DNA of 64,000 nucleotides from Aphanomyces cochlioides (lineage: Eukaryota; Oomycota; Saprolegniomycetes; Saprolegniales; Verrucalvaceae). The notes below the pieces were generated by a model. The model worked only from the letters and a program-made list of their open reading frames with translations. It was not told the origin of the DNA and ran no database searches. The stretch is from NCBI GenBank assembly GCA_019828595.1, contig JAHQRK010000004.1:3844001-3908000 (forward strand), given 5' to 3'. Each line of letters begins with the position of its first letter. Within the stretch, counting starts at the first letter, position 1. The position numbers were made by a program, and so were the translations under genes. This document shows, piece by piece, positions 1 to 64,000 of the stretch.

Positions 1-56
1 ATTTTCGACTTCAAGAAAGCGCGAAGAAACGTGGGGGTTAGCACACGAGCGCAGCT

Positions 57-82
57 ATGGGCGGCCTGTTCACCAACTTTCG
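57..82 (+). CDS. Possible first exon of a host gene (N-terminal Met-Gly peptide, ARF/ARL-like?)
   Basis: An ATG at 57 opens eight codons reading MGGLFTNF, followed at 82/83 by a perfect consensus 5' splice site (CG|GTAAGT). Met-Gly followed by a short amphipathic stretch is typical of N-myristoylated small GTPases of the ARF/ARL family. This is inference from eight residues: no second exon with a GTP-binding loop was found before 420, where a retrotransposon ORF on the other strand begins. If real, the intron either continues out of the readable part or was broken by array/element DNA. It could equally be a chance match. Confidence 0.3.
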
Positions 83-419
83 GTAAGTTTCTTCTTTGTT
101 TTTGTGGCTTGACTTTTGCTTAGTTTGCTTTTGGTTTGCGACGAAACCTTCTGAAAATCGCTAAGTCTTCAAGAAATTCTCGCCGATTTCACGCGAAGCG
201 CTGCCCAAATTCTTAATTTTGTAATTCAGCCTTGAATTACCAATTTTTCTTGTGTTTTTTGGTTTGATTTCAAGTTTGCCTTGGCTGCAAGTAAGTTGGT
301 CAGCTAGAATCACTTCTAACTTGAAAATTTAGTTTGAATTTGCATTGGATCGATCAAGTTCAAATCCACTCTTGAAATTTGGAGCGGCTTTATGTTGGCT
401 GAAGAAGGCGAGTCGATTT
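83..419. other. AT-rich non-coding stretch at the left flank of element C
   Basis: No convincing ORF. The sequence is T-rich with several loose repeats of CTTGAA/TTGAAATTT (around 226, 265, 322 and 372). It may be intron of a host gene, the 3' UTR of element C, or both. No 14-nt tRNA stub and none of the GGATGAGCC or CCCCATTG terminal motifs of families A and B is present, so the 3' end of element C cannot be placed. Confidence 0.4.
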
Positions 420-3400
420 TTATGAAGTTGATCCTCCGCGTCCATGACTTGCAAACGCCTTGGTATGTCGTTTGAAATATTCCTTGTATTGAGTTTGTCG
501 TTTTAGGACAACAAGAATGCGGTTGACGGTTTGGAGCGTCTGCTCATCGTTATTTTGACGAAGCCATCGGCGAACGTTTGAACTCCAAAACGTGAACGCG
601 ATATCATTGAGAGCAGGTATGTATGGTGTTGGAGCATTGTCGAATTTGACTCGGTTGCGGTGTGTCCATAGGAGATGAAGGATGGTGCACATCAACATGA
701 ACCATAACTGGTGCAACAAGTCCTTGTGCGAAGACCAACGCCTTGCGACTTGAAAGGAGTCAAGATTTTCAATCCAATCCCAACTGAAGCGTACTCCGAA
801 TGGACCCCAAGCTTCTCTGTGAGGTAACCAAACACTGCGGATCCGTCGGCAATCCATGAATAGATGCTGCTTAGTCTCGCGTTCGTAGCACTGGGGATAG
901 CAGCATTGTACAGCATTGGGGTGAGCAGATTCCATGAATCGAAACTTGTCGCTAACGGGAAGAATGTCATAGATAGCACGAAACCAAACGTCCGCCTGAA
1001 CTGGTGTAACAATCTTGGACAATGGCTTGACGTATCTCGACAGGTAAACGCTGATCGTTTTCTTGTCTGGTCTCATTGATGTTTCTAGGGGATGCTCCTT
1101 CGTCATTGGCGGTGCATGGAAGGTTATCTGCTTCAGTATCTTGGCTGTCCAGGAACAGAAAGGTATGTCTTGTTCATTGTGTCGAAAGACAATGAAGCTT
1201 TGTTGTTCAGGACTACGTGGAACTGCACCTGCAACCGGCACGTCAGCCTGAGTCCAAACATCGGTTGCCATTGAGGTCAAGAGCTTGTAGAAGTGTTGGA
1301 AACTCGTTGGAATTGGTGAGTCATCGACAAAGTCGTCTTCGAGTGCGGTCATCATGGCTTTGAATTCGTCGTAGGTTGGCCATGTCCTTGTTGGAGTCAA
1401 GAAATCTTGCAAGCTTTGAAAGCCACTGCGGGCCAAGTGACGATACCAATCGCGATGATTTTTCAACTTGATCGCCAAGGAAGACGTCCCCTCTCGACCG
1501 GACACTTGGAACAGTGGGTGCGACGACAACCAAATCGGCATTTGGATCATCTGATGAATTGTAGGTTCATGTGGCGTTTTGGCAGTCATTGGAATTTTGG
1601 CCCAATGCTTCCAAATGTCTTGCCATAATGGCGACAGCAAATTGCGTTGGACAAGCTTGTTGTTGAGCGATGGATGGTATACCAAGAAATCCCACCGATC
1701 ATTACGAGAATATGGGCTCATACATCGGCGCAATCGATCTGAAGGTAAAATTGCCCACGATTGCGATGTATCATGCTCCTCTTTGACTAGAAGCTGGAGC
1801 CGTATGAGTCGTTGTTTGCGAATAGTTGAGGCTATGTGAGGCACTTTCAAGCCAATTTTTGGGTCGTGCACAAGGCCACCAGCAGCAAGAGCCAGATATT
1901 TTTCTGTCGTTTGAGTCCTGCGACTGAGAACAAATTTGTTCACCATGGATTGCCACTGCTGAATGGTACTGTCTTGAATTGGTAAAACCATGGTGTAATG
2001 CCACAACTGTGATAGGAGCATGGTGTTTACGAGTAATCTTCGACCTTTGATCGTTCTCGCTCGACACGCCCAAGTGGTGAAGGATTTGTAGAACTTGTCG
2101 GTGATGGTTTTGATTTGTAGGTTTGGATCCAAGTTATGACCTAGGTGGATGCCCAGATACTTGACTGGAAATCCACTGGGAACCATATTCAATCTCGGGT
2201 GGTGGACAACGGGCTGTTTGCTGTCGAGAGTGAGTACTTTGCTTTTGCTCCTGTTTAACTTGGCACCAGAGTGACGACAAAACTTGTCGACAAGTTGCAA
2301 TTGCGCTTCAAGGTCTACCAGAGATCCAGAAACAAGGGTTGTGTCGTCTGCGAACAAGAGGACCGAAGCGATCCCTCCTTCTGCGTTGGAAAAGGCGAAG
2401 CCGCGCTCCGGGTGGTTGCGCAACAATTGTGCAAGTGGCTCGATCGTCATCACAAACAACATTGAAGACAAAGGGTCGCCTTGCTTGACTCCCCGCGTTG
2501 GATGGAACGGCTGTGTAAGTTCTCCATTGATGTTCAAACTTACTTTGGTGTCTTTGTAGAGGAGTTTGATCCAGTTAATAAAGTTGTCTCCCACATTAAA
2601 CTTTTGGAGTACTTGATACATGAAGTTGTGGTTCACGCGGTCATAAGCTTTCTCGAAATCCAAGAACATGGCGTAAGCTTCTTCACTGAATATTGTGCAA
2701 TAATGCTGAAGATCTTGAAGGAAAATGACGTGATCATGAATACGTCTGCCTTTGACGAATCCATTTTGCTCTGGTTGGATGATACTTGGCAATACATGCG
2801 ATAGCCTGTAGGCCAAAGCTCTCGACAAGACCTTCACCTCCACTGGAATCAATGCAATGGGACGATAGTTGGCGGGATTCCGACGGTTGCCGCCCTTGAA
2901 GAGCAATGAGATTGCTGACCATCGCTGGAAGTCAAGTAAGCTTCCCTTGCGACTTCGATCTTGAAACACAATTCGTAGAATTTCGCCGAAGAGAAGTGAG
3001 TCCACTTGGTAAAAACAAGCTGGGAATCCATCGATGCCAGGCGACTTGTGTGGATTCATTGTTCTTATGGATTGAGCGAGTTCCGCCGCTGTCACTGGTA
3101 TATCTAGCGAAGCGGACTCGTCCTCCGACAGTTCGCGTTCCAGGACTTCAAGGAAGGAGTTGAGCTCTTCAGTGTTTCTGTTTGACACGACGTCATCGTC
3201 AGTCATGACTGCAGACCAATGGTTATTGAATGCTTGGTGGATTTCTTCAGGTATGTCTGTGATGTTCCCTTCACTGTCATAACATTCCACGATAGGAACT
3301 GCGTAACGACTTGATTGGGGCTTTCGAAAGAAGTGAGATGTAGCCGTTTCGTTGTGCGTGGCATGGAAGTCAAAGCTGAGGTCGGCGCGACGTTGTTTTA

Positions 3401-4562
3401 TCTCTTGTTTACGTTCTTCATAGTTGGCTTTTGCGACCTCGAGCGCGTCATCGTTGATCCGTCGTTGTCGATGTTTCAATTGAGCTTGAAGCCACTGAAT
3501 TTGAGCCGCTTGAAGTTCATTGCGCTGGTCGGTTATCAATCGAGCATGATACTTCTGCAGGAACTTCTTCGTCCGATGTTTCCAACGGGACCACAGTGAT
3601 CCTGGCTCCTGAGATGCTCTCAACTCATTGAGGAGTGCATCCGCTTCATTTTTGATGGCTTCTCTTACTTCTGAGATGGTCATCAATTCTTTTGGTAATT
3701 TCCAATAGCTCTTCTGGCGCTTAATTTGGATAGGTTGAAGCTCCACGAAGTGCCAAAGGTGGTCGGTGTCTGCTGTGGGTTCGAAGTATTCCGTTGTACG
3801 AACCCAGCTAGATAAGATTGGATCCAGCAGAATGTAATCCAGCCGATTGAGTCTTTGAGGTGACGAATAAACCCTTCGTGTAGGATTGTAGCTGCGCCAA
3901 GCGTCCACGACATTGAGCTCTTGGATCCAAGCAAAGCAAGATTGTCGGTGAGTGTGATGATTTGAAACTTCTGACCCCCTGGAATCAAGGTCTCTGTCCA
4001 TTGGAAGGTTGAAGTCACCCAAGACGACATGCCTAGAGTTGAGCGGAAAATTTCGCGGCAAGGAATTGAAGAACGCGTCACGTTCATTGTCTTGCACTGG
4101 CGCGTATATATTGTGGTAATAAATCGGATCATCACCCCACATAGAGCTAACCACCATGTAGCGATCCTCGATGTCGTATTGGGTTTCGTGGTGAAGATGT
4201 TCGAAACCCGGCACTGTGGCTTGGAAGACCATCGCAACACCACCTGAGCGGTATTGCTCCACTTGGTCGGAATTTTGTCGATGGTCGTTTGAAGCAAGGA
4301 AGTACTGGTCTTTGCCAAGAGCATGCGTCAAGTGGAATTGGAACTTGTCGAATTGCACGATACCAGCAAATTTGGTCTCTTGTAAGCCGACAATGTTGTA
4401 CCTCGAGATCATGGAATTTACAAGTAAGTTTCCACTATCTCTCGATACACCATTGATATTGGCTGTGGCGATAGATAACTTGGATAGCGAAGAGTTTGGA
4501 AAGGATGGTTGCGTTGAGTTTGTTGGTGGATTGTTTGGGTGTGTTTGTGGTTGACCTTGCAC
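420..4562 (-). CDS. Family C ORF2: APE endonuclease-reverse transcriptase
   Basis: 1,380 aa and uninterrupted. N-terminal exonuclease/endonuclease/phosphatase (APE-type) domain with ATANING (Asn 35/37), QETK (Glu 62), NIYAP, GDFNLP (Asp 183, Asn 185), RLDY (Asp 242) and TDH (Asp 267/His 268). The reverse transcriptase follows: NYRPIAL, GRRIHDHV, FLDFEKAYD (Asp 635), TRGVKQGDPLS and FADD (737-740). Near the C-terminus a C-x-n-C-x-n-H-x4-C motif (QCYERETKQHLFMDC) matches the zinc-binding segment at the end of L1/Tx1-type ORF2. It nicks target DNA and copies element RNA at the nick. The frame has no ATG before residue 51, downstream of a catalytic Asn. The GTG at 4562 is only the first near-cognate codon, and the frame is open upstream across the ORF1 stop in +1 phase. 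Confidence 0.9.
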   Translation of the reverse strand: MQGQPQTHPNNPPTNSTQPSFPNSSLSKLSIATANINGVSRDSGNLLVNSMISRYNIVGLQETKFAGIVQFDKFQFHLTHALGKDQYFLASNDHRQNSDQVEQYRSGGVAMVFQATVPGFEHLHHETQYDIEDRYMVVSSMWGDDPIYYHNIYAPVQDNERDAFFNSLPRNFPLNSRHVVLGDFNLPMDRDLDSRGSEVSNHHTHRQSCFAWIQELNVVDAWRSYNPTRRVYSSPQRLNRLDYILLDPILSSWVRTTEYFEPTADTDHLWHFVELQPIQIKRQKSYWKLPKELMTISEVREAIKNEADALLNELRASQEPGSLWSRWKHRTKKFLQKYHARLITDQRNELQAAQIQWLQAQLKHRQRRINDDALEVAKANYEERKQEIKQRRADLSFDFHATHNETATSHFFRKPQSSRYAVPIVECYDSEGNITDIPEEIHQAFNNHWSAVMTDDDVVSNRNTEELNSFLEVLERELSEDESASLDIPVTAAELAQSIRTMNPHKSPGIDGFPACFYQVDSLLFGEILRIVFQDRSRKGSLLDFQRWSAISLLFKGGNRRNPANYRPIALIPVEVKVLSRALAYRLSHVLPSIIQPEQNGFVKGRRIHDHVIFLQDLQHYCTIFSEEAYAMFLDFEKAYDRVNHNFMYQVLQKFNVGDNFINWIKLLYKDTKVSLNINGELTQPFHPTRGVKQGDPLSSMLFVMTIEPLAQLLRNHPERGFAFSNAEGGIASVLLFADDTTLVSGSLVDLEAQLQLVDKFCRHSGAKLNRSKSKVLTLDSKQPVVHHPRLNMVPSGFPVKYLGIHLGHNLDPNLQIKTITDKFYKSFTTWACRARTIKGRRLLVNTMLLSQLWHYTMVLPIQDSTIQQWQSMVNKFVLSRRTQTTEKYLALAAGGLVHDPKIGLKVPHIASTIRKQRLIRLQLLVKEEHDTSQSWAILPSDRLRRCMSPYSRNDRWDFLVYHPSLNNKLVQRNLLSPLWQDIWKHWAKIPMTAKTPHEPTIHQMIQMPIWLSSHPLFQVSGREGTSSLAIKLKNHRDWYRHLARSGFQSLQDFLTPTRTWPTYDEFKAMMTALEDDFVDDSPIPTSFQHFYKLLTSMATDVWTQADVPVAGAVPRSPEQQSFIVFRHNEQDIPFCSWTAKILKQITFHAPPMTKEHPLETSMRPDKKTISVYLSRYVKPLSKIVTPVQADVWFRAIYDILPVSDKFRFMESAHPNAVQCCYPQCYERETKQHLFMDCRRIRSVWLPHREAWGPFGVRFSWDWIENLDSFQVARRWSSHKDLLHQLWFMLMCTILHLLWTHRNRVKFDNAPTPYIPALNDIAFTFWSSNVRRWLRQNNDEQTLQTVNRILVVLKRQTQYKEYFKRHTKAFASHGRGGSTS

Positions 4563-4578
4563 AACAGCCGCGAGGACT

Positions 4579-7272
4579 TTAGTACAAGAGGATGTGTCGG
4601 CGCTGCAGACGGGTATTGTCCTGGCCGACGAATGCCATTGACGAGTTGTTTGTAGGTTGATATGCGTCTAGGCTGAGTTGCCAGATCCACGAAGTCATTT
4701 CCGTTTTGCACAAGTGGTGCAATTCCTCTGCGAATTGTTGTCCAAACGACGATTTCAACAGCGCCCAGAGCGTATTCGATGCAAGCATCCTTACATGCTT
4801 GGTTGGGAGCCACTCAACGGGTTGGCGTGTGAGGTAAAGTAGCCAAATGTCATTCTTGAAGACTAACGGTGCTTGGACAGAGAGCCATAACTCGAATGCT
4901 GAGAGGGCGTCTTCGACGTGCTCAGATGAAAAGGCTGGATGGTTTGCGGCGTCCTTGAAGAACTCGGGAGAGTTTGAGATTTCTTCAAGTCGTGACCACC
5001 GTGGGTGTTCCTGGAACGTAAATTTGAACCCGTTGGTGAATGAATCCACTAAAGGAAGTTGAGTCGCGGCAATCCATCGATGCCAGGTATGCATTCGGAC
5101 GACTTTGGAGTATTCATGGTACGAATTGATAGCGAGTTTGGTGAGCACGACGTTCATGCTTTGAGGTTGCGTGTGGATTATCTTCCACAAAGAGTCCACA
5201 TTGCACCGTCGGATCGAATCGACTACATCAAGTTCTGTTCCTGAGTAGTCTGTGGTTGCGATGACTTGAGTGTGTTGCTCGAAGGAGGTTCCGTCTTCAG
5301 CACTTTGTTGCAGGACATTCATGAACTCTTCCATGGTAAGGTTGTCTGGATGCCAGTCGAGTTTGTTGCTAACGACGTGTTGCTTCTTGACGTAGGCAGA
5401 CTTCATGGCCGCTACGTCGGTGGGGAGTTTGTTGACTTTTGGTATGTACACTCGAGTTGAAACATCTTGATGTATTTCAAGTGTGCGTGTGCTGGCCTCG
5501 ATTTGATTGAGGACATCGAAGAAGTTGTCGGATGCCCACGACTTGACAGTCGGCGATGACTGCTGAACTGCCGTTCTCTTCTTGCGTCGTGGTGCTTCAA
5601 ATCCGTCTTCTTCGCCGGTCTGACTTGTGTTTCTCTTGGTAGATTTGGCATCGACTTCCATCTCTTCTCCCTTATCAGCGTTGCGGCCATCAAGGGAGGA
5701 GGTGCTGTCGTTCGTTTGTTGATTGGGATCATTATTGGATTCCTCGACTTCCATTTCCTCGGCTTGTTCCTCCTGCTGAGGTTCTTCCGTTTGGTTGGAG
5801 CCTTGGTGCAACTCCTCGACTTCCATTTCCTCGCCTTGTTCCTCCTGCTGAGGCTTAGCTGCTTCGCGGGGTGGCTGGTCGTCGGTCTTTGGACGCTTGG
5901 GTTGTTGTTGCGATTCTGATTCTTCTTCCTTGTGGGGACTTGACGGCTGTGAAGCCATAGATTCCACGAGTTGGTCAAGATCCAAGCAATGAGGAGAACG
6001 CGCGCCCGTACGTTGGCTTGACTTTTCGTAGTCTTTGACGAAGACATTGTAGGTTACGCCGTCCATGCGCAATTGATCGGTGGCGTGTCCGTTAACAATG
6101 AGTTGATTAGGAGCGGTTGACTCCAAGAAGTAAACCCTCCACACATTCGACTGGCACGTGATATTGGGTAAATGTTGACGGTACGCTTGAAAGACTGGTT
6201 TTGTCTTGAGTCGCTTCAATAGGCGAAACAGTTTGTCCGTATCAAAGTTGAAACGGATACCAACAATATCCATGAAGTAAAGTGCATCCATTGGGTCCTT
6301 TGGCGCTTTTGATCCTCCCGAGAAGTGACGCGGCGTCTTGTTGGTTGTGGCTGTCGAGAATGGGTACGACTTGCCATAGATGGAGATCTCTTGACCTTCC
6401 AATTCAGAGCGAACGAATGGCGACGTGATAGACACCACGATATCACCATCGCGTGCCTTGTTGAGTTGAACAAACTCGAGCAAGAGGTGAGCCCAAGAAG
6501 CCTGGGCGTTCTCCTTGAAGATTGCGGCAATGAGTTTCTCATTGGAGAACTCGCGGTCTTTGAAAGCGTCGCCCGTTTTGATCCACACTGTGGCGGTAGC
6601 TGTTTTTGGTTTCGAAGGTGTGGCGTCTGAAATGACTTGTAGGACTTCATCCTCGTCAGCTTCTTCGTTGCGAGCAAGTTGCATCAACTTGTCGAGATAC
6701 TCGGTCGTCGGGCGGGTCAAGACGGTCTTCACCCGCTCCGTAGTAGGTTTCCCTACCCCTTTGCGTAACAAATCCGCATAGGTCAATTTTTGAGGTGCTG
6801 GTTGCACGACACGTGGCGGAGTTCCTTCGGGGTCCGAGAGGTCGACATGGAGTCGAGTGCCAGGTGCGTTGTTCGAAGGAGTTGGTGGTGATGTTTCTTC
6901 ATTAGGTGGCGAGTCATTTGAGCCAGGAGCGCTCATTGCGGCTTCAGCAGCGCGAGCGAGCGGCGCATCGTCTCGGTTGTGAGACTCGGCGGTTGGCTCG
7001 GGACTTGGAACGTTTCGAGCGTTCGAGTCGGTGGAAGGTTCCAGTGATTCACGACAGTCGTTTGGAGGCTGCGACAAGTGATCAGCATCCTCACGAGAGT
7101 CCAAAGAGGTGCTCGCGACGAGCGGTGGTTCGGTCATCGGCGCATCGACAAGAGGTGCAAAGGACGAGGTTTCATCGTGGTGATTGTTTTCATTAGGCAT
7201 GCGACCATAAGAATCTTCAAAGACGCGAGCGCTGGGAGCATTGGCGGTAGCTGACGTGGCGGTGGACGACAT
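4579..7272 (-). CDS. Family C ORF1: retrotransposon RNA-binding/RNP protein
   Basis: 897 aa from an ATG at 7272. The N-terminal ~170 residues are Ser/Thr/Pro/Asn-rich and look disordered. The middle carries a globular segment (about 330-425) with β-strand-like blocks FMDIVGIRFNF and NVWRVYFLES that resembles an RRM-like ORF1 core (inference). A Gln/Glu-rich linker follows with three EEMEVE/EEMEVD repeats, then basic PRRKKRT (candidate nuclear localisation signal), a short NFFDVL motif matching FxALDE in the other families, and an α-helical C-terminal domain. No CCHC knuckle is visible. By analogy with L1/Tx1 ORF1 it should coat element RNA. It ends 16 nt before the first near-cognate ORF2 codon. 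Confidence 0.8.
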   Translation of the reverse strand: MSSTATSATANAPSARVFEDSYGRMPNENNHHDETSSFAPLVDAPMTEPPLVASTSLDSREDADHLSQPPNDCRESLEPSTDSNARNVPSPEPTAESHNRDDAPLARAAEAAMSAPGSNDSPPNEETSPPTPSNNAPGTRLHVDLSDPEGTPPRVVQPAPQKLTYADLLRKGVGKPTTERVKTVLTRPTTEYLDKLMQLARNEEADEDEVLQVISDATPSKPKTATATVWIKTGDAFKDREFSNEKLIAAIFKENAQASWAHLLLEFVQLNKARDGDIVVSITSPFVRSELEGQEISIYGKSYPFSTATTNKTPRHFSGGSKAPKDPMDALYFMDIVGIRFNFDTDKLFRLLKRLKTKPVFQAYRQHLPNITCQSNVWRVYFLESTAPNQLIVNGHATDQLRMDGVTYNVFVKDYEKSSQRTGARSPHCLDLDQLVESMASQPSSPHKEEESESQQQPKRPKTDDQPPREAAKPQQEEQGEEMEVEELHQGSNQTEEPQQEEQAEEMEVEESNNDPNQQTNDSTSSLDGRNADKGEEMEVDAKSTKRNTSQTGEEDGFEAPRRKKRTAVQQSSPTVKSWASDNFFDVLNQIEASTRTLEIHQDVSTRVYIPKVNKLPTDVAAMKSAYVKKQHVVSNKLDWHPDNLTMEEFMNVLQQSAEDGTSFEQHTQVIATTDYSGTELDVVDSIRRCNVDSLWKIIHTQPQSMNVVLTKLAINSYHEYSKVVRMHTWHRWIAATQLPLVDSFTNGFKFTFQEHPRWSRLEEISNSPEFFKDAANHPAFSSEHVEDALSAFELWLSVQAPLVFKNDIWLLYLTRQPVEWLPTKHVRMLASNTLWALLKSSFGQQFAEELHHLCKTEMTSWIWQLSLDAYQPTNNSSMAFVGQDNTRLQRRHILLY
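5741..5853 (-). repeat. Two 41-nt direct repeats inside family C ORF1
   Basis: The blocks at 5741-5781 and 5813-5853 are nearly identical and encode the acidic EEQ-EEMEVEE repeats. A third, more diverged EEMEVD unit lies just upstream on the plus strand (near 5660). This looks like replication slippage in a disordered linker. Confidence 0.75.
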
Positions 7273-7354
7273 ACTTCACTTCACTTGGGAGGCGGGAGGG
7301 GTACCTTACTTGAACTGACTACTGACTTGAGTGGTTGACGGCAAAAGTAAAAGT
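7273..7354 (-). promoter_or_regulatory. 5' UTR and presumed internal promoter of element C
   Basis: 82 nt between the first base of the tRNA gene and the ORF1 ATG. APE-type elements without poly(A) tails usually carry an internal promoter at the very 5' end, so this short leader should hold it (inference). It shows no similarity to the 36-nt leader shared by families A and B. Confidence 0.4.
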
Positions 7355-7402
<48 letters not shown>

Positions 7403-7427
7403 ACTGGTTCGATCCCGGTTCGTGGCA
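7355..7427 (+). tRNA. tRNA-Phe: tRNA-Phe (GAA), unit 1
   Basis: 73 nt that fold perfectly: acceptor GCCGCGA/TCGTGGC (one G-T pair), D stem GCTC/GAGC, anticodon stem TCAGA/TCTGA with loop CTGAAGA (anticodon GAA), variable AGGTC, T stem ACTGG/CCGGT with loop TTCGATC, discriminator A. CCA is not encoded. The A box is TAGCTCAGTTGG and the B box GGTTCGATCCC. A TTGTTTT run at 7428-7434 is a Pol III terminator. There is no intron. Its natural 5' flank has been replaced by the 5' end of element C, but both internal promoter boxes are intact. Confidence 0.98.
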
Positions 7428-8478
7428 TTGTTTTCACCACCACGCCTGCTTTTTCATTCACAACATCGCACCCTTCTTTTACACCACGGAGCGCACTTAC
7501 ACGCGCACACACTAACACATTGGACTTGTCCATTTCATTCACAACTCACACACCAACATAACCATGGACTGCACCTTTTACACTGCCATTCAAATTGCAA
7601 AGACAAAACACAGCATCCACGCACAGAATGCGATGCCATACATTCCTCCAAAGTCTCACGCCCAAGCTTGTCTCGCTCCTCTCTCAACGATCGAATGAAG
7701 CACAACTCATTCTCATGTCTTACTCTCGACAGCACACACAACCAAAATGGCGTCTAAGCAAGACGTTGATGTTTTCAGCGACAATACACATTACAAGGCG
7801 ATGGCTTCCTTCAGGACAGCACACACTTAACAATCATACGCGGAGGAGTTCCATCATGTAGAGGCCATGCATCATATGCTGGACGTCGTATCGTGTTCTC
7901 TTCAAAGAGCTATGAATAGAAAGAACGACCCATCCAATGCATGTGAAAGTTGCACGTAATGTGGAGCAAGCATACGTTGTCCACACTGATTCAAGTTCGA
8001 CGAGGAGAATACTCTATGCTCCAAAAAGTGCTCTTTTGACGACTTCTCGAGGCGAGGGACAATGACCCTCGATTTCTGTCAATATTCCGATCTCATTCGA
8101 ATCCCTCCTGTGGATAGTTCTTTCAACCACACATCGTTTGCTTTCTGAGCTACAAGACTCTAGATATTACTGTAGGATGAGTTTTTATGTCATTGCTTTA
8201 AAGTATATGTCATAGCATGGGAATCGCCAGAAGAAAGGACCATGACGTGGTTAGCGAAGCATGGGCAGACGAGTGTATTCCCTGTGATGTGGAAATGAAA
8301 CGGGATACTTTGTAGTATGGGATGTCAGTTAGTTGACAATGGTGTGTTTGAGTGTGCGTGTTGTTGCATAAGCTGAAGGAGGTAGTGTTCAGGGTGTATG
8401 GGGGGTGTTGTCAGGTGTGTGTATGTGTGTGGAAGAGGACGTGCGAGTGTGTGTGCATGGTCCTATGGAAGCATATAC
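7428..8478. repeat. Array spacer, unit 1 (1,051 bp)
   Basis: Spacer between tRNA-Phe 1 and 2, essentially identical to the seven other copies. It starts with the Pol III terminator, then a C/A-rich stretch, the decayed reading frame 7564-8148, and a G/T-rich tail (about 8340-8465, many GTGTGT runs) leading into GCATATAC just before the next tRNA. It carries a private G in the GGGGGG run near 8400, where the other copies have GGGAGG. No retrotransposon lies between units 1 and 2, so this is the uninvaded form of the unit. Confidence 0.9.
7564..8148 (+). pseudogene. Decayed coding-like frame in spacer, unit 1
   Basis: From an ATG in a good start context (ACCATGG) one frame runs 195 codons to TGA 8146-8148, with four internal stops (TGA after codon 44, TAA 7828-7830, TAA 7957-7959, TGA 7987-7989). 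The translation looks protein-like, especially after ATG 7747, with cysteine pairs around the last two stops (CESCT, CGASIRC, CSKKC) suggesting a former zinc-binding module. All eight spacers carry the same stops, so decay preceded array amplification. I do not recognise the family. About nine stops would be expected by chance, so the evidence for a former gene is suggestive only. Confidence 0.35.
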
Positions 8479-8526
<48 letters not shown>

Positions 8527-8551
8527 ACTGGTTCGATCCCGGTTCGTGGCA
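8479..8551 (+). tRNA. tRNA-Phe: tRNA-Phe (GAA), unit 2
   Basis: Identical to copy 1. This is the only tRNA in the window that keeps its native 5' flank (the G/T-rich spacer tail ending GCATATAC) and is complete. It shows the empty target site and the natural upstream region. The Pol III terminator follows at 8552-8558. Confidence 0.98.
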
Positions 8552-9601
8552 TTGTTTTCACCACCACGCCTGCTTTTTCATTCACAACATCGCACCCTTC
8601 TTTTACACCACGGAGCGCACTTACACGCGCACACACTAACACATTGGACTTGTCCATTTCATTCACAACTCACACACCAACATAACCATGGACTGCACCT
8701 TTTACACTGCCATTCAAATTGCAAAGACAAAACACAGCATCCACGCACAGAATGCGATGCCATACATTCCTCCAAAGTCTCACGCCCAAGTTGTCTCGCT
8801 CCTCTCTCAACGATCGAATGAAGCACAACTCATTCTCATGTCTTACTCTCGACAGCACACACAACCAAAATGGCGTCTAAGCAAGACGTTGATGTTTTCA
8901 GCGACAATACACATTACAAGGCGATGGCTTCCTTCAGGACAGCACACACTTAACAATCATACGCGGAGGAGTTCCATCATGTAGAGGCCATGCATCATAT
9001 GCTGGACGTCGTATCGTGTTCTCTTCAAAGAGCTATGAATAGAAAGAACGACCCATCCAATGCATGTGAAAGTTGCACGTAATGTGGAGCAAGCATACGT
9101 TGTCCACACTGATTCAAGTTCGACGAGGAGAATACTCTATGCTCCAAAAAGTGCTCTTTTGACGACTTCTCGAGGCGAGGGACAATGACCCTCGATTTCT
9201 GTCAATATTCCGATCTCATTCGAATCCCTCCTGTGGATAGTTCTTTCAACCACACATCGTTTGCTTTCTGAGCTACAAGACTCTAGATATTACTGTAGGA
9301 TGAGTTTTTATGTCATTGCTTTAAAGTATATGTCATAGCATGGGAATCGCCAGAAGAAAGGACCATGACGTGGTTAGCGAAGCATGGGCAGACGAGTGTA
9401 TTCCCTGTGATGTGGAAATGAAACGGGATACTTTGTAGTATGGGATGTCAGTTAGTTGACAATGGTGTGTTTGAGTGTGCGTGTTGTTGCATAAGCTGAA
9501 GGAGGTAGTGTTCAGGGTGTATGGGAGGTGTTGTCAGGTGTGTGTATGTGTGTGGAAGAGGACGTGCGAGTGTGTGTGCATGGTCCTATGGAAGCATATA
9601 C
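8552..9601. repeat. Array spacer, unit 2
   Basis: Same spacer, 1,050 bp, with a private 1-nt deletion near 8790 (CAAGTTG instead of CAAGCTTG). Ends at the invaded tRNA stub 9602-9615. Confidence 0.9.
8688..9271 (+). pseudogene. Decayed coding-like frame in spacer, unit 2
   Basis: Copy of the frame at 7564-8148 with the same stops plus an extra frameshift from the deletion near 8790. Confidence 0.3.
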
Positions 9602-9615
9602 GCCGCGATAGCTCA
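9602..9615 (+). repeat. tRNA-Phe 5' stub (target-site duplication) left of A1
   Basis: GCCGCGATAGCTCA, tRNA nucleotides 1-14, after native GCATATAC and directly followed by the 3' end of A1. It holds half of an A box and no B box, so it is not a working gene. Confidence 0.95.
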
Positions 9616-9771
9616 CTGCAATGGGGAGGTATATTAATAGACTTTCAATATCTACTAATACTAATATTGCCTACTAACGGCTCATCCCACTTCCAAATGC
9701 TTCAGCAGATTTTCTACCTTGGGCTTTGGAGTACAGCGATTTTTGACTTTTGAATAAATACTTGGGGCTTG

Positions 9772-12700
9772 TTAATTTGGGGTTGAAGGTTGGAGCGCGA
9801 GCAAAGTCGGGTACTTGGCTACCAGTGGGCGATAGACAGGTTGTCTATGCAAAGTATTGATTGCTGAAATTGCTTCCACTCGTTGAGGGCTGTCAACTTC
9901 TTGGAGGCGAAGCCATCTGCGGATCGATGCATGCCATCGGATGAAGCTGACTTCTTGCCAAATTTCTGGCGGAGGCGGCTCCTTCGATTCGAACTTGGCG
10001 GCGTTGTGCGTTGTCCAAATATAGTGAAGGTTGGAAGCACACAGAAGAGCCCAGAGCACAAACAGTATGTCTTGAAGCTGGCTACCGCGTTCGTTGACTT
10101 GAAAGCGGTCGATGTTGGTGATGGCAGTCCAATCGAAATTGACACCGAAGCATCGCCAAGCGGTCGCGTGAAAACGCCAAAGGGGATACACGCGAGAGCA
10201 GGTGTGGAAGGCGTGGTGTTGGTTCTCCGGTGCGTCGCAATTGGTATAGACACAGCAAATTACGTCTGGCTGCTGAGGTTGCAAGTAGAACAAGCGCGAG
10301 TTGACAGGCAGCATGTTGAACAACAGTCGAAACCAAACGTCGCCATGGAGGGGAGGCGGCCAACGGCATGTTTTGCGGATGAGTCGCACGTAGGTCGCAA
10401 TATCTTGTTGCTCGACGCGGGACGATGTCGCCACTGGGTGCGGTTTTCCATCCGAAGGGGCGTGATGCGCCAAACGTGATACGAGTCGCTTGGGCCAACG
10501 CTCGAAGGATAGCAAGTGATCTTTGAAAAGTGCCTTGAAAGGGTGACTTGTTGTATCGATATCGGTCAAAGCAGTTCCAGTTCGAACGCCAGACGTGCGG
10601 AGGACTTGGTCGAATATCTTGGTGAGGTGGCTATAAACTTGACCAGCACGTTCGGGTGCTGCAAATCCCATCGCGCCGTTCGCTTGTAACGTCACTTGTG
10701 CCGCACGGTTGTTGGATGACAGTCGATCAATAAACGCAGCTCTTGTAGGCCATGTCCCTTGCCGTGTCAAGAAGTCTTTGAGGCAGTGGAAACCGTTTTG
10801 AGACGCATGTCTACACCATCGACGACACAGAGCAGTCTTCACGACATTTGATGTAGCACCCGCAGGACCAACTTGCAGAGCGGGGTAGGATGTCAGCCAC
10901 ACGGGGAGGTTCAAAAGTTCTTCGAGGCTTGGTGGCGAAGCGGTTCGCTTGGCCATAGGTGTGGCGGCCCATTGATGCCAAATGTCGTGCCAAAGAGGAT
11001 GCAGCTCCCACAAAAACAACCACTTGGAGCTGTGGTTGGGGAAGTACGTGAGAAAGTCGAACGGGTGGGTGTCGCGATACAGCTTGTTCATGACACGGGA
11101 AAATTGTCTCTTGACAAGCAACTTCCATGGGGCAAATGTGTTGGGTGAATTGGGCTGCATCAAGAGTTGGAGCCGCAGCAGTCGCTGAGTCCGAAGCTTC
11201 GAAGCCACATGCGGAATACCGAGGCCGAGTTTTTGATCGAACTGCCACTTGCGGCAAATAGTTGAGCGATGATGGTCGGTGATTTGCGTCTTCCGACCAA
11301 GGAGGATGTACTTGTTGACCATTCTTTGCCAAACGGCAACCATCGTTGGAGGCACATACACTGCAGCCGTGACATGCCATAACAACGACAACAACATGGT
11401 CGATACGATGAGTTTGCGGCCTTGGATGGTTCGCGCACGACTTCCCCACGTTTGAAACGCAGCCAGAAACTTGTCGTTCAGTTGCTGGACTTGAAAATCG
11501 CGCGGCAGTCGGTGGCCAAAGAGAATACCAAGGTATTTCACTGGCTTCTCGCTCGGCAAGACGTTCAAGAGGCCACCATCGTCGATGTCTTCGATATCGA
11601 GATTGTTGTTGAGCGCCAAAGTCATGCACTTGGCAACGTTGAGACGAGCTCCAGACACAGAGCAAAAGTCTTCGACAATTGCCATTTGCTCGACCGCCGC
11701 TTGGAGGGATGACGAGAGTAGAGTCGTGTCGTCGGCAAAGTAGATGCTCGTCAGTGAGTCTCCATTTGGAAGGGGAATACCAAAATCAGGAGATCCGCGT
11801 AGCATTTCGCCGAGTGGCTCGAGGTAAAGTACGAAGAGCATGCACGATAGGGGGCAACCTTGCTTGACTCCGCGGGTAGGCCGTATGGTAGGGCCAAGAC
11901 CGTCGTTGAAAATGATCTGGACCAGAGGCGTATTGTAAAGCAACTGAACCCAAGACACAAATGTGGGACCGATGTTCATCTCCTTGAGTACGTCGAAGAG
12001 AAAGCCTTGGTCAACCATATCGTATGCCTTGGAAAAGTCGAGAAACGTCGCGTAGTAGTCGTGGTCTTCATTGGTACAGAAAGTCTGCAATGCTTGTACC
12101 AGCATCACGTGGTCGTGCAAGCGACGGCCAGGGACAAAACCAGCTTGGCTTGGGTGAGCGAGGTATGGGGCAACTTGTGCAAGACGGTAGGCCAGCGCCC
12201 GCGATAGAATCTTGACTTCAACCGACATGAGAGTAATCGGCCGATAGTTGCCAGGGTCGCCTCTGTCTCCAGCCTTGAACAAGAGCGCCACTGCACTTCG
12301 GCGTTGTTGGAGCAGGAGGTGACCGTGATGGGTGAGTTGGTAGTTGAACACCTTGAGCAGGATTTGGGCGAATACGTCCGGGGAGACTTGAAAGAAAGCT
12401 GCAGGCCAGCCGTCTGAACCAGGAGACTTGTTCGGGTTCATAGACTTGAGCGCGCCGCACAGGTCTTCCGCCGTGAGAGGACTTTCCAGAGCGTCGCGCT
12501 GTTCTTGAGTGAGACGTCGAGTAATGGCTCGAATGATAGCTCGGCGACGGGCCCGATTCAACGGTGGTTGGTCTCTTGGAGTGACCATGATGTTTTTCCA
12601 ATGAGACGTAAAACCAGCCTTGACTTCAGACGGGTCAGTCGACGTTACACCGTTGATTGTCACGGACGAGAGCGGCACTTTGATCCCCTTGGGTCGACGA

Positions 12701-13929
12701 AAAAAGTGACTGGTACCTCGCTCGTTGACGTTGGCGTGAAAGTCGAATTGCTGATCCAGGTTGAACTGTCGGTACTCGCTGCGGGCAGTGTCAAGGGCTT
12801 GACGGGCGGTATTAACAATGGATGTCTCAACGAGTCCCATGTCGAATGCTCGGCGGGAAGTAAGCCACTTCATCTTGAGGCTGTTGAGTGTGTATTTCAT
12901 CGAGTCAATGTACTGGCGATGACTGACTTGGAGACGCTTCTTCATTCTCTTCAACCAGCCGTACCACTTTGCGCCAAAGTTTTGAGTGTCGTCTGCGCGC
13001 ATCTCGTCCAAAAGTTGATTGGCTTCGGCCTTGATCGCTGCGACTACTTGAGGGTTCTTTAAGAGCTCACGGGGGAGGCGCCAGTAACTTCGGTCGGGAG
13101 CTCGCTGCTCGCAGGAGAGGACCACTTTGTGTTCCATGTGGTCGCCTGCAAAGCTGCTTGGGGAATAGCTTGAACGTGCGTACGTTTGAGCGACGATATC
13201 TTGGTCCACAAACAGGTAGTCGAGGCGGTTGCTTCGACCAGGGCCGCTGTAAACGCGCTCGTTGGGGTGGTGCATCCTCCACGCATCGATAACACCAAGT
13301 GCTGAAAGCCAGGCAATGCATTCCGCCTTACCAGCGTTGTGGTCTTGGCGAGGTCGAGTCGCGTCCAGATGCTCCTCCAGGGGTAAGTTGAAATCGCCTC
13401 CGACAAAGTGAATGCTGTCGTCTTCAAAGTCGCGAGGCAGATCGTCGAAAAACGGTGCTCGAGAGTGAGCGATAACCGGGGCATAGACGTTGTGAAAGTA
13501 CACAGGAACGCCGTCCCACTGAGTTCGAACAACCATGTATCTTCCAGGTCGGTCATGGGTGGTCAAGTGTTGCAGGTCGAGGAATCCAGGCATGGATCCA
13601 TGGAAATACGATGCCACACCGCAGCGCCGATTGTTGAGTGAGTCGACGCGATCAGTGCGGAGATCGTTGGTGAAGAGCTTGTATTTGCCAACGCCTACTT
13701 CGTTGTTGAGGTGGAGTTGGAAGGTTTCGAGATGTTTGATGTTATTGATTTTGGTTTCTTGAAAGAAAACGGCTTGGGTCGGAATTTGGAGTCGCCGCGC
13801 CACAAGATGTCCGTTGTCTTTCAGCCCATTGAGGTTGGCAGTGGTCAGTTCGAGTATGGGGAACTTGGTGAAGAGACCGGCCGCGACCACCTTAGCCACG
13901 GAACGCGACAGACGTTGCGTTCGCAACAT
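9772..13929 (-). CDS. A1 ORF2: APE endonuclease-reverse transcriptase (intact)
   Basis: 1,385 aa, one residue longer than A5 because of an in-frame 3-nt insertion near 11305 (extra Leu in NKYILLGRK). All catalytic motifs are present: TANLNG, QETK, GDFNLP, RLDY, GDHMEH, FLDFSKAYD, TRGVKQGCPLS, FADD and the C-terminal CxxxxC-H-C motif. The ATG start overlaps the ORF1 fragment by 38 nt. The enzyme could in principle be made, but the element lacks its own 5' end and promoter. Confidence 0.9.
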   Translation of the reverse strand: MLRTQRLSRSVAKVVAAGLFTKFPILELTTANLNGLKDNGHLVARRLQIPTQAVFFQETKINNIKHLETFQLHLNNEVGVGKYKLFTNDLRTDRVDSLNNRRCGVASYFHGSMPGFLDLQHLTTHDRPGRYMVVRTQWDGVPVYFHNVYAPVIAHSRAPFFDDLPRDFEDDSIHFVGGDFNLPLEEHLDATRPRQDHNAGKAECIAWLSALGVIDAWRMHHPNERVYSGPGRSNRLDYLFVDQDIVAQTYARSSYSPSSFAGDHMEHKVVLSCEQRAPDRSYWRLPRELLKNPQVVAAIKAEANQLLDEMRADDTQNFGAKWYGWLKRMKKRLQVSHRQYIDSMKYTLNSLKMKWLTSRRAFDMGLVETSIVNTARQALDTARSEYRQFNLDQQFDFHANVNERGTSHFFRRPKGIKVPLSSVTINGVTSTDPSEVKAGFTSHWKNIMVTPRDQPPLNRARRRAIIRAITRRLTQEQRDALESPLTAEDLCGALKSMNPNKSPGSDGWPAAFFQVSPDVFAQILLKVFNYQLTHHGHLLLQQRRSAVALLFKAGDRGDPGNYRPITLMSVEVKILSRALAYRLAQVAPYLAHPSQAGFVPGRRLHDHVMLVQALQTFCTNEDHDYYATFLDFSKAYDMVDQGFLFDVLKEMNIGPTFVSWVQLLYNTPLVQIIFNDGLGPTIRPTRGVKQGCPLSCMLFVLYLEPLGEMLRGSPDFGIPLPNGDSLTSIYFADDTTLLSSSLQAAVEQMAIVEDFCSVSGARLNVAKCMTLALNNNLDIEDIDDGGLLNVLPSEKPVKYLGILFGHRLPRDFQVQQLNDKFLAAFQTWGSRARTIQGRKLIVSTMLLSLLWHVTAAVYVPPTMVAVWQRMVNKYILLGRKTQITDHHRSTICRKWQFDQKLGLGIPHVASKLRTQRLLRLQLLMQPNSPNTFAPWKLLVKRQFSRVMNKLYRDTHPFDFLTYFPNHSSKWLFLWELHPLWHDIWHQWAATPMAKRTASPPSLEELLNLPVWLTSYPALQVGPAGATSNVVKTALCRRWCRHASQNGFHCLKDFLTRQGTWPTRAAFIDRLSSNNRAAQVTLQANGAMGFAAPERAGQVYSHLTKIFDQVLRTSGVRTGTALTDIDTTSHPFKALFKDHLLSFERWPKRLVSRLAHHAPSDGKPHPVATSSRVEQQDIATYVRLIRKTCRWPPPLHGDVWFRLLFNMLPVNSRLFYLQPQQPDVICCVYTNCDAPENQHHAFHTCSRVYPLWRFHATAWRCFGVNFDWTAITNIDRFQVNERGSQLQDILFVLWALLCASNLHYIWTTHNAAKFESKEPPPPEIWQEVSFIRWHASIRRWLRLQEVDSPQRVEAISAINTLHRQPVYRPLVAKYPTLLALQPSTPN

Positions 13930-14136
13930 CTCCCAGCATGAGTGTCTGAGTGTCGGGTTGGAACATCACTTGGTTGTCGAAGGTGGGGTCTAGGGAGCCA
14001 GCCTCATGGAATTCCAGGATCGTGGTCAAGACGTATCGCGACTTCTCGTCTTCGCCGGCATACAACGTTTCCATGATATTCCAAATCAAGAGGCCGAAGC
14101 TCGTGTCAAGCAATATGGCAGATAGCGATACGCCCC
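13892..14136 (-). pseudogene. A1 ORF1, C-terminal fragment
   Basis: The last ~80 codons of ORF1 (ending TSVAFRG), truncated by incomplete reverse transcription at 14135/14136. Matches the C-terminus of the complete ORF1 at 36412-39411. Confidence 0.9.
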
Positions 14137-14150
14137 GCCGCGATAGCTCA
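14137..14150 (+). repeat. tRNA-Phe 5' stub between A1 and B1
   Basis: GCCGCGATAGCTCA, the target-site duplication made when B1 entered the tRNA gene that A1 had regenerated. Confidence 0.95.
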
Positions 14151-14228
14151 ATGTCAATGGGGAGTCTATTTGTAGTTAATGTAAACTACAAACTAATATT
14201 GCCCGAAGGCTCATCCCATTTCCAACTG

Positions 14229-15444
14229 CTAGGCTGAATTGGAAATCAATTTGGCTTTTCGTTTTCTTGATTCGCTTCGACGTTGGGACTTCGATTTCTT
14301 CGGTGTTTGTAAGCTAACACGGCGAATATGTCGGATAAAACTGACTCTTGGCATCTGACCCAGGGGGTATACATTTTCATTGTCTTGGATCATACATAGA
14401 CTTCGGTCTATGCAGCGCTTGTATCGCTTGGCGAGGACCCAGCAATGGGATGTTGAATCAGTGACAGAAACAACCAAGAATTCTCCGTCAGGCTCATCCA
14501 ATATCGCTCTACAGATATCACGAATTGGATCACCCACCGATTGCTTGAGCAGTTGACGGGAGAATATGGCGTCGTTGTAGTGGAATCCATGTGTGTATGC
14601 CAGCTTGAGAAAATCATGCATCTTGGAAGGGGGAATGCCCGCGTCTTGAGGAACTCCATGGGCCTCTTTGAAACCCGAAATGACTTCTTCGCTGAGCTCA
14701 AAATTGGAGACATTCAAATTGGTAGCAACGATTCGGATTGCAGCCGCAAGACAAGATTTGTCACTGTTGTTGCCAATTTCTAGCCACAGAGGATCCATCG
14801 CTCGAAATTCAGCAAGCGTTTGGGGCGAGACCAGTGTTCGTGAGGAAGTGGGCTCCAGCTTGTCGCCATCGTTGGTACATCGCCACGGCTTCTTGACACC
14901 CGCTGAGGTCTTTTTCGTCGAACCAGTCTTTGTCGAGTCCATCCGGGCGTTGAAACTTCCAGTTGACTTGGTATTGAATAGTTGAAATTCGATTTCGCAT
15001 TGATGCCACTTCGCGGTGGTCATCGATAAACAACACTTCATCGATGTCATCATCGTCGGTTGGAATTCGCAGAGTGCGTGGGCGGTTGGTTGGGGCATCA
15101 GCCGTTGTCGCATTCGTTTGTGGCCTGGCTGGAACAGAAACATCGTCCAATAGATCCATGAGGGATGGTAGCGGAGATCCATTGTCATTGCCCAAGGGGT
15201 CAAATTCGCGGGTGCTCGAGTTCAAAATGGACATATCAGGAGTAAATTGGTGTTCTTCAGTTGTAACTGGACTTGAAGGACGAGTGTCGGATGATTGCGT
15301 CATAGGTACAGAAATCTCAACTCCATCCACTCCCTCAAGAGTAATCCCTGGAGACATCGAGCTCCCCACACCTCGTGTAGTTATGGGTCTCGACGTCTGC
15401 GCGGGGAGTACGCTATCGGCAGTGAAAATCGTTGAAGCTTCCAT
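14229..15444 (-). pseudogene. B1 ORF3 (chromodomain-cysteine peptidase), frameshifted
   Basis: Same protein as the intact ORF3 at 23028-24242, but a single extra T near 14821 (GCGTTTGGGG instead of GCGTTGGGG) breaks the frame between the chromodomain and the peptidase-like domain. B5 carries the same insertion. Confidence 0.85.
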
Positions 15445-15657
15445 TGTTGTTGTCTTGGGTAAAATCAAAAGTGAGTCTTGGAGAATTGTTTTGAGATTCT
15501 CACTGAACTTATTCTCAGTTGCGACACTTGAGTCAGGCACGATTTGATTGGGCAGTGAAATGTTTTGCGCGGATCGTGAGTGATGGTCGCCAGGATTCCC
15601 AATCAAAAATTCAGCTGGGATACCAAGTCAAGAATACAGCTGGGGCTTGTAATCAAA

Positions 15658-17029
15658 TTACTGGTGTTCAACTCGAAAAGACATGGGATATTTTTCGAAT
15701 AGCTCGTTGTATCCAGCTTGAGAGAAAAGGACTGAGACCGCTTCGATGATGTTTCGATAGTCGAAGTCGTCAGGCGAGAGCAAACGAATTGTTCGCCTGA
15801 TGGAAGCTGTCCAACTGACAAATATAATCTCGTTCCATAGTAAAATCGGTAGAGGCTTTTTGCCATCGAACTTGGTTGCATTTCTTTGAGTCCATAAGGA
15901 GTACGTGATGGAAGCACAAAGGAGGGACCATAATTTGAATAATGCGTCATGCAGGTGTTTTCCTCGCGTATTGGTCTTGAAGCGACTGATATTCGTGGTG
16001 GTTGCCCAATCAAACTTAACACCATAAGCTCTCCATGCTCGCTCTTGGAACATCCAAACTTGATGTACATGATGACATGTATGGAAGGCATGATGAAAAG
16101 TCTCAACATCCGAGCAATCTTCATAGACACAACAAATAGCGTCAGGGTTTTGGATCTGCATATAGGAAAACCTCGAGTTGACGGGTAACATCTTCATGTG
16201 CAATCGAAACCATACATCGCCTTGAACAGGTGGAGGTAGATTACACACAGTACGAATGAGACGGATATACTTTGCTATGTCTTTGTCAGTTCTTGTCGTA
16301 GTCTTCATAGGATGTATAGCTTCAGTCTGGGGGGCGTGGTAAGCTAAATGCACCACGTTTTTCTTGGGCCACGACTCGAAAGGTAAATCAGCATCCTTGA
16401 TTCTGGCTGTAAACGGATGTTGACAAGTCGGGACATTAGGCAGTGGCGACCCTTGCCGAATGTCAAACGATCGAACAACTTTGTCGAAGATTCGTGTGAG
16501 TTGATTGTAAATGTCGGTTGTGCGGGGCAATGTGGCAAAGTCCATGACTCCGTCCTGGTTTAGACAAACTTGGGCAGCTGGATTGTTCGACGACATTCGG
16601 TTCACGAACATGGTCTCTGTTGGCCAAGCGCCATGTGGGGTCAGGAAATCCTTCAGGCATCTGAGACCATTTTTGGCCCCGTGGCGGCACCAGAGACGCA
16701 TGTCTTCATCTTTCACGACATTTGCTAACATCTTAGCAGAGCCGAAGTGCATTGCGTCGTAGGCTGTGAGCCATACCGGGAGGTTCAGTACCGTGTCGAG
16801 ATTTGGAGACACGCCGATTCGCTTACTCATGTCTGTGGCTGACCAATGTTTCCAAGTATCAAGCCACAGTGGATGGAGCTCGCGAAGCAAAAGCCACTTG
16901 GAGCTTGCATTTGGGTAGTATGAAAGAAAATCGAATGGGTGACTGTCTCGGAATAACTGATGTATTGTGCGGCTAAATTGTCGCTGTACAAGTTTCTTCC
17001 ACACCAGGATTTCACCAGGAGAATCGGCC
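15658..17029 (-). pseudogene. B1 ORF2, C-terminal fragment
   Basis: The last ~457 codons of ORF2 remain open (post-RT region and zinc motif CVYEDCSDVETFHHAFHTC); the endonuclease and RT domains are missing because the element is 5'-truncated. Confidence 0.9.
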
Positions 17030-17077
<48 letters not shown>

Positions 17078-17102
17078 ACTGGTTCGATCCCGGTTCGTGG
17101 CA
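17030..17102 (+). tRNA. tRNA-Phe: tRNA-Phe (GAA), unit 3
   Basis: Identical to copy 1, with both internal promoter boxes and the TTGTTTT terminator. Regenerated by the target-site duplication of B1; its 5' flank is now antisense ORF2 sequence. Confidence 0.98.
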
Positions 17103-18153
17103 TTGTTTTCACCACCACGCCTGCTTTTTCATTCACAACATCGCACCCTTCTTTTACACCACGGAGCGCACTTACACGCGCACACACTAACACATTGGAC
17201 TTGTCCATTTCATTCACAACTCACACACCAACATAACCATGGACTGCACCTTTTACACTGCCATTCAAATTGCAAAGACAAAACACAGCATCCACGCACA
17301 GAATGCGATGCCATACATTCCTCCAAAGTCTCACGCCCAAGCTTGTCTCGCTCCTCTCTCAACGATCGAATGAAGCACAACTCATTCTCATGTCTTACTC
17401 TCGACAGCACACACAACCAAAATGGCGTCTAAGCAAGACGTTGATGTTTTCAGCGACAATACACATTACAAGGCGATGGCTTCCTTCAGGACAGCACACA
17501 CTTAACAATCATACGCGGAGGAGTTCCATCATGTAGAGGCCATGCATCATATGCTGGACGTCGTATCGTGTTCTCTTCAAAGAGCTATGAATAGAAAGAA
17601 CGACCCATCCAATGCATGTGAAAGTTGCACGTAATGTGGAGCAAGCATACGTTGTCCACACTGATTCAAGTTCGACGAGGAGAATACTCTATGCTCCAAA
17701 AAGTGCTCTTTTGACGACTTCTCGAGGCGAGGGACAATGACCCTCGATTTCTGTCAATATTCCGATCTCATTCGAATCCCTCCTGTGGATAGTTCTTTCA
17801 ACCACACATCGTTTGCTTTCTGAGCTACAAGACTCTAGATATTACTGTAGGATGAGTTTTTATGTCATTGCTTTAAAGTATATGTCATAGCATGGGAATC
17901 GCCAGAAGAAAGGACCATGACGTGGTTAGCGAAGCATGGGCAGACGAGTGTATTCCCTGTGATGTGGAAATGAAACGGGATACTTTGTAGTATGGGATGT
18001 CAGTTAGTTGACAATGGTGTGTTTGAGTGTGCGTGTTGTTGCATAAGCTGAAGGAGGTAGTGTTCAAGGTGTATGGGAGGTGTTGTCAGGTGTGTGTATG
18101 TGTGTGGAAGAGGACGTGCGAGTGTGTGTGCATGGTCCTATGGAAGCATATAC
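17103..18153. repeat. Array spacer, unit 3
   Basis: 1,051 bp, same content as the other spacers; private A in GTTCAAGGTG near 18064. Confidence 0.9.
17239..17823 (+). pseudogene. Decayed coding-like frame in spacer, unit 3
   Basis: Same 195-codon frame with the same four internal stops as at 7564-8148. Confidence 0.33.
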
Positions 18154-18167
18154 GCCGCGATAGCTCA
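18154..18167 (+). repeat. tRNA-Phe 5' stub left of A2
   Basis: tRNA nt 1-14 after the native spacer, joined to the 3' end of A2. Confidence 0.95.
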
Positions 18168-21142
18168 CTGCAATGGGGAGGTATATTAATAGACTTTCAA
18201 TATCTACTAATACTAATATTGCCTACTAACGGCTCATCCCACTTCCAAATGCTTCAGCAGATTTTCTACCTTGGGCTTTGGAGTACAGCGATTTTTGACT
18301 TTTGAATAAATACTTGGGGCTTGTTAATTTGGGGTTGAAGGTTGGAGCGCGAGCAAAGTCGGGTACTTGGCTACCAGTGGGCGATAGACAGGTTGTCTAT
18401 GCAAAGTATTGATTGCTGAAATTGCTTCCACTCGTTGAGGGCTGTCAACTTCTTGGAGGCGAAGCCATCTGCGGATCGATGCATGCCATCGGATGAAGCT
18501 GACTTCTTGCCAAATTTCTGGCGGAGGCGGCTCCTTCGATTCGAACTTGGCGGCGTTGTGCGTTGTCCAAATATAGTGAAGGTTGGAAGCACACAGAAGA
18601 GCCCAGAGCACAAACAGTATGTCTTGAAGCTGGCTACCGCGTTCGTTGACTTGAAAGCGGTCGATGTTGGTGATGGCAGTCCAATCGAAATTGACACCGA
18701 AGCATCGCCAAGCGGTCGCGTGAAAACGCCAAAGGGGATACACGCGAGAGCAGGTGTGGAAGGCGTGGTGTTGGTTCTCCGGTGCGTCGCAATTGGTATA
18801 GACACAGCAAATTACGTCTGGCTGCTGAGGTTGCAAGTAGAACAAGCGCGAGTTGACAGGCAGCATGTTGAACAACAGTCGAAACCAAACGTCGCCATGG
18901 AGGGGAGGCGGCCAACGGCATGTTTTGCGGATGAGTCGCACGTAGGTCGCAATATCTTGTTGCTCGACGCGGGACGATGTCGCCACTGGGTGCGGTTTTC
19001 CATCCGAAGGGGCGTGATGCGCCAAACGTGATACGAGTCGCTTGGGCCAACGCTCGAAGGATAGCAATTGATCTTTGAAAAGTGCCTTGAAAGGGTGACT
19101 TGTTGTATCGATATCGGTCAAAGCAGTTCCAGTTCGAACGCCAGACGTGCGGAGGACTTGGTCGAATATCTTGGTGAGGTGGCTATAAACTTGACCAGCA
19201 CGTTCGGGTGCTGCAAATCCCATCGCGCCGTTCGCTTGTAACGTCACTTGTGCCGCACGGTTGTTGGATGACAGTCGATCAATAAACGCAGCTCTTGTAG
19301 GCCATGTCCCTTGCCGTGTCAAGAAGTCTTTGAGGCAGTGGAAACCGTTTTGAGACGCATGTCTACACCATCGACGACACAGAGCAGTCTTCACGACATT
19401 TGATGTAGCACCCGCAGGACCAACTTGCAGAGCGGGGTAGGATGTCAGCCACACGGGGAGGTTCAAAAGTTCTTCGAGGCTTGGTGGCGAAGCGGTTCGC
19501 TTGGCCATAGGTGTGGCGGCCCATTGATGCCAAATGTCGTGCCAAAGAGGATGCAGCTCCCACAAAAACAACCACTTGGAGCTGTGGTTGGGGAAGTACG
19601 TGAGAAAGTCGAACGGGTGGGTGTCGCGATACAGCTTGTTCATGACACGGGAAAATTGTCTCTTGACAAGCAACTTCCATGGGGCAAATGTGTTGGGTGA
19701 ATTGGGCTGCATCAAGAGTTGGAGCCGCAGCAGTCGCTGAGTCCGAAGCTTCGAAGCCACATGCGGAATACCGAGGCCGAGTTTTTGATCGAACTGCCAC
19801 TTGCGGCAAATAGTTGAGCGATGATGGTCGGTGATTTGCGTCTTCCGACCAAGGATGTACTTGTTGACCAATCTTTGCCAAACGGCAACCATCGTTGGAG
19901 GCACATACACTGCAGCCGTGACATGCCATAACAACGACAACAACATGGTCGATACGATGAGTTTGCGGCCTTGGATGGTTCGCGCACGACTTCCCCACGT
20001 TTGAAACGCAGCCAGAAACTTGTCGTTCAGTTGCTGGACTTGAAAATCGCGCGGCAGTCGGTGGCCAAAGAGAATACCAAGGTATTTCACTGGCTTCTCG
20101 CTCGGCAAGACGTTCAAGAGGCCACCATCGTCGATGTCTTCGATATCGAGATTGTTGTTGAGCGCCAAAGTCATGCACTTGGCAACGTTGAGACGAGCTC
20201 CAGACACAGAGCAAAAGTCTTCGACAATTGCCATTTGCTCGACCGCCGCTTGGAGGGATGACGAGAGTAGAGTCGTGTCGTCGGCAAAGTAGATGCTCGT
20301 CAGTGAGTCTCCATTTGGAAGGGGAATACCAAAATCAGGAGATCCGCGTAGCATTTCGCCGAGTGGCTCGAGGTAAAGTACGAAGAGCATGCACGATAGG
20401 GGGCAACCTTGCTTGACTCCGCGGGTAGGCCGTATGGTAGGGCCAAGACCGTCGTTGAAAATGATCTGGACCAGAGGCGTATTGTAAAGCAACTGAACCC
20501 AAGACACAAATGTGGGACCGATGTTCATCTCCTTGAGTACGTCGAAGAGAAAGCCTTGGTCAACCATATCGTATGCCTTGGAAAAGTCGAGAAACGTCGC
20601 GTAGTAGTCGTGGTCTTCATTGGTACAGAAAGTCTGCAATGCTTGTACCAGCATCACGTGGTCGTGCAAGCGACGGCCAGGGACAAAACCAGCTTGGCTT
20701 GGGTGAGCGAGGTATGGGGCAACTTGTGCAAGACGGTAGGCCAGCGCCCGCGATAGAATCTTGACTTCAACCGACATGAGAGTAATCGGCCGATAGTTGC
20801 CAGGGTCGCCTCTGTCTCCAGCCTTGAACAAGAGCGCCACTGCACTTCGGCGTTGTTGGAGCAGGAGGTGACCGTGATGGGTGAGTTGGTAGTTGAACAC
20901 CTTGAGCAGGATTTGGGCGAATACGTCCGGGGAGACTTGAAAGAAAGCTGCAGGCCAGCCGTCTGAACCAGGAGACTTGTTCGGGTTCATAGACTTGAGC
21001 GCGCCGCACAGGTCTTCCGCCGTGAGAGGACTTTCCAGAGCGTCGCGCTGTTCTTGAGTGAGACGTCGAGTAATGGCTCGAATGATAGCTCGGCGACGGG
21101 CCCGATTCAACGGTGGTTGGTCTCTTGGAGTGACCATGATGC
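18168..21142 (-). mobile_element. Element A2 (family A, 5'-truncated, 3.0 kb)
   Basis: 3' UTR variant I. The 5' break lies just upstream of the codon for MVTPRDQ of ORF2, at 21141/21142, followed by a stub. Confidence 0.93.
18324..21142 (-). pseudogene. A2 ORF2 fragment (RT and C-terminus, no endonuclease)
   Basis: About 938 codons remain open from the truncation to the stop, including NYRPITL, FLDFSKAYD, FADD and the zinc motif. The whole APE domain is missing. Private change to LVNKYI near 19870. The apparent ATG at the break is an internal methionine codon. Confidence 0.9.
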
Positions 21143-21156
21143 GCCGCGATAGCTCA
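21143..21156 (+). repeat. tRNA-Phe 5' stub between A2 and A3
   Basis: tRNA nt 1-14, preceded by an extra C that matches the native base before the tRNA, suggesting a 15-bp duplication here. Confidence 0.95.
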
Positions 21157-21811
21157 CTGCAATGGGGAGGTATATTAATAGACTTTCAATATCTACTAAT
21201 ACTAATATTGCCTACTAACGGCTCATCCCACTTCCAAATGCTTCAGCAGATTTTCTACCTTGGGCTTTGGAGTACAGCGATTTTTGACTTTTGAATAAAT
21301 ACTTGGGGCTTGTTAATTTGGGGTTGAAGGTTGGAGCGCGAGCAAAGTCGGGTACTTGGCTACCAGTGGGCGATAGACAGGTTGTCTATGCAAAGTATTG
21401 ATTGCTGAAATTGCTTCCACTCGTTGAGGGCTGTCAACTTCTTGGAGGCGAAGCCATCTGCGGATCGATGCATGCCATCGGATGAAGCTGACTTCTTGCC
21501 AAATTTCTGGCGGAGGCGGCTCCTTCGATTCGAACTTGGCGGCGTTGTGCGTTGTCCAAATATAGTGAAGGTTGGAAGCACACAGAAGAGCCCAGAGCAC
21601 AAACAGTATGTCTTGAAGCTGGCTACCGCGTTCGTTGACTTGAAAGCGGTCGATGTTGGTGATGGCAGTCCAATCGAAATTGACACCGAAGCATCGCCAA
21701 GCGGTCGCGTGAAAACGCCAAAGGGGATACACGCGAGAGCAGGTGTGGAAGGCGTGGTGTTGGTTCTCCGGTGCGTCGCAATTGGTATAGACACAGCAAA
21801 TTACGTCTGGT
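21157..21811 (-). mobile_element. Element A3 (family A, strongly 5'-truncated, 0.65 kb)
   Basis: 3' UTR variant I plus the last part of ORF2. Its 5' break adjoins tRNA-Phe 4 with one untemplated T at 21811. Its position next to the intact tRNA makes it younger than A2. Confidence 0.93.
21313..21810 (-). pseudogene. A3 ORF2, C-terminal fragment
   Basis: Last ~165 codons of ORF2, from within the zinc-motif region to the stop. Confidence 0.9.
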
Positions 21812-21859
<48 letters not shown>

Positions 21860-21884
21860 ACTGGTTCGATCCCGGTTCGTGGCA
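21812..21884 (+). tRNA. tRNA-Phe: tRNA-Phe (GAA), unit 4
   Basis: Identical to copy 1; regenerated by A3 insertion, terminator TTGTTTT at 21885-21891. Confidence 0.98.
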
Positions 21885-22935
21885 TTGTTTTCACCACCAC
21901 GCCTGCTTTTTCATTCACAACATCGCACCCTTCTTTTACACCACGGAGCGCACTTACACGCGCACACACTAACACATTGGACTTGTCCATTTCATTCACA
22001 ACTCACACACCAACATAACCATGGACTGCACCTTTTACACTGCCATTCAAATTGCAAAGACAAAACACAGCATCCACGCACAGAATGCGATGCCATACAT
22101 TCCTCCAAAGTCTCACGCCCAAGCTTGTCTCGCTCCTCTCTCAACGATCGAATGAAGCACAACTCATTCTCATGTCTTACTCTCGACAGCACACACAACC
22201 AAAATGGCGTCTAAGCAAGACGTTGATGTTTTCAGCGACAATACACATTACAAGGCGATGGCTTCCTTCAGGACAGCACACACTTAACAATCATACGCGG
22301 AGGAGTTCCATCATGTAGAGGCCATGCATCATATGCTGGACGTCGTATCGTGTTCTCTTCAAAGAGCTATGAATAGAAAGAACGACCCATCCAATGCATG
22401 TGAAAGTTGCACGTAATGTGGAGCAAGCATACGTTGTCCACACTGATTCAAGTTCGACGAGGAGAATACTCTATGCTCCAAAAAGTGCTCTTTTGACGAC
22501 TTCTCGAGGCGAGGGACAATGACCCTCGATTTCTGTCAATATTCCGATCTCATTCGAATCCCTCCTGTGGATAGTTCTTTCAACCACACATCGTTTGCTT
22601 TCTGAGCTACAAGACTCTAGATATTACTGTAGGATGAGTTTTTATGTCATTGCTTTAAAGTATATGTCATAGCATGGGAATCGCCAGAAGAAAGGACCAT
22701 GACGTGGTTAGCGAAGCATGGGCAGACGAGTGTATTCCCTGTGATGTGGAAATGAAACGGGATACTTTGTAGTATGGGATGTCAGTTAGTTGACAATGGT
22801 GTGTTTGAGTGTGCGTGTTGTTGCATAAGCTGAAGGAGGTAGTGTTCAGGGTGTATGGGAGGTGTTGTCAGGTGTGTGTATGTGTGTGGAAGAGGACGTG
22901 CGAGTGTGTGTGCATGGTCCTATGGAAGCATATAC
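21885..22935. repeat. Array spacer, unit 4
   Basis: 1,051 bp, same content as the other spacers. Confidence 0.9.
22021..22605 (+). pseudogene. Decayed coding-like frame in spacer, unit 4
   Basis: Same frame and stops as at 7564-8148. Confidence 0.33.
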
Positions 22936-22949
22936 GCCGCGATAGCTCA
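22936..22949 (+). repeat. tRNA-Phe 5' stub left of B2
   Basis: tRNA nt 1-14 joined to the 3' end of B2. Confidence 0.95.
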
Positions 22950-23027
22950 ATGTCAATGGGGAGTCTATTTGTAGTTAATGTAAACTACAAACTAATATTG
23001 CCCGAAGGCTCATCCCATTTCCAACTG

Positions 23028-24242
23028 CTAGGCTGAATTGGAAATCAATTTGGCTTTTCGTTTTCTTGATTCGCTTCGACGTTGGGACTTCGATTTCTTC
23101 GGTGTTTGTAAGCTAACACGGCGAATATGTCGGATAATACTGACTCTTGGCATCTGACCCAGGGGGTATACATTTTCATTGTCTTGGATCATACATAGAC
23201 TTCGGTCTATGCAGCGCTTGTATCGCTTGGCGAGGACCCAGCAATGGGATGTTGAATCAGTGACAGAAACAACCAGGAATTCTCCGTCAGGCTCATCCAA
23301 TATCGCTCTACAGATATCACGAATTGGATCACCCACCGATTGCTTGAGCAGTTGACGGGAGAATATGGCGTCGTTGTAGTGGAATCCATGTGTGTATGCC
23401 AGCTTGAGAAAATCATGCATCTTGGAAGGGGGAATGCCCGCGTCTTGAGGAACTCCATGGGCCTCTTTGAAACCCGAAATGACTTCTTCGCTGAGCTCAA
23501 AATTGGAGACATTCAAATTGGTAGCAACGATTCGGATTGCAGCCGCAAGACAAGATTTGTCACTGTTGTTGCCAATTTCTAGCCACAGAGGATCCATCGC
23601 TCGAAATTCAGCAAGCGTTGGGGCGAGACCAGTGTTCGTGAGGAAGTGGGCTCCAGCTTGTCGCCATCGTTGGTACATCGCCACGGCTTCTTGACACCCG
23701 CTGAGGTCTTTTTCGTCGAACCAGTCTTTGTCGAGTCCATCCGGGCGTTGAAACTTCCAGTTGACTTGGTATTGAATAGTTGAAATTCGATTTCGCATTG
23801 ATGCCACTTCGCGGTGGTCATCGATAAACAACACTTCATCGATGTCATCATCGTCGGTTGGAATTCGCAGAGTGCGTGGGCGGTTGGTTGGGGCATCAGC
23901 CGTTGTCGCATTCGTTTGTGGCCTGGCTGGAACAGAAACATCGTCCAATAGATCCATGAGGGATGGTAGCGGAGATCCATTGTCATTGCCCAAGGGGTCA
24001 AATTCGCGGGTGCTCGAGTTCAAAATGGACATATCAGGAGTAAATTGGTGTTCTTCAGTTGTAACTGGACTTGAAGGACGAGTGTCGGATGATTGCGTCA
24101 TAGGTACAGAAATCTCAACTCCATCCACTCCCTCAAGAGTAATCCCTGGAGACATCGAGCTCCCCACACCTCGTGTAGTTATGGGTCTCGACGTCTGCGC
24201 GGGGAGTACGCTATCGGCAGTGAAAATCGTTGAAGCTTCCAT
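23028..24242 (-). CDS. B2 ORF3: chromodomain plus papain/OTU-like cysteine peptidase domain (intact)
   Basis: 404 aa from the first ATG (24242); the frame is open upstream to a TGA about 60 codons earlier and lies in the same frame as ORF2, separated by a TAA and that TGA. Residues 1-130: Ser/Thr/Pro-rich. 136-196: chromodomain-like, EVLFIDDHR, then IQYQVNWKF, then WFDEKDLSGC and a helix, matching the order of HP1-type V-Y-L-K-W / W-E-P-E-x-N-L. The VLFI core flanked by Asp could also act as a SUMO-interacting motif. 211-375: candidate peptidase with DKSCL (Cys 231, OTU-like D-x-x-C-L), SHCWVLAK (His 333) and IQDNE (Asp 354). The Lys/Arg-rich tail is a likely nuclear localisation signal. Inferred roles: chromatin reading and protein processing or deconjugation. 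Known precedents are the protease domains of NeSL (Ulp1-type) and Dualen/RandI elements. Confidence 0.75.
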   Translation of the reverse strand: MEASTIFTADSVLPAQTSRPITTRGVGSSMSPGITLEGVDGVEISVPMTQSSDTRPSSPVTTEEHQFTPDMSILNSSTREFDPLGNDNGSPLPSLMDLLDDVSVPARPQTNATTADAPTNRPRTLRIPTDDDDIDEVLFIDDHREVASMRNRISTIQYQVNWKFQRPDGLDKDWFDEKDLSGCQEAVAMYQRWRQAGAHFLTNTGLAPTLAEFRAMDPLWLEIGNNSDKSCLAAAIRIVATNLNVSNFELSEEVISGFKEAHGVPQDAGIPPSKMHDFLKLAYTHGFHYNDAIFSRQLLKQSVGDPIRDICRAILDEPDGEFLVVSVTDSTSHCWVLAKRYKRCIDRSLCMIQDNENVYPLGQMPRVSIIRHIRRVSLQTPKKSKSQRRSESRKRKAKLISNSA

Positions 24243-24455
24243 TGTTGTTGTCTTGGGTAAAATCAAAAGTGAGTCTTGGAGAATTGTTTTGAGATTCTCA
24301 CTGAACTTATTCTCAGTTGCGACACTTGAGTCAGGCACGATTTGATTGGGCAGTGAAATGTTTTGCGCGGATCGTGAGTGATGGTCGCCAGGATTCCCAA
24401 TCAAAAATTCAGCTGGGATACCAAGTCAAGAATACAGCTGGGGCTTGTAATCAAA

Positions 24456-26466
24456 TTACTGGTGTTCAACTCGAAAAGACATGGGATATTTTTCGAATAG
24501 CTCGTTGTATCCAGCTTGAGAGAAAAGGACTGAGACCGCTTCGATGATGTTTCGATAGTCGAAGTCGTCAGGCGAGAGCAAACGAATTGTTCGCCTGATG
24601 GAAGCTGTCCAACTGACAAATATAATCTCGTTCCATAGTAAAATCGGTAGAGGCCTTTTGCCATCGAACTTGGTTGCATTTCTTTGAGTCCATAAGGAGT
24701 ACGTGATGGAAGCACAAAGGAGGGACCATAATTTGAATAATGCGTCATGCAGGTGTTTTCCTCGCGTATTGGTCTTGAAGCGACTGATATTCGTGTGGTT
24801 GCCCAATCAAACTTAACACCATAAGCTCTCCATGCTCGCTCTTGGAACATCCAAACTTGATGTACATGATGACATGTATGGAAGGCATGATGAAAAGTCT
24901 CAACATCCGAGCAATCTTCATAGACACAACAAATAGCGTCAGGGTTTTGGATCTGCATATAGGAAAACCTCGAGTTGACGGGTAACATCTTCATGTGCAA
25001 TCGAAACCATACATCGCCTTGAACAGGTGGAGGTAGATTACACACAGTACGAATGAGACGGATATACTTTGCTATGTCTTTGTCAGTTCTTGTCGTAGTC
25101 TTCATAGGATGTATAGCTTCAGTCTGGGGGGCGTGGTAAGCTAAATGCACCACGTTTTTCTTGGGCCACGACTCGAAAGGTAAATCAGCATCCTTGATTC
25201 TGGCTGTAAACGGATGTTGACAAGTCGGGACATTAGGCAGTGGCGACCCTTGCCGAATGTCAAACGATCGAACAACTTTGTCGAAGATTCGTGTGAGTTG
25301 ATTGTAAATGTCGGTTGTGCGGGGCAATGTGGCAAAGTCCATGACTCCGTCCTGGTTTAGACAAACTTGGGCAGCTGGATTGTTCGACGACATTCGGTTC
25401 ACGAACATGGTCTCTGTTGGCCAAGCGCCATGTGGGGTCAGGAAATCCTTCAGGCATCTGAGACCATTTTTGGCCCCGTGGCGGCACCAGAGACGCATGT
25501 CTTCATCTTTCACGACATTTGCTAACATCTTAGCAGAGCCGAAGTGCATTGCGTCGTAGGCTGTGAGCCATACCGGGAGGTTCAGTACCGTGTCGAGATT
25601 TGGAGGCACGCCGATTCGCTTACTCATGTCTGTGGCTGACCAATGTTTCCAAGTATCAAGCCACAGTGGATGGAGCTCGCGAAGCAAAAGCCACTTGGAG
25701 CTTGCATTTGGGTAGTATGAAAGAAAATCGAATGGGTGACTGTCTCGGAATAACTGATGTATTGTGCGGCTAAATTGTCGCTGTACAAGTTTCTTCCACA
25801 CCAGGATTTCACCAGGAGAATCGGCAGACATAAAGAGCTGTAAACGAAGAAGGCGTTGTGTTCGCAGCCTCGATGCAATGTGGGGGATTCCCAGGCCTAA
25901 AGGCTTGTCGTACTGCCACCTTCTATGGATTGAGGGACGGTAACTCTCATCGAGCTGGGTCTTGCGGCAAAGTATGAACTTGTTTAACATTTGTTGCCAC
26001 GTAACGACCATAGCAGGAGGCACAGGTACAACGGCTGTTACATGCCACAACATAGATAGCAACATCGTGGAGGCAATAAGCTTTCGGCCCTGCAATGTCC
26101 TTGCTCGTTTACCCCATAGTTGAAAGGACGAGATGAATTTGTCGTTGAGTTTTTGAAGTTGGGAGTCAGCCGAAAGTCGATGGCCAAAGAGAATACCAAG
26201 ATATTTCGTACACTGACCAGTTGGTACGATATTGAGCAAACCATCTGCTTCGATGTCTTCTTGATCGAGATGGTCGTTGAGAACCAAGGTCATGCACTTG
26301 GAACGATTCAGACGGGCCCCTGAAGCCGTGCAAAACTCTTCCACAATTGCCATTTGCTCCACAGCAGATTGCAGCGAGTTTGATAACAACGTCGAGTCGT
26401 CGGCAAAGAATATACTCGTAATAACTGAGTCGTGGGGGAGAGCGATTCCAAGATGTGGGGACGCTC
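24456..26466 (-). pseudogene. B2 ORF2 fragment, frameshifted
   Basis: C-terminal half of ORF2 from just after FADD to the stop, with a 1-nt deletion near 24794 (CGTGTGG instead of CGTGGTGG) after the zinc motif. The frame then runs on in the wrong phase to 24401. Confidence 0.88.
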
Positions 26467-26467
26467 C

Positions 26468-26515
<48 letters not shown>

Positions 26516-26540
26516 ACTGGTTCGATCCCGGTTCGTGGCA
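26468..26540 (+). tRNA. tRNA-Phe: tRNA-Phe (GAA), unit 5
   Basis: Identical to copy 1; 5' flank is B2 sequence, terminator TTGTTTT at 26541-26547. Confidence 0.98.
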
Positions 26541-27591
26541 TTGTTTTCACCACCACGCCTGCTTTTTCATTCACAACATCGCACCCTTCTTTTACACCAC
26601 GGAGCGCACTTACACGCGCACACACTAACACATTGGACTTGTCCATTTCATTCACAACTCACACACCAACATAACCATGGACTGCACCTTTTACACTGCC
26701 ATTCAAATTGCAAAGACAAAACACAGCATCCACGCACAGAATGCGATGCCATACATTCCTCCAAAGTCTCACGCCCAAGCTTGTCTCGCTCCTCTCTCAA
26801 CGATCGAATGAAGCACAACTCATTCTCATGTCTTACTCTCGACAGCACACACAACCAAAATGGCGTCTAAGCAAGACGTTGATGTTTTCAGCGACAATAC
26901 ACATTACAAGGCGATGGCTTCCTTCAGGACAGCACACACTTAACAATCATACGCGGAGGAGTTCCATCATGTAGAGGCCATGCATCATATGCTGGACGTC
27001 GTATCGTGTTCTCTTCAAAGAGCTATGAATAGAAAGAACGACCCATCCAATGCATGTGAAAGTTGCACGTAATGTGGAGCAAGCATACGTTGTCCACACT
27101 GATTCAAGTTCGACGAGGAGAATACTCTATGCTCCAAAAAGTGCTCTTTTGACGACTTCTCGAGGCGAGGGACAATGACCCTCGATTTCTGTCAATATTC
27201 CGATCTCATTCGAATCCCTCCTGTGGATAGTTCTTTCAACCACACATCGTTTGCTTTCTGAGCTACAAGACTCTAGATATTACTGTAGGATGAGTTTTTA
27301 TGTCATTGCTTTAAAGTATATGTCATAGCATGGGAATCGCCAGAAGAAAGGACCATGACGTGGTTAGCGAAGCATGGGCAGACGAGTGTATTCCCTGTGA
27401 TGTGGAAATGAAACGGGATACTTTGTAGTATGGGATGTCAGTTAGTTGACAATGGTGTGTTTGAGTGTGCGTGTTGTTGCATAAGCTGAAGGAGGTAGTG
27501 TTCAGGGTGTATGGGAGGTGTTGTCAGGTGTGTGTATGTGTGTGGAAGAGGACGTGCGAGTGTGTGTGCATGGTCCTATGGAAGCATATAC
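26541..27591. repeat. Array spacer, unit 5
   Basis: 1,051 bp, same content as the other spacers. Confidence 0.9.
26677..27261 (+). pseudogene. Decayed coding-like frame in spacer, unit 5
   Basis: Same frame and stops as at 7564-8148. Confidence 0.33.
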
Positions 27592-27605
27592 GCCGCGATA
27601 GCTCA
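27592..27605 (+). repeat. tRNA-Phe 5' stub left of A4
   Basis: tRNA nt 1-14 joined to the 3' end of A4. Confidence 0.95.
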
Positions 27606-27762
27606 CTGCAATGGGGAGGTATATTAATAGACTTTCAATATCTACTAATACTAATATTGCCTACTAACGGCTCATCCCACTTCCAAATGCTTCAGCAGAT
27701 TTTCTACTTTGGGCTTTGGAGTACAGCGATTTTTGACTTGTTGAATAAATACTTGGGGCTTG

Positions 27763-30700
27763 TTAATTTGGGGCTGAAGGTTGGAGCGCGAGCAAAGTCG
27801 GGTACTTGGCTACCAGTGGGCGATAGACAGGTTGTCTATGCAAAGTATTGATTGCTGAAATTGCTTCCACTCGTTGAGGGCTGTCAACTTCTTGGAGGCG
27901 AAGCCATCTGCGGATCGATGCATGCCATCGGATGAAGCTGACTTCTTGCCAAATTTCTGGCGGAGGCGGCTCCTTCGATTCGAACTTGGCGGCGTTGTGC
28001 GTTGTCCAAATATAGTGAAGGTTGGAAGCACACAGAAGAGCCCAGAGCACAAACAGTATGTCTTGAAGCTGGCTACCGCGTTCGTTGACTTGAAAGCGGT
28101 CGATGTTGGTGATGGCAGTCCAATCGAAATTGACACCGAAGCATCGCCAAGCGGTCGCGTGAAAACGCCAAAGGGGATACACGCGAGAGCAGGTGTGGAA
28201 GGCGTGGTGTTGGTTCTCCGGTGCGTCGCAATTGGTATAGACACAGCAAATTACGTCTGGCTGCTGAGGTTGCAAGTAGAACAAGCGCGAGTTGACAGGC
28301 AGCATGTTGAACAACAGTCGAAACCAAACGTCGCCATGGAGGGGAGGCGGCCAACGGCATGTTTTGCGGATGAGTCGCACGTAGGTCGCAATATCTTGTT
28401 GCTCGACGCGGGACGATGTCGCCACTGGGTGCGGTTTTCCATCCGAAGGGGCGTGATGCGCCAAACGTGATACGAGTCGCTTGGGCCAACGCTCGAAGGA
28501 TAGCAAGTGATCTTTGAAAAGTGCCTTGAAAGGGTGACTTGTTGTATCGATATCGGTCAAAGCAGTTCCAGTTCGAACGCCAGACGTGCGGAGGACTTGG
28601 TCGAATATCTTGGTGAGGTGGCTATAAACTTGACCAGCACGTTCGGGTGCTGCAAATCCCATCGCGCCGTTCGCTTGTAACGTCACTTGTGCCGCACGGT
28701 TGTTGGATGACAGTCGATCAATAAACGCAGCTCTTGTAGGCCATGTCCCTTGCCGTGTCAAGAAGTCTTTGAGGCAGTGGAAACCGTTTTGAGACGCATG
28801 TCTACACCATCGACGACACAGAGCAGTCTTCACGACATTTGATGTAGCACCCGCAGGACCAACTTGCAGAGCGGGGTAGGATGTCAGCCACACGGGGAGG
28901 TTCAAAAGTTCTTCGAGGCTTGGTGGCGAAGCGGTTCGCTTGGCCATAGGTGTGGCGGCCCATTGATGCCAAATGTCGTGCCAAAGAGGATGCAGCTCCC
29001 ACAAAAACAACCACTTGGAGCTGTGGTTGGGGAAGTACGTGAGAAAGTCGAACGGGTGGGTGTCGCGATACAGCTTGTTCATGACACGGGAAAATTGTCT
29101 CTTGACAAGCAACTTCCATGGGGCAAATGTGTTGGGTGAATTGGGCTGCATCAAGAGTTGGAGCCGCAGCAGTCGCTGAGTCCGAAGCTTCGAAGCCACA
29201 TGCGGAATACCGAGGCCGAGTTTTTGATCGAACTGCCACTTGCGGCAAATAGTTGAGCGATGATGGTCGGTGATTTGCGTCTTCCGACCAAGGATGTACT
29301 TGTTGACCATTCTTTGCCAAACGGCAACCATCGTTGGAGGCACATACACTGCAGCCGTGACATGCCATAACAACGACAACAACATGGTCGATACGATGAG
29401 TTTGCGGCCTTGGATGGTTCGCGCACGACTTCCCCACGTTTGAAACGCAGCCAGAAACTTGTCGTTCAGTTGCTGGACTTGAAAATCGCGCGGCAGTCGG
29501 TGGCCAAAGAGAATACCAAGGTATTTCACTGGCTTCTCGCTCGGCAAGACGTTCAAGAGGCCACCATCGTCGATGTCTTCGATATCGAGATTGTTGTTGA
29601 GCGCCAAAGTCATGCACTTGGCAACGTTGAGACGAGCTCCAGACACAGAGCAAAAGTCTTCGACAATTGCCATTTGCTCGACCGCCGCTTGGAGGGATGA
29701 CGAGAGTAGAGTCGTGTCGTCGGCAAAGTAGATGCTCGTCAGTGAGTCTCCATTTGGAAGGGGAATACCAAAATCAGGAGATCCGCGTAGCATTTCGCCG
29801 AGTGGCTCGAGGTAAAGTACGAAGAGCATGCACGATAGGGGGCAACCTTGCTTGACTCCGCGGGTAGGCCGTATGGTAGGGCCAAGACCGTCGTTGAAAA
29901 TGATCTGGACCAGAGGCGTATTGTAAAGCAACTGAACCCAAGACACAAATGTGGGACCGATGTTCATCTCCTTGAGTACGTCGAAGAGAAAGCCTTGGTC
30001 AACCATATCGTATGCCTTGGAAAAGTCGAGAAACGTCGCGTAGTAGTCGTGGTCTTCATTGGTACAGAAAGTCTGCAATGCTTGTACCAGCATCACGTGG
30101 TCGTGCAAGCGACGGCCAGGGACAAAACCAGCTTGGCTTGGGTGAGCGAGGTATGGGGCAACTTGTGCAAGACGGTAGGCCAGCGCCCGCGATAGAATCT
30201 TGACTTCAACCGACATGAGAGTAATCGGCCGATAGTTGCCAGGGTCGCCTCTGTCTCCAGCCTTGAACAAGAGCGCCACTGCACTTCGGCGTTTTGGAGC
30301 AGGAGGTGACCGTGATGGGTGAGTTGGTAGTTGAACACCTTGAGCAGGATTTGGGCGAATACGTCCGGGGAGACTTGAAAGAAAGCTGCAGGCCAGCCGT
30401 CTGAACCAGGAGACTTGTTCGGGTTCATAGACTTGAGCGCGCCGCACAGGTCTTCCGCCGTGAGAGGACTTTCCAGAGCGTCGCGCTGTTCTTGAGTGAG
30501 ACGTCGAGTAATGGCTCGAATGATAGCTCGGCGACGGGCCCGATTCAACGGTGGTTGGTCTCTTGGAGTGACCATGATGTTTTTCCAATGAGACGTAAAA
30601 CCAGCCTTGACTTCAGACGGGTCAGTCGACGTTACACCGTTGATTGTCACGGACGAGAGCGGCACTTTGATCCCCTTGGGTCGACGAAAAAAGTGACTGG

Positions 30701-31916
30701 TACCTCGCTCGTTGACGTTGGCGTGAAAGTCGAATTGCTGATCCAGGTTGAACTGTCGGTACTCGCTGCGGGCAGTGTCAAGGGCTTGACGGGCGGTATT
30801 AACAATGGATGTCTCAACGAGTCCCATGTCGAATGCTCGGCGGGAAGTAAGCCACTTCATCTTGAGGCTGTTGAGTGTGTATTTCATCGAGTCAATGTAC
30901 TGGCGATGACTGACTTGGAGACGCTTCTTCATTCTCTTCAACCAGCCGTACCACTTTGCGCCAAAGTTTTGAGTGTCGTCTGCGCGCATCTCGTCCAAAA
31001 GTTGATTGGCTTCGGCCTTGATCGCTGCGACTACTTGAGGGTTCTTTAAGAGCTCACGGGGGAGGCGCCAGTAACTTCGGTCGGGAGCTCGCTGCTCGCA
31101 GGAGAGGACCACTTTGTGTTCCATGTGGTCGCCTGCAAAGCTGCTTGGGGAATAGCTTGAACGTGCGTACGTTTGAGCGACGATATCTTGGTCCACAAAC
31201 AGGTAGTCGAGGCGGTTGCTTCGACCAGGGCCGCTGTAAACGCGCTCGTTGGGGTGGTGCATCCTCCACGCATCGATAACACCAAGTGCTGAAAGCCAGG
31301 CAATGCATTCCGCCTTACCAGCGTTGTGGTCTTGGCGAGGTCGAGTCGCGTCCAGATGCTCCTCCAGGGGTAAGTTGAAATCGCCTCCGACAAAGTGAAT
31401 GCTGTCGTCTTCAAAGTCGCGAGGCAGATCGTCGAAAAACGGTGCTCGAGAGTGAGCGATAACCGGGGCATAGACGTTGTGAAAGTACACAGGAACGCCG
31501 TCCCACTGAGTTCGAACAACCATGTATCTTCCAGGTCGGTCATGGGTGGTCAAGTGTTGCAGGTCGAGGAATCCAGGCATGGATCCATGGAAATACGATG
31601 CCACACCGCAGCGCCGATTGTTGAGTGAGTCGACGCGATCAGTGCGGAGATCGTTGGTGAAGAGCTTGTATTTGCCAACGCCTACTTCGTTGTTGAGGTG
31701 GAGTTGGAAGGTTTCGAGATGTTTGATGTTATTGATTTTGGTTTCTTGAAAGAAAACGGCTTGGGTCGGAATTTGGAGTCGCCGCGCCACAAGATGTCCG
31801 TTGTCTTTCAGCCCATTGAGGTTGGCAGTGGTCAGTTCGAGTATGGGGAACTTGGTGAAGAGACCGGCCGCGACCACCTTAGCCACGGAACGCGACAGAC
31901 GTTGCGTTCGCAACAT
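27763..31916 (-). pseudogene. A4 ORF2, full length but frameshifted
   Basis: Complete in length, but a 1-nt deletion near 30293 (GCGTTTTGG instead of GCGTTGTTGG), just before the first RT block (RRSAVALLFKAGD), separates the endonuclease from the RT domain. The ATG at 31916 is conserved. Confidence 0.9.
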
Positions 31917-32122
31917 CTCCCAGCATGAGTGTCTGAGTGTCGGGTTGGAACATCACTTGGTTGTCGAAGGTGGGGTCCAGGGAGCCAGCCTCATGGAATT
32001 CCAGGATCGTGGTCAAGACGTATCGCGACTTCTCGTCTTCGCCGGCATACAACGTTTCCATGATATTCCAAATCAAGAGGCCGAAGCTCGTGTCAAGCAA
32101 TATGGCAGATAGCGATACGCCC
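31879..32122 (-). pseudogene. A4 ORF1, C-terminal fragment
   Basis: Last ~80 codons of ORF1, same extent as in A1. Confidence 0.9.
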
Positions 32123-32123
32123 C

Positions 32124-32137
32124 GCCGCGATAGCTCA
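32124..32137 (+). repeat. tRNA-Phe 5' stub between A4 and A5
   Basis: tRNA nt 1-14; target-site duplication of the A5 insertion. Confidence 0.95.
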
Positions 32138-32294
32138 CTGCAATGGGGAGGTATATTAATAGACTTTCAATATCTACTAATACTAATATTGCCTACTAAC
32201 GGCTCATCCCACTTCCAAATGCTTCAGCAGATTTTCTACTTTGGGCTTTGGAGTACAGCGATTTTTGACTTGTTGAATAAATACTTGGGGCTTG
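32138..32294 (-). promoter_or_regulatory. Family A 3' UTR with conserved hairpin and terminal motif
   Basis: In element sense it contains GGATGAGCC, a small hairpin GCC-GTTAGTA-GGC (32191-32203), then CAATATTAGT, and ends TCCCCATTGCAG at the tRNA stub. The same blocks occur in the otherwise unrelated 3' UTR of family B, so this is the probable recognition site for the element's reverse transcriptase. Confidence 0.65.
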
Positions 32295-35200
32295 TTAATT
32301 TGGGGCTGAAGGTTGGAGCGCGAGCAAAGTCGGGTACTTGGCTACCAGTGGGCGATAGACAGGTTGTCTATGCAAAGTATTGATTGCTGAAATTGCTTCC
32401 ACTCGTTGAGGGCTGTCAACTTCTTGGAGGCGAAGCCATCTGCGGATCGATGCATGCCATCGGATGAAGCTGACTTCTTGCCAAATTTCTGGCGGAGGCG
32501 GCTTCTTCGATTCGAACTTGGCGGCGTTGTGCGTTGTCCAAATATAGTGAAGGTTGGAAGCACACAGAAGAGCCCAGAGCACAAACAGTATGTCTTGAAG
32601 CTGGCTACCGCGTTCGTTGACTTGAAAGCGGTCGATGTTGGTGATGGCAGTCCAATCGAAATTGACACCGAAGCATCGCCAAGCGGTCGCGTGAAAACGC
32701 CAAAGGGGATACACGCGAGAGCAGGTGTGGAAGGCGTGGTGTTGGTTCTCCGGTGCGTCGCAATTGGTATAGACACAGCAAATTACGTCTGGCTGCTGAG
32801 GTTGCAAGTAGAACAAGCGCGAGTTGACAGGCAGCATGTTGAACAACAGTCGAAACCAAACGTCGCCATGGAGGGGAGGCGGCCAACGGCATGTTTTGCG
32901 GATGAGTCGCACGTAGGTCGCAATATCTTGTTGCTCGACGCGGGACGATGTCGCCACTGGGTGCGGTTTTCCATCCGAAGGGGCGTGATGCGCCAAACGT
33001 GATACGAGTCGCTTGGGCCAACGCTCGAAGGATAGCAATTGATCTTTGAAAAGTGCCTTGAAAGGGTGACTTGTTGTATCGATATCGGTCAAAGCAGTTC
33101 CAGTTCGAACGCCAGACGTGCGGAGGACTTGGTCGAATATCTTGGTGAGGTGGCTATAAACTTGACCAGCACGTTCGGGTGCTGCAAATCCCATCGCGCC
33201 GTTCGCTTGTAACGTCACTTGTGCCGCACGGTTGTTGGATGACAGTCGATCAATAAACGCAGCTCTTGTAGGCCATGTCCCTTGCCGTGTCAAGAAGTCT
33301 TTGAGGCAGTGGAAACCGTTTTGAGACGCATGTCTACACCATCGACGACACAGAGCAGTCTTCACGACATTTGATGTAGCACCCGCAGGACCAACTTGCA
33401 GAGCGGGGTAGGATGTCAGCCACACGGGGAGGTTCAAAAGTTCTTCGAGGCTTGGTGGCGAAGCGGTTCGCTTGGCCATAGGTGTGGCGGCCCATTGATG
33501 CCAAATGTCGTGCCAAAGAGGATGCAGCTCCCACAAAAACAACCACTTGGAGCTGTGGTTGGGGAAGTACGTGAGAAAGTCGAACGGGTGGGTGTCGCGA
33601 TACAGCTTGTTCATGACACGGGAAAATTGTCTCTTGACAAGCAACTTCCATGGGGCAAATGTGTTGGGTGAATTGGGCTGCATCAAGAGTTGGAGCCGCA
33701 GCAGTCGCTGAGTCCGAAGCTTCGAAGCCACATGCGGAATACCGAGGCCGAGTTTTTGATCGAACTGCCACTTGCGGCAAATAGTTGAGCGATGATGGTC
33801 GGTGATTTGCGTCTTCCGACCAAGGATGTACTTGTTGACCATTCTTTGCCAAACGGCAACCATCGTTGGAGGCACATACACTGCAGCCGTGACATGCCAT
33901 AACAACGACAACAACATGGTCGATACGATGAGTTTGCGGCCTTGGATGGTTCGCGCACGACTTCCCCACGTTTGAAACGCAGCCAGAAACTTGTCGTTCA
34001 GTTGCTGGACTTGAAAATCGCGCGGCAGTCGGTGGCCAAAGAGAATACCAAGGTATTTCACTGGCTTCTCGCTCGGCAAGACGTTCAAGAGGCCACCATC
34101 GTCGATGTCTTCGATATCGAGATTGTTGTTGAGCGCCAAAGTCATGCACTTGGCAACGTTGAGACGAGCTCCAGACACAGAGCAAAAGTCTTCGACAATT
34201 GCCATTTGCTCGACCGCCGCTTGGAGGGATGACGAGAGTAGAGTCGTGTCGTCGGCAAAGTAGATGCTCGTCAGTGAGTCTCCATTTGGAAGGGGAATAC
34301 CAAAATCAGGAGATCCGCGTAGCATTTCGCCGAGTGGCTCGAGGTAAAGTACGAAGAGCATGCACGATAGGGGGCAACCTTGCTTGACTCCGCGGGTAGG
34401 CCGTATGGTAGGGCCAAGACCGTCGTTGAAAATGATCTGGACCAGAGGCGTATTGTAAAGCAACTGAACCCAAGACACAAATGTGGGACCGATGTTCATC
34501 TCCTTGAGTACGTCGAAGAGAAAGCCTTGGTCAACCATATCGTATGCCTTGGAAAAGTCGAGAAACGTCGCGTAGTAGTCGTGGTCTTCATTGGTACAGA
34601 AAGTCTGCAATGCTTGTACCAGCATCACGTGGTCGTGCAAGCGACGGCCAGGGACAAAACCAGCTTGGCTTGGGTGAGCGAGGTATGGGGCAACTTGTGC
34701 AAGACGGTAGGCCAGCGCCCGCGATAGAATCTTGACTTCAACCGACATGAGAGTAATCGGCCGATAGTTGCCAGGGTCGCCTCTGTCTCCAGCCTTGAAC
34801 AAGAGCGCCACTGCACTTCGGCGTTGTTGGAGCAGGAGGTGACCGTGATGGGTGAGTTGGTAGTTGAACACCTTGAGCAGGATTTGGGCGAATACGTCCG
34901 GGGAGACTTGAAAGAAAGCTGCAGGCCAGCCGTCTGAACCAGGAGACTTGTTCGGGTTCATAGACTTGAGCGCGCCGCACAGGTCTTCCGCCGTGAGAGG
35001 ACTTTCCAGAGCGTCGCGCTGTTCTTGAGTGAGACGTCGAGTAATGGCTCGAATGATAGCTCGGCGACGGGCCCGATTCAACGGTGGTTGGTCTCTTGGA
35101 GTGACCATGATGTTTTTCCAATGAGACGTAAAACCAGCCTTGACTTCAGACGGGTCAGTCGACGTTACACCGTTGATTGTCACGGACGAGAGCGGCACTT

Positions 35201-36449
35201 TGATCCCCTTGGGTCGACGAAAAAAGTGACTGGTACCTCGCTCGTTGACGTTGGCGTGAAAGTCGAATTGCTGATCCAGGTTGAACTGTCGGTACTCGCT
35301 GCGGGCAGTGTCAAGGGCTTGACGGGCGGTATTAACAATGGATGTCTCAACGAGTCCCATGTCGAATGCTCGGCGGGAAGTAAGCCACTTCATCTTGAGG
35401 CTGTTGAGTGTGTACTTCATCGAGTCAATGTACTGGCGATGACTGACTTGGAGACGCTTCTTCATTCTCTTCAACCAGCCGTACCACTTTGCGCCAAAGT
35501 TTTGAGTGTCGTCTGCGCGCATCTCGTCCAAAAGTTGATTGGCTTCGGCCTTGATCGCTGCGACTACTTGAGGGTTCTTTAAGAGCTCACGGGGGAGGCG
35601 CCAGTAACTTCGGTCGGGAGCTCGCTGCTCGCAGGAGAGGACCACTTTGTGTTCCATGTGGTCGCCTGCAAAGCTGCTTGGGGAATAGCTTGAACGTGCG
35701 TACGTTTGAGCGACGATATCTTGGTCCACAAACAGGTAGTCGAGGCGGTTGCTTCGACCAGGGCCGCTGTAAACGCGCTCGTTGGGGTGGTGCATCCTCC
35801 ACGCATCGATAACACCAAGTGCTGAAAGCCAGGCAATGCATTCCGCCTTACCAGCGTTGTGGTCTTGGCGAGGTCGAGTCGCGTCCAGATGCTCTTCCAG
35901 GGGTAAGTTGAAATCGCCTCCGACAAAGTGAATGCTGTCGTCTTCAAAGTCGCGAGGCAGATCGTCGAAAAACGGTGCTCGAGAGTGAGCGATAACCGGG
36001 GCATAGACGTTGTGAAAGTACACAGGAACGCCGTCCCACTGAGTTCGAACAACCATGTATCTTCCAGGTCGGTCATGGGTGGTCAAGTGTTGCAGGTCGA
36101 GGAATCCAGGCATGGATCCATGGAAATACGATGCCACACCGCAGCGCCGATTGTTGAGTGAGTCGACGCGATCAGTGCGGAGATCGTTGGTGAAGAGCTT
36201 GTATTTGCCAACGCCTACTTCGTTGTTGAGGTGGAGTTGGAAGGTTTCGAGATGTTTGATGTTATTGATTTTGGTTTCTTGAAAGAAAACGGCTTGGGTC
36301 GGAATTTGGAGTCGCCGCGCCACAAGATGTCCGTTGTCTTTCAGCCCATTGAGGTTGGCAGTGGTCAGTTCGAGTATGGGGAACTTGGTGAAGAGACCGG
36401 CCGCGACCACCTTAGCCACGGAACGCGACAGACGTTGCGTTCGCAACAT
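32295..36449 (-). CDS. A5 ORF2: APE endonuclease-reverse transcriptase (intact)
   Basis: 1,384 aa from an ATG that overlaps ORF1 by 38 nt in the +1 frame. APE domain residues ~25-270: TANLNG (Asn 32/34), QETK (Glu 58), NVYAP, GDFNLP (Asp 179, Asn 181), RLDY (Asp 237), GDH (Asp 263, His 264). RT about 490-800: NKSPGSDGWPAAFF, NYRPITL, FLDFSKAYD (Asp 631), TRGVKQGCPLS, FADD (731-734), KYLGILFG. The C-terminal zinc segment 1225-1243 (C-x4-C-x6-HH-x2-H-x-C) matches the zf-RVT region of L1/Tx1-type ORF2. It should nick the tRNA gene after nt 14 and prime reverse transcription there. The site specificity is inferred from the insertion sites, not from a motif. Confidence 0.93.
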   Translation of the reverse strand: MLRTQRLSRSVAKVVAAGLFTKFPILELTTANLNGLKDNGHLVARRLQIPTQAVFFQETKINNIKHLETFQLHLNNEVGVGKYKLFTNDLRTDRVDSLNNRRCGVASYFHGSMPGFLDLQHLTTHDRPGRYMVVRTQWDGVPVYFHNVYAPVIAHSRAPFFDDLPRDFEDDSIHFVGGDFNLPLEEHLDATRPRQDHNAGKAECIAWLSALGVIDAWRMHHPNERVYSGPGRSNRLDYLFVDQDIVAQTYARSSYSPSSFAGDHMEHKVVLSCEQRAPDRSYWRLPRELLKNPQVVAAIKAEANQLLDEMRADDTQNFGAKWYGWLKRMKKRLQVSHRQYIDSMKYTLNSLKMKWLTSRRAFDMGLVETSIVNTARQALDTARSEYRQFNLDQQFDFHANVNERGTSHFFRRPKGIKVPLSSVTINGVTSTDPSEVKAGFTSHWKNIMVTPRDQPPLNRARRRAIIRAITRRLTQEQRDALESPLTAEDLCGALKSMNPNKSPGSDGWPAAFFQVSPDVFAQILLKVFNYQLTHHGHLLLQQRRSAVALLFKAGDRGDPGNYRPITLMSVEVKILSRALAYRLAQVAPYLAHPSQAGFVPGRRLHDHVMLVQALQTFCTNEDHDYYATFLDFSKAYDMVDQGFLFDVLKEMNIGPTFVSWVQLLYNTPLVQIIFNDGLGPTIRPTRGVKQGCPLSCMLFVLYLEPLGEMLRGSPDFGIPLPNGDSLTSIYFADDTTLLSSSLQAAVEQMAIVEDFCSVSGARLNVAKCMTLALNNNLDIEDIDDGGLLNVLPSEKPVKYLGILFGHRLPRDFQVQQLNDKFLAAFQTWGSRARTIQGRKLIVSTMLLSLLWHVTAAVYVPPTMVAVWQRMVNKYILGRKTQITDHHRSTICRKWQFDQKLGLGIPHVASKLRTQRLLRLQLLMQPNSPNTFAPWKLLVKRQFSRVMNKLYRDTHPFDFLTYFPNHSSKWLFLWELHPLWHDIWHQWAATPMAKRTASPPSLEELLNLPVWLTSYPALQVGPAGATSNVVKTALCRRWCRHASQNGFHCLKDFLTRQGTWPTRAAFIDRLSSNNRAAQVTLQANGAMGFAAPERAGQVYSHLTKIFDQVLRTSGVRTGTALTDIDTTSHPFKALFKDQLLSFERWPKRLVSRLAHHAPSDGKPHPVATSSRVEQQDIATYVRLIRKTCRWPPPLHGDVWFRLLFNMLPVNSRLFYLQPQQPDVICCVYTNCDAPENQHHAFHTCSRVYPLWRFHATAWRCFGVNFDWTAITNIDRFQVNERGSQLQDILFVLWALLCASNLHYIWTTHNAAKFESKKPPPPEIWQEVSFIRWHASIRRWLRLQEVDSPQRVEAISAINTLHRQPVYRPLVAKYPTLLALQPSAPN

Positions 36450-39411
36450 CTCCCAGCATGAGTGTCTGAGTGTCGGGTTGGAACATCACTTGGTTGTCGA
36501 AGGTGGGGTCCAGGGAGCCAGCCTCATGGAATTCCAGGATCGTGGTCAAGACGTATCGCGACTTCTCGTCTTCGCCGGCATACAACGTTTCCATGATATT
36601 CCAAATCAAGAGGCCGAAGCTCGTGTCAAGCAATATGGCAGATAGCGATACGCCCGACAAACAGCGGGAGCCCAAATGAGAAGCCAGTGCAGTGACCGGG
36701 TACTTGGTAGAGGCCACGATCGCAGCATCACTGTTGTAGTACGTTGGAGCATGAATGGCCAAGAGAACTTCTGCCACAGCCAACACTTCTTCCAGGTCGC
36801 CGCGGTGGAGGGAAATCTCGTCGCCGTCAATGGTAGTATCGATGAAGTCGATGTTCTTGAATAGCTCGATGTTGCTGAAGATGGCTTGAACGTGCTCGCG
36901 GGTCATACGCACACCCCACGTCAATGAGTACAGCTGGGAGAACGGTTTGTCTCCACCCCAAGTCGCTCGAAGCCACCGATGGAGGAGGCGTTGTCTCACA
37001 AAGTACTCAAAGCATGCACGGTCTTCATCAAAAAGTCGGTGCAGTTGCAAGCCAAATTCAATCGGGGAACGCTCGAGATGGCTACACAGCATATCGACGC
37101 GGCCGTCGTTGATGAGTTGGGCAAGGTTGAACGAGCTGTTGGTCACTGCATCTTCGACTTGGGTTGAGAGATGCAATGGAACTTTGGCTGTCTTGGTGTC
37201 GAGGTCTTGTAGTTCGGCGAGAATTTCGTCAAGAGACATTTCTATGCGCTTGGGAACGCCATCTTGGATCTTGGTGCCGCCGACAAATTGACCGGACGTA
37301 GGGAGGTGGGGAGGGTCATCCGAGACGTCCAGCTTGGGTACAATCGTTGAGATCTTGTAATCGCCAAACTGAGCAACGTGTTCCTCGGGGTTGACACACA
37401 CACGTTCGTCGAGGGCTTCAAACATGTTGGGCGAAATCCAAGAGCGGCCATGCTCGGGGGAATCCACTTGCTGTTGCGTCTTCTTGCGCTTGCCTCTCGA
37501 CGCCTTGACGCCAGTCCACTGCGGAGGGTTGGCTTGCGCAGTTTTCCGACGTTTTGGCGCCTTGGGAGTCGAAGAAGGCGGGTTGGTTGGGCTGGGAGCT
37601 GGCTTGTTCAATCCATATTGGCGGGACGTTGCATCAAGGTCCAAACGAACCAAGTTCTTGTCACGAAAATACCACCCTTGACCGTACACGCGGAGACAAC
37701 GGCCCTTGAAAAGAATTTCTTCGACGAGACGGCCGTCGCGCTGTATGGTCGTTGGTACGGAGGTTCCTTCAAAGTAAAGGCGGTACCGAGAGCTCGCCAT
37801 ACCGCTTGAAGAGGAAACGTTGGGGTAGGAGCCCCACAGGAAGCGTGGCTCCAACTTGGTCATGACGTCGAAGATCAGGCGCTCTTCGTCTTGATCTTGA
37901 AGGCCTTGAGGGATGTCCATGAAAAATCCGCCGAGGACGTGCGGAACGTTCATCGTGAAGTGTTGGGACGAGCCATCTCGAGCGACTTGAATCTTAAACG
38001 CGATGCCTCGCAGCTTCGTCATCGCTTCGTGAGAGGCAACACCCCACTTGAGCATGCGGTTCGGGATGTCCTTCTCGCATCTCACAATGTCAGCAATCGC
38101 AGTGTCGAGGCCGAGGGCTTGGTTGTCGAAAAGGATCGATGCCATGGCAGCTGAAACATCGATGGTCTTCGTGTGTGCACCCGTGGGCATCTGCAACCAG
38201 CCGACGATGCCGCGCGCCGAGTGCTTCTGGATCGGGAGGGTGTCTTCAAACGTGAGGGTTCCAGCAGCACGCTTGCGAAGGAGGGGTTCGAGTTCCTCCA
38301 TCGTGGGCTGGTAAGGAGCAACGTCCTTGGTCTTGATGGCCTTGGGAGACTGAGACCGCTGTTGCGCTTGGAAGGCCCATACGTCGTTGGGGGCCTGGCG
38401 GTTGTTGGGTTGGCCACGGCCAGGTGTCTGGGCTCCGCCAGATTGAGAAATGTTTTCCAAATGCGATCCGGGTGAAGCCTGAGACGATGGCTGGCGGACT
38501 GAGTGAGAGTCCGAGTCGTGCGTCAGACCAACACTCAAGCGTGCGTCAGAGGCTTGGTCTTGTCCGGACCCTGTCCCATGGTGGACAGAGTCACACGTTT
38601 GACCTTCACTCGCGTTGGACTTCGAGAAGCTTCCATGGGTGACTTGGTCTTGAGTATTCCCATGACCAACACTGGCCACAGGGTTGTTCGCGATTGTTCC
38701 AGATCTTGCCCGATGATTCTTCGAGAAGAGACCATCACTCATGGAGCGACTAGTCTCGATGGGATCTTGACCTGTCGCCAGAGTGGACTTGTCGCGGGGG
38801 GGATTCTTCGAGAAGGGACCTTCACTCAGGGATGGACTGTTCTCGAATCTTCCTTGACATGTCGTCATGTTGACGTCGGTGCTTGAGCGAGTCTTCGAGA
38901 AGCCACTATCACTCGTCGAGAGAACATTCTCGAAAGGAACAGAACCCAACGGAGTCTTGCCAGGCAAGCCACCATCACTCACGATGGACGTGGTTGATGG
39001 AGATTCTTCGGGCAAGGTCGTTGACGTCATGAGCACATCTTCCGAGGTTGGAACGCCGTCTTGCCAGGCTTCGTCGCAAGTGTCAGAGGTCGTTGGATCA
39101 TTCGCGGGATCGCAAGCCTTCGTCGAGCGAGTCACAGGCAAGGGTTCAAAACGGCGCGGTTTCGAAGGGGTTGCACGTTGACGTGGAAACGGAACGCGCG
39201 TTGGAGTAGGGAGCGGATTCGTAGACGCGTCATGATGCGAAGCGTTGGAAGCATCGTCGACGTCCTCTTCCAACGACGACGCCATGTCGGTATCGCTTGG
39301 GGATGGGTCAGCAACGACGATGACGTCCATATCGCTGGGGCTGGACGCCGAGGGAGAGAACGCGGAGGAGCAAGATGGGGCACGAGGGTTGGTCGAGCGG
39401 GTAGCAACCAT
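36412..39411 (-). CDS. A5 ORF1: retrotransposon RNP protein (intact)
   Basis: 999 aa from the ATG at 39411 (the frame is open 14 codons further up but without an ATG). Residues 1-340 are low-complexity Ser/Thr/Asp/Gln-rich with repeated FSK/SLS blocks. From about 370 comes a conserved region shared with family B (TMEELEPLLRKRA, TFEDTLPIQKHS, GWLQM), then a probable RRM-like core (GGFFMDIP, SRYRLYFEG, FKGRCLRVYGQGW). Basic stretches PKRRK and RGKRKK are likely nuclear localisation/RNA-binding signals. ISPNMFEALDE follows, then an α-helical C-terminal domain ending SVAFRG. No CCHC zinc knuckle. Expected to bind element RNA and accompany ORF2. Confidence 0.85.
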   Translation of the reverse strand: MVATRSTNPRAPSCSSAFSPSASSPSDMDVIVVADPSPSDTDMASSLEEDVDDASNASHHDASTNPLPTPTRVPFPRQRATPSKPRRFEPLPVTRSTKACDPANDPTTSDTCDEAWQDGVPTSEDVLMTSTTLPEESPSTTSIVSDGGLPGKTPLGSVPFENVLSTSDSGFSKTRSSTDVNMTTCQGRFENSPSLSEGPFSKNPPRDKSTLATGQDPIETSRSMSDGLFSKNHRARSGTIANNPVASVGHGNTQDQVTHGSFSKSNASEGQTCDSVHHGTGSGQDQASDARLSVGLTHDSDSHSVRQPSSQASPGSHLENISQSGGAQTPGRGQPNNRQAPNDVWAFQAQQRSQSPKAIKTKDVAPYQPTMEELEPLLRKRAAGTLTFEDTLPIQKHSARGIVGWLQMPTGAHTKTIDVSAAMASILFDNQALGLDTAIADIVRCEKDIPNRMLKWGVASHEAMTKLRGIAFKIQVARDGSSQHFTMNVPHVLGGFFMDIPQGLQDQDEERLIFDVMTKLEPRFLWGSYPNVSSSSGMASSRYRLYFEGTSVPTTIQRDGRLVEEILFKGRCLRVYGQGWYFRDKNLVRLDLDATSRQYGLNKPAPSPTNPPSSTPKAPKRRKTAQANPPQWTGVKASRGKRKKTQQQVDSPEHGRSWISPNMFEALDERVCVNPEEHVAQFGDYKISTIVPKLDVSDDPPHLPTSGQFVGGTKIQDGVPKRIEMSLDEILAELQDLDTKTAKVPLHLSTQVEDAVTNSSFNLAQLINDGRVDMLCSHLERSPIEFGLQLHRLFDEDRACFEYFVRQRLLHRWLRATWGGDKPFSQLYSLTWGVRMTREHVQAIFSNIELFKNIDFIDTTIDGDEISLHRGDLEEVLAVAEVLLAIHAPTYYNSDAAIVASTKYPVTALASHLGSRCLSGVSLSAILLDTSFGLLIWNIMETLYAGEDEKSRYVLTTILEFHEAGSLDPTFDNQVMFQPDTQTLMLGDVANATSVAFRG

Positions 39412-39464
39412 ATTGTCAGATAGCGTAGAGTGGTACTGCGGGGTAGCTGGCAAATTGGAAACTC
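39412..39464 (-). promoter_or_regulatory. Family A 5' UTR/leader (shared with family B)
   Basis: 53 nt from the tRNA junction to the ORF1 ATG. 39429-39464 is identical to the leader of B3 (48698-48733) and, apart from the last base, to B5 (60529-60563), although the proteins downstream are strongly diverged. A conserved internal promoter is the likeliest reason. It lies where the tRNA's upstream TFIIIB region would be, back to back with the Pol III gene. Confidence 0.55.
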
Positions 39465-39512
<48 letters not shown>

Positions 39513-39537
39513 ACTGGTTCGATCCCGGTTCGTGGCA
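39465..39537 (+). tRNA. tRNA-Phe: tRNA-Phe (GAA), unit 6
   Basis: Identical to copy 1; 5' flank is the A5 leader, terminator TTGTTTT at 39538-39544. Confidence 0.98.
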
Positions 39538-40588
39538 TTGTTTTCACCACCACGCCTGCTTTTTCATTCACAACATCGCACCCTTCTTTTACACCACGGA
39601 GCGCACTTACACGCGCACACACTAACACATTGGACTTGTCCATTTCATTCACAACTCACACACCAACATAACCATGGACTGCACCTTTTACACTGCCATT
39701 CAAATTGCAAAGACAAAACACAGCATCCACGCACAGAATGCGATGCCATACATTCCTCCAAAGTCTCACGCCCAAGCTTGTCTCGCTCCTCTCTCAACGA
39801 TCGAATGAAGCACAACTCATTCTCATGTCTTACTCTCGACAGCACACACAACCAAAATGGCGTCTAAGCAAGACGTTGATGTTTTCAGCGACAATACACA
39901 TTACAAGGCGATGGCTTCCTTCAGGACAGCACACACTTAACAATCATACGCGGAGGAGTTCCATCATGTAGAGGCCATGCATCATATGCTGGACGTCGTA
40001 TCGTGTTCTCTTCAAAGAGCTATGAATAGAAAGAACGACCCATCCAATGCATGTGAAAGTTGCACGTAATGTGGAGCAAGCATACGTTGTCCACACTGAT
40101 TCAAGTTCGACGAGGAGAATACTCTATGCTCCAAAAAGTGCTCTTTTGACGACTTCTCGAGGCGAGGGACAATGACCCTCGATTTCTGTCAATATTCCGA
40201 TCTCATTCGAATCCCTCCTGTGGATAGTTCTTTCAACCACACATCGTTTGCTTTCTGAGCTACAAGACTCTAGATATTACTGTAGGATGAGTTTTTATGT
40301 CATTGCTTTAAAGTATATGTCATAGCATGGGAATCGCCAGAAGAAAGGACCATGACGTGGTTAGCGAAGCATGGGCAGACGAGTGTATTCCCTGTGATGT
40401 GGAAATGAAACGGGATACTTTGTAGTATGGGATGTCAGTTAGTTGACAATGGTGTGTTTGAGTGTGCGTGTTGTTGCATAAGCTGAAGGAGGTAGTGTTC
40501 AGGGTGTATGGGAGGTGTTGTCAGGTGTGTGTATGTGTGTGGAAGAGGACGTGCGAGTGTGTGTGCATGGTCCTATGGAAGCATATAC
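39538..40588. repeat. Array spacer, unit 6
   Basis: 1,051 bp, same content as the other spacers. Confidence 0.9.
39674..40258 (+). pseudogene. Decayed coding-like frame in spacer, unit 6
   Basis: Same frame and stops as at 7564-8148. Confidence 0.33.
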
Positions 40589-40602
40589 GCCGCGATAGCT
40601 CA
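40589..40602 (+). repeat. tRNA-Phe 5' stub left of B3
   Basis: tRNA nt 1-14 joined to the 3' end of B3. Confidence 0.95.
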
Positions 40603-40680
40603 ATGTCAATGGGGAGTCTATTTGTAGTTAATGTAAACTACAAACTAATATTGCCCGAAGGCTCATCCCATTTCCAACTG
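40603..40680 (-). promoter_or_regulatory. Family B 3' UTR with two hairpins
   Basis: 78 bp. 40621-40644 is a perfect 9-bp inverted repeat (TTTGTAGTT/AACTACAAA, 6-nt loop). 40653-40662 in sense reads GCC-TTCG-GGC, a UUCG tetraloop hairpin, flanked by GGATGAGCC and GGCAATATTAGT exactly as the family A hairpin is. It ends TCCCCATTGACAT at the stub, with no poly(A). A likely reverse-transcriptase recognition element. Confidence 0.65.
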
Positions 40681-41895
40681 CTAGGCTGAATTGGAAATCA
40701 ATTTGGCTTTTCGTTTTCTTGATTCGCTTCGACGTTGGGACTTCGATTTCTTCGGTGTTTGTAAGCTAACACGGCGAATATGTCGGATAAAACTGACTCT
40801 TGGCATCTGACCCAGGGGGTATACATTTTCATTGTCTTGGATCATACATAGACTTCGGTCTATGCAGCGCTTGTATCGCTTGGCGAGGACCCAGCAATGG
40901 GATGTTGAATCAGTGACAGAAACAACCAAGAATTCTCCGTCAGGCTCATCCAATATCGCTCTACAGATATCACGAATTGGATCACCCACCGATTGCTTGA
41001 GCAGTTGACGGGAGAATATGGCGTCGTTGTAGTGGAATCCATGTGTGTATGCCAGCTTGAGAAAATCATGCATCTTGGAAGGGGGAATGCCCGCGTCTTG
41101 AGGAACTCCATGGGCCTCTTTGAAACCCGAAATGACTTCTTCGCTGAGCTCAAAATTGGAGACATTCAAATTGGTAGCAACGATTCGGATTGCAGCCGCA
41201 AGACAAGATTTGTCACTGTTGTTGCCAATTTCTAGCCACAGAGGATCCATCGCTCGAAATTCAGCAAGCGTTGGGGCGAGACCAGTGTTCGTGAGGAAGT
41301 GGGCTCCAGCTTGTCGCCATCGTTGGTACATCGCCACGGCTTCTTGACACCCGCTGAGGTCTTTTTCGTCGAACCAGTCTTTGTCGAGTCCATCCGGGCG
41401 TTGAAACTTCCAGTTGACTTGGTATTGAATAGTTGAAATTCGATTTCGCATTGATGCCACTTCGCGGTGGTCATCGATAAACAACACTTCATCGATGTCA
41501 TCATCGTCGGTTGGAATTCGCAGAGTGCGTGGGCGGTTGGTTGGGGCATCAGCCGTTGTCGCATTCGTTTGTGGCCTGGCTGGAACAGAAACATCGTCCA
41601 ATAGATCCATGAGGGATGGTAGCGGAGATCCATTGTCATTGCCCAAGGGGTCAAATTCGCGGGTGCTCGAGTTCAAAATGGACATATCAGGAGTAAATTG
41701 GTGTTCTTCAGTTGTAACTGGACTTGAAGGACGAGTGTCGGATGATTGCGTCATAGGTACAGAAATCTCAACTCCATCCACTCCCTCAAGAGTAATCCCT
41801 GGAGACATCGAGCTCCCCACACCTCGTGTAGTTATGGGTCTCGACGTCTGCGCGGGGAGTACGCTATCGGCAGTGAAAATCGTTGAAGCTTCCAT
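40681..41895 (-). CDS. B3 ORF3: chromodomain plus cysteine peptidase-like (intact)
   Basis: 404 aa from the first ATG (41895), nearly identical to B2 ORF3, with the chromodomain block (EVLFIDD, QVNWKF, WFDEKDL) and candidate Cys-His-Asp triad (DKSCL, SHCW, IQDNE) all present. The open frame continues upstream to 42057 and slightly beyond, to a TGA that follows the ORF2 TAA in the same frame by nine codons. Translation may depend on reinitiation, a separate mRNA, or readthrough. The ORF is specific to family B and lies between ORF2 and the short 3' UTR. Confidence 0.75.
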   Translation of the reverse strand: MEASTIFTADSVLPAQTSRPITTRGVGSSMSPGITLEGVDGVEISVPMTQSSDTRPSSPVTTEEHQFTPDMSILNSSTREFDPLGNDNGSPLPSLMDLLDDVSVPARPQTNATTADAPTNRPRTLRIPTDDDDIDEVLFIDDHREVASMRNRISTIQYQVNWKFQRPDGLDKDWFDEKDLSGCQEAVAMYQRWRQAGAHFLTNTGLAPTLAEFRAMDPLWLEIGNNSDKSCLAAAIRIVATNLNVSNFELSEEVISGFKEAHGVPQDAGIPPSKMHDFLKLAYTHGFHYNDAIFSRQLLKQSVGDPIRDICRAILDEPDGEFLVVSVTDSTSHCWVLAKRYKRCIDRSLCMIQDNENVYPLGQMPRVSFIRHIRRVSLQTPKKSKSQRRSESRKRKAKLISNSA

Positions 41896-42108
41896 TGTTG
41901 TTGTCTTGGGTAAAATCAAAAGTGAGTCTTGGAGAATTGTTTTGAGATTCTCACTGAACTTATTCTCAGTTGCGACACTTGAGTCAGGCACGATTTGATT
42001 GGGCAGTGAAATGTTTTGCGCGGATCGTGAGTGATGGTCGCCAGGATTCCCAATCAAAAATTCAGCTGGGATACCAAGTCAAGAATACAGCTGGGGCTTG
42101 TAATCAAA

Positions 42109-45100
42109 TTACTGGTGTTCAACTCGAAAAGACATGGGATATTTTTCGAATAGCTCGTTGTATCCAGCTTGAGAGAAAAGGACTGAGACCGCTTCGATGA
42201 TGTTTCGATAGTCGAAGTCGTCAGGCGAGAGCAAACGAATTGTTCGCCTGATGGAAGCTGTCCAACTGACAAATATAATCTCGTTCCATAGTAAAATCGG
42301 TAGAGGCCTTTTGCCATCGAACTTGGTTGCATTTCTTTGAGTCCATAAGGAGTACGTGATGGAAGCACAAAGGAGGGACCATAATTTGAATAATGCGTCA
42401 TGCAGGTGTTTTCCTCGCGTATTGGTCTTGAAGCGACTGATATTCGTGGTGGTTGCCCAATCAAACTTAACACCATAAGCACTCCATGCTCGCTCTTGGA
42501 ACATCCAAACTTGATGTACATGATGACATGTATGGAAGGCATGATGAAAAGTCTCAACATCCGAGCAATCTTCGTAGACACAACAAATAGCGTCAGGGTT
42601 TTGGATCTGCATATAGGAAAACCTCGAGTTGACGGGTAACATCTTCATGTGCAATCGAAACCATACATCGCCTTGAACAGGTGGAGGTAGATTACACACA
42701 GTACGAATGAGACGGATATACTTTGCTATGTCTTTGTCAGTTCTTGTCGTAGTCTTCATAGGATGTATAGCTTCAGTCTGGGGGGCGTGGTAAGCTAAAT
42801 GCACCACGTTTTTCTTGGGCCACGACTCGAAAGGTAAATCAGCATCCTTGATTCTGGCTGTAAACGGATGTTGACAAGTCGGGACATTAGGCAGTGGCGA
42901 CCCTTGCCGAATGTCAAACGATCGAACAACTTTGTCGAAGATTCGTGTGAGTTGATTGTAAATGTCGGTTGTGCGGGGCAATGTGGCAAAGTCCATGACT
43001 CCGTCCTGGTTTAGACAAACTTGGGCAGATGGATTGTTCGACGACATTCGGTTCACGAACATGGTCTCTGTTGGCCAAGCGCCATGTGGGGTCAGGAAAT
43101 CCTTCAGGCATCTGAGACCATTTTTGGCCCCGTGGCGGCACCAGAGACGCATGTCTTCATCTTTCACGACATTTGCTAACATCTTAGCAGAGCCGAAGTG
43201 CATTGCGTCGTAGGCTGTGAGCCATACCGGGAGGTTCAGTACCGTGTCGAGATTTGGAGGCACGCCGATTCGCTTACTCATGTCTGTGGCTGACCAATGT
43301 TTCCAAGTATCAAGCCACAGTGGATGGAGCTCGCGAAGCAAAAGCCACTTGGAGCTTGCATTTGGGTAGTATGAAAGAAAATCGAATGGGTGACTGTCTC
43401 GGAATAACTGATGTATTGTGCGGCTAAATTGTCGCTGTACAAGTTTCTTCCACACCAGGATTTCACCAGGAGAATCGGCAGACATAAAGAGCTGTAAACG
43501 AAGAAGGCGTTGTGTTCGCAGCCTCGATGCAATGTGGGGGATTCCCAAGCCTAAAGGCTTGTCGTACTGCCACCTTCTATGGATTGAGGGACGGTAACTC
43601 TCATCGAGCTGGGTCTTGCGGCAAAGTATGAACTTGTTTAACATTTGTTGCCACGTAACGACCATAGCAGGAGGCACAGGTACAACGGCTGTTACATGCC
43701 ACAACATAGATAGCAACATCGTGGAGGCAATAAGCTTTCGGCCCTGCAATGTCCTTGCTCGTTTACCCCATAGTTGAAAGGACGAGATGAATTTGTCGTT
43801 GAGTTTTTGAAGTTGGGAGTCAGCCGAAAGTCGATGACCAAAGAGAATACCAAGATATTTCGTACACTGACCAGTTGGTACGATATTGAGCAAACCATCT
43901 GCTTCGATGTCTTCTTGATCGAGATGGTCGTTGAGAACCAAGGTCATGCACTTGGAACGATTCAGACGGGCCCCTGAAGCCGTGCAAAACTCTTCCACAA
44001 TTGCCATTTGCTCCACAGCAGATTGCAGCGAGTTTGATAACAACGTCGAGTCGTCGGCAAAGAATATACTCGTAATAACTGAGTCGTGGGGGAGAGCGAT
44101 TCCAAGATGTGGGGACGCTCGGAGCATCTCACCAAGAGGTTCTAGGTATAGGACGAACAGTAGGCATGATAAAGGACAGCCTTGTTTGACGCCTCGAGTA
44201 GGTCGGATCTTAGGGCCAAGCTCGCCATTGAAGATGATCTGGACCAAAGGTGAGTCGTACAAAAGAGCTACCCACGCAATGAAACCATCACCAGTGTTGA
44301 CTTCTCTCAGCACATCAAGCATAAATTCTCGATCCACCATGTCGTACGCTTTCGAAAAGTCAAGGAATGTTGCATAGTAGTCGTGATCTTCGTTGGTGCA
44401 AAACGTTTGCAAAGTTTGCACAAGCAGGACGTGGTCATGCAGCCGTCGTCCTGGGACAAAGCCAGCTTGACTTGGGTGAATGAGATGAGGAGCTACTGTA
44501 GCCAGGCGATAAGCGAGGGCACGGGATAGTATCTTCACCTCCACTGACATGAGTGCAATAGGTCGGTAGTTTCCAGGATCGCCTCGATCACCAGCTTTGA
44601 AGAGCAGAGCCACAGCACTACGCCTTTGTTGAAGGAGTAGTTTACCGTGGTGGTGAAGTTGGTAGTTGAAGACCCTGACCAGGATTTCGGAGAAAGCCTC
44701 GGGTGCTACTTGGAAGAAGGCCGCTGGCCATCCATCAGGACCAGGAGACTTGTTTGGACTCATTGTCTTGAGAGCACTACACAGCTCGGCTGCTGTGATA
44801 GGTCTGTCTAGCTCCTCGCGTTGCTCATCATTGAGTTTGCGGGAGATAAACCGTATGACAGCCCTCCGCCTCGCCCGGTTTAGCCGAGGTTGTTCGCCAC
44901 GAGTGGTAGTCATTATTGCCTTCCAATGGGCAGTGAATCTCTCTTTGATAGTGGTAGGATCAGACACGGGAATGCCATCGACGTTGACCGTCGTGATAGG
45001 AACCTTGAGTCCTTGTGGCCTTCGAAAGAAGTGGCTCGTACCGCGTTCGTTGATATTTGCATGAAAATCGAATTGCTGATCCATGCGGTATTGGCGATAT

Positions 45101-46224
45101 TCGATTCTTGCGTTTTCCAGCGCCAACCGAGTAGCATCAACGGCAGCCTCGTCGAGCAAGCCAGCTTCGTATGATCGTTGTGCAGATATATGTCTCAGTT
45201 TTAGGCTTTTGAGCTCGTGTTGCATGGATTGGAGGTGGTGGCGATGACATTGTTGTAAACGTCGTTTGATTCGCTTAAGCCACCCATACCAGACGGCTCC
45301 CATGTTTGTCGATTCGTCCGCACGCATCTCAGAGAGGAGGTGTGATGCCTCTTCTCGTATGGCTTTGATGACGAGCGGGTCTTTGAGTAGCTCTCTCGGC
45401 AGCCTCCAGTAGCCACGGGTCGTGGGTGTATGACTTGTAGAGAGAACGACAGTGTGCTCCAAGTGATCTCCGGCAAAGCTGTTAGTGGCATATTTTGAGC
45501 TTTGGTAGGATTGGGCAACTAAATCTTGGTCAATGAACCAGTAGTCCAGACGATTGCTTCGTCCTGGACCGCTTGCCAGTCTTTCGTGAGGGTGGTGTAG
45601 GCGCCACGCGTCGATGACTCCTAGTTGTGACAGCCAGGCAAGACATTCGACTTTTCCAAAGGTGTGATCTTGCCGTGGTTTGGAAGCATCGAGGTGTTCG
45701 TTGACAGGAAGGTTAAAATCTCCCCCAACCAGGTGTACACTGTTAGCTTCAAAAGCGCGAGGGAGACTGTCAAAGAAACTAGCCCGATGTTGAGGGGTAA
45801 CTGGCGCGTAAATGTTGTGGATGTAGACTGGGGTTTCATCCCAGTACGTTTTGATCACAATATAACGGCCAGGGATATCGTGTTGTGATAAGTGCACCAG
45901 GCTTGAGAATCCAGGCATCGATTCGTGAAAGTATGATGCAACGCCACATCGACGGTTGTTCAAATTGTCCGTGCGGGTTGTTCGTAAGTCGTTGGTAAAA
46001 AGTTTGTACTTGCTAACACCCACTTCGTTGTCGAGGTGAGTGTGGAAAGTGTCAAGATGTTTTGCGTTGTTGAGTTTCGTTTCTTGAAAGAGAACAGCTT
46101 GTGTCGGTTTCCGAAGACGCCGTGCAACAAGATGTCCGTTTTCTTTCAGCCCATTGAGGTTGCTCGTCGTCACTTCAAGTATGGGGAGCTTGACAAAATG
46201 ACCAGCCGCGACCACTTTAGCCAC
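42109..46224 (-). CDS. B3 ORF2: APE endonuclease-reverse transcriptase (intact)
   Basis: 1,371 aa counted from the GTG at 46224. APE motifs SNLNG (Asn 22/24), QETK (Glu 48), GDFNLP (Asp 169, Asn 171), RLDY (Asp 227), GDH (Asp 253, His 254). RT motifs PNKSPGPDGWPAAFF, NYRPIAL, FLDFSKAYD (Asp ~622), TRGVKQGCPLS, FADD (~722-725). C-terminal zinc motif CVYEDCSDVETFHHAFHTC. The frame is closed by a TAG nine codons above the GTG and has no ATG before residue 103, which lies past two catalytic residues. It overlaps the ORF1 stop by 8 nt in +1 phase, so it must start at a non-AUG codon or be made by frameshifting. Confidence 0.9.
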   Translation of the reverse strand: MAKVVAAGHFVKLPILEVTTSNLNGLKENGHLVARRLRKPTQAVLFQETKLNNAKHLDTFHTHLDNEVGVSKYKLFTNDLRTTRTDNLNNRRCGVASYFHESMPGFSSLVHLSQHDIPGRYIVIKTYWDETPVYIHNIYAPVTPQHRASFFDSLPRAFEANSVHLVGGDFNLPVNEHLDASKPRQDHTFGKVECLAWLSQLGVIDAWRLHHPHERLASGPGRSNRLDYWFIDQDLVAQSYQSSKYATNSFAGDHLEHTVVLSTSHTPTTRGYWRLPRELLKDPLVIKAIREEASHLLSEMRADESTNMGAVWYGWLKRIKRRLQQCHRHHLQSMQHELKSLKLRHISAQRSYEAGLLDEAAVDATRLALENARIEYRQYRMDQQFDFHANINERGTSHFFRRPQGLKVPITTVNVDGIPVSDPTTIKERFTAHWKAIMTTTRGEQPRLNRARRRAVIRFISRKLNDEQREELDRPITAAELCSALKTMSPNKSPGPDGWPAAFFQVAPEAFSEILVRVFNYQLHHHGKLLLQQRRSAVALLFKAGDRGDPGNYRPIALMSVEVKILSRALAYRLATVAPHLIHPSQAGFVPGRRLHDHVLLVQTLQTFCTNEDHDYYATFLDFSKAYDMVDREFMLDVLREVNTGDGFIAWVALLYDSPLVQIIFNGELGPKIRPTRGVKQGCPLSCLLFVLYLEPLGEMLRASPHLGIALPHDSVITSIFFADDSTLLSNSLQSAVEQMAIVEEFCTASGARLNRSKCMTLVLNDHLDQEDIEADGLLNIVPTGQCTKYLGILFGHRLSADSQLQKLNDKFISSFQLWGKRARTLQGRKLIASTMLLSMLWHVTAVVPVPPAMVVTWQQMLNKFILCRKTQLDESYRPSIHRRWQYDKPLGLGIPHIASRLRTQRLLRLQLFMSADSPGEILVWKKLVQRQFSRTIHQLFRDSHPFDFLSYYPNASSKWLLLRELHPLWLDTWKHWSATDMSKRIGVPPNLDTVLNLPVWLTAYDAMHFGSAKMLANVVKDEDMRLWCRHGAKNGLRCLKDFLTPHGAWPTETMFVNRMSSNNPSAQVCLNQDGVMDFATLPRTTDIYNQLTRIFDKVVRSFDIRQGSPLPNVPTCQHPFTARIKDADLPFESWPKKNVVHLAYHAPQTEAIHPMKTTTRTDKDIAKYIRLIRTVCNLPPPVQGDVWFRLHMKMLPVNSRFSYMQIQNPDAICCVYEDCSDVETFHHAFHTCHHVHQVWMFQERAWSAYGVKFDWATTTNISRFKTNTRGKHLHDALFKLWSLLCASITYSLWTQRNATKFDGKRPLPILLWNEIIFVSWTASIRRTIRLLSPDDFDYRNIIEAVSVLFSQAGYNELFEKYPMSFRVEHQ

Positions 46225-48681
46225 GGGAAGCGATCGTTGTGAGATCCGCTAGGTCGCCGTGAATTAAAGTAGGTTCGCTTGGGTGAAACATGACTTGATT
46301 GTGGAGAGTGATATCCAAATCGTTGCTTTCGTGTAGTTGAAGGATTTTTGTCATGATGTGACACATCGATTCTCCGTCGCCAGTGTACATGAATTCCATT
46401 CTGTTCCATATGTGGAGGCCAAGGTCGGTGTACATCAGGAGTGACATGAGCGTTTCGGAGGATAGACTGCGTTTACCAAGGCGAGAGGGTAACGCTGTCA
46501 CTGGACTTTTTGTTGAGGCCAAAATTGCCGCATCGCTATTGAAATATAGTGGAGCATGAACTGCCATCAATACTTCTGCAATGGCCAGCACTTCTTCGAC
46601 TTCAACTCTGTTGAGGACGATGTCATCATCGGTGATGATTGCCTCGATGAGTGGGAGGTTGTTGACCATCTTCTGGTCACTGAACACCGAGATCACGTGG
46701 TCGTGAGTGATTGGAGTGCCGAATGTTGCCTCGTAGAGCTGACCAAAAGATTTTGTGCCACCACCAGACGCTCTTAGCCAACGATTAAGCAGTCGAAGAC
46801 GAACAAAGTATTCGAAGCTGTCACGATTGGAGACAAAAATTTGGTGCAGTTGCAGTCCAAATTCGATTGGCGCACGTTCTAGATGGATGCAGATCGTGTC
46901 AACACGCCCGTCCGTAATCAATTTCAATAAGTTGAAGGAATCGTGCGCTAACGCTTCCTTAACTTGGGCCGGGATATGTTGTGGTGCGTTTTGAGCCTTG
47001 GTGTCAAGGTCGTTGAGCTCGGCAAGTATGGCATCGAGAGACTTCTCAAACCTTTGGATTGAGCCCTCGTGGGGTTTGATCCCGCTAATGAACTCTTCAG
47101 CGGCAACGTGCACCTTGTCACCAGATTTGAGTGTCAGCTTTGGAACAATTACTTTGACAGTGGTGTTGCCAACTGTCGTTTCGTGTTCCTCGGGCTCAAC
47201 ATTAGCGCGTTCGTCCAGAGCCGCAAACATGTTCGGGGAGATCCAAGGACGATCAGGAGCTGGGATTGAGCCAGCGGAGATTGGGGTTTTCTTTCTTTTG
47301 CCTGTAGTTTGAACTTCAGTCCATTCCTTGTTGCTGTCTCGGGTCGTTTTCTGCCGTTTGGCAGTGGATGTCGAGACAGCGGCGTCTCCCCGTGGGCGGT
47401 GAGGGGTTGCGTGAAGTCCATGTTGGGTGGCGATTACATCGAGGTCAAGGCGCGCGAGCTTCTTGTCACGGTAAAACCATCCTTGACCAAACACGCGGAG
47501 GCACCGACCCTTGAAAATGAATTCTTCAATTGATCGACCGTCATTGTGCATAGATTCGGGTATAGCTGTCCCTTCAAAATACAAGCGATAACGAGAGCTA
47601 GCCAAGCCAGTCGTCGAGGAAACTGTGGAGTATGAGCCCCACAAAAAGCGCGGCTCAAGCTTTGACATGATGCTGAACATGAGACGTTCTTCATCCTGTC
47701 CTTGGAGACCAGATGGGATATCGATGAAATATCCATCAAGTATATGGGGCTCAGTCATGACAAATCTCTGAGAGCTGCCATCCTTTGCCACTTGGACTTG
47801 AGAGAGACTCCACGCAGCTTTTTAAGAGCATCTTCAGAGGCTATGCCCCACTTGAGAAGACGATTGGAGACATCTTTCTCGCACTTGATGACATCGACAA
47901 ATGCATCGTCCAAATCAAGCGCTTGGTTGTCAAACAATAGAGATGTCATTGCCTTGGAGATGTCGATGTATTTGGTGTATTGGCCAGTGGACATTTGTAG
48001 CCAGCCAACAACATCTCTGGGGGAATGTTTTTGGATGGGCAAAGTGTCGTCAAACGTGAGAGATCCTGTCGCGCGTTTTTGCAACAAGGACGCCAGCTCG
48101 GCCATAGTTGGTCGATAATGGCCGACGTCACTGTTCCGCTGAGCCTTGGCAGATTTAGCTCTCTGCTTGGCTTGGAATTCCCACACGCATTCGTTTGGCT
48201 TTTTGGTCGAGGTGTTCGACTCGGGTGGTATTGGCACGGAGCGTGTTGTAGCAGGAGGCGAGGCATCGATTTGAGCTTCAGGCTCCATTTCCACATCAAC
48301 ATTGGTGTCGCGAATCGATTGGTCTTCAGAGCGCGGCTCCAGCTCAGTGGCTTGAGTAATCGGTGGGGTATGTGGTTGGTTGTTGTTGGAGATATCCTCT
48401 ATGTCTTCATCAGGCATCGGAGAAACATTATCCTTGTTGACAGTTTTGTCGCTGGTACGAGCGCTTGGTAATGGCACGCGACCACCGAGTGTAGCAAGAC
48501 GTATGGGCGGTTGAGCAGCAGGCGGAGTTTTGTCGATGATTGAGTCAGGTTCATCGTCATCATCATCGTCAACAATCACCTCCATGATACTAGAAGCGTC
48601 CGAGGTATTGCGAAAGGGAGAGACAGAAAAAGCTGAGGGCTTGTGTGCATGAGCACGGCTGGAAGAGCGGGTAGTCGCCAT
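46217..48681 (-). pseudogene. B3 ORF1, frameshifted
   Basis: Same protein as the intact ORF1 at 58047-60512. A 1-nt deletion near 47796 (TTGGACTTG instead of TTGGATCTTG) splits it in the conserved middle region, just after LKKLRGVSLK. Start ATG at 48681 and the stop are conserved. Confidence 0.9.
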
Positions 48682-48733
48682 GTTGTCAGTTTTGGACAGT
48701 GGTACTGCGGGGTAGCTGGCAAATTGGAAACTC
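48682..48733 (-). promoter_or_regulatory. Family B 5' UTR/leader (B3)
   Basis: 52 nt; 48698-48733 identical to the family A leader at 39429-39464. Presumed internal promoter. Confidence 0.55.
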
Positions 48734-48781
<48 letters not shown>

Positions 48782-48806
48782 ACTGGTTCGATCCCGGTTC
48801 GTGGCA
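48734..48806 (+). tRNA. tRNA-Phe: tRNA-Phe (GAA), unit 7
   Basis: Identical to copy 1; 5' flank is the B3 leader, terminator TTGTTTT at 48807-48813. Confidence 0.98.
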
Positions 48807-49856
48807 TTGTTTTCACCACCACGCCTGCTTTTTCATTCACAACATCGCACCCTTCTTTTACACCACGGAGCGCACTTACACGCGCACACACTAACACATT
48901 GGACTTGTCCATTTCATTCACAACTCACACACCAACATAACCATGGACTGCACCTTTTACACTGCCATTCAAATTGCAAAGACAAAACACAGCATCCACG
49001 CACAGAATGCGATGCCATACATTCCTCCAAAGTCTCACGCCCAAGCTTGTCTCGCTCCTCTCTCAACGATCGAATGAAGCACAACTCATTCTCATGTCTT
49101 ACTCTCGACAGCACACACAACCAAAATGGCGTCTAAGCAAGACGTTGATGTTTTCAGCGACAATACACATTACAAGGCGATGGCTTCCTTCAGGACAGCA
49201 CACACTTAACAATCATACGCGGAGGAGTTCCATCATGTAGAGGCCATGCATCATATGCTGGACGTCGTATCGTGTTCTCTTCAAAGAGCTATGAATAAAA
49301 GAACGACCCATCCAATGCATGTGAAAGTTGCACGTAATGTGGAGCAAGCATACGTTGTCCACACTGATTCAAGTTCGACGAGGAGAATACTCTATGCTCC
49401 AAAAAGTGCTCTTTTGACGACTTCTCGAGGCGAGGGACAATGACCCTCGATTTCTGTCAATATTCCGATCTCATTCGAATCCCTCCTGTGGATAGTTCTT
49501 TCAACCACACATCGTTTGCTTTCTGAGCTACAAGACTCTAGATATTACTGTAGGATGAGTTTTTATGTCATTGCTTTAAAGTATATGTCATAGCATGGGA
49601 ATCGCCAGAAGAAAGGACCATGACGTGGTTAGCGAAGCATGGGCAGACGAGTGTATTCCCTGTGATGTGGAAATGAAACGGGATACTTTGTAGTATGGGA
49701 TGTCAGTTAGTTGACAATGGTGTGTTTGAGTGTGCGTGTTGTTGCATAAGCTGAAGGAGGTAGTGTTCAGGGTGTATGGGAGGTGTTGTCAGGGGTGTGT
49801 ATGTGTGTGGAAGAGGACGTGCGAGTGTGTGTGCATGGTCCTATGGAAGCATATAC
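48807..49856. repeat. Array spacer, unit 7
   Basis: 1,050 bp. Private 1-nt deletion near 49297 (GAATAAAAG instead of GAATAGAAAG) and a T-to-G change near 49794 (CAGGGGTG). Confidence 0.9.
48943..49526 (+). pseudogene. Decayed coding-like frame in spacer, unit 7
   Basis: Copy of the frame at 7564-8148 with an additional frameshift from the deletion near 49297. Confidence 0.3.
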
Positions 49857-49870
49857 GCCGCGATAGCTCA
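49857..49870 (+). repeat. tRNA-Phe 5' stub left of A6
   Basis: tRNA nt 1-14 joined to the 3' end of A6. Confidence 0.95.
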
Positions 49871-51890
49871 CTGCAATGGGGAGGTATATTAATAGACTTT
49901 CAATATCTACTAATACTAATATTGCCTACTAACGGCTCATCCCACTTCCAAATGCTTCAGCAGATTTTCTACTTTGGGCTTTGGAGTACAGCGATTTTTG
50001 ACTTGTTGAATAAATACTTGGGGCTTGTTAATTTGGGGCTGAAGGTTGGAGCGCGAGCAAAGTCGGGTACTTGGCTACCAGTGGGCGATAGACAGGTTGT
50101 CTATGCAAAGTATTGATTGCTGAAATTGCTTCCACTCGTTGAGGGCTGTCAACTTCTTGGAGGCGAAGCCATCTGCGGATCGATGCATGCCATCGGATGA
50201 AGCTGACTTCTTGCCAAATTTCTGGCGGAGGCGGCTTCTTCGATTCGAACTTGGCGGCGTTGTGCGTTGTCCAAATATAGTGAAGGTTGGAAGCACACAG
50301 AAGAGCCCAGAGCACAAACAGTATGTCTTGAAGCTGGCTACCGCGTTCGTTGACTTGAAAGCGGTCGATGTTGGTGATGGCAGTCCAATCGAAATTGACA
50401 CCGAAGCATCGCCAAGCGGTCGCGTGAAAACGCCAAAGGGGATACACGCGAGAGCAGGTGTGGAAGGCGTGGTGTTGGTTCTCCGGTGCGTCGCAATTGG
50501 TATAGACACAGCAAATTACGTCTGGCTGCTGAGGTTGCAAGTAGAACAAGCGCGAGTTGACAGGCAGCATGTTGAACAACAGTCGAAACCAAACGTCGCC
50601 ATGGAGGGGAGGCGGCCAACGGCATGTTTTGCGGATGAGTCGCACGTAGGTCGCAATATCTTGTTGCTCGACGCGGGACGATGTCGCCACTGGGTGCGGT
50701 TTTCCATCCGAAGGGGCGTGATGCGCCAAACGTGATACGAGTCGCTTGGGCCAACGCTCGAAGGATAGCAATTGATCTTTGAAAAGTGCCTTGAAAGGGT
50801 GACTTGTTGTATCGATATCGGTCAAAGCAGTTCCAGTTCGAACGCCAGACGTGCGGAGGACTTGGTCGAATATCTTGGTGAGGTGGCTATAAACTTGACC
50901 AGCACGTTCGGGTGCTGCAAATCCCATCGCGCCGTTCGCTTGTAACGTCACTTGTGCCGCACGGTTGTTGGATGACAGTCGATCAATAAACGCAGCTCTT
51001 GTAGGCCATGTCCCTTGCCGTGTCAAGAAGTCTTTGAGGCAGTGGAAACCGTTTTGAGACGCATGTCTACACCATCGACGACACAGAGCAGTCTTCACGA
51101 CATTTGATGTAGCACCCGCAGGACCAACTTGCAGAGCGGGGTAGGATGTCAGCCACACGGGGAGGTTCAAAAGTTCTTCGAGGCTTGGTGGCGAAGCGGT
51201 TCGCTTGGCCATAGGTGTGGCGGCCCATTGATGCCAAATGTCGTGCCAAAGAGGATGCAGCTCCCACAAAAACAACCACTTGGAGCTGTGGTTGGGGAAG
51301 TACGTGAGAAAGTCGAACGGGTGGGTGTCGCGATACAGCTTGTTCATGACACGGGAAAATTGTCTCTTGACAAGCAACTTCCATGGGGCAAATGTGTTGG
51401 GTGAATTGGGCTGCATCAAGAGTTGGAGCCGCAGCAGTCGCTGAGTCCGAAGCTTCGAAGCCACATGCGGAATACCGAGGCCGAGTTTTTGATCGAACTG
51501 CCACTTGCGGCAAATAGTTGAGCGATGATGGTCGGTGATTTGCGTCTTCCGACCAAGGATGTACTTGTTGACCATTCTTTGCCAAACGGCAACCATCGTT
51601 GGAGGCACATACACTGCAGCCGTGACATGCCATAACAACGACAACAACATGGTCGATACGATGAGTTTGCGGCCTTGGATGGTTCGCGCACGACTTCCCC
51701 ACGTTTGAAACGCAGCCAGAAACTTGTCGTTCAGTTGCTGGACTTGAAAATCGCGCGGCAGTCGGTGGCCAAAGAGAATACCAAGGTATTTCACTGGCTT
51801 CTCGCTCGGCAAGACGTTCAAGAGGCCACCATCGTCGATGTCTTCGATATCGAGATTGTTGTTGAGCGCCAAAGTCATGCACTTGGCAAC
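49871..51890 (-). mobile_element. Element A6 (family A, 5'-truncated, 2.0 kb)
   Basis: 3' UTR variant II, alleles SKKPPPP and FKDQ as in A5. The 5' break lies inside ORF2 after FADD. It is the oldest of a three-element stack (A6, B4, B5). Confidence 0.93.
50028..51890 (-). pseudogene. A6 ORF2, C-terminal fragment
   Basis: About 620 codons from VAKCMTLAL to the stop, open but lacking the endonuclease and the RT active site. Confidence 0.9.
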
Positions 51891-51904
51891 GCCGCGATAG
51901 CTCA
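51891..51904 (+). repeat. tRNA-Phe 5' stub between A6 and B4
   Basis: tRNA nt 1-14; the first G may also belong to A6 (microhomology). Confidence 0.95.
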
Positions 51905-52418
51905 ATGTCAATGGGGAGTCTATTTGTAGTTAATGTAAACTACAAACTAATATTGCCCGAAGGCTCATCCCATTTCCAACTGCTAGGCTGAATTGGAAAT
52001 CAATTTGGCTTTTCGTTTTCTTGATTCGCTGCGACGTTGGGACTTCGATTTCTTCGGTGTTTGTAAGCTTAACACGGCGAATATGTCGGATAAAACTGAC
52101 TCTTGGCATCTGACCCAGGGGGTATACATTTTCATTGTCTTGGATCATACATAGACTTCGGTCTATGCAGCGCTTGTATCGCTTGGCGAGGACCCAGCAA
52201 TGGGATGTTGAATCAGTGACAGAAACAACCAAGAATTCTCCGTCAGGCTCATCCAATATCGCTCTACAGATATCACGAATTGGATCACCCACCGATTGCT
52301 TGAGCAGTTGACGGGAGAATATGGCGTCGTTGTAGTGGAATCCATGTGTGTATGCCAGCTTGAGAAAATCATGCATCTTGGAAGGGGGAATGCCCGCGTC
52401 TTGAGGAACTCCATGGGC
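51905..52418 (-). mobile_element. Element B4 (family B, 0.5 kb 3' fragment)
   Basis: Only the 3' UTR and the end of ORF3 were copied. 5' break at 52417/52418, then a stub and B5. Confidence 0.93.
51983..52418 (-). pseudogene. B4 ORF3, C-terminal fragment, frameshifted
   Basis: Last ~145 codons of ORF3. An extra T near 52070 (GTAAGCTTAAC instead of GTAAGCTAAC) breaks the frame before the basic tail. Confidence 0.88.
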
Positions 52419-52432
52419 GCCGCGATAGCTCA
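52419..52432 (+). repeat. tRNA-Phe 5' stub between B4 and B5
   Basis: tRNA nt 1-14; target-site duplication of B5. Confidence 0.95.
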
Positions 52433-52510
52433 ATGTCAATGGGGAGTCTATTTGTAGTTAATGTAAACTACAAACTAATATTGCCCGAAGGCTCATCCCA
52501 TTTCCAACTG

Positions 52511-53726
52511 CTAGGCTGAATTGGTAATCAATTTGGCTTTTCGTTTTCTTGATTCGCTTCGACGTTGGGACTTCGATTTCTTCGGTGTTTGTAAGCTAAC
52601 ACGGCGAATATGTCGGATAAAACTGACTCTTGGCATCTGACCCAGGGGGTATACATTTTCATTGTCTTGGATCATACATAGACTTCGGTCTATGCAGCGC
52701 TTGTATCGCTTGGCGAGGACCCAGCAATGGGATGTTGAATCAGTGACAGAAACAACCAAGAATTCTCCGTCAGGCTCATCCAATATCGCTCTACAGATAT
52801 CACGAATTGGATCACCCACCGATTGCTTGAGCAGTTGACGGGAGAATATGGCGTCGTTGTAGTGGAATCCATGTGTGTATGCCAGCTTGAGAAAATCATG
52901 CATCTTGGAAGGGGGAATGCCCGCGTCTTGAGGAACTCCATGGGCCTCTTTGAAACCCGAAATGACTTCTTCGCTGAGCTCAAAATTGGAGACATTCAAA
53001 TTGGTAGCAACGATTCGGATTGCAGCCGCAAGACAAGATTTGTCACTGTTGTTGCCAATTTCTAGCCACAGAGGATCCATCGCTCGAAATTCAGCAAGCG
53101 TTTGGGGCGAGACCAGTGTTCGTGAGGAAGTGGGCTCCAGCTTGTCGCCATCGTTGGTACATCGCCACGGCTTCTTGACACCCGCTGAGGTCTTTTTCGT
53201 CGAACCAGTCTTTGTCGAGTCCATCCGGGCGTTGAAACTTCCAGTTGACTTGGTATTGAATAGTTGAAATTCGATTTCGCATTGATGCCACTTCGCGGTG
53301 GTCATCGATAAACAACACTTCATCGATGTCATCATCGTCGGTTGGAATTCGCAGAGTGCGTGGGCGGTTGGTTGGGGCATCAGCCGTTGTCGCATTCGTT
53401 TGTGGCCTGGCTGGAACAGAAACATCGTCCAATAGATCCATGAGGGATGGTAGCGGAGATCCATTGTCATTGCCCAAGGGGTCAAATTCGCGGGTGCTCG
53501 AGTTCAAAATGGACATATCAGGAGTAAATTGGTGTTCTTCAGTTGTAACTGGACTTGAAGGACGAGTGTCGGATGATTGCGTCATAGGTACAGAAATCTC
53601 AACTCCATCCACTCCCTCAAGAGTAATCCCTGGAGACATCGAGCTCCCCACACCTCGTGTAGTTATGGGTCTCGACGTCTGCGCGGGGAGTACGCTATCG
53701 GCAGTGAAAATCGTTGAAGCTTCCAT
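52511..53726 (-). pseudogene. B5 ORF3, frameshifted
   Basis: Same extra T as B1 (near 53102, GCGTTTGGGG) between the chromodomain and peptidase-like parts. Private change near the C-terminus (ITNSA instead of ISNSA). Confidence 0.88.
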
Positions 53727-53939
53727 TGTTGTTGTCTTGGGTAAAATCAAAAGTGAGTCTTGGAGAATTGTTTTGAGATTCTCACTGAACTTATTCTCAG
53801 TTGCGACACTTGAGTCAGGCACGATTTGATTGGGCAGTGAAATGTTTTGCGCGGATCGTGAGTGATGGTCGCCAGGATTCCCAATCAAAAATTCAGCTGG
53901 GATACCAAGTCAAGAATACAGCTGGGGCTTGTAATCAAA

Positions 53940-56900
53940 TTACTGGTGTTCAACTCGAAAAGACATGGGATATTTTTCGAATAGCTCGTTGTATCCAGCT
54001 TGAGAGAAAAGGACTGAGACCGCTTCGATGATGTTTCGATAGTCGAAGTCGTCAGGCGAGAGCAAACGAATTGTTCGCCTGATGGAAGCTGTCCAACTGA
54101 CAAATATAATCTCGTTCCATAGTAAAATCGGTAGAGGCCTTTTGCCATCGAACTTGGTTGCATTTCTTTGAGTCCATAAGGAGTACGTGATGGAAGCACA
54201 AAGGAGGGACCATAATTTGAATAATGCGTCATGCAGGTGTTTTCCTCGCGTATTGGTCTTGAAGCGACTGATATTCGTGGTGGTTGCCCAATCAAACTTA
54301 ACACCATAAGCACTCCATGCTCGCTCTTGGAACATCCAAACTTGATGTACATGATGACATGTATGGAAGGCATGATGAAAAGTCTCAACATCCGAGCAAT
54401 CTTCATAGACACAACAAATAGCGTCAGGGTTTTGGATCTGCATATAGGAAAACCTCGAGTTGACGGGTAACATCTTCATGTGCAATCGAAACCATACATC
54501 GCCTTGAACAGGTGGAGGTAGATTACACACAGTACGAATGAGACGGATATACTTTGCTATGTCTTTGTCAGTTCTTGTCGTAGTCTTCATAGGATGTATA
54601 GCTTCAGTCTGGGGGGCGTGGTAAGCTAAATGCACCACGTTTTTCTTGGGCCACGACTCGAAAGGTAAATCAGCATCCTTGATTCTGGCTGTAAACGGAT
54701 GTTGACAAGTCGGGACATTAGGCAGTGGCGACCCTTGCCGAATGTCAAACGATCGAACAACTTTGTCGAAGATTCGTGTGAGTTGATTGTAAATGTCGGT
54801 TGTGCGGGGCAATGTGGCAAAGTCCATGACTCCGTCCTGGTTTAGACAAACTTGGGCAGCTGGATTGTTCGACGACATTCGGTTCACGAACATGGTCTCT
54901 GTTGGCCAAGCGCCATGTGGGGTCAGGAAATCCTTCAGGCATCTGAGACCATTTTTGGCCCCGTGGCGGCACCAGAGACGCATGTCTTCATCTTTCACGA
55001 CATTTGCTAACATCTTAGCAGAGCCGAAGTGCATTGCGTCGTAGGCTGTGAGCCATACCGGGAGGTTCAGTACCGTGTCGAGATTTGGAGGCACGCCGAT
55101 TCGCTTACTCATGTCTGTGGCTGACCAATGTTTCCAAGTATCAAGCCACAGTGGATGGAGCTCGCGAAGCAAAAGCCACTTGGAGCTTGCATTTGGGTAG
55201 TATGAAAGAAAATCGAATGGGTGACTGTCTCGGAATAACTGATGTATTGTGCGGCTAAATTGTCGCTGTACAAGTTTCTTCCACACCAGGATTTCACCAG
55301 GAGAATCGGCAGACATAAAGAGCTGTAAACGAAGAAGGCGTTGTGTTCGCAGCCTCGATGCAATGTGGGGGATTCCCAGGCCTAAAGGCTTGTCGTACTG
55401 CCACCTTCTATGGATTGAGGGACGGTAACTCTCATCGAGCTGGGTCTTGCGGCAAAGTATGAACTTGTTTAACATTTGTTGCCACGTAACGACCATAGCA
55501 GGAGGCACAGGTACAACGGCTGTTACATGCCACAACATAGATAGCAACATCGTGGAGGCAATAAGCTTTCGGCCCTGCAATGTCCTTGCTCGTTTACCCC
55601 ATAGTTGAAAGGACGAGATGAATTTGTCGTTGAGTTTTTGAAGTTGGGAGTCAGCCGAAAGTCGATGGCCAAAGAGAATACCAAGATATTTCGTACACTG
55701 ACCAGTTGGTACGATATTGAGCAAACCATCTGCTTCGATGTCTTCTTGATCGAGATGGTCGTTGAGAACCAAGGTCATGCACTTGGAACGATTCAGACGG
55801 GCCCCTGAAGCCGTGCAAAACTCTTCCACAATTGCCATTTGCTCCACAGCAGATTGCAGCGAGTTTGATAACAACGTCGAGTCGTCGGCAAAGAATATAC
55901 TCGTAATAACTGAGTCGTGGGGAGAGCGATTCCAAGATGTGGGGACGCTCGGAGCATCTCACCAAGAGGTTCTAGGTATAGGACGAACAGTAGGCATGAT
56001 AAAGGACAGCCTTGTTTGACGCCTCGGGTAGGTCGGATCTTAGGGCCAAGCTCGCCATTGAAGATGATCTGGACCAAAGGTGAGTCGTACAAAAGAGCTA
56101 CCCACGCAATGAAACCATCACCAGTGTTGACTTCTCTCAGCACATCAAGCATAAATTCTCGATCCACCATGTCGTACGCTTTCGAAAAGTCAAGGAATGT
56201 TGCATAGTAGTCGTGATCTTCGTTGGTGCAAAACGTTTGCAAAGTTTGCACAAGCAGGACGTGGTCATGCAGCCGTCGTCCTGGGACAAAGCCAGCTTGA
56301 CTTGGGTGAATGAGATGAGGAGCTACTGTAGCCAGGCGATAAGCGAGGGCACGGGATAGTATCTTCACCTCCACTGACATGAGTGCAATAGGTCGGTAGT
56401 TTCCAGGATCGCCTCGATCACCAGCTTTGAAGAGCAGAGCCACAGCACTACGCCTTTGTTGAAGGAGTAGTTTACCGTGGTGGTGAAGTTGGTAGTTGAA
56501 GACCCTGACCAGGATTTCGGAGAAAGCCTCGGGTGCTACTTGGAAGAAGGCCGCTGGCCATCCATCAGGACCAGGAGACTTGTTTGGACTCATTGTCTTG
56601 AGAGCACTACACAGCTCGGCTGCTGTGATAGGTCTGTCTAGCTCCTCGCGTTGCTCATCATTGAGTTTGCGGGAGATAAACCGTATGACAGCCCTCCGCC
56701 TCGCCCGGTTTAGCCGAGGTTGTTCGCCACGAGTGGTAGTCATTATTGCCTTCCAATGGGCAGTGAATCTCTCTTTGATAGTGGTAGGATCAGACACGGG
56801 AATGCCATCGACGTTGACCGTCGTGATAGGAACCTTGAGTCCTTGTGGCCTTCGAAAGAAGTGGCTCGTACCGCGTTCGTTGATATTTGCATGAAAATCG

Positions 56901-58054
56901 AATTGCTGATCCATGCGGTATTGGCGATATTCGATTCTTGCGTTTTCCAGCGCCAACCGAGTAGCATCAACGGCAGCCTCGTCGAGCAAGCCAGCTTCGT
57001 ATGATCGTTGTGCAGATATATGTCTCAGTTTCAGGCTTTTGAGCTCGTGTTGCATGGATTGGAGGTGGTGGCGATGACATTGTTGTAAACGTCGTTTGAT
57101 TCGCTTAAGCCACCCATACCAGACGGCTCCCATGTTTGTCGATTCGTCCGCACGCATCTCAGAGAGGAGGTGTGATGCCTCTTCTCGTATGGCTTTGATG
57201 ACGAGCGGGTCTTTGAGTAGCTCTCTCGGCAGCCTCCAGTAGCCACGGGTCGTGGGTGTATGACTTGTAGAGAGAACGACAGTGTGCTCCAAGTGATCTC
57301 CGGCAAAGCTGTTAGTGGCATATTTTGAGCTTTGGTAGGATTGGGCAACTAAATCTTGGTCAATGAACCAGTAGTCCAGACGATTGCTTCGTCCTGGACC
57401 GCTTGCCAGTCTTTCGTGAGGGTGGTGTAGGCGCCACGCGTCGATGACTCCTAGTTGTGACAGCCAGGCAAGACATTCGACTTTTCCAAAGGTGTGATCT
57501 TGCCGTGGTTTGGAAGCATCGAGGTGTTCGTTGACAGGAAGGTTAAAATCTCCCCCAACCAGGTGTACACTGTTAGCTTCAAAAGCGCGAGGGAGACTGT
57601 CAAAGAAACTAGCCCGATGTTGAGGGGTAACTGGCGCGTAAATGTTGTGGATGTAGACTGGGGTTTCATCCCAGTACGTTTTGATCACAATATAACGGCC
57701 AGGGATATCGTGTTGTGATAAGTGCACCAGGCTTGAGAATCCAGGCATCGATTCGTGAAAGTATGATGCAACGCCACATCGACGGTTGTTCAAATTGTCC
57801 GTGCGGGTTGTTCGTAAGTCGTTGGTAAAAAGTTTGTACTTGCTAACACCCACTTCGTTGTCGAGGTGAGTGTGGAAAGTGTCAAGATGTTTTGCGTTGT
57901 TGAGTTTCGTTTCTTGAAAGAGAACAGCTTGTGTCGGTTTCCGAAGACGCCGTGCAACAAGATGTCCGTTTTCTTTCAGCCCATTGAGGTTGCTCGTCGT
58001 CACTTCAAGTATGGGGAGCTTGACAAAATGACCAGCCGCGACCACTTTAGCCAC
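53940..58054 (-). pseudogene. B5 ORF2, frameshifted
   Basis: Full-length ORF2 with a 1-nt deletion in a G run near 55921 (GTGGGGAGAG instead of GTGGGGGAGAG), just upstream of the FADD motif. The endonuclease and first RT blocks are in one frame, FADD and the C-terminus in another. As in B3, no ATG near the start. Confidence 0.9.
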
Positions 58055-60512
58055 GGGAAGCGATCGTTGTGAGATCCGCTAGGTCGCCGTGAATTAAAGT
58101 AGGTTCGCTTGGGTGAAACATGACTTGATTGTGGAGAGTGATATCCAAATCGTTGCTTTCGTGTAGTTGAAGGATTTTTGTCATGATGTGACACATCGAT
58201 TCTCCGTCGCCAGTGTACATGAATTCCATTCTGTTCCATATGTGGAGGCCAAGGTCGGTGTACATCAGGAGTGACATGAGCGTTTCGGAGGATAGACTGC
58301 GTTTACCAAGGCGAGAGGGTAACGCTGTCACTGGACTTTTTGTTGAGGCCAAAATTGCCGCATCGCTATTGAAATATAGTGGAGCATGAACTGCCATCAA
58401 TACTTCTGCAATGGCCAGCACTTCTTCGACTTCAACTCTGTTGAGGACGATGTCATCATCGGTGATGATTGCCTCGATGAGTGGGAGGTTGTTGACCATC
58501 TTCTGGTCACTGAACACCGAGATCACGTGGTCGTGAGTGATTGGAGTGCCGAACGTTGCCTCGTAGAGCTGACCAAAAGATTTTGTGCCACCACCAGACG
58601 CTCTTAGCCAACGATTAAGCAGTCGAAGACGAACAAAGTATTCGAAGCTGTCACGATTGGAGACAAAAATTTGGTGCAGTTGCAGTCCAAATTCGATTGG
58701 CGCACGTTCTAGATGGATGCAGATCGTGTCAACACGCCCGTCCGTAATCAATTTCAATAAGTTGAAGGAATCGTGCGCTAACGCTTCCTTAACTTGGGCC
58801 GGGATATGTTGTGGTGCGTTTTGAGCCTTGGTGTCAAGGTCGTTGAGCTCGGCAAGTATGGCATCGAGAGACTTCTCAAACCTTTGGATTGAGCCCTCGT
58901 GGGGTTTGATCCCGCTAATGAACTCTTCAGCGGCAACGTGCACCTTGTCACCAGATTTGAGTGTCAGCTTTGGAACAATTACTTTGACAGTGGTGTTGCC
59001 AACTGTCGTTTCGTGTTCCTCGGGCTCAACATTAGCGCGTTCGTCCAGAGCCGCAAACATGTTCGGGGAGATCCAAGGACGATCAGGAGCTGGGATTGAG
59101 CCAGCGGAGATTGGGGTTTTCTTTCTTTTGCCTGTAGTTTGAACTTCAGTCCATTCCTTGTTGCTGTCTCGGGTCGTTTTCTGCCGTTTGGCAGTGGATG
59201 TCGAGACAGCGGCGTCTCCCCGTGGGCGGTGAGGGGTTGCGTGAAGTCCATGTTGGGTGGCGATTACATCGAGGTCAAGGCGCGCGAGCTTCTTGTCACG
59301 GTAAAACCATCCTTGACCAAACACGCGGAGGCACCGACCCTTGAAAATGAATTCTTCAATTGATCGACCGTCATTGTGCATAGATTCGGGTATAGCTGTC
59401 CCTTCAAAATACAAGCGATAACGAGAGCTAGCCAAGCCAGTCGTCGAGGAAACTGTGGAGTATGAGCCCCACAAAAAGCGCGGCTCAAGCTTTGACATGA
59501 TGCTGAACATGAGACGTTCTTCATCCTGTCCTTGGAGACCAGATGGGATATCGATGAAATATCCATCAAGTATATGGGGCTCAGTCATGACAAATCTCTG
59601 AGAGCTGCCATCCTTTGCCACTTGGATCTTGAGAGAGACTCCACGCAGCTTTTTAAGAGCATCTTCAGAGGCTATGCCCCACTTGAGAAGACGATTGGAG
59701 ACATCTTTCTCGCACTTGATGACATCGACAAATGCATCGTCCAAATCAAGCGCTTGGTTGTCAAACAATAGAGATGTCATTGCCTTGGAGATGTCGATGT
59801 ATTTGGTGTATTGGCCAGTGGACATTTGTAGCCAGCCAACAACATCTCTGGGGGAATGTTTTTGGATGGGCAAAGTGTCGTCAAACGTGAGAGATCCTGT
59901 CGCGCGTTTTTGCAACAAGGACGCCAGCTCGGCCATAGTTGGTCGATAATGGCCGACGTCACTGTTCCGCTGAGCCTTGGCAGATTTAGCTCTCTGCTTG
60001 GCTTGGAATTCCCACACGCATTCGTTTGGCTTTTTGGTCGAGGTGTTCGACTCGGGTGGTATTGGCACAGAGCGTGTTGTAGCAGGAGGCGAGGCATCGA
60101 TTTGAGCTTCAGGCTCCATTTCCACATCAACATTGGTGTCGCGAATCGATTGGTCTTCAGAGCGCGGCTCCAGCTCAGTGGCTTGAGTAATCGGTGGGGT
60201 ATGTGGTTGGTTGTTGTTGGAGATATCCTCTATGTCTTCATCAGGCATCGGAGAAACATTATCCTTGTTGACAGTTTTGTCGCTGGTACGAGCGCTTGGT
60301 AATGGCACGCGACCACCGAGTGTAGCAAGACGTATGGGCGGTTGAGCAGCAGGCGGAGTTTTGTCGATGATTGAGTCAGGTTCATCGTCATCATCATCGT
60401 CAACAATCACCTCCATGATACTAGAAGCGTCCGAGGTATTGCGAAAGGGAGAGACAGAAAAAGCTGAGGGCTTGTGTGCATGAGCACGGCTGGAAGAGCG
60501 GGTAGTCGCCAT
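58047..60512 (-). CDS. B5 ORF1: retrotransposon RNP protein (intact)
   Basis: 821 aa from the ATG at 60512. N-terminal ~165 residues disordered, with an acidic run (VDDDDDDEPDS). Conserved region TMAELASLLQKRATGSLTFD, IQKHS and GWLQM as in family A; probable RRM-like core with GYFIDIP, SRYRLYFEG and FKGRCLRVFGQGW; basic KRQK and GKRKK; ISPNMFAALDE; and an α-helical C-terminal domain ending TTIASRG. The N-terminus is shorter than in family A, and no zinc knuckle is present. The stop codon TAA lies inside the start of the ORF2 frame. Confidence 0.85.
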   Translation of the reverse strand: MATTRSSSRAHAHKPSAFSVSPFRNTSDASSIMEVIVDDDDDDEPDSIIDKTPPAAQPPIRLATLGGRVPLPSARTSDKTVNKDNVSPMPDEDIEDISNNNQPHTPPITQATELEPRSEDQSIRDTNVDVEMEPEAQIDASPPATTRSVPIPPESNTSTKKPNECVWEFQAKQRAKSAKAQRNSDVGHYRPTMAELASLLQKRATGSLTFDDTLPIQKHSPRDVVGWLQMSTGQYTKYIDISKAMTSLLFDNQALDLDDAFVDVIKCEKDVSNRLLKWGIASEDALKKLRGVSLKIQVAKDGSSQRFVMTEPHILDGYFIDIPSGLQGQDEERLMFSIMSKLEPRFLWGSYSTVSSTTGLASSRYRLYFEGTAIPESMHNDGRSIEEFIFKGRCLRVFGQGWFYRDKKLARLDLDVIATQHGLHATPHRPRGDAAVSTSTAKRQKTTRDSNKEWTEVQTTGKRKKTPISAGSIPAPDRPWISPNMFAALDERANVEPEEHETTVGNTTVKVIVPKLTLKSGDKVHVAAEEFISGIKPHEGSIQRFEKSLDAILAELNDLDTKAQNAPQHIPAQVKEALAHDSFNLLKLITDGRVDTICIHLERAPIEFGLQLHQIFVSNRDSFEYFVRLRLLNRWLRASGGGTKSFGQLYEATFGTPITHDHVISVFSDQKMVNNLPLIEAIITDDDIVLNRVEVEEVLAIAEVLMAVHAPLYFNSDAAILASTKSPVTALPSRLGKRSLSSETLMSLLMYTDLGLHIWNRMEFMYTGDGESMCHIMTKILQLHESNDLDITLHNQVMFHPSEPTLIHGDLADLTTIASRG

Positions 60513-60565
60513 GTTGTCAGTTTTGGACAGTGGTACTGCGGGGTAGCTGGCAAATTGGAAACTGC
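60513..60565 (-). promoter_or_regulatory. Family B 5' UTR/leader (B5)
   Basis: 53 nt; 60529-60563 matches the leaders of A5 and B3. The last two bases before the tRNA are GC rather than C, which may be untemplated or part of the duplication. Confidence 0.5.
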
Positions 60566-60613
<48 letters not shown>

Positions 60614-60638
60614 ACTGGTTCGATCCCGGTTCGTGGCA
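60566..60638 (+). tRNA. tRNA-Phe: tRNA-Phe (GAA), unit 8
   Basis: Identical to copy 1; 5' flank is the B5 leader, terminator TTGTTTT at 60639-60645. Confidence 0.98.
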
Positions 60639-61689
60639 TTGTTTTCACCACCACGCCTGCTTTTTCATTCACAACATCGCACCCTTCTTTTACACCACGG
60701 AGCGCACTTACACGCGCACACACTAACACATTGGACTTGTCCATTTCATTCACAACTCACACACCAACATAACCATGGACTGCACCTTTTACACTGCCAT
60801 TCAAATTGCAAAGACAAAACACAGCATCCACGCACAGAATGCGATGCCATACATTCCTCCAAAGTCTCACGCCCAAGCTTGTCTCGCTCCTCTCTCAACG
60901 ATCGAATGAAGCACAACTCATTCTCATGTCTTACTCTCGACAGCACACACAACCAAAATGGCGTCTAAGCAAGACGTTGATGTTTTCAGCGACAATACAC
61001 ATTACAAGGCGATGGCTTCCTTCAGGACAGCACACACTTAACAATCATACGCGGAGGAGTTCCATCATGTAGAGGCCATGCATCATATGCTGGACGTCGT
61101 ATCGTGTTCTCTTCAAAGAGCTATGAATAGAAAGAACGACCCATCCAATGCATGTGAAAGTTGCACGTAATGTGGAGCAAGCATACGTTGTCCACACTGA
61201 TTCAAGTTCGACGAGGAGAATACTCTATGCTCCAAAAAGTGCTCTTTTGACGACTTCTCGAGGCGAGGGACAATGACCCTCGATTTCTGTCAATATTCCG
61301 ATCTCATTCGAATCCCTCCTGTGGATAGTTCTTTCAACCACACATCGTTTGCTTTCTGAGCTACAAGACTCTAGATATTACTGTAGGATGAGTTTTTATG
61401 TCATTGCTTTAAAGTATATGTCATAGCATGGGAATCGCCAGAAGAAAGGACCATGACGTGGTTAGCGAAGCATGGGCAGACGAGTGTATTCCCTGTGATG
61501 TGGAAATGAAACGGGATACTTTGTAGTATGGGATGTCAGTTAGTTGACAATGGTGTGTTTGAGTGTGCGTGTTGTTGCATAAGCTGAAGGAGGTAGTGTT
61601 CAGGGTGTATGGGAGGTGTTGTCAGGTGTGTGTATGTGTGTGGAAGAGGACGTGCGAGTGTGTGTGCATGGTCCTATGGAAGCATATAC
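60639..61689. repeat. Array spacer, unit 8
   Basis: 1,051 bp, same content as the other spacers. Confidence 0.9.
60775..61359 (+). pseudogene. Decayed coding-like frame in spacer, unit 8
   Basis: Same frame and stops as at 7564-8148. Confidence 0.33.
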
Positions 61690-61703
61690 GCCGCGATAGC
61701 TCA
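61690..61703 (+). repeat. tRNA-Phe 5' stub left of A7
   Basis: tRNA nt 1-14 joined to the 3' end of A7. Confidence 0.95.
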
Positions 61704-63982
61704 CTGCAATGGGGAGGTATATTAATAGACTTTCAATATCTACTAATACTAATATTGCCTACTAACGGCTCATCCCACTTCCAAATGCTTCAGCAGATTT
61801 TCTACCTTGGGCTTTGGAGTACAGCGATTTTTGACTTTTGAATAAATACTTGGGGCTTGTTAATTTGGGGTTGAAGGTTGGAGCGCGAGCAAAGTCGGGT
61901 ACTTGGCTACCAGTGGGCGATAGACAGGTTGTCTATGCAAAGTATTGATTGCTGAAATTGCTTCCACTCGTTGAGGGCTGTCAACTTCTTGGAGGCGAAG
62001 CCATCTGCGGATCGATGCATGCCATCGGATGAAGCTGACTTCTTGCCAAATTTCTGGCGGAGGCGGCTCCTTCGATTCGAACTTGGCGGCGTTGTGCGTT
62101 GTCCAAATATAGTGAAGGTTGGAAGCACACAGAAGAGCCCAGAGCACAAACAGTATGTCTTGAAGCTGGCTACCGCGTTCGTTGACTTGAAAGCGGTCGA
62201 TGTTGGTGATGGCAGTCCAATCGAAATTGACACCGAAGCATCGCCAAGCGGTCGCGTGAAAACGCCAAAGGGGATACACGCGAGAGCAGGTGTGGAAGGC
62301 GTGGTGTTGGTTCTCCGGTGCGTCGCAATTGGTATAGACACAGCAAATTACGTCTGGCTGCTGAGGTTGCAAGTAGAACAAGCGCGAGTTGACAGGCAGC
62401 ATGTTGAACAACAGTCGAAACCAAACGTCGCCATGGAGGGGAGGCGGCCAACGGCATGTTTTGCGGATGAGTCGCACGTAGGTCGCAATATCTTGTTGCT
62501 CGACGCGGGACGATGTCGCCACTGGGTGCGGTTTTCCATCCGAAGGGGCGTGATGCGCCAAACGTGATACGAGTCGCTTGGGCCAACGCTCGAAGGATAG
62601 CAATTGATCTTTGAAAAGTGCCTTGAAAGGGTGACTTGTTGTATCGATATCGGTCAAAGCAGTTCCAGTTCGAACGCCAGACGTGCGGAGGACTTGGTCG
62701 AATATCTTGGTGAGGTGGCTATAAACTTGACCAGCACGTTCGGGTGCTGCAAATCCCATCGCGCCGTTCGCTTGTAACGTCACTTGTGCCGCACGGTTGT
62801 TGGATGACAGTCGATCAATAAACGCAGCTCTTGTAGGCCATGTCCCTTGCCGTGTCAAGAAGTCTTTGAGACAGTGGAAACCGTTTTGAGACGCATGTCT
62901 ACACCATCGACGACACAGAGCAGTCTTCACGACATTTGATGTAGCACCCGCAGGACCAACTTGCAGAGCGGGGTAGGATGTCAGCCACACGGGGAGGTTC
63001 AAAAGTTCTTCGAGGCTTGGTGGCGAAGCGGTTCGCTTGGCCATAGGTGTGGCGGCCCATTGATGCCAAATGTCGTGCCAAAGAGGATGCAGCTCCCACA
63101 AAAACAACCACTTGGAGCTGTGGTTGGGGAAGTACGTGAGAAAGTCGAACGGGTGGGTGTCGCGATACAGCTTGTTCATGACACGGGAAAATTGTCTCTT
63201 GACAAGCAACTTCCATGGGGCAAATGTGTTGGGTGAATTGGGCTGCATCAAGAGTTGGAGCCGCAGCAGTCGCTGAGTCCGAAGCTTCGAAGCCACATGC
63301 GGAATACCGAGGCCGAGTTTTTGATCGAACTGCCACTTGCGGCAAATAGTTGAGCGATGATGGTCGGTGATTTGCGTCTTCCGACCAAGGATGTACTTGT
63401 TGACCATTCTTTGCCAAACGGCAACCATCGTTGGAGGCACATACACTGCAGCCGTGACATGCCATAACAACGACAACAACATGGTCGATACGATGAGTTT
63501 GCGGCCTTGGATGGTTCGCGCACGACTTCCCCACGTTTGAAACGCAGCCAGAAACTTGTCGTTCAGTTGCTGGACTTGAAAATCGCGCGGCAGTCGGTGG
63601 CCAAAGAGAATACCAAGGTATTTCACTGGCTTCTCGCTCGGCAAGACGTTCAAGAGGCCACCATCGTCGATGTCTTCGATATCGAGATTGTTGTTGAGCG
63701 CCAAAGTCATGCACTTGGCAACGTTGAGACGAGCTCCAGACACAGAGCAAAAGTCTTCGACAATTGCCATTTGCTCGACCGCCGCTTGGAGGGATGACGA
63801 GAGTAGAGTCGTGTCGTCGGCAAAGTAGATGCTCGTCAGTGAGTCTCCATTTGGAAGGGGAATACCAAAATCAGGAGATCCGCGTAGCATTTCGCCGAGT
63901 GGCTCGAGGTAAAGTACGAAGAGCATGCACGATAGGGGGCAACCTTGCTTGACTCCGCGGGTAGGCCGTATGGTAGGGCCAA
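61704..63982 (-). mobile_element. Element A7 (family A, 5'-truncated, 2.3 kb)
   Basis: 3' UTR variant I; 5' break inside ORF2 at GGGCCAA, followed by a stub and the start of another family A copy. Confidence 0.93.
61860..63982 (-). pseudogene. A7 ORF2 fragment
   Basis: About 707 codons, open from just upstream of TRGVKQGCPLS to the stop, including FADD and the zinc motif. The endonuclease and the first catalytic Asp of the RT are missing. Confidence 0.9.
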
Positions 63983-63996
63983 GCCGCGATAGCTCA
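63983..63996 (+). repeat. tRNA-Phe 5' stub between A7 and A8
   Basis: tRNA nt 1-14; its first base or two may also be A7 sequence. Confidence 0.93.
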
Positions 63997-64000
63997 CTGC
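63997..64000 (-). mobile_element. Start of element A8 (family A, cut by window edge)
   Basis: Only CTGC after the stub, the family A 3' end (family B would read ATGT). The element continues outside the window. Confidence 0.7.

Follow-up and report, generated by a model that had tools for sequence, protein, structure and literature searches.

L1-type retrotransposons at a single A-box position of tRNA genes in the water mould Aphanomyces cochlioides

Main finding

In the water mould Aphanomyces cochlioides, the L1-type elements of families A, B and C and of a C-like family most probably (rough probability 85 %) insert at one and the same position of the tRNA A box, the resulting target-site duplication rebuilding a whole tRNA gene each time. 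These elements target the A box of many tRNAs, including but not confined to the tRNA-Phe genes of the 64,000-bp stretch of DNA analysed here (the window).

Results and discussion

General features of the tRNA-Phe array

The window represents part of a tandem tRNA-Phe array with a unit of 1,123–1,124 bp (identity to the first unit, 99.7–100 %). ARAGORN identified eight tRNA-Phe(GAA) genes of 73 nt each and of identical sequence, in agreement with the eight identical genes at a period of 1,124 bp reported in the initial annotation. All are located on the forward strand and intact. One has retained its native 5′ flank (8479–8551); the others adjoin the 5′ end of a family C element (7355–7427), of an A element (21812–21884), of B elements (17030–17102, 26468–26540), of a full-length A element (39465–39537) or of full-length B elements (48734–48806, 60566–60638).

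The first 14 nt of tRNA-Phe, GCCGCGATAGCTCA, occur 21 times in the window and on the plus strand only, namely in the eight intact genes and as 13 stubs, the first of which (9602–9615, +) forms the left half of a target-site duplication; the further stubs start at 14137, 18154, 21143, 22936, 27592, 32124, 40589, 49857, 51891, 52419, 61690 and 63983. Genome-wide, this 14-mer was found 168 times in forward and never in reverse orientation, and a reversed-pattern control gave no match; all places are on contigs C15 and C34 among the matches listed. C34 at its right end and C15 at its left end carry one and the same series of units and insertions, hence about 12 tRNA genes and four insertions were probably counted twice. 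A count of tRNA-Phe loci and their occupied fraction, as proposed initially, yielded 48 occupied sites out of 109.

Insertion sites and target-site duplications

All 13 A/B insertions as well as the C copy of the window are located after tRNA nt 14, with the elements antisense to the tRNA. After 12 of the 13 stubs, the sequence goes on with CTGCAATGGGG (A) or ATGTCAATGGGG (B); the 13th case runs past the end of the window and proves to be A outside it. The 3′ end of the C element, located outside the window at C34:3842078, is likewise preceded by a tRNA-Phe stub.

All elements reside on the minus strand. The C element (9,277 bp in total) occupies positions 1–7354. Family A is represented by one full-length copy (32138–39464; 7,327 bp, both ORFs open), by 5′-truncated copies at 9616–14136, 18168–21142, 27606–32123, 49871–51890 and 61704–63982 (the first and third sharing an identical truncation point), by a chained truncated copy (21157–21811), and by a chained 3′ end running past the window end (63997–64000). 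Family B comprises a full-length copy of 8,131 bp (40603–48733) with open ORF2 and ORF1 in two pieces, a chained full-length copy of 8,133 bp (52433–60565) with open ORF1 (58047–60512) and ORF2 in two pieces, and 5′-truncated copies at 14151–17029 (chained behind A), 22950–26467 and 51905–52418 (chained). The three families distinguished initially are borne out, with a fourth, C-like family also being present in the genome.

On contig C34, 27 of 38 insertions are shorter than 6,900 bp, i.e. truncated. Of these 38, 16 show an apparent duplication of 14 bp, 15 one of 15 bp and 7 one of 16 bp, in a count that begins from 14-nt stubs, such that shorter duplications are undetectable and one or two extra matching bases may be due to chance. 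Among 39 stubs on C34, 22 have a native flank and 17 are preceded by another element; due to copied units, the insertions in these counts are not independent. Within the 310 kb read, nt 1–14 are preserved in all 63 tRNA-Phe bodies (two with a substitution), 12 of these bodies probably being second copies from the contig overlap. Since the stubs represent one of the two halves of a target-site duplication, all eight genes of the window are intact. The initial annotation correctly recognized 13 insertions at nt 14 in a single orientation; its description of the tRNA genes as interrupted, however, does not hold, because each insertion leaves a complete gene, located at the element 5′ end.

Coding capacity and affiliation of the elements

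ORF1 and ORF2 are present in each of families A, B and C, all on the minus strand. In C, ORF2 (420–4562) encodes an endonuclease (PF03372) and a reverse transcriptase (PF00078), and ORF1 (4579–7272) a protein of 897 aa. In A, the 1,384-aa ORF2 product (32295–36449) combines a reverse transcriptase with an L1-type endonuclease, the ORF1 product (36412–39453) having 1,013 aa. In B, ORF2 (42109–46224) codes for 1,371 aa and is followed downstream by a third open frame of 458 aa (40681–42057).

The reverse transcriptases of all three families are of the non-LTR type (Pfam RVT_1, 1e-32 to 1e-37), and L1 ORF2p (8uw3) is the closest relative of A and C (E 7e-57 and 6e-50, respectively) in a PDB search covering ORF2 of these two families, which agrees with the site-specific non-LTR elements with L1-type reverse transcriptase predicted at the outset. 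An N-terminal APE-type endonuclease was identified in C (PF03372, 1.1e-11). The endonuclease matches of A and B (E 0.02 and 0.0039) are below the Pfam cut-off; in the PDB, A matches the L1-type endonuclease chains 2v0s (4.6e-5) and 1vyb (1.8e-4) as well as ORF2p from residue 125. No RNase H family was detected in Pfam scans of A, B and C. The three families share ancestry, falling into one clade of a tree made up of entries with generic names or none. With reverse transcriptase, APE domain, two ORFs, target-site duplication and 5′ truncation, they are L1-type (APE endonuclease) non-LTR retrotransposons. Affiliation with the NeSL/R2 type carrying a restriction-like endonuclease is ruled out by the APE domain, the matches to R2 spanning the reverse transcriptase region only.

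The third ORF of B yielded no Pfam match up to E 1 (two window copies) and none in NCBIfam or PDB; a laxer scan produced a Chromo match at 0.015 in one of four members, and its AlphaFold model (mean pLDDT 38) is too poor for use. On visual inspection, this ORF shows a chromodomain as well as a cysteine-protease-like motif. Hairpins at the 3′ termini have z-scores of -2.45 (A), -3.36 (B) and -1.08 (C), the latter not being convincing; no terminal hairpins were found at the 5′ ends of A and B. Searches of viral_contigs and genome_contigs retrieved no relatives of the elements with DNA context.

Target range across tRNA genes

Exact 3′ ends of A and B, to which this survey was confined, occur 428 times in the genome, 424 of them directly preceded by GCTCA, and reversed-pattern controls gave none. 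Sampled 3′ flanks outside the array were recognized by eye as tRNA starts in 19 of 20 cases, one B site (L043) being ambiguous; as expected of stubs, ARAGORN identified no whole tRNA in these 20 short flanks. The A and B ends are thus not found at many unrelated non-tRNA sites, which had been named initially as an observation that would refute the proposal. Four of the 428 ends lack an exact GCTCA in front.

Junctions are located at genes for tRNA-Phe, -Lys, -Ala, -Asn and -Thr, as named by ARAGORN, and by eye also tRNA-Tyr. Specificity for tRNA-Phe, as assumed in the initial annotation, is therefore ruled out, since the same ends occur at other tRNA kinds on other contigs. Full-length 5′ ends were found at 170 places, and in all 20 sampled a tRNA start lies within 0–6 nt: 12 are tRNAs according to ARAGORN, three are occupied stubs, four can be read as intron-bearing tRNA-Tyr and one is a broken tRNA-Ala. 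ARAGORN recognized no tRNA in the Tyr-like pieces even with intron options. The 3′ half of one of the 12 called genes (L062) looks aberrant. Elsewhere in the genome, intact tRNA-Lys, -Ala and -Asn genes adjoin full-length 5′ ends. On contig C12, for example, a B 3′ end adjoins a tRNA-Lys stub at 657976, and an intact tRNA-Lys(TTT) comes after the full-length 5′ end at 649850; the distance between these ends, which alone were read, equals one full-length B.

A family C 5′ end is located directly before a tRNA-Thr(CGT). Among the matches listed for family C, seven of 82 places are devoid of a recognizable tRNA stub, in a search biased to A-box sites because its pattern contains GCTCA; four of these seven have near-identical flanks ending in TAGCTTA.

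Site selection and origin of the pattern

The 8-mer TAGCTCAG also occurs in the array spacer, outside the tRNA, where all 62 sites are empty. Compared to 48 of 109 tRNA-Phe sites used, this indicates that the 8-mer alone is insufficient, and TAGCTCA as sole requirement for insertion is not supported. Pol III factors (TFIIIC/TFIIIB) residing on the tRNA gene may conceivably guide insertion, rather than the endonuclease reading the A box; we consider this variant of the best explanation, which is compatible with gene rebuilding, less likely than not. The unused spacer sites would fit such guidance, as would Dictyostelium TRE5-A, which according to PMC5006619 and PMC5391098 requires B boxes, is probably positioned by the A box, and has an ORF1 protein that makes contact with subunits of TFIIIB in vitro. 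However, the cut in A. cochlioides is base-exact, as opposed to ~47 bp upstream for TRE5-A, and a longer DNA target (TAGCTCAGNNGG) accounts equally well for the spacer result.

The pattern could also have been spread by unequal exchange of few inserted units rather than by many insertions. Truncation points recur, e.g. in the copies at 9616–14136 and 27606–32123, paired A copies (2,279–2,281 and 1,271 bp) are found in three successive units of the 310 kb read, and the array spacers (n = 43) are on average 99.9 % alike. Exchange, however, explains copies and not the junction, and the many truncation points and family orders, together with the recurrence of the element ends in further tRNA arrays on different contigs, require many separate insertions; as sole origin it is therefore unlikely.

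Ordinary disruptive insertion, as by R1/R2 in rDNA, would imply that occupied genes are dead and that the intact genes belong to neighbouring units. Although rDNA elements show a comparable orientation, an equally fixed 3′ junction and a tandem array as well, none of the 63 tRNA-Phe bodies lacks its first 14 nt, which rules out gene disruption among the bodies read; moreover, the intact gene is situated directly at the element 5′ end and not a spacer length off, and intact tRNA-Lys, -Ala and -Asn genes are found at full-length 5′ ends elsewhere too, rendering this reading very improbable. An assembly artefact of the repetitive region, which the overlapping copies of one array at the C34 and C15 ends might suggest, is hardly credible given the same junctions on many contigs beside several tRNA kinds, and homologues of the element proteins in separate records from Aphanomyces, the latter being silent on junctions.

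Proposed insertion mechanism and implications

The following sequence of events would account for the rebuilding of tRNA genes by the A, B, C and C-like elements. The endonuclease of the element may nick the tRNA-sense strand between A14 and nt 15 (TAGCTCA^G), the freed 3′ end priming reverse transcription from the strict element 3′ end. A cut of the second strand 14–16 bp upstream, at the first base of the gene or immediately ahead of it, would then generate the duplication, with the stub (nt 1–14) on one side and, on the opposite side, the whole tRNA gene preceded by a new 5′ flank. With its internal A and B boxes retained, the rebuilt gene is presumably still transcribable. It would also remain a landing site, such that insertions stack head to tail without using up the target, the newest insertion in a stack probably being nearest to the tRNA. 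Tandem exchange within the array would copy occupied units along with empty ones.

It appears reasonably likely, with less confidence than for the insertion mode itself, that any tRNA gene whose A box fits is restored in full upon each insertion, the landing site thereby being inexhaustible and the element 5′ end becoming the new tRNA leader. Site-specific elements of rDNA disable the unit they enter. Restoration of gene and target by the duplication would imply that the element is not necessarily limited by the number of targets and that the cost to the host may be low. If true, this would constitute a general way to parasitize essential genes without harm, and a natural system by which DNA is added next to a tRNA gene and the gene is restored. 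Rebuilding would explain how hundreds of kilobases of elements reside in a tRNA array in which all genes read have stayed whole. It also offers a case in which to test how an enzyme of the L1 type gains base-exact specificity for a short A-box sequence common to many genes, be it by reading of the DNA or with the help of Pol III factors.

Comparison with known systems

Other elements targeting tRNA genes are already known; a search of the literature outside subscription papers and Repbase retrieved no paper describing non-LTR elements at A boxes in oomycetes. Dewa, Mutsu and Keno are members of Tx1; L1 is not known to have a tRNA target. Human L1 ORF2p (PDB 8uw3) and the A. cochlioides elements have the endonuclease–reverse transcriptase layout in common. 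Dewa, Mutsu and Keno, from zebrafish by context, are likewise non-LTR elements with fixed targets within multicopy loci for small RNAs (tRNA-Leu spacer, 5S and U2); in the available part of PMC3706591, on whose descriptions the comparison is based, they have one target each, without a many-tRNA A box or gene rebuilding. NeSL-1_TV (tRNA-Pro), LIN15_SM (tRNA-Arg) and LIN25_SM (tRNA-Glu) are also tRNA-gene-specific non-LTR elements, but according to the text available of PMC4640811 each uses one tRNA kind rather than many, and that work treats them as NeSL relatives, NeSL being a clade with restriction-like endonuclease, in contrast to the L1 type of the A. cochlioides elements.

The dictyostelid TRE5, TRE3, NLTR-A and NLTR-B also land by tRNA genes, NLTR-A 2–6 bp upstream of tRNA nt 1, and the 5′ ends of the A. 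cochlioides elements are likewise directly upstream. TRE and NLTR elements, however, are sited by distance outside the gene, with no A-box cut described in the accessible portion of PMC5006619, whereas the 3′ junction lies inside the A box in 13 of 13 window insertions, which does not conform to insertion of this type. Dada DNA transposons share an A-box site (TAGCTC, nt 8–13) in several tRNA kinds; as far as the parts available of PMC8869645 and PMC3706591 describe, they possess a DDE transposase, generate a 6-bp duplication and disrupt the genes. The A. cochlioides elements differ from Dada in that they encode a reverse transcriptase and are flanked by a duplication of 14–16 bp.

Organization of the tRNA-Phe array

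ARAGORN detected eight tRNA-Phe(GAA) genes in the window, 73 nt each and identical in sequence, in units of 1,123–1,124 bp, in agreement with the period of ~1,124 bp given in the initial annotation. Nucleotides 1–14 of the gene occur 21 times, exclusively on the + strand, corresponding to the eight genes and the 13 stubs (nt 1–14 only) also reported there; each stub is directly followed by the 3' end of a non-LTR retrotransposon of family A or B, the last junction being completed beyond the window end. The array begins at C34:3789434 (C34, contig JAHQRK010000004.1), reaches the end of that contig, and is found again, in the same orientation, on another contig of the assembly, C15, from its start up to position 273514. 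Across the 76.2 Mb genome (94 contigs), 90 tRNA-Phe starts (first 26 nt) and 168 copies of nt 1–14 were counted, the C34/C15 overlap included, with zero matches in reverse orientation and in the reversed-pattern controls. Since the right end of C34 and the left end of C15 (stretches L021–L027) carry an identical series of units and insertions, the two ends seem to overlap, probably representing one array split in the assembly or two haplotypes. The tandem array itself is not new, because large tandem tRNA arrays are already known for oomycetes, e.g., Phytophthora infestans (excerpt of PMC9584435).

All insertions share one layout: flank, tRNA nt 1–14, the element from 3' to 5' end, and then the whole tRNA gene or, in chains of elements inserted at each other's 5' end, the next stub. 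In 310 kb of sequence (C34:3774001 to its end, C15:1–30000 and C15:230001–290000), all 63 tRNA-Phe bodies retain nt 1–14, two with a substitution; contrary to the initial annotation, the genes are thus not interrupted. The apparent duplication, determined for 38 of the 39 C34 insertions (one composite excluded), measures 14, 15 and 16 bp in 16, 15 and seven of them, respectively; the count was seeded from 14-nt stubs and would miss any shorter duplication, and 1–2 extra matching bases can arise by chance. Stubs have native array flank in 22 of the 39 insertions and follow the 5' end of another element in 17; the rebuilt gene thus serves as target again, and the youngest element of a chain should be the one nearest the tRNA. 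Full length, taken as >6,900 bp, is reached by 11 of 38 C34 insertions, the other 27 being 5'-truncated. Identical truncation ends recur in the window (e.g., 9616–14136 and 27606–32123), suggesting that occupied units have been exchanged or amplified.

Target site specificity

A genome-wide search for the A/B 3' end retrieved 433 matches with ≤1 mismatch (controls 3 and 2) and 428 exact ones (322 forward, 106 reverse; controls 0), 424 of which are preceded at the right distance by GCTCA (320 and 104; controls 0). Among 20 of these 3' flanks outside the array, picked from the matches listed, 19 show tRNA starts by eye, of the same tRNA kinds as at the 5' ends; L043 is ambiguous. There are 170 places with a full-length A/B 5' end, and in all 20 sampled outside the array a tRNA start follows within 0–6 nt: 12 were named by ARAGORN (Lys TTT and CTT, Ala CGC and AGC, Asn GTT), four look by eye like intron-bearing tRNA-Tyr without ARAGORN call, three are stubs in which another element already resides, and the last belongs to an Ala gene that is disrupted at a later point. 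Likewise, tRNA-Thr(CGT) lies directly at one family C 5' end. On contig C12, where the two ends were read, 8.1 kb (one B length) separates a tRNA-Lys stub and its B 3' end from a full-length 5' end that precedes an intact tRNA-Lys(TTT). Judged from these sequences, the elements target the A box in many tRNAs and are not specific for tRNA-Phe.

Several sites deviate in detail. At L043 (C15:1207573–1207873), the site of a B element ends AAATTGGCTCA, shortly after a lookalike of a tRNA-Val 5' half. Beside full-length 5' ends in L062, L065 and L089 (C24:36544–36659, C27:558560–558743), tRNA-Ala bodies pass into unrelated sequence beyond the anticodon arm; the L062 gene was called by ARAGORN despite its aberrant-looking 3' half. 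Divergent tRNA-Asn stubs at C23:3867412 and 3868348, ~900 bp apart, are both occupied, so that some arrays must have their units on both strands.

For family C, a 25-mer of GCTCA plus element end (≤3 mismatches), which by design favours A-box sites, matched 82 places, 70 of them carrying GCTCA. The remaining 12 comprise five tRNA-like places (GGGGGTGTAGCGCA twice, GGGGTTGTAGATCA twice, one Lys stub with short repeat) and seven others, four of which have near-identical flanks ending TAGCTTA. An internal control is provided by TAGCTCAG on the other strand of the array spacer: no insertion was found in any of its 62 copies in the 310 kb, whereas 48 of 109 tRNA-Phe nt 1–14 sites, the occupancy count suggested by the initial annotation, are filled (the contig overlap enters both numbers, and insertions duplicated along with their unit do not count as independent events). 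Thus, the 8-mer alone is insufficient, and either a longer sequence (in the tRNAs read, GNNGG or GNGG comes next) or bound Pol III factors must be required. Intact TAGCTCAGNNGGNAGAGC has 675 matches genome-wide (433 and 242; controls 1 and 0).

Proposed insertion mechanism

The element sense strand is antisense to the tRNA, and the strict element 3' end abuts nt 14, which suggests the tRNA-sense strand ending at A14 as primer. A second cut 14–16 bp upstream would fall at or immediately before nt 1, independent of acceptor-stem sequence; because the spacing between nt 1 and the A box is constant, a single stagger could restore any tRNA. Element sequence takes the place of the gene's 5' flank. 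As tRNA genes have Pol III promoters that lie mostly within the gene, rebuilt genes may work.

Coding content and relationships of the elements

The copies measured span 7,327 bp (A), 8,131 bp (B) and 9,277 bp (C), each with ORF1 and ORF2. All three ORF2 contain a reverse transcriptase (RT) and an APE-type endonuclease. The endonuclease is clear in C; in A and B the Pfam signal is weak, but ORF2 of A aligned with the L1 ORF2 protein from residue 125 onward (E 7e-57). Matches to R2 proteins were weaker and confined to the RT region. Both frames are open in one A copy of the window; its two full-length B copies each have one frame in two pieces, ORF1 in one case and ORF2 in the other. ORF1 of A shares 99 % identity over 94 % with an A. 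cochlioides protein, and AC1031_016288 of this species is homologous to a window frame (95 % over 66 %). Mean identity over the last 500 bp of the C34 copies (21 A, 14 B) is 99.7 %, which argues for recent activity or for exchange keeping copies alike. At C34:3791513 there is a fourth family, C-like at 71–82 % over pieces.

The first 70 bp of A/B 5' ends are conserved (86 %). On visual inspection, the 5' end of C looks similar to the first 15 nt of A and B, with GGCAAA 10–15 nt before the tRNA, perhaps a leader or promoter motif. Family C (C34:3842078–3851354) carries ~57 bp tandem repeats in its 3' part (element positions 7968–8463). In B, a third frame of 458 aa lies 3' of ORF2 (40681–42057 and 23028–24404, − strand), open in two of the four window copies holding that region; by eye it looks chromodomain-like, then cysteine-protease-like, with a weak Chromo match (E 0.015) in one of four relatives.

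ORF2 of A and B share 64 % of residues, and C shares 38 % with either. A tree with 38 rows, namely the three families and 35 of the 120 matches listed, puts A, B and C, together with Aphanomyces astaci rows among others, into one group of 23 (SH-aLRT 100); a starred group of 19 rows holds A and B, with C outside and placed approximately at the base. Uneven composition and long branches are flagged for this tree. The matches listed also include a Thraustotheca clavata protein, which is outside the 38 rows. Because both sides of the A/B versus C split use the A box, we infer that this habit is probably ancestral to both.

Comparison with known systems

A literature search found no system combining an L1-type lineage, a single A-box cut site in many tRNAs and a gene-restoring duplication. 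Published non-LTR elements include some with specificity for tRNA genes (NeSL-1_TV, LIN15_SM, LIN25_SM; excerpt of PMC4640811), and Dewa targets the tRNA-Leu spacer (excerpt of PMC3706591). Dictyostelid elements insert beside tRNA genes, NLTR-A 2–6 bp upstream of nt 1 (excerpt of PMC5006619); speculatively, NLTR-A could be a similar case viewed from the 5' side. For Dada DNA transposons, the site is TAGCTC within the A box, likewise in several tRNAs (PMC8869645); the A box is hence shared with A, B and C, whereas the genes are said to be disrupted by Dada and are restored here.
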